NCBI GenBank assembly: GCA_027603945.1
Contig: JADIIU010000121.1
Span: 1 to 37,124, forward strand
DNA: 37,124 bases
Direction of reading: 5' to 3'
Origin: Terramyces sp. JEL0728
Taxonomy: Eukaryota > Chytridiomycota > Chytridiomycetes > Rhizophydiales > Terramycetaceae
The notes below the pieces were generated by a model, which saw nothing but the letters and a program-made list of their open reading frames with translations, made no database searches and was not told the DNA's origin. How positions within the stretch are numbered: position 1 is the first letter of the stretch; each line of letters begins with the position of its first letter. Shown in pieces: positions 1 to 37,124 of this stretch. Made by a program: the position numbers and the translations under genes.

Positions 1-289
1 TTAAGGTCGGTTTTCCGTGAAAAAAGACCCGCACAAAGTTGGCCGTTTTTGAAGCGACAAAGCAAAGTAGGTTCTGCCCAAGAATTGGTTCAAAATGGAC
101 AATCAGAAAACCACCGCAATTTGAAACGATCAAGGAGCCAATTTCTCGGATAGGATTATGTATTTGTGATGAACGTGCTGAGTCACTGCCTCTGTTCGTC
201 CGAGGCGGATTACAAAAAAGTGCAAAATCGGGTGAGGCCCGAGTTTGTATAAAAAGAAAAGTAAACACAAATCGATAGTTTCCCCACTA
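1..289. other. Left-edge non-coding stretch with TATA box
   Basis: No convincing coding region here. Short open frames have no recognisable protein character and appear to be chance. The only element I can support is a TATA-like box at 248-255, just upstream of the transporter start at 290. Confidence 0.5.
248..255 (+). promoter_or_regulatory. TATA box of MFS transporter gene
   Basis: TATAAAAA sits 42 bp before the ATG at 290. If transcription starts the usual 25-30 bp downstream of TATA, the 5' UTR would be only about 10-15 nt. The same spacing is seen before the wall-protein gene at 5642. Confidence 0.5.
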
Positions 290-1918
290 ATGACCGAAGT
301 TAAAGAGTTCCAAGAGAATTTAGAGGTAGAAAAGAAATTGGATGTTTCAAATGTCGAAGGTGGTAAGACCGAGGAACCAACTGATCACTTGGATTATGTT
401 GCTGTAAAATTAACTACATTTCAGTTTGTATCTGTATTTATTTCATTCGCCCTTGCTGTATTTTTGGGTATATAACGATTAATCCTAGTTTCTCTTGATG
501 GAACAATCGTCGCAACCGCAATCCCGGCAATTGGAGCTGAATTCCAAGCTTTTGATAAAGTATCTTGGATTGGTATTTCTTTCCTTTTGACTTCAACTGC
601 GTTATCTCCTGCCTATGGTGAACTGTGTAATATTTTTGGTAGAAAGCCCGTGTTTATGTTTGCTATTATTGTATTTGAAGTTGGGTCTCTGATGTGTGGG
701 ATTGCAACCTCTATGAACTTCCTGATTGCTGGCAGGGCTGTTGCTGGTATTGGCGGTGGAGGTATCTTTTCTTGCGTGCTGATTATGATTGCGGATATCA
801 CATCATTAAAGGAATCTGGCAAGTACCAAGGAATCATTGGCGCAGTCTTTGGATTGTCTAGCGTTATCGGACCTTTGTTGGGAGGGATCTTTACCGACAA
901 ACTTACTTGGAGATGGTGCTTCTATGTCAACTTGCCTATTGGAGGTATTGCTGCCATTGTTGTGTTCATGTACTTGACTTTTCCACCACCAGAAGGTTCA
1001 ATCAGAGAAAAATTGTACAAGATTGATTATATCGGTACTTTCTTTATTGTTGCTTCCACTGTCTTGATCTTGATTCCATTGGAATTAGGCGGATCTACCT
1101 GGGCTTGGAGTGAACCAAAAACAATCATCTGCTTTGTCGTTGGAAGTATTCTTGCTATTGTATTTGTTTACGTTGAATTCAAAATCGCAAAAGAACCAAT
1201 TATTCCACCAAGGCTATTCAATGACAGATCAGTTTCGCTTGCATTGTTGGCCGCTTTCCTTGTTGGATGTGCATTTATTCCACTCTTCTTTTATGTGCCT
1301 ACCTTTTTCCAACTTGTTGATGGAGAGAGTGCAACCTTATCTGGCTTGGAAAGTATTCCAATGATCTTTGGTTTAGTGCTTACTGCAACTGTATCTGGTG
1401 CTTTGGTCGGTAAACATGGTAATTACCGTGTTTGGTTCTTTGGCGGAGCAGTGTTGCTCGCTGTTGGTCTATTTTTAGTGTCCAGACTTGGCCCTGGTAC
1501 ACCCAAAGTATTACAAATCATATTTTTATTCATTGGCGGTCTTGGTGTTGGTTCAATCATCCAAGTCAGAGTTTACGCTGTCCAAGCTGGTGTAGAAAGA
1601 GACGACATTCCTTCTGGAACTTCAGCTTCCAACTTTTTCTTGAACTTGGGCGGTACTTTTGGTTTGGCAATCTTTGGAACTGTATTCAACAATGCTCTTA
1701 ATAGTTCCTTGGGTCCAGATATTGCGAAAATTGCTATAGGAAGTCCAACTACAATCAGAACTCTTCCTAATGCTGCTGATATTATCCAAGCTGTCAGTAA
1801 TTCCCTGAGCAAGTCCTACTACTTTCCAATTGCTGCAGCAGCTTCTATTTTAATAGTAGCTGCATTCGTTAGAGATAGAAAATTGGCTGACGGTTCTCCA
1901 GTTCATATGGCAGCTTAA
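290..1918 (+). CDS. MFS drug:H+ antiporter-type transporter (DHA2-like, 14 TM)
   Basis: Two exons (290-467, 489-1918) split by a 21-nt intron at 468-488 give a 535-aa protein. Exon 1 encodes a charged cytosolic N-terminus and the first half of TM1. Joining to exon 2 restores the typical TM1 sequence reading L-D-G-T-I-V-A-T-A-I-P. Without splicing, a TAA in the intron ends the frame. Visible family motifs are motif A (GELCNIFGRKP), AGRAVAGIGGGGIF in TM4, and motif C (GAVFGLSSVIGPLLGG) in TM5, the antiporter signature. Length fits fungal DHA2 exporters (about 550 aa). Known members export drugs or metabolites at the plasma or vacuolar membrane; the substrate here cannot be told. The start at 290 is the only ATG in frame with exon 1 and lies behind a TATA box. 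Confidence 0.93.
468..488 (+). other. 21-nt intron in MFS gene
   Basis: Starts GTATAT, has ATTAAT near the 3' end and ends TAG. The length is a multiple of three, but retention puts a TAA stop in frame (473-475). Homology of TM1 to MFS exporters fixes both junctions. Confidence 0.9.
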
Positions 1919-1937
1919 AATAGATATCTATACTTTG

Positions 1938-1943
1938 AATAAA
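1938..1943 (+). terminator. AATAAA poly(A) signal, MFS gene
   Basis: AATAAA begins 20 nt after the transporter stop codon (1916-1918). It is one of the longest such distances in the window. Confidence 0.5.
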
Positions 1944-2165
1944 GGATTGTTAATTGAAAACTGTTTGATTTGCATGAAGCTTGAAGCAATCGTGATCAAA
2001 ATCCATTATAGTCCTTGCTTGATGGTAATTGGTATTAATGAATCATGATATTCCGGTAGAGCCGCTTTACTCAATCTGTAAATGCAAAAATACAAGGAGA
2101 GCTGCAGCGATTAGTCTTATATGTCAAACCAATATTTTGAAAGCCACAATAAGTTTATTTTTTGA

Positions 2166-4964
2166 ATGCAAGAATCGAAAAAAACCTCTGGCAAAAAAGA
2201 AAACGAGAGAGATGTTAGTGCAGACCATCCTGTTGGAACAATTCAGCAAAGACGTTTGCGACCTCGACATACCAGATATACTCCTAATATCAGTGAAATA
2301 CAAACACAGGGTTTACCAAGTCAACCACAAGAATCTCTCCCAAATTCCAATTCAAAAAAGCGTAAAAATACAGCTTACTTGAAACCCAGCGCAAAGAAGG
2401 GTAAAACTGGCACCATTTCGAATGGCGAAAAGATAGTTATTTGGGTCAAATATCATCTATATCGAGCGATGAGTTATAAGGTAACGCAAAGTTCAGACAT
2501 ATCGGGTCTGATAGATAAAGTATTTAGAGCCCTCCCTCATTTGGAGAAGAAAGGGTGCAGCCAAATGTCATTTAGTTTGCACATTCCGCCCAGTTGCAGC
2601 AACTCGGAAATGAAGAAGGCTACTCTTGGAGAAGATAGTAGCAACCTGCTTGCCTCGAGTTGTTTGGTAGCTGATTTGGGTATAGCTGGTTCCTCTGAAG
2701 CGAATGCATTAATTCTACATAAATTATCACCTCAAGATTCATCTGCAAATGTTACTTTTACTTTTGGAAGATCACAGACTGCAGACGCAGTAAAAGAATA
2801 TATGTCGCTGGCTGAACAGTTAAAGGATACGAAAGAAGTTAATGATATGGCAAAAATAATCAAGGACAACGATAATGTAGAGGACTCTCCATTCATTGTT
2901 ATGGTTGGTTCCAGTGGGATTGGTAAAACTCAGATGGCCTTTAATCTGAAAGCCAAAGGATTTACTGTAGTCTATTTGCCACTTATTACGACTGGCGATG
3001 AAGGTGCCCAAACAATCTACAGAGCTTATCTCGAACATACCCGTGCATTTCAGGAGTGTATCAAAAGGGATTTTGAAGACTACACAAAAAGAGTAAAGGA
3101 AAACAAAAGCGACACTGGTGTCCGGCTAGATGCATTTCACTGCTATGGATTATTATTGGCAATGTTGAACGATTCTAGCCAATGGCGAATGCAATCAGCT
3201 TTGAAAAACGAACTCTTTGATAAATTGGAAATGTATGAAAGAGAAAATCGCGTGGTTGTGTTTTTCGATGAATTTCCAGCACACGACCGATTTGCTGATA
3301 ATACAGAAGAATTACGATTTATGAGAAATGTATATCGAGAAATTGGTGTTACAGTAATAATTGCCTCCACTAACAGCGCTGCCACAAATCTTTTGAAAGG
3401 GAAAAATTCTGCTTCTAGGTCTGGGATATGGTGCAATGTGTTCCCCCTATACATCAACTATATTGTCCCTAAGGATGTATACAAAATTCCTTGGCTAATG
3501 TATTTATTGAAGCACAGCCGGCCACTTTTTGCTCAAGCAGCTTATTCATACTGGAAAAGCTATCCAACGGTGTCGCTCTCAATCTCCTACCTGACTGGGA
3601 TGTTTAAAGCAATATTTAATTTGATGTCCAATTTTTGGAAGAATTCGAAATATGATGCATTTACTCACGGGCAGATATGTTTGCTGCTCTCTGCTCATTC
3701 AATTGACGAAATGGTCTATCACAAGGTAAATGGGATTTTTGATGACCAGGTGCATTCCAAAAAAAGAAATCCTGGTAATACTTTAGTTGCAAGTTCACAA
3801 AACAACATAATTATTGCGAAGCATTACTCAAATTTAGAAGAATACTCTCCTTTCCAATTGCTAAAGGATGGTACATCCCTTTACAAAGTTAGTGACGGTG
3901 AAGCTTGGACACCGAAAACCAGGTTTCTCGGCCCAGAAAAGGATTTACTCTTGCACCTAGTTTCAATGGGATGTGGAGATGATGTACCTTTTAAAGGAAC
4001 ATTCGCCGAAGCTTATTCAGATACTTTAGAATACCAATCGTTTAAACTTCCTATTCGAAACTTAAATCAAGAAAGCAATGACGGACAAGAAAGAGAGGCC
4101 ATAGTTTGTGCGACCCTTGTTCTTGCGAGCAGATATCACGGCCTGGAGCTTTGTGACTGGATTCCCTTTCTCAAAAGGTTTGCTTTTGAAAATGTACTCG
4201 AATTTTCAAATAACCACTCAAAGTCCAACCACATCGACCAAGAGGTTATACCGCTTCTCTCTGGAAAAGTGCCATTCCTTGGATTCCCAGAAGTTCAATG
4301 GCCACATGATTTAGAGAGAGTTTTGGGAATGAGTGTTGGTACGATAAAGAGGTGTTTGAACTCTGATAAGTTTGACATTAATGTTGAAAAGGAAATGATT
4401 GTAAATGGAAAAAGTCAGTGGAAAAAGGTGTTTACAGTGGAAGTTAAAGACAGGAAAGCTCCATTCGGATGGAGATCAGTCGCAAACACGTTTGCTAGAA
4501 TACCTGATGGATCCAAAATCCATTTGATAGTTATAAATACTTTAATCCAAAAGTTTTCAGAGATTGTTGAACCCAGGAAAGCTACTAAAAGGGCAGGTAA
4601 TGTTGCACTAATACCAGGTATATTCCCTCTCAAAATAGCGAAAACCAAAGCTACAGATAATTTTGCAAGGAATATCTTGCCTTTAACGAAAAAACAGACA
4701 AAAAAGGGAGATAATCTGTCAGAGATGTTGTATGAAGACGTTTATGAAGCTATTGAGGAGCAAAGGTATGACGAATTGGTTGGGAATAATGCAAACCTGG
4801 CCAAGACGCTTGTCTGTCGATTTGATGGAAATCACTTTCACAAAATGGAAGGCATAATCAACAAGTGTCGATGTGAATTACAAGATCATGGAAACTGTAA
4901 AATGGATTCGCTAATCATCGTCATCCCTCTTTGCGACCTGGAATGCCCGGTATTGAATGACTGA
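2166..4964 (+). CDS. Crinkler-like P-loop NTPase protein
   Basis: Intronless 932-aa ORF. Residues 1-80 are polar with basic clusters (KKRK near 68 and AKKGKTG near 80) that could be a nuclear localisation signal; there is no signal peptide. A P-loop ATPase follows: Walker A GSSGIGKT at residues 248-255, Walker B VVVFFDEFP at 363-371, and a sensor-like ASTNSAATNLL near 400. This order, with a long C-terminal part after the ATPase, resembles the NTPase module of crinkler (CRN/CR-type) proteins known from oomycetes, chytrids, Rozella and Glomeromycotina, where the C-terminal part is often a restriction-fold nuclease. I cannot point to nuclease catalytic residues, and the canonical crinkler N-terminal header is not obvious. 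It differs from its neighbours in having no introns. It could instead be another STAND/AAA-type NTPase. Confidence 0.7.
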   Translation: MQESKKTSGKKENERDVSADHPVGTIQQRRLRPRHTRYTPNISEIQTQGLPSQPQESLPNSNSKKRKNTAYLKPSAKKGKTGTISNGEKIVIWVKYHLYRAMSYKVTQSSDISGLIDKVFRALPHLEKKGCSQMSFSLHIPPSCSNSEMKKATLGEDSSNLLASSCLVADLGIAGSSEANALILHKLSPQDSSANVTFTFGRSQTADAVKEYMSLAEQLKDTKEVNDMAKIIKDNDNVEDSPFIVMVGSSGIGKTQMAFNLKAKGFTVVYLPLITTGDEGAQTIYRAYLEHTRAFQECIKRDFEDYTKRVKENKSDTGVRLDAFHCYGLLLAMLNDSSQWRMQSALKNELFDKLEMYERENRVVVFFDEFPAHDRFADNTEELRFMRNVYREIGVTVIIASTNSAATNLLKGKNSASRSGIWCNVFPLYINYIVPKDVYKIPWLMYLLKHSRPLFAQAAYSYWKSYPTVSLSISYLTGMFKAIFNLMSNFWKNSKYDAFTHGQICLLLSAHSIDEMVYHKVNGIFDDQVHSKKRNPGNTLVASSQNNIIIAKHYSNLEEYSPFQLLKDGTSLYKVSDGEAWTPKTRFLGPEKDLLLHLVSMGCGDDVPFKGTFAEAYSDTLEYQSFKLPIRNLNQESNDGQEREAIVCATLVLASRYHGLELCDWIPFLKRFAFENVLEFSNNHSKSNHIDQEVIPLLSGKVPFLGFPEVQWPHDLERVLGMSVGTIKRCLNSDKFDINVEKEMIVNGKSQWKKVFTVEVKDRKAPFGWRSVANTFARIPDGSKIHLIVINTLIQKFSEIVEPRKATKRAGNVALIPGIFPLKIAKTKATDNFARNILPLTKKQTKKGDNLSEMLYEDVYEAIEEQRYDELVGNNANLAKTLVCRFDGNHFHKMEGIINKCRCELQDHGNCKMDSLIIVIPLCDLECPVLND

Positions 4965-5641
4965 GGTTGATTCGAGTTAGTCCGACAATAAGCATATCAA
5001 CGTGAAGAGAAATCTTGGTTTTGTTAATATTTGCATTGTATATTTATTAGTGCTGGCTTTTGAGATTTCCATGTGTTGAAGGCTTCCCTGCTGTGTAATG
5101 ACACGATGACTCACTAATTTAGAAACTCTGCCTGCATCGTGGCTTTATCATCAATTACTCTACCTTACCGAGATTTGCAAGAATTTTTCGCGAGTAACAT
5201 CTCCAAGGTAAACAATGGATTTAGAATCAACCGAATGAGGATTTGCACTCATACTGGGGTAGTTTTACGTGAGGGCAGAACAGCAGATACTTTGTGTTTC
5301 CAATCTCTTTGGTGTCGGCTTGTTACATCTTGTGTCGGCTCACATATTAAATTTAATCTATTCATCCCAATAAAAAATAACAATCCTCCCACATGCTAAA
5401 TCTACATGGAACAGTGTTTATTTAAACTAAATTACGATACTACCTTTCATATTAATTTTTCACTCGTCCGAAATTGATTCATTGTGGGTTTCAGAAAGCG
5501 CCAGCAAGGCAGAGTGTACGAGGCAACCATCAAAATGATTGGGACAGACAGTTTGGCTGAGTATGAGGCACATCGCCTCATTTTAGCCAGGAAAGTATAT
5601 AAACACAACTAATTATCAAATCAGTACCAAATAAAATAAAA
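4965..5641. other. Intergenic region upstream of wall-protein gene
   Basis: About 680 bp without a believable gene. An 86-codon open frame at 5139-5399 has no coding character. The only recognisable element is the TATA box at 5596-5603. Confidence 0.5.
5596..5603 (+). promoter_or_regulatory. TATA box of repetitive wall-protein gene
   Basis: TATATAAA lies 46 bp before the ATG at 5642. The sequence between them is A-rich, typical of a short fungal leader. Confidence 0.55.
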
Positions 5642-6160
5642 ATGCAATTCTTAGTCTTATCTGCTGCTGTCGTCGCTGTTGCTCAATACTATCCTGTAAC
5701 CACTACTCCTTGTGCTGAAGATTTAGCTCAAGTTGTTCCTACTACTACTCCTTGTGCCGATGACCTCGCTGTTGTTGCAACCACCACTCCTTGCGCTGAA
5801 GATCTTGCAGTTGTAGCTACCACCACTCCTTGTGATGAAGATCTTGCAGTTGTTGCAACCACCACTCCTTGTGCTGAAGATCTCCCAGTTGTCGCTACTA
5901 CTCCTTGCGCTGAAGACCTCCCAGTTGTAGCAACTACTCCTTGTGCCGATGACCTCGCTGTTGTTGCAACCACCACTCCTTGCGCTGAAGACCTCCCAGT
6001 TGTAACCATGACTTACAACACTCCAGCAGCTTATGCAACTCCAGCTGGCCAAGATTTAGCTGTTGCTGCAACTACTGGCTACGGCTACCACAACATTGTC
6101 TCTGGTGCTTCAACCACTTTCTCTATCTTTTCCCTCGCTGTAATTGCTCTTGCACTATAA
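5642..6160 (+). CDS. Repetitive secreted GPI-type cell-wall protein
   Basis: 172 aa in a single exon. Residues 1-14 form a hydrophobic signal peptide (MQFLVLSAAVVAVA). Residues 20-121 consist of eight tandem units of 12-14 residues built on TTTPC(A/D)(E/D)DL(A/P)VVA, each with one cysteine, giving eight evenly spaced Cys and many Thr for O-glycosylation. A degenerate ninth unit without Cys (PAGQDLAVAATT) follows. The C-terminus has small residues (SGAST) followed by a hydrophobic tail ending ALAL, as expected for GPI-anchor addition. I infer a surface or wall mannoprotein. I do not recognise a named family. The stop codon overlaps an AATAAA signal, and the convergent DnaJ gene ends 22 bp away. 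Confidence 0.85.
   Translation: MQFLVLSAAVVAVAQYYPVTTTPCAEDLAQVVPTTTPCADDLAVVATTTPCAEDLAVVATTTPCDEDLAVVATTTPCAEDLPVVATTPCAEDLPVVATTPCADDLAVVATTTPCAEDLPVVTMTYNTPAAYATPAGQDLAVAATTGYGYHNIVSGASTTFSIFSLAVIALAL
5699..6004 (+). repeat. In-frame coding tandem repeat (8 units, 36-42 bp)
   Basis: Eight near-identical units of 12-14 codons, each containing ACTCCTTGTGC or a one-base variant of it. Units alternate between GCTGAAGAT and GCCGATGAC at the acidic positions. Some units lack one Thr codon, so unit length varies by 3 bp, consistent with slippage or unequal exchange. Confidence 0.9.
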
Positions 6161-6165
6161 ATAAA
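6160..6165 (+). terminator. AATAAA poly(A) signal overlapping stop, wall protein
   Basis: The last A of the TAA stop (6158-6160) is the first base of AATAAA. The convergent neighbour has its own signal at 6172-6177 on the other strand. Confidence 0.55.
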
Positions 6166-6171
6166 AGATGG

Positions 6172-6177
6172 TTTATT
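6172..6177 (-). terminator. AATAAA poly(A) signal, J-domain gene
   Basis: TTTATT on the + strand, five nt past the J-domain gene's stop codon (6183-6185). Confidence 0.5.
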
Positions 6178-6182
6178 ATACT

Positions 6183-6626
6183 CTACTGTTTTTTACCTGA
6201 CATTAGCTTGATTAGCGGATGATTCGGAGCATATTTTTTCACTCTTTGGTAGTTTACGAATGCATACGCGTATAGTCCGAATGAGAGGAGTCCTATTATT
6301 ATCCCATGTGCAATTGATTTGTGTATGGTTTTCCTATCTCTTGTTGCCATTGACTCGTAATTTATATCTGGATCATTGTACTTTTTGCGATATGTACATG
6401 TCTTGTGTGTCGGGATACTTTCCTTGTACTTTCCTGTTTTCAAGAGGTTGTAAGCGTTGTTTATTTGAACAAATTTGCGCTGGTTGATCTTTTTCAGGCT
6501 CAAATCAATAGTCTTATCCGGATGCAACTCTTGAACCAGCTTATAGTATGCTTGTTTGATTTCTTTTTGTGTAGCTGTGTTTGTCAATCCCAGGATTTTA
6601 TATGGTGAAGTGAACCTCCTACTCAT
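6183..6626 (-). CDS. J-domain (DnaJ) membrane co-chaperone
   Basis: 147 aa, single exon. A J domain spans about residues 8-65: helix II (KEIKQAYYKLVQELHPDK), the HPD motif at 36-38 that stimulates Hsp70 ATPase, and helix III (KFVQINNAYNLLKTG). There is no G/F-rich or zinc domain, so this is a type III (class C) J protein. A single transmembrane helix lies near residues 110-130 (IIIGLLSFGLYAYAF) with a short basic tail ending KKQ. Small J proteins with one C-terminal helix often sit in the mitochondrial inner membrane or ER. The N-terminus MSRRFTSPYK is basic enough to be mitochondrial, but this is inference. It lies downstream of the mitochondrial SSB gene on the same strand. Confidence 0.87.
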   Translation of the reverse strand: MSRRFTSPYKILGLTNTATQKEIKQAYYKLVQELHPDKTIDLSLKKINQRKFVQINNAYNLLKTGKYKESIPTHKTCTYRKKYNDPDINYESMATRDRKTIHKSIAHGIIIGLLSFGLYAYAFVNYQRVKKYAPNHPLIKLMSGKKQ

Positions 6627-6739
6627 TGGTTTAAAAATGGGAAAAATCAGAGAGTAATTCCGACAGTCTTTTAATTATCAGAATAAAGACGATTAAAAGT
6701 CCACGGTAAATTAATGACTCATTGGTGTGAATGCAGTGT

Positions 6740-6745
6740 TTTATT
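6740..6745 (-). terminator. AATAAA poly(A) signal, mtSSB gene
   Basis: Six nt beyond the mtSSB stop codon (6752-6754). Confidence 0.5.
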
Positions 6746-6751
6746 CCAAGA

Positions 6752-7130
6752 TCATTCAACTTCTTCAATTGATTTACCATCTAGTACTCGTACAGTATTA
6801 GCAACAACAGTAACGCCTTTTTTACTATTATCCTCTGTCTGCCAGTACTTGAATTCCCCTTCCACAAGCACCATGCTCCCCTTACCCACACTTTTCAAAG
6901 ATCTAAGAGTGGTGACTGAATGCCACATTGTTTCCGTCTCATATTCATCTCCCCTTTTAATAGATTTCGTCGTTGCCATTGAAAATTTCCATGATCCTTG
7001 GTATTTCGAATCTTCTTTTGGATGATTGAACGGAACAAACTCTGGATTCTGTCCAATTCTTCCTACAAGAGTGACTTTGCTGTATACTGGATTAGTAAAA
7101 GGTACTTGATCGTCTAAACACTCGCAACAT
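6752..7130 (-). CDS. RIM1: Mitochondrial single-stranded DNA-binding protein
   Basis: Two exons (7130-7106 and 7086-6752) with a 19-nt intron at 7087-7105 give 119 aa. Exon 1 is only eight codons plus one base (MLRVFRRS) and supplies a short arginine-rich mitochondrial presequence. Exon 2 is an SSB OB fold: strand 1 KVTLVGRIGQNPEF, then ETMWHSVTTLRSL, GKGSMVLVEGEFKYWQ and a final strand VTVVANTVRVLDG. It matches the length of yeast Rim1/human SSBP1 without an acidic bacterial tail. The role is coating single-stranded mtDNA at replication forks. Without recognising the intron the protein would start at an internal Met and lose strand 1. The gene starts 30 bp after the stop of the upstream secreted-protein gene. 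Confidence 0.92.
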
Positions 7131-7155
7131 TTTTAGATTAGTGAAATAAAAAAAG

Positions 7156-7161
7156 TTTATT
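7156..7161 (-). terminator. AATAAA poly(A) signal overlapping stop, secreted protein
   Basis: On the minus strand the stop reads TAA and continues ATAAA, so the last A of the stop begins AATAAA. The next gene's ATG is only 25 bp beyond. Confidence 0.55.
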
Positions 7162-7655
7162 TAGAATATTAATATTGGCAGAAAGAGTAAGAGGGAATAA
7201 GTTGCGGCTGAATTGGCATCAAATACTGATGGTGCAGTTGTTTGCACCAAAGTTGCGAATTGATTTGGAGCGCCGTTATTGTAGGCGTCCGGAGAAACTC
7301 CATTTGGTACAGATCCAGTAGTTCCACTATTCGATCCGCTTGTTGTCTGCCCATTATACTGCTGATTCTGTTTTATATAATAACCAGCATTTGGATCATT
7401 TGGACAGAAATTGGTAAAACATCCTGCTACTGTTCTATAAAACGAACCGATGCAGTATGATACTGTTACTGCTCCTTTACAGGCGATATCTGCTGTCCTG
7501 CTTTGCGGCGGTAACGGTTGGCCACTAACAGAAACCACGCCATTAGAGATACATGCATTGAAAGCATAGTTTGGTAGGTTTTGGGTGCAATTTAGTGTTT
7601 GTGAAGTTACAAATGTAAGCAAGAGAAATATCGCTAGATTTTTAACGCAAGACAT
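7161..7655 (-). CDS. Secreted cysteine-containing GPI-type protein
   Basis: 164 aa, single exon. A signal peptide covers about residues 1-19 (KNLAIFLLLTFVTSQ core). The mature part has six cysteines in its first 65 residues and one N-glycosylation sequon (NCT). A low-complexity linker rich in Gly, Ser, Thr, Asn and Pro follows. The end, about SAATYSLLLFLPILIF, is a hydrophobic tail preceded by small residues, as in GPI-anchored proteins. This layout (small disulphide domain, glycosylated linker, anchor) is common in fungal surface proteins. I do not recognise the domain family, so no specific role is proposed. Confidence 0.8.
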   Translation of the reverse strand: MSCVKNLAIFLLLTFVTSQTLNCTQNLPNYAFNACISNGVVSVSGQPLPPQSRTADIACKGAVTVSYCIGSFYRTVAGCFTNFCPNDPNAGYYIKQNQQYNGQTTSGSNSGTTGSVPNGVSPDAYNNGAPNQFATLVQTTAPSVFDANSAATYSLLLFLPILIF

Positions 7656-8672
7656 GAATTTTTGATTTTGGCAGAGAATTTAGTGGTTGGTTTATCCGCA
7701 TTAAATTGTCGAGGTTTATCCATTATGAGGTATATCGGTTCGTTTCCGATAAGTATCGTTGAAAATTCAGCAGAAATGCTATGGTATTCGCTTTTTGTAT
7801 AGATCATAGTCAGGCGTATTTGAATAAAGGACTAAAATTCAAATAGAAAAGGTAAGGAGATATCTCTTTACAGACCAGGTTTATCAAGTGCAAGTACGTC
7901 TACGTCAGTGCGTCAGTAGTCATGCAGTAGTTTCGACTAGTTCTCTATAATGGACTTGCTCAATGATAAATTCCATGGAGGTTTTAGGGCAGTCAGAATC
8001 AAAGGACATTCATAAATTCCAGCAAGTTTAATGATATTTGGATAATCCCGCTAAATTGAAATACTTGGTGTCTTCTACAGCAATCGCCTGTTTCAATTAA
8101 CAAAGTTGGTCCACTAAGATGATGTGGTTACTATTTTCAATCACATGAATCTGTGCTTTGCCCCTATCTTTGCGGAAACAGGCAGAAATGACCCAGACTA
8201 TAAAGCCTTGGATGGTATATACACCTTTGCCCTCCACTTCAATTGTTTTAATAGAGAACCAAATAATACCACATAAGGTATGATTAAAATTGGAAATATT
8301 GACGAAATAAAAAAGGGGCAGAGATACCCAGGAACTTGCTCTAGAACAATGCCAAATGAATACTTTGAAATGCTAATAACCATTTTTTTAGTTTTTCTGC
8401 GCAAAGGTCACTAGTTTCCTTTTTCGTCCTGAACAGCGGATAATTTTATAGAACCAGTCTTGCAGCAGATTCATTCGGCCTCTATAAAATCAGATTCATA
8501 TTGAATTTTCGAGTTTGCTTGACATGCTTGCATATTCGGCCAAAGACCATCTTTAATAAAATAAATCGGTTTTTAGCCCAAAGGCGGATTCGTCCTCCAC
8601 CTTGGTGGCACTTTTAGCCAATCATTTGAAAAGAAAAAACTGGTGAAATTATTTTTACAACCACAATTTTTG
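7656..8672. other. Long intergenic region, divergent promoters
   Basis: About 1 kb between the start of the secreted-protein gene (-) and the first zinc-cluster gene (+), so it should hold two divergent promoters. A 68-codon minus-strand frame at 8198-8404 is hydrophobic but has no family resemblance and no plausible exon partner; I do not call it. Around 7895-7935 there are clustered ACGTC/CGTCAGT repeats of unknown meaning. Confidence 0.45.
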
Positions 8673-10310
8673 ATGTTGAAACTAAAAAACAGCTGTGATT
8701 ACTGTATAAAAAGAGTACTATTTATTAACGCAGAAAAGGAAATGCAGCAGAGAGAATCCCTGTGCGCTGTGTGTTTCAAAGGGGGAGCGGTGTGTTTACA
8801 GTTACTCGAAAATACAGTCCGTACAACAGCAAACGCAATATAACTTGGAGACAAGAATCAGGACTATTGAAATGTATCTACTTATCCCCTTCAAACATGG
8901 ATGGGAAAAACGGATATGCGAAATACAAGCAATACCTGGTAAAAAAGAACTGTCGGCCGCTCTAGAATACGACTTGTTTGAAAAAGAATATCCAGATTTA
9001 ATGAAATATGCTTTGGAAACGTTCGAGCCGGGATATTTGTACATTACTAGAGAATTTGTTGTCAAAGCGTCGAAAATATTCCCACCTTTGAGGTACACCC
9101 TCTACTGTAAAGGAGCCATGATGGTGAAACCTCATCAAATACCAAATGGAATATGCAATAGGATCGAATTGGCAGATATATTTCTTCAAAAGGCACTTAG
9201 CTATCCATTTTCTGAAGAGCAGACACCTTACTCTGTTTTTGCGTTAGCCACAATAGCTCTATATTCGTTCCGTAATTGCAATTAATGATAGAACTAGCTA
9301 AAGTTTTTAATCCACAAATGTTTCTCAAATTCGCTGTTATTATGGCCAAGGAAATAGGATTAAACACAGAGGAAGGAATAGAAAAACTATCAATAGATCC
9401 AAAAGAACAGGAGGGGTTTAGACGGATATGGTGGTTTACTTATAACGTATGTGCATATCTGTGGCAACACAATGAAGATATTATCGAATTTCACGACCAA
9501 AAATTATTGTTGCCCAGACTAGATCTCAGCACTGAAACCTACTACGGATTGGAAATCATGCAAAACAAGCTGTGGTTCACCCCTAGTTTTTCCATACGTG
9601 ATTTCTACTCACTTCGAGGAATAATGTGTAAAATCACAATTCAAATACACAACTATGTATTTGGGGAATTGTGCGGACAAATCAAGCAGGGACTATATAT
9701 AATTGGAAGTATTATTGGATCGTTAAACGAATGGAATCAGTCTGCAAAGCTGATATTTGATACCCAAGATGGACTGCTGCGGCAAAGCCCAAACAGAGAT
9801 TCAGAAATTAATTGGCCAATTATATTCATGCGAATACACTACCTGACGCAATACATTAATTTGATTAATCCCAGGATCTTGAAAACGATCCTGAAAAAGA
9901 AGCCTTTGAAGAGCGAGCTGTTTTACGCTGTTGCCCTCAATGCATCAATGGAAATCACCCAAATCCTAACTAGTATACTCAAAGTCCCAGATTCGTTCAA
10001 GGATTTCGATCCATATTTCGCAGTGCTTGTATTCGAATCAGCAGTTATTTTGCTATTGTCGGCAAAGGCATACCCATACATTGAATCCCACCAAACCTGT
10101 TTTGATCTGCACTGTACTGTGCTGCAAATGCATGCTATACGGCTGGAAAGAGAGCCTACTTTTTATAAAATACTGCAGAAACTTAAAGTGCTTGGGTTGG
10201 AAGATTTGACTTTAAAATATGGAGAGTTCAAAGCTGCCAATTGGCATATCAACTCACAGCCACCAAAGGTAGGGCTGAAAGCAATGGATATCCGGCAACT
10301 GATCAACTAG
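8673..10310 (+). CDS. Zinc-cluster transcription factor 1
   Basis: Three exons (8673-8714, 8734-9271, 9292-10310), introns of 19 and 20 nt, 532 aa. The Zn2Cys6 cluster is at C8, C11, C18, C24, C27, C34 (CX2CX6CX5CX2CX6C) with basic KRKRK between Cys2 and Cys3. A short heptad segment (LETRIRTIEMYLLIP) follows as a likely dimerisation linker. The rest is the middle homology region of fungal regulators, with FRRIWWFTYN in place of the family's ENxRR(I/L)WW. Intron 1 splits the zinc cluster and intron 2 splits a Gln/Arg codon near residue 180, as in most paralogues. The tail (NWHINSQPP...MDIRQLIN) puts it in the same subtype as the genes at 28.7-36.3 kb. It is predicted to be a nuclear DNA-binding regulator; targets are unknown. 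Confidence 0.9.
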
Positions 10311-10823
10311 TAATATATACATTAATAATCCTTGTATTCACGGTTGCCATTGTAAAGAAAGAGTATTACCAGTCGTAGCAGCGATGCTTTGCAATAATTC
10401 CTCACGGAAGGGATGGTGGTTTTTCCTGAAAGATGGAAGGCCCGTGCACCTTTTTTGAATTCTGACCATTGAGCAGGTTTCAAGAATACGGCTACCGTTT
10501 TTAGATCTAAAGCAAGAGGGCCGTCCCAAAGGCTAAAAAACTAGAGTTTATCCATGATATTTGATAAATTGGTTAATTTGCGATATTGGACTATTCTAAA
10601 TTCACTAGCGGGAAATATAACCCGCCGAAAAAAATTTTAGAGTATGAAGCCTGAAGGTGGCCGTAAATCAAATATACTTCATCTCCAAGTCCTGAAATAG
10701 CTCTACTTGCTTCTCTCCTATTATGGCTTGTAGTGCTGAAACAGGTCGGGTATTGTCGGGTTGATCGGCTAGATACCATATCCCCTTGAAAAATTTTCTA
10801 GCGAGCCAGAAAAACTTTTTCAA
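10311..10823. other. Intergenic region between zinc-cluster genes 1 and 2
   Basis: About 510 bp. Two 62-63-codon minus-strand frames here look like chance. No RNA gene or clear promoter element was recognised. Confidence 0.45.
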
Positions 10824-12401
10824 ATGAAACTCAATAATACTTGTGATTACTGTATAAAAAGGGTAATTTTAATCTAACCAGAAACGGAAATGTACCAGGG
10901 GACATCCTTGTGCGCTTTGCCTGGACAAAAATGTAAAGTGTACATACTCATTTTCGAAAACCGAACTTAAGGATATTGAGGACTGGGATAGTAGGATCAG
11001 GAAGCTAGAGACGTTGCTGATTGTGCCGAGTCGCACCTGGAAGCAGGATATTAAACCACAAGAAGTAGTGTATACCTCTGTTGAACTGGAGCACTACCTG
11101 TTCAGCCAAGATCATGACGATCTACTGCAACTGGCTTTCGACAAGATTGATCAGTATTACTATTTTGTATCCGAGGATTATCTTCGGTTCAGTGCGAAAC
11201 AGTTTTGGCCGCTGCGATTTATCCTCTACTCTGCAGGAGCCATGTTTACTACAAATATACCAGCTGGAGTCACTAGGATAGAGATGGCAAACCTGTACCT
11301 GGACAAGGCTCTCTCTTTTCCTTTTATCCAAGAGCTTAATGTTTTGTCTGTGCTTACAGTGTCACTCGCTGTTTTGGCATTCTTTAGGCTGCAAAGGCCA
11401 GGTGGACACGATTATCTCCAACTAGCGATCAATCTAGCAAAGAACATTGGATTAAATAGCGAAGTAGGGATTGCAAAACTATCCCCTTTTGACTATGAAC
11501 GGGAAAATTACAGGTAGCGCATTTTTAATGCAGACGTATATGGTGGCTAATCTATTGGATGTATTCCCTATCTAGACGGCAAAATGAAGATATTATCGTT
11601 GAAAGCGATTTGAAATGTTTTCTGCCAGCCCACTTGACATTTCATGGGAAGCAAGATCAACATGGTATGGGAATCATGGCTAGCAGAGAATGGTTTACAG
11701 GCAGCATCCCGAATCTCAATCTGCAAGCTTACAGAATTTTGCTGGCGAAAATCCAAATTCGAATCAACAAATTCATACATGAACTACTAACAAAGGAATT
11801 AAACAGTGAGTTATACGTATTTGGATGTATAATTGGATCATTAAAAGAATGGTATGTGGTTTACGAGCCGATTTCTTCTAAATCAAAGTTTGAAATCAAA
11901 GCCAATCGATACCAAGATTGGATGATCGTCTACAACGAAGTCCATTACCACCACCTGTATGTCACAACCATCTTTCCGCTGTTGCTGCAGGACGTAATAC
12001 AGAGAAAAAAGATCCAGAAAAAGTTTTACTACCAGCAAGCTCTAGATATTACTCTCAACAATGCCGAAACTCTACTACTAATTATTCAGTACAACCCCAC
12101 ACTAAAGCATATTAATACATATATCGCAAACATGATTCTTGAACCAGCAATCTTTCTCTTGATTTCATCCAAAATTAATCCAAAAAAAGAAACGCAGAAA
12201 GCACTCAATATCCACTTGAAAATCCTAGAATTGCACGGAAAGGCTTTGCAAAGAGAGCCGCTCTTCTTGGAATTGATATTATATCTAACTGAGCTTAGTT
12301 TAGAAAACATTGCGATCCTATTTGGTGAATTTAGAGCAAACGATTCGCATCTCACTCTACAGCGACCAATTAATCTTGATTTCCATAAATTAAAGATATA
12401 G
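10824..12401 (+). CDS. Zinc-cluster transcription factor 2
   Basis: Three exons (10824-10862, 10882-11513, 11534-12401), introns of 19 and 20 nt, 512 aa. Zinc cluster: C7, C10, C17, C23, C26, C33. Linker WDSRIRKLETLLIVP. Intron 1 is at the family position inside the cluster, but the usual second intron is absent: the paralogous site reads straight through as FFRLQRP. A different second intron lies about 40 codons further on, inside the Arg codon of ENYR|RIWW. It therefore shows one intron loss and one apparent gain relative to the family. The C-terminus (FGEFRANDSHLTLQRP...KLKI) is closer to the 16-25 kb subtype. Its stop codon is one base from the stop of the convergent DUF1365 gene. Confidence 0.9.
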
Positions 12402-12402
12402 G

Positions 12403-13228
12403 TTACTTTATTTTTGGATTCTTGTAGTACATTTTCAGCTTGCGATAAATAAAGAATGCTTCGTAGCAAATTCGGAAAAAAGTACTTACTAGAGTGAATG
12501 GGAAAGTTATGAATGTAATCAACAGATTGAGCGAGTTGAATTCATATGCTACACCATTCACACGCGCAATCAACCATAATCCGTCTTTGACAAGTTCAAG
12601 CAAGACATCCATCTTTTCGTTTGGCTCAGTTACTGTACAATGATATTCTCCCTGCATATCGTTAAACGGTGAAACGTGCATACTTTTCTTGAACGCAAAA
12701 GTGCCTGCATTAACAACATGTACCTAGTGCGTTTGGCTTATCCCTTATCCTGGTGCTACTGTCGCAAATATACCATTCGCGATCTCTAAAAGTGTTGTTT
12801 ACTTCCAACAAAACGACAAGTTCTGACCCTTTGTAACAGTAAAACACATTCAATGGGTTGAATCCTATCCCGAGGAACCTTGGGGTAGTAACCATAAAGA
12901 TTTTTTCCACTCCTCCAATATTGAATTCTCTGAGTTTGTCTGCAATGCCTTCCTTTATCGATTTACCCTTAACTCCATAATCTGAATCGTATATTGAAAA
13001 AAGGTTGAAGCGGTTGAATGAAAATAGGTACGGCAGGTCGTTACAATCCAAATCTAGGCCAAAGTATATAACTGGGTATTTGAATTGGTGCTGCTTGGGA
13101 AGGAACCGCTTATGGAACGTTGTTGATATGAATAGCGAGTGAGTTTTTGATTTCCTTGTCAGTGGAATAAAGACAATTAGTAGTGGTAGAAAGTAGTACC
13201 ACATTGAAAAAAGTTTAATTTTCCGCAT
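12403..13228 (-). CDS. DUF1365 family protein
   Basis: Two exons (13228-12724, 12704-12403), 19-nt intron at 12705-12723, 268 aa. An N-terminal hydrophobic stretch (about residues 8-24) is probably a membrane anchor. The family core follows: HSLFISTTFHKRFLPKQHQF, then PRFLGIGFNPLNVFYC with the conserved F-N-P-L-x-V-F-Y, a V-x-N-T-F-R-D-R segment and, in exon 2, KSMHVSPFNDMQGEYHC. DUF1365 proteins occur in bacteria and fungi, often beside lipid-modifying genes, but the reaction is not established. A second hydrophobic segment lies near the C-terminus (LLITFITFPFTLVSTFF). The AATAAA signal lies within the last codons. The gene ends one base from convergent zinc-cluster gene 2. Confidence 0.88.
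12407..12412 (-). terminator. AATAAA poly(A) signal inside DUF1365 coding end
   Basis: The codons AAA-ATA-AAG just before the TAA stop contain AATAAA. Transcription must continue a little into the 3' end of the convergent gene. Confidence 0.5.
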
Positions 13229-13358
13229 CCAATTTTGATCTTAAACCAGTATTTTATTTATGGATTCAGTCCATGGAGTGCAAAGATTTAAGGAGCCATA
13301 TCTGGAAAGGATTGCACATGGATATGCAATATTGATGTACACTTCCATCTCTGGCAGA

Positions 13359-14270
13359 CTATATTTTTCTAGTTTTCATCATGGTATAGTTATCAAGAGA
13401 CTTGTTTTTAACCTCTGCCGACTTTTTACTATTCCCCGAGGGTACTGACTTGATATCCTTTGGGAACAAGCAACTCTGACAAACAAGGAACCTGTAGGCG
13501 ATCAATATTGGAGTCAGCTGTACTACTACCTGAGCCGCATTGCTCGTTAGTATCTGCAGGTATAAATTCTTGTAGACAAACCGCATACTAAACAACCACA
13601 TACTAAACGATGTGGTGCAAACAATTCCAATCGTAAGATACTTTAGTTTCTTGTAGTTTTCTTGTGCCAGCTCAAAATTTACCTCTTGCTCTTCGGTAGA
13701 GTGCCGACTGGTGATATAGGTGTGGATGGCTCCTACTACAATGACGGCGAGTGTCAATTCAAACAGCACGCAGGACACGTCAAATATCATTGAGCAGACT
13801 TGTTCAATATTGTAGAATACTTGCCAAGTTGGCCCACGTATTCCAGCATAGTCAATCACAGTAAATACAATTATTGGCAAATGTCCCACCACCACACCCC
13901 AGGCAACCCATATCCGCTGTATATTGCCAATTGTTCTTTTTTTGAATACGGTCAACACACTAATAATTTTTACAAAATCCAATTCGCAGTATCCAGTCAG
14001 CAAAATAGAATTAAACAGCGCCATATCACAAATGAAATTAAATAAAACTACATCCACCGAGAAATTAAAGTAAGGAATGTATAATGCCTGTGAAATCATG
14101 CTTGATATTAAAAGTAATTTGATTTTGGTATTATATGCTCTTTTCTTGTACAAAGGGCTGAGAATGGTATAGACTGTAAAGATGACTGTGATTGACAATA
14201 CTATTATTTGTATAGAGAGCTGTATTATTTGATAGGTAGTGTTGGTGCGAAGGTAGGTAGGGTCGTACAT
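13359..14270 (-). CDS. Seven-helix membrane protein 1 (orphan GPCR-like)
   Basis: 303 aa, single exon. Seven hydrophobic helices are visible, near residues 17-40, 50-68, 75-97, 118-140, 160-185, 211-232 and 243-265, with a short outside N-terminus and a polar C-terminal tail rich in Lys and Ser. That topology is receptor-like, but DRY and NPxxY signatures are absent. The conserved marks shared with the neighbour at 14502 are LTGYxExDFxKIISVxT after helix 3 and AYRFLVCQxCLFPxD after helix 7. I do not recognise a named family. It may be a lineage-specific fungal 7TM receptor or an intracellular membrane protein. It has no intron at the site where its neighbour has one. TGACGTGT lies just upstream of the start. 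Confidence 0.8.
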   Translation of the reverse strand: MYDPTYLRTNTTYQIIQLSIQIIVLSITVIFTVYTILSPLYKKRAYNTKIKLLLISSMISQALYIPYFNFSVDVVLFNFICDMALFNSILLTGYCELDFVKIISVLTVFKKRTIGNIQRIWVAWGVVVGHLPIIVFTVIDYAGIRGPTWQVFYNIEQVCSMIFDVSCVLFELTLAVIVVGAIHTYITSRHSTEEQEVNFELAQENYKKLKYLTIGIVCTTSFSMWLFSMRFVYKNLYLQILTSNAAQVVVQLTPILIAYRFLVCQSCLFPKDIKSVPSGNSKKSAEVKNKSLDNYTMMKTRKI

Positions 14271-14277
14271 AAAATGA

Positions 14278-14286
14278 GTGACGTGT
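14278..14286. promoter_or_regulatory. GTGACGTGT element upstream of 7TM gene 1
   Basis: GTGACGTGT begins seven bp upstream of the start codon at 14270. An identical nonamer lies at 15482-15490 before 7TM gene 2. It resembles CRE/bZIP-type half sites (TGACGT). Confidence 0.3.
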
Positions 14287-14501
14287 TTCCTTCAATTTGA
14301 TCTACTTGGTTCCCAAGGAAGATGAAGAATTTGCAGGAAATAGATCAAAGAAAATGGAAATTTAATTGTACCTTGAATTATCTATCGATATATTGTCTTT
14401 CTGCAATTTTGACGTGTAAGGACCTATGCATCAAGTAGGTGATAAACGGCGATGCTACTATGAGAGTATCACTTTCCAGCTTGTTATACACAGTAAGCGA
14501 A

Positions 14502-15470
14502 TCAGCGATCCTGAGACTTCCATAAAGTAGGTTGGTTATTGCCAATCATTCGCGTCCTTACCAAAGATGCATTTGCACTTTGATTTGCGTTTTGATTTAA
14601 CATTACTTTAGCTGCTGAAGATTCAGGGGTATGGTCAGTAGGGAACAGACAATTTTGGCACACAAGAAATCTGTATGCGACTATCGATGGCATAACCTGG
14701 ATAAGAATATGCGCCGTATTACTTACAAGTGCCTGCTGTAGCGGGTCTTTGATGACCAACTTCAATGCAAATAGCAGAGTGCAGAGCACATCGTTGCACA
14801 TTATTACAACTGTCACATGCTTCAGTCTAGCGTACTTTTCGAGTGCTGTGGAAAAGCGTTTATTCTCTTCTTCATTTCCAAATCTTTTTTTAATATATGC
14901 GTGGATTGAGGTAATTACAATTGTTCCAATGGCAAGTTCAATTGCCACGCACGTAACATCAAATATCACTGCACATAACTTTTGAATCTAATTTAAGGAT
15001 TTGGGTACCAAGCCATAACGTTCTGTAACTAGAATATCCTGGGAATAAACAGCTGATATGTAGTAAATAATAACAGGTGCGTACCCTGCCAAAATACTCC
15101 ATATAATCCACACAATTTGAAGTTTGGACAGAGTTTCATTCTTTGCGGTAGTAATAACGCTGATTATTTTCAAGAAATCCATCTCGTAGTAACCTGTCAA
15201 TACAAACGTCGTGAAAAGAGTGATTCCGCAAATCATGAGAAACAGGTTTTCGTCGACTGGAAAGGCAAAATATGGAATGTACAGTGCTTGCGAGATGATG
15301 CAGGATGATAGGAGTAGATTCACTTTTAAATTGTACGACCCTTTTTTAAACACAGGACTGACTAGCGTGTACACCCAGAAAATGCCGGTTATTAACAGTA
15401 TGATAACTTGTGCAGTAAGTTGTATTTTGGTATATATGTTGTCGTAGCCGATATACTCCCGTTTGAACAT
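14502..15470 (-). CDS. Seven-helix membrane protein 2 (orphan GPCR-like)
   Basis: Two exons (15470-15009, 14987-14502), 21-nt intron at 14988-15008, 315 aa. It is a paralogue of the protein at 13359-14270, with the same seven-helix pattern and the motifs LTGYYEMDFLKIISVIT and AYRFLVCQNCLFPTD. The intron ends with an in-frame TAG, so unspliced RNA stops between helices 4 and 5. After splicing the reading GL-IQKLCAVIFDVTC continues into helix 5 and aligns with the paralogue. The cytosolic loop after helix 5 is basic and the tail is polar. A tandem duplication of this gene with its neighbour is clear; ligand and function are unknown. Confidence 0.82.
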
Positions 15471-15481
15471 GTAGATTTGTG

Positions 15482-15490
15482 GTGACGTGT
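15482..15490. promoter_or_regulatory. GTGACGTGT element upstream of 7TM gene 2
   Basis: Same nonamer as at 14278-14286, here 11 bp upstream of the start codon at 15470. A related TGACGTGT is at 14410-14417 between the two genes. Confidence 0.3.
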
Positions 15491-15564
15491 CAAAAATTGT
15501 ATTGAATTATGCACTCGTAATCAAATGCCATAGCACCAGAACATATTGATTTCAATGTAAAACT

Positions 15565-15570
15565 TTTATT
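15565..15570 (-). terminator. AATAAA poly(A) signal, GH16 fragment
   Basis: AATAAA 15 nt past the stop codon of the GH16 fragment (15586-15588). Confidence 0.4.
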
Positions 15571-15585
15571 CAAAACACTGCTAGT

Positions 15586-16065
15586 TCAACAAGATTTGTA
15601 GATTTTAACCCAGTCGACAGCCATAGCACCAGTGGCATCAGATGGCCAGGTAGGTCCCCATTGCCCCTTTGCATTCCAGAAATCCAAGGCACCAGTTTGA
15701 GTAGTGGGGGTCCATGGTCTAGAGCTATCAGATGGAAAGTATTCATTCATTCCACCAACAGCAACGTTCATGATCAAATAGAATTCCTGGTCAAAAGGTG
15801 CGCTCGGATGAGTAGATGGCCATGGGCTTTGCATGTTCCCAAAGTTGCCTTGCTTCCACATATTAACAGTGTTTACATCAAGTACAATATTCGTTGGGCT
15901 GTCGACATAAGTGATGATGTTGGTAGAGTTCCAGAGCATTCCAAAGACATGGAAATCGTCTGCAAATGTCCCGCTTGGAAGAGTATACGTTTGGTGGGTC
16001 TGAGGATATCTATTGTGGGAGTAATCTGGACCCCAGTGCAGAGTTGAACCCATTTGATAGTTTAC
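15586..16065 (-). pseudogene. 5'-truncated GH16 beta-glucanase-like gene (copy 1)
   Basis: The frame covers only the C-terminal half of a GH16 (laminarinase / beta-1,3-glucan-binding type) domain: VNYQMGSTLHWGPDYS, then FHVFGMLWNSTNIITYVD, APFDQEFYLIMNVAVGGMNEYFP and a final VDWVKIYK. The family's catalytic E-x-D-x-x-E motif should lie roughly 20 residues before VNYQ. Upstream there are only about 210 bp before the end of the next gene, and they do not encode it. An ORF reaches 16095 only by using non-GH16 codons. So this is a remnant or a gene missing its 5' exons. It is about 98% identical in DNA to the copy at 36652-37124, but the 3' flanks diverge at the stop codon. Confidence 0.75.
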
Positions 16066-16276
16066 CTGAAAGAACGCCGAAACCATTCCCATCACAAGAC
16101 CAATATGAATCGGTATTCATTAGCCTAATTAAATCTCCACACTAATTGATTGGAGAGCGTACGTCATTTATGTAAAACAGTATTAACAGCCTTAAATCCG
16201 AGAATACGATTGGCATTAATAGTAAGTGAGCAACTGCTCCAAAATTGCTTGTATTAGTCTAAATATGTACAAATGG

Positions 16277-17904
16277 TCATGACAACGATAGTTTATCAAA
16301 CATTTTAATTGGGTCTGGCTTTGGCTTTTCAAGCGATACCAGCCTGTTGGTAGCTTTTAGTTCACCAAAGAATAGAATGGCGCTATAAAGATCTAATTCT
16401 TCAGTATACTTTAGTAGCTTGTAAAATACTGCTTTCCGCTGGAACGATTGTTCATACAATTCAAACAACTGCAAATGTCTTTCATATGCATTGGTGTATT
16501 GATCCTTTTTCAATTCTGATATACGCATAATACATTGAATAAAGAATGCAGATCTGTAGATGAGTGCAACTATCAGCGGACTTATATATTGAAAACCGGG
16601 ATTAAAGTTTTGAATCAATTCCAGTATGTGAGTATTATTCATTGCTGCGACGATCGCTTCGTGAATGTGCAAAATCCTGTCTACCTTTCTGTCTTTCATA
16701 ATACATTGCATGAATTTAGGTGTGATTAACTCTATTCGAACACAGTTGTACATCAGAAAAGTATTTAAAGCAAGCCAGCACTGTTCCCCATCCGAAACTG
16801 TTTGGTTTTTCACCAGAAATATGCATCTATTGAATACTCCTATTGTACAGTCATGCCAGCTCCGCAGTGATCCATCAATAGCCCCTGCAATATATTCTAT
16901 TTCGTCTGATTCTTTCCGGAGGTAAAGACGGACATATTTGTGCAATTTGATTTGAATTCTATGTAGAATTATACGGTAAGCCAATACAGACTGATTGGGT
17001 ATGCACATTGTGTACCAGTCGGAACTGCCCATCAGCGCCTTTCCTTTATAGTCCTCAATCGAGTTGGACCTGAAGTTGATGTTATCTGATGGTAAAAATA
17101 CCTGGCAATCCCCATCTCTTATCTCTTCCACGTCAAACTTCTGAGAAGATAGCGCATATATAGAGTACAGGAACCACCAAATCCGCCTTAGATTTTCGCG
17201 TTCGTAATCAAATGGAGAAATCTTTGCAATCCCCTCCTCAGAATTAATCCCGCTTATTTTCGCAAATCTGATTGCCATTTTAAAGTACAAGTGGCTTTCC
17301 GGTCTATCTAATCTTACAAACGAAGTTCCAATCTGACATAATGTTAATATGGTGATTGGGTCATTCTGGCTACAAAAATTGAATGTGAGGGCTTTTTCTA
17401 GATACAATGTCGACATTTCTAGCCTGTTTACCAATCCTGCGGGTATTTGATCCGGCGTGGCATACAGAGCCCCGCTAGAGTACAATGCGTATTTCAGCGG
17501 CCAAAACTGCTTGGCGCAGCCTCTAAAGTACTGTTCAGTAACCATTGCAGCGGTACTAGGTATCTTGCTGAATCGTAAATCCAATAAATAATCACGGTCT
17601 TTTTCAAACAATTCACATTCAATATCTTTTGAAATTTGGATTACGGGTATATCATTAAGGGCTGGATTAGAGCCGTTTAATTCCCAGTTATGTTTGAATG
17701 GCACTATCAGTAACATCTCTAGTTTTTTAATTCGCTCTTCCAGTATTTTGTAATCGACCCTGTCCATCTCTTTCATTCCATATGCGCATTCCACATTTTT
17801 CGAAACACATAATCCGCAAGGTTGCTGCCTATCACATTTCCGCTTCTTCAATTAATACTTGTTACTCTTTTAATACAGAAATCACAGTTATTCACCACCT
17901 TCAT
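16277..17904 (-). CDS. Zinc-cluster transcription factor 3
   Basis: Two exons (17904-17866, 17845-16277), one 20-nt intron at 17846-17865, 535 aa. Zinc cluster C7, C10, C17, C23, C26, C33 with IKRKRK between Cys2 and Cys3. Linker YKILEERIKKLEMLLIVP. The middle homology region contains SPFDYERENLRRIWW. This gene lacks the family's second intron; the site reads continuously as FVRLDRPES, so the intron was precisely lost here or not yet gained. C-terminal subtype FGELKATNRLVSLEKPKPDP. It is the 3'-most of the five head-to-tail genes between 16 and 25 kb. Its predicted role is a nuclear DNA-binding regulator. Confidence 0.9.
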
Positions 17905-18007
17905 TGGCAAAAATCTCGGAAAAAAAATGAACTGTGAAAATCACCTTCCAACAGATTAGGCTAGAGAATGCTATACTACTGGCTCGGAATTCGTGGGGGT
18001 AAAACAT

Positions 18008-18013
18008 TTTATT
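18008..18013 (-). terminator. AATAAA poly(A) signal, zinc-cluster gene 4
   Basis: Six nt after the stop codon (18020-18022). Confidence 0.45.
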
Positions 18014-18019
18014 ATATTG

Positions 18020-19647
18020 TCATTTTGAAAGTATTAAGCTCGTCAGCGAAATGCCAGCGTTGGGCTTTTCGATTGTCATGTCGAATTTCCTTGCTGTAAA
18101 CTCGCCAAACGTTAAAATGGAATTATATAAATCAAGCTCTTGCAGGTAAATTAAAATATTGTAAAAATTTGAAGTTCGCTGAAATACATGGCTTTGTGCT
18201 AGTAGCGATTCTATGTGCAATTTGTAAGAAGCCTGGAGTTGTATGGTGCAAACAGTGGGCATCTTTGTCAGACACTGAACGAAAAATGCTACTTTGAATG
18301 TAATTTTTGCAATATACGGATTAAGGTGCCGCATTTGTGGATTATGCAGTCTAATCAGATCCAACAGTGCTGCATTCTGCCTTGCAGCCTCCACAGCCTG
18401 TTTGAAAAACATGGAGTTTTCCACTTTCTTTCCCATCAAAATATTCTTCATGAATTTTGGGAAAATCAATTCCATCACATTATCATTAAACAGCTGTAGC
18501 GTGTTCAGTGCTAGCCAAGAGCTGGCTTCATCGGTGGATTTTCCATCCATTATCCGATAGTAATGGCTACACATTGTTTTCCGTACACTCTCTAGCCAGT
18601 CCCTTAGAGAGCCACACAGACTTCCAAAGATGTACTGAGCAGATGCACCAGAGTTGGACAGTTCAATCAGAATATACTTGTGGATCCGCAGCTCTATCCG
18701 ATGTAGCAAAATCCTATATCCCATTAATGATTGGTTGATTACGCTTGGCGTGAACCACTCTCCACTGCACATAATTTCTTTTCCATAAGAATCCGAGCTA
18801 GTCTCTCCTTTGAAAAATACATCGGACGGGAGATATAACATGTTGTCGCTATCTACAATTATTTCGTCACAAAATCGTTTGGTAGCCTGGCAATAAATTG
18901 AATATAATAGCCACCAAAGTCTGCGGAGATTTTCCTGCTCATAATCAAAGCAGGTAACTTTTTCCAAGGTAACTTCGTTATTCATCCCTATGCTTTTGGC
19001 AAGTTGCACTGCCAATTTTAAATAAGTAAATCCTTCTTTCCTATCCAATCCTAACATTAACTTCAGCTACTTAAATATGCCGAACCAATCTCTGTCAAAG
19101 TAAGTATTTGGATGGGGTCTGGCTTTAAAAAGTAATTGTATGAGAGTGCCTTCTCCAGGTATGCATAAGCCATTTCTATGCGATTATTTAATCCGCATGG
19201 AATCCTATCTGGAGTGGCATACAGACAGCCCGAAGCGTACAGGGAATAGCGCAGCGGCCAAAATTGCTTTGCAGACGTCCTTAAATAGTCCTCGGTGATA
19301 TAATACATGATACTAGGAAATTTTTCAAACTTTAAATCCATTAGATAATCGTGATCTGTAAATAACAGCGTTTCCAACTCATCTGAAAGCACTACTCTCG
19401 CAACAGTCTCTTTTACTGGATTGGGACCAACTTTCCATTCATATTTTAACGGTATAATCAACTGCAGCTCTAATTTTTTTATCCTATCTTCAAAATTGTT
19501 GATTTTCCTCTGCACGTCGTCTTTCGTTTGGTAATTGCAAGGGATATTCCTGACTTCGCATCCGTTGCATGGTACAGTCCTTGTACACCGCTGTTTCTAC
19601 TATTATTCGTGGAATACTCTCTTCACACATGCTTCACATGATTTCAT
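18020..19647 (-). CDS. Zinc-cluster transcription factor 4
   Basis: Three exons (19647-19618, 19596-19071, 19050-18020), introns of 21 and 20 nt, 528 aa. Exon 1 is just ten codons (MKSCEACVKR). Zinc cluster: C4, C7, C14, C20, C23, C30 with KRKQR between Cys2 and Cys3, a different recognition segment from genes 1-3. Linker FEDRIKKLELQLIIP. Contains CFDYEQENLRRLWW. Intron 1 ends TAATAGTAG: using the first AG (18 nt) would leave a TAG stop in frame, so the second must be used. Intron 2 splits an Arg codon in YLRLDRKEG. C-terminus FGEFTARKFDMTIEKP groups it with genes 6 and 7. Confidence 0.9.
19597..19617 (-). other. 21-nt intron with tandem TAGTAG acceptor
   Basis: Begins GTATTC and ends TAATAGTAG. 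Splicing at the proximal AG would leave a TAG codon in the mRNA. In frame, retention also meets TAA. Confidence 0.85.
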
Positions 19648-19922
19648 TTTTCTTGGGTGTAAAATTTGGGCAAATAGAAATTTTTGGAAAAAATTAACAA
19701 AAAAGGATTAAAGAACCAGATTTCGCAAACACAAGTGAAGAATAAAACCAACTCCAAGGTTCGTTAGATTTTATTCTTGAACACCAACGTGCTTGCTTTG
19801 ACAAATGAAAACACGTGTCCTCAAGTGGTTAATAATTATTAAGAATGACTCATTGTTGGGATGATTGTCAGGATATGATGCCAGTGTAGACAATTCCAAC
19901 TTTGGCCGGATACATACAATAA

Positions 19923-19928
19923 TTTATT
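19923..19928 (-). terminator. AATAAA poly(A) signal overlapping stop, zinc-cluster gene 5
   Basis: The end reads GAA-TAA-A, so the stop codon is the core of AATAAA. Confidence 0.55.
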
Positions 19929-21572
19929 CCTTTAGTTTTAATTTTGAAAGTAATTCCACAGGGGCTGGTCTAGCCCTCTGTATTACCAACTCACTACCAG
20001 AAGATTTCAACTCTCCAAATGTAAGCACGGCGTTATACAAATCTAAATCACGCATTTGTGCGAGTAATTGGTAGTACGTGTTTTCTCTTTGGAATGCAGA
20101 TGCGTACAGCTGCAGAGATTCCAAATGTACCTGGAAAGCGCATTGGAGATTTGTGTAGTTCAGTTTAAATTTCTTTGATTTTGGAAATTTCGTCACACAT
20201 TGAAGCAAGAATGCTGAGGGAAACATCATTACACCTATGTGGCCAATCAAATAATCGAATGCAGGATTATGCTGAGTAATAAGCTGTAGTAAATATGTAT
20301 TGTCCAGTGCAGCAGCGATCGCTTCATTCAACTGCAAAATTGCAAACACATTTTTGTTTTCCAAGACAGTTTTAATTAATCTTCCCATTATTAGTTCGAT
20401 GCGCAGATAGTTGAATGATAATTTAGTGTATACGGTGGTCCATGTAGCTAATGGAACCTTTACTTGGTGGGCTAAGATCAAATTGATATGTCCTATGATA
20501 TAACTTTGGGTCGCAGTAACCCATTCATTCAGCGATCCGGCAATTGACCCTATTATGTACGGCCCTTCTGAAGTTTCCCCTCGCATTTCCAAATGGGTAT
20601 AATTCATAACTTTTCCTTGAATGCGCTTTAGCAACACTCGATATGCGGCAAACGACTGGCGCGGTAGTGAGCACGTATACCATTCATAACTATTCATTAT
20701 CTGTATTCCATATATATCTTTGTCTGTTCTTGTTTCAAACACATAGTTGGACGGCAGGTAAACCTCCACTTCAGAGTCAAACCGCTCATTCAACAGTATC
20801 CCTAAAGTATGGAAATTCCACCATACTCCTCTTATGTTTTCTTTTTCGTAATCGAAAGGTGACAAGTCTGAGATTCCATCTTCAGTGGTCATTCCGATAT
20901 CTCTAGCGAGAAAATACGCCAGTTTGAAATAGAGTTTTGCTTCCGGCAGTCTATTCAGTACTAGGTTAACCAAATATTACATATCAGCACTTGAACCATC
21001 TCTGATAGCGCCATAACATTCAGAGGATCTCTTCTCTCGAAAAAATTAAAAGTTTTTGCTTTTTCCAGAAATATATTGGCTAATTCCACTCGGCTGTTCA
21101 ACTGCTTTGGAATCTTTTCCGTATCGCTCAAGAACAAACTTCCAATCGCATACTGTGCATATCGTAGTGGTGCAGACTGCTGGCAAGATGCAACTAGATA
21201 CTCTGCCGTTGTAAAAAAATACGTGATGGGACATTTGACTAGCCTTAAATCCAGCAAATAATCATGAGTTTGATTGAATATATCATTTTCCAATGTTTCT
21301 GGGATTTGGTATATTGGGGCAACTCTATTTGGATTTTGGTAATTGATTTCCCAAGAGTATTTAGTCGGCAATATCAACAACTGTTCCAGTTTCTTTATCC
21401 TGTCTTCAATAAGCGACAATCGAGTCTGCAAATCCAACTTTTCGCCATAAACGCATGGGGTTTTGCGAGAGTTGCACAGGGAGCATGGCTTTTTACGATC
21501 GCACTTTCGCTTCTACGTTAACCGTCTACTTGCTCTTTTTATACAGAGATCACAGCTCTTGTGGTATATCAT
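19924..21572 (-). CDS. Zinc-cluster transcription factor 5
   Basis: Three exons (21572-21534, 21512-20981, 20960-19924), introns of 21 and 20 nt, 535 aa. Zinc cluster C7, C10, C17, C23, C26, C33 (CDLCIKRKRKCDRKKPC start). Intron 1 begins GCAAGT, not GT; no GT site gives the correct frame, while the GC site restores the family's cluster exactly. Linker IEDRIKKLEQLLILP. The middle region has SPFDYEKENIRGVWW, with Gly replacing the second conserved Arg. C-terminus FGELKSSGSELVIQRARPAP is the most divergent of its subtype. The only ATG in frame with the cluster is at 21572. Confidence 0.88.
21513..21533 (-). other. 21-nt GC-AG intron
   Basis: Donor AGA|GCAAGT, branch-like GTTAAC, acceptor TAG. 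A GT lies four bases inside (17-nt alternative) but would put the downstream cysteines out of frame. GCAAGT is the usual context of rare GC-AG introns. Confidence 0.8.
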
Positions 21573-21672
21573 CCGCTTGCAAGCAATATGGTGAATAAAA
21601 TTTGGGGAAAAAAGTCATTGCACATTTCCGAACATCAGCACTATTATTGGCAAAAGTAAAATCTGAATGCGG

Positions 21673-23295
21673 TTATATTTTAATATTATTAATTCCATCC
21701 ATAAGTACAGCTTGCGGTTTTTCAAACGCAACATCAAACTTTCTTGCTGAAAATTCTCCAAATTTAAGTACAGAATTATACAAATCAAAGTCTTTCAGAT
21801 ATACCAGTATGTTGTAAAAGTTGTTTGTCCGTTGAAATACTTTTCCTTGTGCAAGCAGCGATTCCATGTGCAGTTTATGGGCCGCTTCTATTTGAATCGT
21901 CCCAATCTGTGGTATCTTTAATATACACTGCAGGAAAAATGCAGATTTGAATGTCATTTTGAACAGGTGTATGTTCAAGTGTTCCATTAGCGGGTTATAA
22001 AATTTTATAGCGTGCAATATCGATGAATTGTGTAAAGTTGCTTCTTTAGCTTCATGGAAATATAACGAGTTTTGAACTCTTTTGTCAAGTAACACATTTT
22101 TCATAAATTTTGGAAAGATCAGCTCCAGTACATTGTCATTATATATCATCACTGTAAATAAAGCAAGCCAGGATAGTGCGGGGTTGCTGCACTTTCCCGC
22201 CAGTATCAGACTGTAGTGTTGATTAATCAGTCCATGTGTGCACTTATACCACTCTCGTAACGATCCGCACAAGCTCCCAAAGATATAGTCTGTGCTTTCC
22301 GGAAACTCGGATAGTTCAAGCAGTATGTATTTCTGTATTCTTGATTCTATTCTGTGTAACAAAATCTTGTATCCCATAATTGATTGATTCCTTATACACG
22401 GTGTGAACCACTCTGTACTATTCATAATTTCTCTGCTGTACAAATCCAGGTCTGATTCTTCTTTAAAATAAATATTCGAGGGGAGGTATAACTGATTATC
22501 CTCGTCCGTAATTAAATCGACGCCAAATAGCTTGGTGGTGATCGTATATATAGTAAACAAAAGCCACCATAGTCGGCGGATATTTTCGAGCTCATAATCA
22601 AAAACCGCTAGCTTGGATATTCCCTCCTCTGTATTCATCCCGATACTTTTAGCAATCTGCACCGCCAGCTTTATATATCTATGTCCTTCAATCCTGTCCA
22701 ATCCTAATATCAAGGATAATTACTGAAATATGCTGAGCCAATCTCTGTCAGTGCCAGGATGTGCAGCTGATCAGGGTTAGAAAAGAAATTGAACGTAAGA
22801 GCCTTTTTTATGTATGCCAACGACATTTCCAATCTGTTCTCCAGCCCTTTTGGCACCATGTTTGGGGTTACAAACAGACTTCCAGAAGCATAAAGTGCAT
22901 ATTGCAACGGCCAAAATAGTTTTGCAGAATTCCTATAGTACTCTTCATCTATGTAATTCAGCATTCCTGGGAATTTCTGGAACCTTAAATCTATCAGATA
23001 ATCATTGTTTGTAAACAAGATCTTCTCCATTTCCTCCGTGATGGATACCTGCGGAGCATTTTCTGCAATTGGATCCTTTGTATCTCCAGTGTATTTCAGT
23101 GGTATAATTAATTGCATTTCTAATTTTTTTATTCTATCCTCCATTTCAGCGTATTTGTCGATTACTTCTTGTTTGGAGAGATATATGCATTTAGTATTCC
23201 GCTGAATGCAGTTATAACAGGGCATTGTCCGTGAGCATCTCTGTTTCTAAATTAGCGGGAATTACTCTGCGTATACAGGATTCGCAGGATTTCAT
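21673..23295 (-). CDS. Zinc-cluster transcription factor 6
   Basis: Three exons (23295-23266, 23246-22724, 22703-21673), introns of 19 and 20 nt, 527 aa. Exon 1 is MKSCESCIRR; cluster cysteines C4, C7, C14, C20, C23, C30. Linker MEDRIKKLEMQLIIP; middle region FDYELENIRRLWW. It is the closest paralogue of gene 7: nearly the same cluster (KQRCSRTMPCYNCIQR against KQRCSRTLPCTNCVQR), length and tail FGEFSARKFDVAFEKPQAVL. A recent tandem duplication is the simplest explanation. Intron 2 has an atypical branch region (CTTGAT). Confidence 0.91.
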
Positions 23296-23685
23296 TTTTC
23301 AAATTTTTTGAGGGAAAATTTTCTGGCTCCACTCTCCACCAATCTTTTACTTGACGCAACACAGGACGCTAGTATTCTGATCTAATTTCCTTGATGCAAG
23401 ATCTCATTCTTCATAAATAGACCCAATGTTTTGCGCGCACCGGGTATGGGTAAGCGATCAAGATCTTGAAACAGCAACAATGTTTTTTGTTCCCAAGACA
23501 GCCAAGCAAGTATTTAGAACCATATCCGAAAGGTGCGCGGATATCAAATTGATATTTAGTTGAATATGTGCAACAAAGAATAAGCTTTCCGCATTCCCGA
23601 GTTCGCGAGCCGCGCATTTTCCACCAACCTGATATTTCCCAGTGAAAAGTGCGAGGCATAATCTATATTCGGTGTCAAGGGTATA
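23296..23685. other. Intergenic region between zinc-cluster genes 6 and 7
   Basis: About 390 bp. An 82-codon minus frame at 23411-23659 has no family resemblance and lacks a sensible exon structure. No RNA gene seen. Confidence 0.4.
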
Positions 23686-25309
23686 TTATTTTATTTTGAT
23701 ATCATTAAATTGATTTATGAGTACAGCTTGAGGTTTTTCAAACGCAACATCAAACTTTCTTGCTGAAAACTCTCCAAATTTCAAAACCGAGTGGTATAAA
23801 TCGATGCTGCGAAGGTGGACCAAGATGTTGTAGAAATTGTTTGTCCTCTGAAACGCTATGCCTTGCGCTAATAGTGATTCCAAGTGCAATTTATACGCAT
23901 CTTCAATTTTTGTGGTTGTTGTTTCGTGGATTTTCAGCATGCATTGCAGAAAAAACGCTGATTTAAATGTAAATTTAAATAATTGGGGATTTAAATGTTC
24001 CATTTGGGGGTTATACAGCTTGATTGCATTTAATATAGATGAATTGAATAATGTTGATTCTTGCGCTTCGCTGAAATACAGAGAATTCTGTACTTTTTTC
24101 CCCAATAACACATTTTTCATGAATTTGGGAAAGACCAGCTCCAGCACGTTATTATTATAGATTAGTATGGTGAATATCGCTAACCAGGACAGAGCCGGAT
24201 CTTTACATTTCTTTTCGAGGATAGAACTGTAATGGTTGCACATCTCCTTACGTACGCATTCAAACCATTCCCTAAGGGATCCACATAAACTGCCAAATAT
24301 ATATCCGGTATTAACTGGTGTATCTGACAATTCCATCAGGATGTATTTCTGGATGCGCAATCCTATTCGATGAAGTAGAATTCTGTATCCCATGACGGAA
24401 TTCTTGGTTACGCACGGAGTAAACCACTCTGAATTCTGCATAATCTCTTTACCAAAACTTTCAGCGTCAGAATCGGCTTTGAAATACGTATTTGAAGGAA
24501 GGTAAAGCTCGAAATCTGTCTCGCTAAATAGTTCTAATCCAAACCATCTGGTCATGGTGCTATATATGGTAAATAAAAACCACCATATTCTCCGTATATT
24601 TTCTTGTTCATAATCAAAACATGTTAAAAGTGCTATTCCGCTTTCGGTATTCAGCCCTATGCTTTTCGCAACTTGTACGGCAAGTTTGATATAACGATAT
24701 CCATCACTTCGATCCAGCCCTACTATTAGAAAATCGTACTGAGGTATGCAGACCCTATTTCGGTCAATGCAAGGACGTGCAAATGATCTGGACTGGTAAA
24801 GAGTTTAAATGTGAGCGCTTTCTTGATGTATGCTAGTGACATTTCCAATCGGTTGTCTAATCCTTTAGGAACCATTTCAGGAGTGGCAAAAAGGCTACCT
24901 GAAGCACACAAAGCATATTGCAATGGCCAAAACACTCTGGCTGAATTCCTATAGTACTCTTCATCTATGTAATTCAGCATTCCGGGGAATTTCTGAAATC
25001 TTAAATCTATCAGCAAATCAATGTTTGCAAACAAAATTTCCTCCATATCTGCAGTAAGAGAAACTTGCGGTGTGTTCTCTGTTATCCGATTTATCCCTCT
25101 TGAGTATTTCCAGGGTATGATTAATTGCATTTCCAATTTTTTAATCCGGTCCTCAATGTTGACATACCTATCAATAACTTGTTGTTTGGAAAGATATATG
25201 CATCTGATGCCTCGTTGGACACAGTTAGTACACGGCAATGTTCGCGAGCACCGCTGCTTCTGGAGTTAATGGAAAATACTTTTCGAATACATGCTTCACA
25301 GGATTTCAT
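23686..25309 (-). CDS. Zinc-cluster transcription factor 7
   Basis: Three exons (25309-25280, 25259-24740, 24719-23686), two 20-nt introns, 527 aa. Exon 1 MKSCEACIRK; cluster C4, C7, C14, C20, C23, C30. Linker IEDRIKKLEMQLIIP; middle region CFDYEQENIRRIWW. Intron 2 ends CTAATAGTAG: the distal AG gives YLRLDRSDG as in the paralogues, while the proximal AG (17 nt) is also in frame and would give YLIGLDRSDG. It is the most 5' gene of the 16-25 kb block and the near twin of gene 6. AATAAA lies inside the final codons. Confidence 0.91.
23690..23695 (-). terminator. AATAAA poly(A) signal inside zinc-cluster gene 7 end
   Basis: The codons AAA-ATA-AAA immediately before the TAA stop contain AATAAA. 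Confidence 0.45.
24720..24739 (-). other. 20-nt intron with in-frame tandem acceptor
   Basis: Ends TAGTAG. Both acceptors keep the reading frame (17- or 20-nt intron), changing R to IG at one position. Confidence 0.75.
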
Positions 25310-25797
25310 TTCGAAATTTTATTCAAAAAATCGGCTAAGGTTTTTTTAACCAAATCGCCTTGTAATTAATAAATCTCCCCAAAAGTGTGCTTTGGAATAA
25401 GGATGATGTGTTATTAAATAATTCCGCGCTCCCATGTATCCTTCACGATATCAGTGTCCGGTTTCGCTCCTCACATGTTTAATAATTTAATATTGCCAGG
25501 AATTAAATTTCTGGAAAGAGATGGATGTCGAAATAATAAATCCAAGGTTTAAAGTGTCTAGATATTTCTGGTGTACTTTAATCAAGTTTGCTGCAGGTGT
25601 CAAATTTCCTGGTAATCTATTGAAAATACCTTTTCCACAGTTCAATTAAACATAGCCACAATTAATATTTGTTAGGCTCTTCCTGGTTCTTTCTCAACTT
25701 GAAAGGAGATCTGTTGGCTACGCTGGCTTAGGCTGTACTCTTGCGCCATACGCTTGCAATACTCACATACCACACATGATCTATAAACAAATAGAAT
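25310..25797. other. Intergenic region upstream of zinc-cluster gene 7
   Basis: About 490 bp between the start of zinc-cluster gene 7 and the stop of VPS2. No ORF, RNA or repeat that I can support. Confidence 0.45.
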
Positions 25798-25802
25798 TTA
25801 TT
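25797..25802 (-). terminator. AATAAA poly(A) signal overlapping stop, VPS2
   Basis: The gene ends GAA-TAA-A, so the stop codon forms the core of AATAAA. Confidence 0.55.
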
Positions 25803-26501
25803 CTTTCCTCAAAGAATCCAGTCGCGCTTGTAAATCATCTTGCTCTACGGCTTTTTCCTTGACCAACTTTCCTGCAGGCGCTTCAGCCATCTACATTAGA
25901 AATCAAATACGGATTGGTTCAAATCAATACCAATTTCATCCAACACCTGATTCAAAATTTGATCACTTTCTTCCTCGTCATTGTCATCTTCCATCGTATC
26001 ATCAATAGCATCATTCATCAACTCTTGTTTCATATCCATCATCTCTGATTCTCTCTGAAAGTCCATCATTATCTTTGAGATTTGTGGCAGATTCACACCT
26101 GGATTAACACAACAAACCTTTGTTCATTGAAGCCAAAGCTTTTGTAACTCCTTTCATTGCATCCGCCATTTGCTGGTTGGATCTAAACGTCTGTATTAGA
26201 TTGGGTTACTTGTATTTGAAGCGCGATCGCCTGTACCTGGGTTCTGGTCTGATAAAACTTTTGGATATACCGTCTTGTTCTTACTAAATCCTTTGCCATA
26301 ACTTTACATGCACCCTTGTTACTATTAATCTACCATTTGCCCTTGCTTGGCAGTTTTTTTAATATCTGCAACGAGTTTCTTTTCCTGTTGCTCCAATTTT
26401 GTTCGCTCTCTGTCCAGATCCCTTTGCGCCTTATTTAGAGCCCTTTGATTTTGTTTTAATAGCTCTGCTGGAGTCTTTCTTGAACCAAATAAAAAGTCCA
26501 T
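25798..26501 (-). CDS. VPS2: ESCRT-III subunit Vps2 / CHMP2
   Basis: Five exons with four introns of 19, 19, 19 and 20 nt (26315-26333, 26191-26209, 26099-26117, 25891-25910) give 208 aa. The spliced product is colinear with CHMP2A/Vps2: start MDFLFGSRKTPAELLKQNQR, then GQMGACKVMAKDLVRTRRYI, MADAMKGVTKALASMN, LPQISKIMMDFQRESEMMDM and ESDQILNQVLDEIGIDL. The last exon supplies a C-terminal MIM1 motif (DDLQARLDSLRK), which binds the MIT domain of Vps4. It acts on endosomal and other membranes in ESCRT-III filaments. The last exon would be lost without recognising intron 4, as a TAA follows within it. It starts 40 bp from divergent SPB4. Confidence 0.96.
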
Positions 26502-26541
26502 TTTGATTTTGAAAACGCCCCATATTTTTTTTTGTTTTCAA
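26502..26541. promoter_or_regulatory. 40-bp divergent start region VPS2/SPB4
   Basis: The VPS2 ATG (complement of 26499-26501) and the SPB4 ATG (26542) are separated by 40 bp, largely T-rich with a CATATTTTTTTTT run. Both core promoters must overlap here or extend into the opposite coding region. Confidence 0.6.
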
Positions 26542-28279
26542 ATGCAATTACAGAATATTGCAAATGCCGGGGAGTGGACTGGATTGAATCCTACCATCAA
26601 ACAGACTTTGCTGCACCACGGATATTCTCAAATGACACCAGTGCAAGCATCCGTGATTCCATTATTTTTGTCCTACAAAGATGTATTTGGATTTAATGAT
26701 AGGTGGTTGTTGAGGCAGTTACTGGATCAGGAAAAACTCTTTCGTTTGTGATTCCGATACTAGAAATGTTGCTGCGTAGATATCAGCAGGGCCGTCCTTT
26801 GAAAAAGAATGAAATTGGAGTAGTCATAATTTCTCCAACCAGAGAATTAGCACAGCAGATTCATAAAGTAATGACCCCATTTGTCGATGCGTTGAACGAC
26901 GATGAAAACTGTGTCGTTAAGGAAGGAATCAGGCATTTGCTATTTATTGGGGGAAATGACACCAGAGAAGATGTCAAATTATTCAACCAGAAAGGTGCTC
27001 AGATAGTAATTGGAACTCCTGGAAGGCTGGATGACTTGTTCAAGCGCAGTACCATCTTTAATACAAAGGAGGTAGAAGTGCTGGTGATGGGTAAGTGGAT
27101 ATAATCGTAGATGAAGCAGATAGATTATTAGATATGGGGTTTGAAGTACAACTGACTTCGATTATTAGAAAGATTCCTAAACAAAGGAGAACTGGACTAT
27201 TCTCTGCAACAATGACGGAAGCTCTTACCAAATTAGTGAAAGCAGGACTCAGAAACCCTGTTAAAGTGCAAGTCAAAGTACAATCCAATGATGGAGAGAT
27301 GATTAGTGAACAAAAAGTACCTTCTACACTAGAAATGTTTTATTTGATCGCCAAGCCAGAAGAGAAGACCGCCAGACTGATTAGTATATTAAAAAATCAC
27401 AAGGAAAAGAAATTTATTATTTATTTTGCAACTGGAGCTTTGGTGGATTTTTACTACAAAATATTAAAGAATATTGAAGAAGTCAGAGATATGAGTTTTC
27501 ACTCATTGCATGGGAAGATGGTTACAAAAAAGAGGGAATTGACTTTTCAAAAATATAGTCAGGGCGGGCCTGGAAGTGTGCTTATTTGCACCGATATTGC
27601 TGCAAGAGGTTTAGATCTACCCGATATTGATTTTGTAATTCAGTATGATGCTCCGCAAGATCCAAAAGCATTTGCTCACCGCTGCGGTAGAACAGCTAGA
27701 ATTGGACGGGGTGGGCAGGCGGTGATAATGTTGAATGAAAATGAATCCACATATGTTGAATTTTTAGATATTCGCAAGCTATCAACAAAAGAATATCCGG
27801 ACGAAGGAGGTGTTTCGACAAGCGCAATATTGCTGCAGATCAAAGATATGGTAGTCGGCGATAGGGATATTTACGACAAGGTAATTTTTATTAATGTTAG
27901 AGTATAAAAGCCTTTGTAAGTTTTGTAAGAGCGTACAAAGAACACCAAGCAAGTTATATTTTCCAAATCAAAGAATTGGACTTGGGAGCAGTAGCCAAAT
28001 CAATGGGTATTCCAAGACTGCCGAAAATGCCAGAACTAAAGCAGCTACAGATTGGATTTGAACAGGAAGGCGTTAATGTACTTTTTGTTAATATAGGTTG
28101 ATGAAATTGAATACAAGGATAAACAGAGAGAGCAGCAAAGGCAGGTAAAGAGAGCCAACGCCCAACCAAAAGTATACAAGCCAAAATCCATTCCATGGTC
28201 CGAAAAGAAAGAACAAAAGGAGAAACGAACAGAACGCAAACTAAAGAAAGAAAAACGACGCATCGCCAAATCAAAGTAA
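26542..28279 (+). CDS. SPB4: DEAD-box RNA helicase Spb4 / DDX55 (ribosome biogenesis)
   Basis: Five exons with four introns (26683-26702, 27091-27110, 27881-27900, 28078-28096; 20, 20, 20, 19 nt) give 552 aa. Motifs in order: Q motif MTPVQASVIPL, motif I AVTGSGKT (completed only by removing intron 1), Ia PTRELAQQ, Ib TPGR, II DEAD (split by intron 2), III SAT, V TDIAARGLD, VI HRCGRTARIGRGG. After the helicase core comes the Spb4-specific KAFVSFVRAYKEHQASYIF and MGIPRLPKMPELK region, then a Lys/Arg-rich tail. Spb4 acts in the nucleolus in maturation of the 60S subunit. I chose ATG 26542; the frame extends a little upstream without another ATG. Stop TAA at 28277-28279. Confidence 0.96.
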
Positions 28280-28516
28280 TATATTATTTCCAACTTGATC
28301 CATATACTCTTGTCTCCTTTTCTCTGCAGCTCTTGCGATTTTCTCCCGTCGAAGAACTACAGGGTCGAGGCTATACTTTATTTCCAATACAGGTGGTTTC
28401 GGAGCATCTTTAATTGGATTCAAGCGTATTCGCTGTTTAATTGGTATCGGTGGGAAAACTGGTATTTTGGTAATTGGCTCTAGCAGAACCTTTTCTCGTT
28501 TTTTGTAGGAATGCAT
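28271..28516 (-). CDS. Small hypothetical basic protein
   Basis: 81-codon ATG-initiated frame, rich in Pro and Lys/Arg, with a charged C-terminal helix (LRREKIARAAEKRRQEYMDQ). Its end overlaps the last nine bases of SPB4 on the opposite strand. Composition looks more protein-like than the neighbouring chance frames and it is the only candidate in this gap, but I do not recognise a family; weak resemblance to a mitochondrial ribosomal protein tail is not enough to name it. Upstream exons joined by short introns may exist: an open frame in another phase lies at about 28520-28610. Confidence 0.35.
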   Translation of the reverse strand: MHSYKKREKVLLEPITKIPVFPPIPIKQRIRLNPIKDAPKPPVLEIKYSLDPVVLRREKIARAAEKRRQEYMDQVGNNILL

Positions 28517-28674
28517 AATTTTTGATCGCGTTTCGGAAGATTTTTCTTTAAGGGAGCATTGGAACTAATAGTTGAGAATATTTTGTACAAGGATTTCAGT
28601 TCTGCCTGCTGTTATTTACACGCCAACCCAGCTACTTTGAATTACCAGCGAATTCCAAGGAATAACATACAAAA

Positions 28675-30297
28675 CTAATTTATTAAATGGTTAATATCAA
28701 TTTTACGCTGTTCAGGCAGCGGTTGCTGAGAATTAATATGCCAACTGGAGGCCTTGAATTCACCAAATCTGAGCGCAACGTTTTCAATATCAAATTCTTC
28801 CAAGCATTTCAGGATATTGTAAAAAGTCGGTTCTCTGTTGAACGCCTTTGCCAGTTTGATTAGAATTTCATAGTGTATTCCGAGGCTCCGTTTGAACCTT
28901 CCAACTCCAATGAGCTTTAATTTTAGAGCGCAGAGTAGGATGAATGCGGATTCCACAATTAGCACTGGGATGTAAAGATTCCAATGTTTAAATACCGACG
29001 GAGAGTCTTTTACATATGATAGTATATTGCCGACTTGTATCGCCGCCTCTACGCCGTCCATAAAGAAGGCACTATTCTGAACCTTTTTCCTCGATAGGAT
29101 AAGTTTCAGCGCTTTCGGTAAGATCGCTACAATTTTCAGACAAAGAAGGTATACTTTTGTGACAATGACCAGCCAAGTTACTTTGGGGTTATTGATTGCT
29201 TTCGCTTTTATCTTTTGTTCATGAAGGTTAAATTCCTGCTTCATATTCCGTTCAAGGTCGCGAAGAGATGCCAAAATTGTAGACAGAGCTAGGGTTCCAT
29301 CGGGAAAGACATTTGAGAGCTCTTGGAAGCTGTATTGGTTGATCCGTATCTGTATTTTTGCTAATATCACCCGGTAAGCTTGGAATGAAAGCCCATTGAC
29401 GGATGGAGTATGCCACTCTCCACTGTTTACAATCTGCCTTGCAAATTGCTCGTTCGATGTGCGCTCCGCCCGATTAGAAGGCAAATGAACGTCAATTTCT
29501 GCAAAATCAATAAGCTCTTCATTGTTCTGTCTGCATATACCGTAGAATTGGAATATAAACCAAAACACACACCTATAATCTTCTTTTTCTTGATCATTTT
29601 TGGCCAGGTTGTCGATGCCTGCTTCCTGTTGAAGGCCAATGTTCTTTGCAACTTGAATCGCGTATTTCAAGTACAGATAGCCATTCGGTTTTTGTAGCCC
29701 TAGATTAACCAAATGTACTGAAATTAGTCACTGCAATATAGACTAATGTGAGTGCGCCATGGATGGAGCGTTCGCTAATAAACGGAAAGGCTTCGGCTTT
29801 CAGCAGGTAGATGTTTGCCATTTCTAAGCGATTTCGTACACCCTGGGGTATCGTGGTTGTAAATAGTGATCCAGTTGCACATAGACAGTGATACAATGGC
29901 TTGAAACTCAAAGCTGCATTTCGCAAAAAATCTTCTCGGATATATAACTGTGCTGTGTTAAATCTACTTATCCCAAGTTCTAACAGATGAGGATTTTCTT
30001 TATCAAATAACTCGCACTCCATTTCGGGTGTTAAGACCAGAGGAGACAGTCCGGTTTCCAAGTCTGGTATTTTTCTCTGCCAAGCGTGTTGGTAAGGAAC
30101 AATTAGTAGCACTTCCAGCTTTCTTATTCGATCGTCCCACTCGTTCATTTGAGGCCCTTTAACAGAGGTGCTATATCTGCAATCCATTGATTTTTCGTCG
30201 CATAGATCGCATGGATTGCCGCGGCTACACTTTCGCTTCTAAATTAGTCGTTAGATACTCGTAATATGCAATAGTCGCATGTATTGTTTTGCTTCAT
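28675..30297 (-). CDS. Zinc-cluster transcription factor 8
   Basis: Three exons (30297-30259, 30238-29719, 29699-28675), introns of 20 and 19 nt, 527 aa. Exon 1 is MKQNNTCDYCILR; cluster C7, C10, C17, C23, C26, C33. Linker WDDRIRKLEVLLIVP. The middle region has DQEKEDYRCVFWF where paralogues have ENxRRIWW, so the RR is replaced by R-C and the first Trp by Phe. C-terminus FGEFKASSWHINSQQPLPEQ...DINHLIN defines the subtype shared with genes 1 and 9-11. It is the first of four head-to-tail genes on this side of SPB4. AATAAA is embedded in the LIN-stop codons. Confidence 0.9.
28679..28684 (-). terminator. AATAAA poly(A) signal within LIN-stop codons, gene 8
   Basis: TTA-ATA-AAT-TAG encodes Leu-Ile-Asn-stop and contains AATAAA. 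Confidence 0.5.
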
Positions 30298-30558
30298 TAG
30301 GAGAAACACTTTCATAGAGGGAACACGTGATTGAGATGCCAGTGGCATTCAGCGGGTAACATTCCCCGTCGCGATCGAAAATTGCGGATATGGCATGGTT
30401 CTTTTGAATAAAGCACTCAGCTTTATAGGGAAGGATTGAAATTAAGCAGTTAGAAATTTATCCAGAGATTTCAACATGTTCTGATCCAGCGAATCTCAAC
30501 AGTAGAGCAGATTTCGAATCAATTATTCTTTGCCATTCCGACAAAATATTTGCAAGGG

Positions 30559-32202
30559 TTAATTTATTAATTGGCTGATATCCACTGGCTTAACTTCCGA
30601 TTTAGGCTTTTGAGCAGTATAATGCCAGTAAACAGACTTGCACTCCCCATATTCTAGCGCGATTTGCTGTGATTCGCAACTTTCTAAATGTTTCAGAATA
30701 TTGTAGAAATTAGATTCTCTATTGTATGTTTTCGCATGGAGATTGAGAATGGTGTAATGGCTTTCCAAGTACTGCTGGATTTGCTCGTTTGTATATTTCA
30801 ATGTTGCCTTTGGTTTCTTGTGCTTTAAAGTGCAGATCAAAATAAACGCAGATTCGAGTATTAGTAATGGAAAGTAGGTATTTAGATATTCTATCGAATC
30901 CGGGTTGGATATAAATAGATCCAATAGCATCCCGTTTTCCATTGCAGCATCAACCGCTTCTTTGAAATAAAGTCCATTGTGAATCTTCTTGCAAGTCAAA
31001 ATACTCTTCAATATCTTTGGATTGAGCAATATTACTTTTAAACAGTTCATTTGGATCATACAAAACAATATGATCCAGGTTTTCTGTGGATTTACGATAT
31101 TTCCGTCCTTGACTGTTTTGATTTTATGTTGAAATAATTCATTTGCGCTATCCTTCAGGTCATTGATTGATGATAATACAGTCCCCAAGACATAATTTGC
31201 GTTTGGGAGGGTGTTGCTTAGTTCGTTATACACATATTTATCGACTTTAATTTGTATCCGTAGCAATAGCACACGATACGCTTGAAAGTGAAGTCCTTTT
31301 GCACTGGGAGTGTACCAATTGGGACTCTGCATCACCTCCTGCGTATAATAATCCGGTAATTTTTCTTCTATAGAGCTAGCTACTGGTAAAAACAAATTAT
31401 TTTCATCACTTGCAATGATATCCTCGTCGTTTTTCCGTCCGACTGCATATCCTTGAAATATGCACCACCATATCCTTCTATAATTTTCCTTTTCCCACTC
31501 ATCAAGAGTCAATTTTTCGATTCCATCTTCTGTATTCAGCCCAATACTTTTTGCGATTATTGCTGCGTACTTTAGATATAACAGTGCATTGTTCTTTTGC
31601 AAACCTAGGTAAAGCAGTGCTTACGAAAACAAGTTATGGCGATATGGTTTAAAGTAAGAGCTGCGTCTGGCGATCTATCGTTGATGAAGGGATGGCTGGC
31701 GCTCTTTTCAAGGTATATATTCGCCAATTCGACTCGGTTGCGAACAAAAGGTGGTGTGTATTCAACAAACAAGGCCCCATTAGCACACAAGACATACATT
31801 AGCGGCTTGAACCGTTGACAGGCTAGCCGCAAGTAATCTTCCATCACAAAAAAGTAGTGAAATTTGAACTTTTTGAAATATATTTCCAGCAGCGCATCTA
31901 AATTTTTGTCAAAGAGTCGCTGCTCTAATTCTGAAGAAAAAGAAACTGTCTCAGGCAGGTTCCTGTTGTTTTTCTTTGCCCAGTCTATTTTATGTGGTAT
32001 CAACAGCATAGATTCCAGTGTTCCTATCCGAACTTGCCAATTTACAATATCCTGCGGGTAATACCTTGAAATGCTGTAAACGCAAGGGACGTCTTTCGAT
32101 TTACATAGAACACAAGGCTGCTCTCTGTTGCACTTTTTTTTCTAGCTGTCAAGATCTACTTACTCGTTGGATACATAAATCGCAGGTATTGTTGTATTTC
32201 AT
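30559..32202 (-). CDS. Zinc-cluster transcription factor 9
   Basis: Three exons (32202-32164, 32141-31625, 31604-30559), introns of 22 and 20 nt, 533 aa. Exon 1 MKYNNTCDLCIQR; cluster C7, C10, C17, C23, C26, C33 with QRKKK between Cys2 and Cys3. Linker WQVRIGTLESMLLIP is weaker as a heptad than in paralogues. Middle region EWEKENYRRIWW. Intron 1 contains an early AG (GACAG) four bases before the used CTAG; the early site would be out of frame. Intron 2's branch region is atypical (TTTACC). C-terminus YWHYTAQKPKSEVKPVDISQLIN. Confidence 0.9.
30563..30568 (-). terminator. AATAAA poly(A) signal within LIN-stop codons, gene 9
   Basis: TTA-ATA-AAT-TAA encodes Leu-Ile-Asn-stop and contains AATAAA. 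Confidence 0.5.
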
Positions 32203-32454
32203 TTTGTGTCTGGCTTGCTTTTTTTCGGGGAAGAGGACGGAAAAAAATCCGTTGGGGAAAAATAGCTGAACGATGAAGTAAATACAAGCGGGAATAGGGG
32301 AGCGCTAGCTAGCAGTCTAATGGGATATGCCCCCTGCACTATTTGTTATATCTAGCGTATTTATAGCAGTTACGTCACTAACGTGATTATGAGTAACTAT
32401 GAATCATCAATAACATAATTAGTCCGCTACACTTGATTTTATTCTATATTAAAA

Positions 32455-34104
32455 TCAATCAATTAATTGGCTGATGTCTACAGTTTTTACTTCAGGTTTA
32501 GGTTTTTGCGCATTGAAATGCCAGTTTTCCGCTCTAAGCTCCCCATACTTTAGAACTATAAATTCTGGATCCAAACCTTCCAGATACTTCAAGATATTGT
32601 AAAACGTGCATTCTCTGTTGTACACCGTAGCTAGTCGCAGCAGAAACTGGTAGTGGATATCCAAGCATTCCAGCAGTCTGTCCATGGGATATGTGCTATT
32701 TTTGCCAGGCAAGCTCAACTTTATTGTGAGCAGCAGTATAAAAGCTGATTCCAAAGTCATTACCGGATAGTACGTGTTCAAGTATTCTTCAGATGACTTA
32801 TTTTGAATGAAGCATTCAATCACATTTGCATTATCAATCGCTGCACTGACCGCGTGTTCAAAGTAAATTCCAAACCGGACCTTCTTTTTGCAGAGCACGT
32901 TTTTTAATATATTCGGGTTTAAAACTGAGAGTTTGATGTAATTAAAGTAGACATTGGTATATAGCACAATCCATGTTGTTTCTGGTTCGCAAATAGTTGC
33001 GGATTTGACTTTTTCAATATGATCTTCAAATATACTTTGTACGTTGTATTCGAATTCGTTTAGCGACGCCAATATCGACGCAAGAGCGTAGCTTGCGTTT
33101 TTCATCCCACCAGCCAATACACTGAATATGTATTGATCAGTTTGGATTTGAATTTTATGGAGGATTACTTTGTACGCCTGAAAGTCCAGCCCGCTGAATG
33201 TGGGAGTAAACCATTCATTTCCAGACATTGTGTCTATTCCAACGTAATCCAGGGCCGAATGTGGGGTTGTTGTGCCAAACGGTCTCGGCAAAAAGACTTG
33301 GTTTTCGCTAAACAGAGCCAGATCAGTATTATTAATACGTGCTACAGCGTAAAATTGATAGACGAACCACCATATTCGCCTGAAATATTCCTGTTCATCG
33401 GGATCACAAGTAATTTTCGCAATTCCTTTTTCTGTGTTCATCCCCAAGCACCTTGCCATAGTTACCGCATAGTTTAAATATAGTAAATGGTTTCCCTTTT
33501 GTAATCCTACATTAACACTTGAATTACTGAATGTTGCTATCGCAATGTGGGTGAGGGTTAAAACAGATATCGGAGATTTTTCCGTCACAAATGGGAAGCT
33601 AGCTGCCTTTTCCAGATATATGATGGCCAGCTCCACCCTGTTTAGCACTCCAACAGGTGTGCGATCAATAAATATGGCGCCGTTTGAGCAAAAAACGTTT
33701 TTCAACGGTTCAAATCTGTTGGCCGACTGGCGGAGATATTCTTCTGGCAGATAGAAATAGTTCCAATTGTATTTTCTGAAATACAATTCCATTAGATAGT
33801 CATGGTTGTCGATAAATAATGTCCTCTGGAGTTTTTCTGAGAGTACAAGTTCGTCGTGAGCAGCTGGAATCCGCTTTTCCCATGGATATTTATATGGGAC
33901 AATTAGAAATACTTCCAGTTTCCGTATTCGTTCCTCCCACTGTCTGATATCTGACAATTCGAGTTTTCCTAATGTGTAGTGACAATCTGCGTTCCTAGAT
34001 ACACAATAACTACAGGGATGCTGCCTATTGCACTTTTTTTTCTAAATATTTAGTTGTATATCTACCCTCTGTATACAGAAATCGCAAGTAATATTATACT
34101 TCAT
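32455..34104 (-). CDS. Zinc-cluster transcription factor 10
   Basis: Three exons (34104-34066, 34041-33528, 33506-32455), introns of 24 and 21 nt, 534 aa. Exon 1 MKYNITCDFCIQR; cluster C7, C10, C17, C23, C26, C33. Linker WEERIRKLEVFLIVP; middle region EQEYFRRIWWFVY. Intron 1 (24 nt, the longest here) ends with an in-frame TAG. Intron 2 (21 nt) has no in-frame stop, so retention would add seven residues (SNSSVNV) and replace the Arg codon; removal gives TFRLQKGN as in paralogues. C-terminus NWHFNAQKPKPEVKTVDISQLID. The TTAATTGATTGA end has no AATAAA. Confidence 0.9.
33507..33527 (-). other. Stop-free 21-nt intron
   Basis: GTAATT start, GTTAAT branch-like motif, GTAG end. The only intron here whose length is a multiple of three and that contains no in-frame stop. 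Its position equals intron 2 of eight paralogues. Confidence 0.8.
34042..34065 (-). other. 24-nt intron (longest in the window)
   Basis: GTAGAT start, ACTAAAT branch-like region, TTTAG end. Removal restores the zinc cluster (CIQR|KKKC). Phase 0, the last triplet is TAG. Confidence 0.85.
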
Positions 34105-34703
34105 TTTAAAAAGCAAAAAACCCTTAATTTTCGTTTTAGGGGACGCGCGGGTGGATATTGGCATCCGCCTCTTAATACTCGGAACCCAAAAACAAAAAAT
34201 GGCCCAAAGCGGCACAAACACATAACAATGGAGTGAAGCGTCTCGAATCTTCCATCCCGTTGTTCTCCACTCCGCATCTTGGACCTTGTCTAGGTTGCAG
34301 CCTGATTAAACCTGAGCTGCGTTTGAATCGCGGGAAATTCGCGGAAAAATAATATCTCTACAGCCAAAAGCATAACAAATAAAAGGAGACTGCCAGTTTC
34401 AACAATTTGAACTTTTTTTGCTTGTTTTATCGTCCTATCACTGATCACTGCTAATTTGATTTCAAAAGTTTTCTTGAAAATTTGGCTCGTATTTTGAGAC
34501 ACCCGAATATCTGGATTGTGCTGCGCTGGCCCCGAAATAGAGTGGAAATTAACGTTGAATCAACAATACTACATTTGGCAACTATTTCTGTTTTTTGTCA
34601 AACTCCAGTAATATTGAACCATCTTGGTGTAGCAGATTGCATACCACCCGATCCGTCCCAAAAATCTTCAATCCCCAATTGAAACAAAAAGTTGGGTTAC
34701 AAA
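34105..34703. other. Intergenic region between zinc-cluster genes 10 and 11
   Basis: About 600 bp. A 70-codon minus frame (34290-34502) with one hydrophobic stretch is present but has no family resemblance or poly(A) context; not called. No RNA gene seen. Confidence 0.4.
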
Positions 34704-36346
34704 CTAATTTATTAATTCACTAATGTCAACAATCTTCTTTTCTGGCTTGGGCTTTTGCGAATTAAAATGCCAATTGGATGCTTTTAGTTCACCATACCGC
34801 AACGCCAATTGTTCAGAGCTGAAACTTTCCAAGTCTCGTAATATATAGTGGAACGTCGGCTCTCTATTGTACGTCGTTGCGTGTAAGAGCAGAATCTTGT
34901 GGTGAATGTCAAGACAGGCTTGTAGCTGCTGTTGCGAAATATTGAAATAACTCTGTGGAACTATTTGCTTTATACTGCACAGCAAGATGAATGCAGATTC
35001 AAGCACCAATACAGGAAAGTAGGTGTTCAAGTACTCCAGAGACCAAGGCTTGGCTAGGAATAGCTGGATTAGCTGCGCATTCAGAACAGCAGCGTCCAAC
35101 GCTTCTTTGAAATATATCCAAGAGCACGCTTTCTTTTTCACAAGTATATGCTTGAGTAATTTAGGGTTGATTACATTGATTTTCATGCAGTTCATTTTAA
35201 TATTTGCAAATACTATCACCCAGGTAACTTTTGGATTCGTGATGGCATTGGCGACTATTTGGGAAATATGATTGGCAAATATATGGCTTGAGTTGTAGAT
35301 TAATTCTTTAATTGACGAAATGATACAACCAATAGCGTAATTTCCATTCCAACTGTTGTTACATAGTTCACTGAAAATATATTTGTCTATTAGCACACTG
35401 ATTTTTGATGAAATTACCCGATACGCTTCAAAGTTCAGCCCTGGCACGCTTGGTGTATACCAACTTTCATCTGATACGATATCCACGAGATAATGATCGG
35501 TAACGCCGTGGGAAATTGGGGTATCCAAAGATTTGGGTAGAAATACTTTGTTGTCCGACGAGAGTATTATTTCCTCACTGTTGCGTGAAACAGAAAACGA
35601 TTGATACATGAACCACCATATTCTTCTGATATTTTCCTTTTCCATGTCATTTGACGACAATTTCGCTATACCATCCTCGGTGTTAATCCCAACTTTTTTC
35701 GCTACCAGGACCGCATACTGGAAAAATACCTTTTCAGAGCCATTTCGCAGTCCTACGTTTAAGAGTAATATTACTAAAGCTTGCCAAGGCAATATGTCCT
35801 AAAGTTAATGGAGCTAGGGGAGATGTTTCTGTCATAAAATTGAAGCTTGCAGCTTTTTGAAAATATAGATTTGCTAACTCCAGCCTGTTTTTAATCCCAA
35901 CCGGAGTGGATTCCGCAAATAATGCTCCATTAGCATACAAGATATACTTTAGAGGTGGAAAGTTACGAGCTCCTTCCCTCAGATATTCTTCCGTCACATA
36001 AAAATACATCCAGTTAAATTTTTGAAAGAATGATTCCAATAGATAATTATGGTCCTGTTCAAATAACTCCTTTTGTAGTTTTTCCGTCAGGTTGAATTCC
36101 ATTGCCTTGGACGGTATACGTATTTCCCAGCTGTATTTATATGGTACTATCAGCAGCAGTTCAAGCTTGCGGATACGATGCTCCCATTTTGCAATATCGG
36201 AAGCTTCTAATTTTCCATACGAATAGTGACAGTTTTCATTCCGAGAAATACAATAACTGCAAGGATGTTCCCTGTTACATTTCTTTTTCTGGGTTAATAA
36301 TACTTACTCTTTGGATACACAAATCGCAAGTAGTGTTTATTTTCAT
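34704..36346 (-). CDS. Zinc-cluster transcription factor 11
   Basis: Three exons (36346-36308, 36288-35775, 35752-34704), introns of 19 and 22 nt, 533 aa. Exon 1 MKINTTCDLCIQR; cluster C7, C10, C17, C23, C26, C33, very close to that of gene 10 (PCSYC(V/I)SRN). Linker WEHRIRKLELLLIVP; middle region DMEKENIRRIWW. Removal of intron 2 turns an otherwise open but divergent reading into SFRLRNGSEKVF. C-terminus NWHFNSQKPKPEKKIVDISELIN. It is the most 5' gene of the 28.7-36.3 kb block. Confidence 0.9.
34708..34713 (-). terminator. AATAAA poly(A) signal within LIN-stop codons, gene 11
   Basis: TTA-ATA-AAT-TAG encodes Leu-Ile-Asn-stop and contains AATAAA. Confidence 0.5.
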
Positions 36347-36651
36347 GTAGGAATAGATAAAGAAGGTTCCCTGAGCAACACGAAAACACGAAAATACTTC
36401 CGGAAATTATTCCCGCTGTTTGAAATGGGGATGCTCCAACCCAAGATAGCACCGTACCGCTACACGGGTATTCTTAGGATGGAAATGGTTGATATTACGA
36501 GCAATGGCGCTAGTGGAACATTGCTATTGAACAGTGGTTTTCAAACTGTTTTTTCTATAGGCCGCCTGCCCCTTTGCTCTGGCCAATCAAATTCACAAAT
36601 CAAAAAAAGAGACAGAGACAAAAATGAGATGAAATCAATCTAAAAATTTAT
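36347..36651. other. Intergenic region upstream of zinc-cluster gene 11
   Basis: About 300 bp between the start of zinc-cluster gene 11 and the stop of GH16 copy 2. A plus-strand frame overlapping 36311-36643 appears to be chance. Confidence 0.4.
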
Positions 36652-36652
36652 T
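36647..36652 (-). terminator. AATAAA poly(A) signal overlapping stop, GH16 copy 2
   Basis: The end reads TGA-ATAAA: the A of the stop codon starts AATAAA. Confidence 0.5.
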
Positions 36653-37124
36653 CAACACTCCTTGTAGATTTTAACCCAGTCGACAGCCATAGCACCAGTG
36701 GTATCAGATGGCCAGGTAGGTCCCCATTGCCCCTTTGCATTCCAGAAATCCAAGGCTCCAGTTTGAGTAGTGGAGGACCATGGTCTAGAGCTATCAGATG
36801 GAAAGTATTCATTCATTCCACCAACAGCAACGTTCATGATCAAATAGAATTCTTGGTCAAAAGGTGCGCTTGGATGAGTAGATGGCCATGGGCTTTGCAT
36901 GTTCCCAAAGTTGCCTTGCTTCCACATATTAACAGTGTTTACATTAAGTACAATATTCGTTGGGTTGTCGACATAAGTGATGATGTTGGTGGAGTTCCAG
37001 AGCATTCCAAAGACATGGAAATCGTCTGCAAATGTCCCGCTTGGAAGAGTATACGTTTGGTGGGTCTGAGGATATCTATTGTGGGAGTAATCTGGACCCC
37101 AGTGCAGAGTTGAACCCATCTGAT
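36652..37124 (-). CDS. GH16 beta-glucanase-like gene, 3' part (copy 2, cut by window edge)
   Basis: The frame is open to the right edge, so the 5' part, including any catalytic E-x-D-x-x-E, lies outside. The visible part is the C-terminal half of a GH16 lectin-like jelly-roll domain (MGSTLHWGPDYS, PFDQEFYLIMNVAVGG, AVDWVKIYKEC). By eye it differs from copy 1 at about ten of 465 bases, five of them changing residues (for example S/N and D/N near TYVD, and a KSC/KEC end). GH16 members of this type hydrolyse or bind beta-1,3-glucan at the cell wall or outside the cell. Whether this copy is intact cannot be judged here. Confidence 0.8.
   Translation of the reverse strand, partial: QMGSTLHWGPDYSHNRYPQTHQTYTLPSGTFADDFHVFGMLWNSTNIITYVDNPTNIVLNVNTVNMWKQGNFGNMQSPWPSTHPSAPFDQEFYLIMNVAVGGMNEYFPSDSSRPWSSTTQTGALDFWNAKGQWGPTWPSDTTGAMAVDWVKIYKEC

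Follow-up and report, generated by a model that had tools for sequence, protein, structure and literature searches.

Are the segments of some 20 nt that interrupt the genes of this locus spliceosomal introns, and are they the ordinary introns of the organism that carries them? The window, i.e. the whole analysed stretch of 37,124 nucleotides, is a contig of the 15.0-Mb assembly of Terramyces sp. JEL0728 (Chytridiomycota, Rhizophydiales), and the host is thus a fungus, as the sequence-only reading had supposed. Introns of about 20 nt are far shorter than usual in fungi and lie below what the human splicing machinery is thought to handle. The answer reached here, held with high confidence, is that U2-type (major) spliceosomal introns have shrunk to a near-minimal, almost fixed size throughout the genome, a reading based on the length distribution, the motifs, the frames and conserved residues restored by splicing, and on U2 snRNA, Prp8, SF1, U2AF65, Slu7 and Prp18.

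The introns of the window were listed from motif-guided gene models, in which intron density is about 1.9 per kb of coding sequence, and then corrected by homology. The resulting 33 introns comprise 11 of 19 nt, 14 of 20 nt, five of 21 nt, two of 22 nt and one of 24 nt. The 33 introns of 19-24 nt of the sequence-only reading were all reproduced with identical length counts; its outer limits, 468 and 36307, are intron ends, and the examples that it had named in SPB4 (26683-26702), mtSSB (7105-7087) and VPS2 (four introns) proved exact. As for the intron ends, 32 of the 33 are GT-AG and one is GC-AG (21533-21513), the donors being GTA in 31 cases, GTT in one (26117-26099) and GCA in one.

Exact removal of the introns brings back conserved residues in SPB4, Prp8, VPS2, Prp18 and the zinc clusters. 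The SPB4 helicase gene (plus strand) carries three 20-nt introns at 26683..26702, 27091..27110 (where the DEAD box is restored) and 27881..27900, and one of 19 nt at 28078..28096, in a weakly conserved stretch. At or near these four junctions, gaps occur in 2, 1, 3 and 6 of 120 aligned rows, respectively, with insertions in one row at the third and three rows at the fourth. NCBI has a Terramyces sp. JEL0728 protein with which the spliced SPB4 product shares 100% identity; at least in this gene, the introns, the first and the fourth included, are therefore in agreement with the public prediction. In the VPS2/CHMP2 gene (minus strand), the spliced product aligns without gaps to human CHMP2A over 147 residues, across the junctions of three 19-nt introns at 26315..26333, 26191..26209 (for which the gene finder had picked a 46-nt version) and 26099..26117 (the one starting with GTT), while a fourth, of 20 nt (25891..25910), lies outside the CHMP2A match and was placed by the frame to the stop. 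Elsewhere in the assembly, the six Prp8 junctions, of 19-22 nt, show gaps in 1/102, 2/112, 6/74, 2/46, 0/39 and 0/8 covering rows, with insertions as well in 6/74 rows at the 22-nt junction, and no alignment gap was seen at the 20-nt intron of Prp18.

Four further genes of the window contain a single listed intron. The MFS transporter gene (290-1918) has one of 21 nt (468..488, plus strand) whose removal joins the MFS frame, the spliced protein scoring 163.7 bits to MFS_1. On the minus strand, the 19-nt intron of the DUF1365 gene (12705..12723) is supported by a spliced protein that matches DUF1365 with 201.1 bits over profile positions 2-234 of 235, and that of the mtSSB-like gene (7087..7105) by a 35-bit match to Pfam SSB. 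A 21-nt intron in a membrane protein gene, seven-helix receptor-like by eye, was placed by frame (14988..15008, minus strand). A similar neighbouring gene (13359-14270) is a single open frame without a Pfam match.

The remaining introns belong to 11 Zn2Cys6 paralogues (A to K), each of which has an intron in the zinc cluster. The C-x2-C-x6-C spacing is restored in all 11, and in eight of them a single GT/GC-AG pair was shown to give it: A (8715..8733, 19 nt) and B (10863..10881, 19 nt) on the plus strand, and C (17846..17865, 20 nt), E (21513..21533, 21 nt, the GC-AG intron), H (30239..30258, 20 nt), I (32142..32163, 22 nt), J (34042..34065, 24 nt) and K (36289..36307, 19 nt) on the minus strand. 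In D (19597..19617, 21 nt), F (23247..23265, 19 nt) and G (25260..25279, 20 nt), all on the minus strand, splicing likewise restores the spacing. For paralogue E, a GT-AG version called by the gene finder (17 nt + 16 nt) was rejected, as it breaks the zinc cluster spacing; a 50-nt version was called in paralogue C, and an extra 15-nt call in paralogue H was counted among the wrong junctions.

A second intron is found in ten paralogues. Frame and comparison with the paralogues, by eye in the case of A, place those of A (9272..9291, plus strand, 20 nt) and, on the minus strand, of D (19051..19070), E (20961..20980), F (22704..22723) and G (24720..24739), all of 20 nt, H (29700..29718, 19 nt) and K (35753..35774, 22 nt). 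In B the position differs from that in the other paralogues (11514..11533, plus strand, 20 nt), and the frame and the restored ENYRRIWW support it. The second intron of I (31605..31624, minus strand, 20 nt) was set by eye from the paralogues, the gene finder having picked a 26-nt version (31630-31605). That of J (33507..33527, minus strand, 21 nt) rests on the paralogues by eye and on the motif, because it is in frame without a stop and the frame cannot prove it.

Could such segments stem from faulty sequencing or assembly, or could the genes that contain them be pseudogenes, so that there are no introns at all? The assembly does contain near-identical duplicated stretches, but random errors would not have GTA, YTAAY and AG in common, nor would their lengths pile up at 19-22 nt, the interrupted genes Prp8, VPS2 and SPB4 are otherwise intact, and a first intron set was obtained without the branch motif; the explanation is accordingly held to be highly improbable. 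Between near-identical copies, two introns differ in length by one base (20/21 nt) while the exons stay in frame; substitutions number 4/239 in introns, a figure from 239 bases only, 60/7263 in exons and 29/1698 outside genes.

Whether this size is general was addressed with a gene finder that uses no branch motif, allows all lengths from 10 to 400 nt equally and is cross-trained. Its input was the window together with 20 other stretches of the assembly (193 kb), about 230 kb of the 15 Mb in total. For GT-AG, 42 introns of 19-22 nt were called vs. 1-8 (mean 3.8) for 13 control dinucleotide pairs, and the excess is confined to this class, no other length class rising above the controls: 22 vs. 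22-44 at 31-60 nt, 19 vs. 22-35 at 61-100 nt and 106 vs. 108-133 at 101-400 nt. A first motif-free run, not cross-trained, gave 59 such introns vs. 3, 4, 4 and 7 in four controls. As had been suggested, tiny introns of spliceosomal type are the rule in this fungus wherever its sequence was examined.

The motif-guided models place 396 of 447 calls at 19-22 nt, a count that is partly circular. These models fuse neighbouring genes via false long introns and have some junctions wrong; they were kept for counts with that caveat. A plain scan of the window for GTA...YTAAY...AG returned 100 matches of 15-30 nt, compared with 53.7 +/- 8.1 after first-order Markov shuffling, and 25 vs. 4.8 at 19-20 nt, but it was not used as proof because nested alternatives inflate the matches. 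A test on lengths that are multiples of three was dropped, as the gene finder is blind to in-frame 21-nt introns without stops.

It is unlikely that the tiny introns are one class only, with ordinary-length fungal introns coexisting and missed. Scattered longer calls speak for such a mixture, namely 28 of the 447 at 26-58 nt when lengths up to 60 nt are allowed and more with lengths to 400, most of them unchecked, as does the coverage of the motif-free examination, about 230 kb of 15 Mb. Against it, GT-AG stays within or under the control range for all classes longer than 30 nt, SPB4 and Prp8 yielded ten introns, all of 19-22 nt, and five checked long calls (VPS2, 46 nt; paralogue C, 50; paralogue I, 26; Prp18, 56; a kinase, 83) were wrong and resolve to 19-20 nt.

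In the preferred reading of a single, shrunken U2-type class, the introns share one layout: GTA, a T-rich stretch with little G at +5, approximately a YTAAY pentamer, and 4-5 nt ending in AG. In 45 of the 59 motif-free introns, in whose detection the branch motif played no part, a YTRAY is separated from the intron end by 4-5 nt, compared with a mean of 2.5 and a maximum of 9 in 1000 interior shuffles. The putative branch A, assigned from the motif, is intron nucleotide 14 or 15 in 48/59 introns of this set and in 28/33 of the window; 5 or 6 nt are left before the intron end, hence the lengths of 19-21 nt, and the distance from the donor is 13-14 nt. The pentamer starts after 10-11 intron nucleotides in 42 of 48 placeable introns, in line with the spacing of about 10 nt between donor and branch point noted earlier. 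The consensus GTA-YTAAY-AG of the sequence-only reading describes most introns, the exceptions being the GC-AG intron, the GTT donor and seven of the 33 that match only four of the five YTRAY positions. U12-type (minor) introns have a ATATCCTT-like donor; among the 33 introns of the window no U12-type donor was found, none being ATATCC- or GTATCCTT-like.

Removal without a spliceosome, by an endonuclease and ligase, DNA elimination or ribosome skipping, might be invoked since the human donor-branch minimum, about 50 nt in the excerpt used of PMC6692369, far exceeds the 13-14 nt seen here. This has very little probability: the ends are GT/GC-AG, the branch pentamer is complementary to the intact GUAGUA box of U2, both GC-AG introns seen (the second one in Prp18, outside the window) have AAGT at positions +3 to +6, in accordance with pairing to U1, and introns of 15-21 nt are spliced in ciliates, nucleomorphs and mikrocytids (excerpts of PMC9505925 and PMC10245619).

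Concerning the machinery that would excise such U2-type introns, five of the six protein factors searched for are present in the assembly, i.e. Prp8 (2310 residues, the N-terminal part being lost where the assembly stretch begins), SF1, U2AF65, Slu7 and Prp18; Prp8, SF1 and U2AF, which had been named beforehand for inspection, are among them, U2AF by U2AF65; the U2 snRNA is canonical, with its GUAGUA branch box intact. RED_N was not found in a search without a positive control and is not used as an argument for this reason; U1 and U6 snRNA were not found in weak searches with candidates partly scored, and none of the three results shows absence. Two loci with Rfam U6 matches of 27 bits were rejected, lying inside a protein gene model (VMP1-like by eye), two loci picked out by pattern gave nothing in Rfam at E values of up to 1, and the U1 pattern candidates were discarded because a backward control matches as often as the pattern. 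The earlier suggestion of spliceosome miniaturisation therefore finds no support in the five factors and the U2 snRNA: it is the intron that is reduced, and the spliceosome is not miniature as far as tested. In yeast, Slu7 and Prp18 are dispensable when the branch is near the 3' splice site (PMC10711555, excerpt); both being present, the Terramyces machinery shows no adaptation of the kind that one might expect.

Excision of the introns would follow the ordinary two steps, through a lariat loop of 14-15 nt. Because the helices at donor and branch come close to touching, the intron is probably read as a single unit, and there would be space neither for the usual extended U2/branch helix nor for a pyrimidine tract 3' of the branch. 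The human B complex, by comparison, has about 52 nt between donor and branch and a 14-nt U2/branch helix (excerpt of PMC6692369). It is possible, although we lean slightly against it, that largely conventional splicing proteins here work almost solely on introns too small for the helices at donor and branch to exist side by side in the known pre-catalytic geometry. The whole intron would then be recognised as a unit, U1, U2 and U6 would bind in a different order or shape, and the position of the 3' cut would depend largely on its distance from the branch. The last element is proposed because one intron of a MARK-type kinase gene (outside the window) keeps the usual register but has TG in place of the terminal AG (GT-TG).

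Known short-intron systems are compared here from excerpts of the papers cited. The introns of the ciliate Stentor coeruleus (15-16 nt; PMC9505925) resemble those of Terramyces in their near-fixed length, GU-AG ends, fixed branch A position and AU-richness, and in the conserved U2 branch box and Prp8; the commonest one, GUAAUUUUUAUAUAG, is similar to Terramyces GTAATTTTTATTAATGTTAG. The Terramyces introns are, however, about 4-5 nt longer, with the branch A at nucleotides 14-15 vs. 10-11 and a clear branch pentamer where Stentor has no strong consensus, and Slu7 and Prp18, given as N/A in the Stentor table, are present in Terramyces (PMC9505925). Cwc25, in its plug, and Isy1, at its N-terminus, are also different in Stentor (PMC9505925). 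Chlorarachniophyte nucleomorphs have many introns of 18-21 nt (PMC10245619), an equally narrow and nearly equal range, but in a relic endosymbiont genome as opposed to a 15-Mb fungal nuclear genome. Uniform tiny introns are also shared with the parasitic mikrocytids (16-17 nt), whose spliceosome is much reduced (17-19 proteins; PMC10245619), whereas Terramyces has five of the six protein factors that were sought. Paramecium and Nyctotherus (about 25 nt; PMC5014332) and the type B introns of Trichomonas, which has few introns (23-25 nt; PMC12316389), show a short, narrow class as well, although longer and in other lineages.

Ordinary fungal introns are spliceosomal and GT-AG like those of Terramyces, which have about one third of their length: the mean is 63 nt in Cryptococcus, and chytrids are intron-rich, according to the excerpted survey of 644 fungal genomes (PMC8476143), whose excerpt names no fungus with introns near 20 nt. 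No paper on tiny introns in chytrids was among the literature matches listed, few subscription papers or bioRxiv preprints being covered. Ciliates, a relic endosymbiont nucleus and mikrocytid parasites are known to have introns this small, which are here the norm in a fungus. As this fungus keeps Slu7, Prp18, SF1 and U2AF65, intron shrinkage is separated both from genome reduction and from the loss of those factors, and the minimal donor-branch distance, with the changes that enable it, can be tested among relatives of the best-studied spliceosomes. In fungi of this kind, software for gene finding or alignment may go wrong where it assumes the usual minimum intron length. In Globomyces, DEADR is missing from the public SPB4 protein exactly at the position of the second Terramyces SPB4 intron, and on this evidence the state of about 20 nt may extend to sister Rhizophydiales.

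The introns of 19-24 nt that the sequence-only reading had placed in the window were recovered in a list built from reading frames, paralogues and homology, with the same total (33) and identical length counts: 11 of 19 nt, 14 of 20 nt, five of 21 nt, two of 22 nt and one of 24 nt. Their hosts are an MFS transporter, an mtSSB-like, a DUF1365, a receptor-like (by eye), a VPS2 and an SPB4 gene, as well as eleven Zn2Cys6 transcription-factor paralogues. One intron is GC-AG and one starts with GTT, and that at 33527-33507, in frame and stop-free, was placed from paralogues and motif alone. The putative branch A, assigned by motif, lies at nucleotide 14 or 15 in 28 of the 33 introns and is followed by 5 or 6 nt in 29; in seven, one of the five YTRAY positions is mismatched. 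The assembly holding the window (contig C121) comprises 15,016,339 bases in 231 contigs; Terramyces, a free-living organism, belongs to the Chytridiomycota, Rhizophydiales, Terramycetaceae (taxonomy record).

At the level of single junctions, the SPB4 gene (26542-28279) was compared in an alignment of 120 proteins that includes the Terramyces record itself: a gap occurs within two residues of junctions 1-4 in 2, 1, 3 and 6 rows, respectively, and the rows with an insertion number 0, 0, 1 and 3. Taking out the second intron brings back the DEAD box. The spliced product shows 100% identity across 552 residues to NCBI HDV01_001060, a 'hypothetical protein' of Terramyces sp. JEL0728; as this protein is not obtainable from unspliced DNA, these introns are in accord with the public annotation, for SPB4 at least. 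The nearest other named match (63%) is the public SPB4 of Globomyces pollinis-pini, where DEADR is missing exactly at Terramyces intron 2 and homology is lost shortly past the position of intron 4, a hint that tiny introns may have been mis-annotated there. As for VPS2, each frame is broken when unspliced, and the spliced protein aligns without gaps to residues 1-147 of the human CHMP2A chain, spanning three of the four junctions.

Outside the window, the Prp8 gene has six introns (20, 19, 22, 21, 21 and 21 nt), with junction gaps in 1/102, 2/112, 6/74, 2/46, 0/39 and 0/8 covering rows; the 22-nt junction also has insertions in 6/74 rows, and one displayed row (P0005) carries a long insertion starting a few residues upstream. 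The Prp18 gene (locus L044 of the same assembly) contains a 20-nt GC-AG intron at which the alignment to yeast Prp18 is gapless, and which replaced a 56-nt gene-finder call. Concerning the Zn2Cys6 family of the window, a pattern picked up 8 of its 11 paralogues, and in each of these exactly one GT/GC-AG pair restores C-x2-C-x6-C (19, 19, 19, 24, 22, 20, 21 (GC-AG) and 20 nt), and introns of 21, 19 and 20 nt restore it in the other three. The spliced zinc-cluster region of one paralogue matches Gal4 chain 3coq (E = 2e-4), and another spliced paralogue scores above the Pfam thresholds of both Zn_clus and Fungal_trans. The eleven genes are clustered in the window, at 8673-12401 (+), 16277-25300 (-) and 28675-36346 (-); the zinc-cluster intron occupies the same place in all eleven, and a second intron is listed in ten.

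A plain motif scan of the window gave 100 matches against 53.7 +/- 8.1 expected, a figure that includes nested matches, and a motif-free gene finder was therefore used to test against chance. Its inputs were coding statistics and the two end dinucleotides only, every length from 10 to 400 nt being equally likely. Over the window and 20 stretches (193 kb), 59 GT-AG introns of 19-22 nt were found vs. 3, 4, 4 and 7 for four control dinucleotide pairs. When the run was repeated with 13 control pairs, and with scoring confined to sequence on which the coding model had not been trained, the counts were 42 vs. 1 to 8 (mean 3.8). No GT-AG excess over these 13 pairs appeared in any other length class: 11 vs. 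2-20 at 10-18 nt, 7 vs. 5-15 at 23-30 nt, 22 vs. 22-44 at 31-60 nt, 19 vs. 22-35 at 61-100 nt, and 106 vs. 108-133 at 101-400 nt. The branch motif had been withheld from the gene finder that gave the 59 introns, and YTRAY stands 4-5 nt from the end in 45 of them, vs. a mean of 2.5 and a maximum of 9 in 1000 shuffles. With the motif included and lengths up to 60 nt allowed, a partly circular setting, 396 of 447 introns predicted in 296 kb measure 19-22 nt. The 20 stretches, which were placed arbitrarily, several near kinase, Prp8 or U2 matches, and are not a random sample, have introns of 17-24 nt in 95 of 130 gene fragments; the motif-guided models give 298 of them, or about 1.9 for each kb of coding sequence.

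The motif-free introns are 71% AT, with A at +3 in 86% and at +4 in 49%, T (54%) or G (10%) at +5, and T at +6 in 69%; in the window, +5 is G in 7 of 33. GTANTT has thus for the most part replaced the usual donor, GTAAGT. Unlike the GT-AG introns with their GTANTT, both GC-AG introns (window 21533-21513 (-) and Prp18) start with GCAAGT, as if U1 pairing offset the C at +2, an observation that is suggestive, though not proof, of a canonical U1 5' end. A pyrimidine tract is missing behind the branch, where 5-6 nt are left, and a T-rich stretch sits before it.

Three pairs of near-identical segments (98.0-98.9% identity) occur in the assembly: L046 (G000:C199)/L047 (G000:C111), L002/L003 and L004/L005, either unmerged haplotypes or recent duplications. 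Between copies, substitutions affect 4/239 sites in short introns, 60/7263 in exons and 29/1698 in other sequence outside genes. Two introns differ in length by one base (GTAAATGTTTGCTAACGATAG / GTAAATGTTGCTAACGATAG and GTAATTTTGCACTAATTTCAG / GTAATTTGCACTAATTTCAG), and the indels scored in exons comprise a single base at the edge of a locus and a run of eight where a gene ends. Small as these numbers are, the differences point in the direction expected of spliced-out sequence. L004 and its near-copy L005 (G000:C44) carry a MARK-type kinase gene (418 bits to human MARK1), in which taking out GTAATATATCGCTAACCCTG yields a gapless match to human MARK1 over 255 residues. This candidate intron of 20 nt, from locus position 2192 in both copies, has a CTAAC branch in the usual register and ends in TG; the junction comparison covered this version and an 83-nt GT-AG call, which deletes conserved residues and was rejected.

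The spliceosome parts tested are conventional. The assembly encodes Prp8, Prp18, Slu7 (modelled introns of 20, 20 and 21 nt) and SF1, with SF1-HH split over two exons. U2AF65, likewise present, reached 251.7 bits vs. a cut-off of 310.3 in an intron-blind search, its first two RRMs giving 212 bits vs. human U2AF65. The U2 snRNA (140.2 bits, GUAGUA box intact) was found easily in the same assembly where Rfam and word-pattern searches gave neither U1 nor U6, apparent U6 matches gaining no better support on closer look; these results are not read as absence, and neither is the failure to find RED_N in a search that had no positive control.

With introns of fixed size and donor, branch and acceptor in few registers, we infer that the major spliceosome removes them via a lariat loop of 14-15 nt and a tail of 5-6 nt, vs. 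10-11 and 5 in Stentor according to PMC9505925. PMC6692369 states that human extracts need about 50 nt from donor to branch, and that the 14-nt U2/branch helix of the human B complex implies about 52 nt. This distance is 13-14 nt in Terramyces, so that a U2 helix as long as the human one would collide with the donor itself. Shorter helices and a more compact complex might accommodate it; alternatively, U1, U2 and U6 might bind in another order. A U1 that is readily displaced would fit the weak +5, and a 3' cut placed mainly by distance would fit the kinase intron that ends in TG. In yeast, Slu7 and Prp18 are described as dispensable if the branch lies near the 3' splice site (PMC10711555), and a Stentor table marks both as N/A (PMC9505925), whereas Terramyces retains both, which argues against the simplest form of such a rule.

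Ultrashort introns are already known as a kind, from Stentor, the nucleomorph, mikrocytids and Paramecium; those of Terramyces are notable for their lineage and conventional parts list, and among the matches listed, in open-licence literature only, there was no report of tiny introns in chytrids.

Other features of the window include a protein of 932 aa encoded without introns (2166-4964 (+)), which has the P-loop GSSGIGKT, whose only Pfam matches, AAA_22 and TPR_15, are weak and below cut-off, and which presumably resembles Crinkler-type NTPases. Two very similar fragments, at 15586-16116 (-) and 36652-37122 (-), resemble, by eye, the C-terminal region of GH16-type glucanases; the former had no match in a Pfam search. 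Finally, a predicted, secreted-looking protein built of TTPCAEDLAVVA-type repeats lies at 5642-6160 (+).
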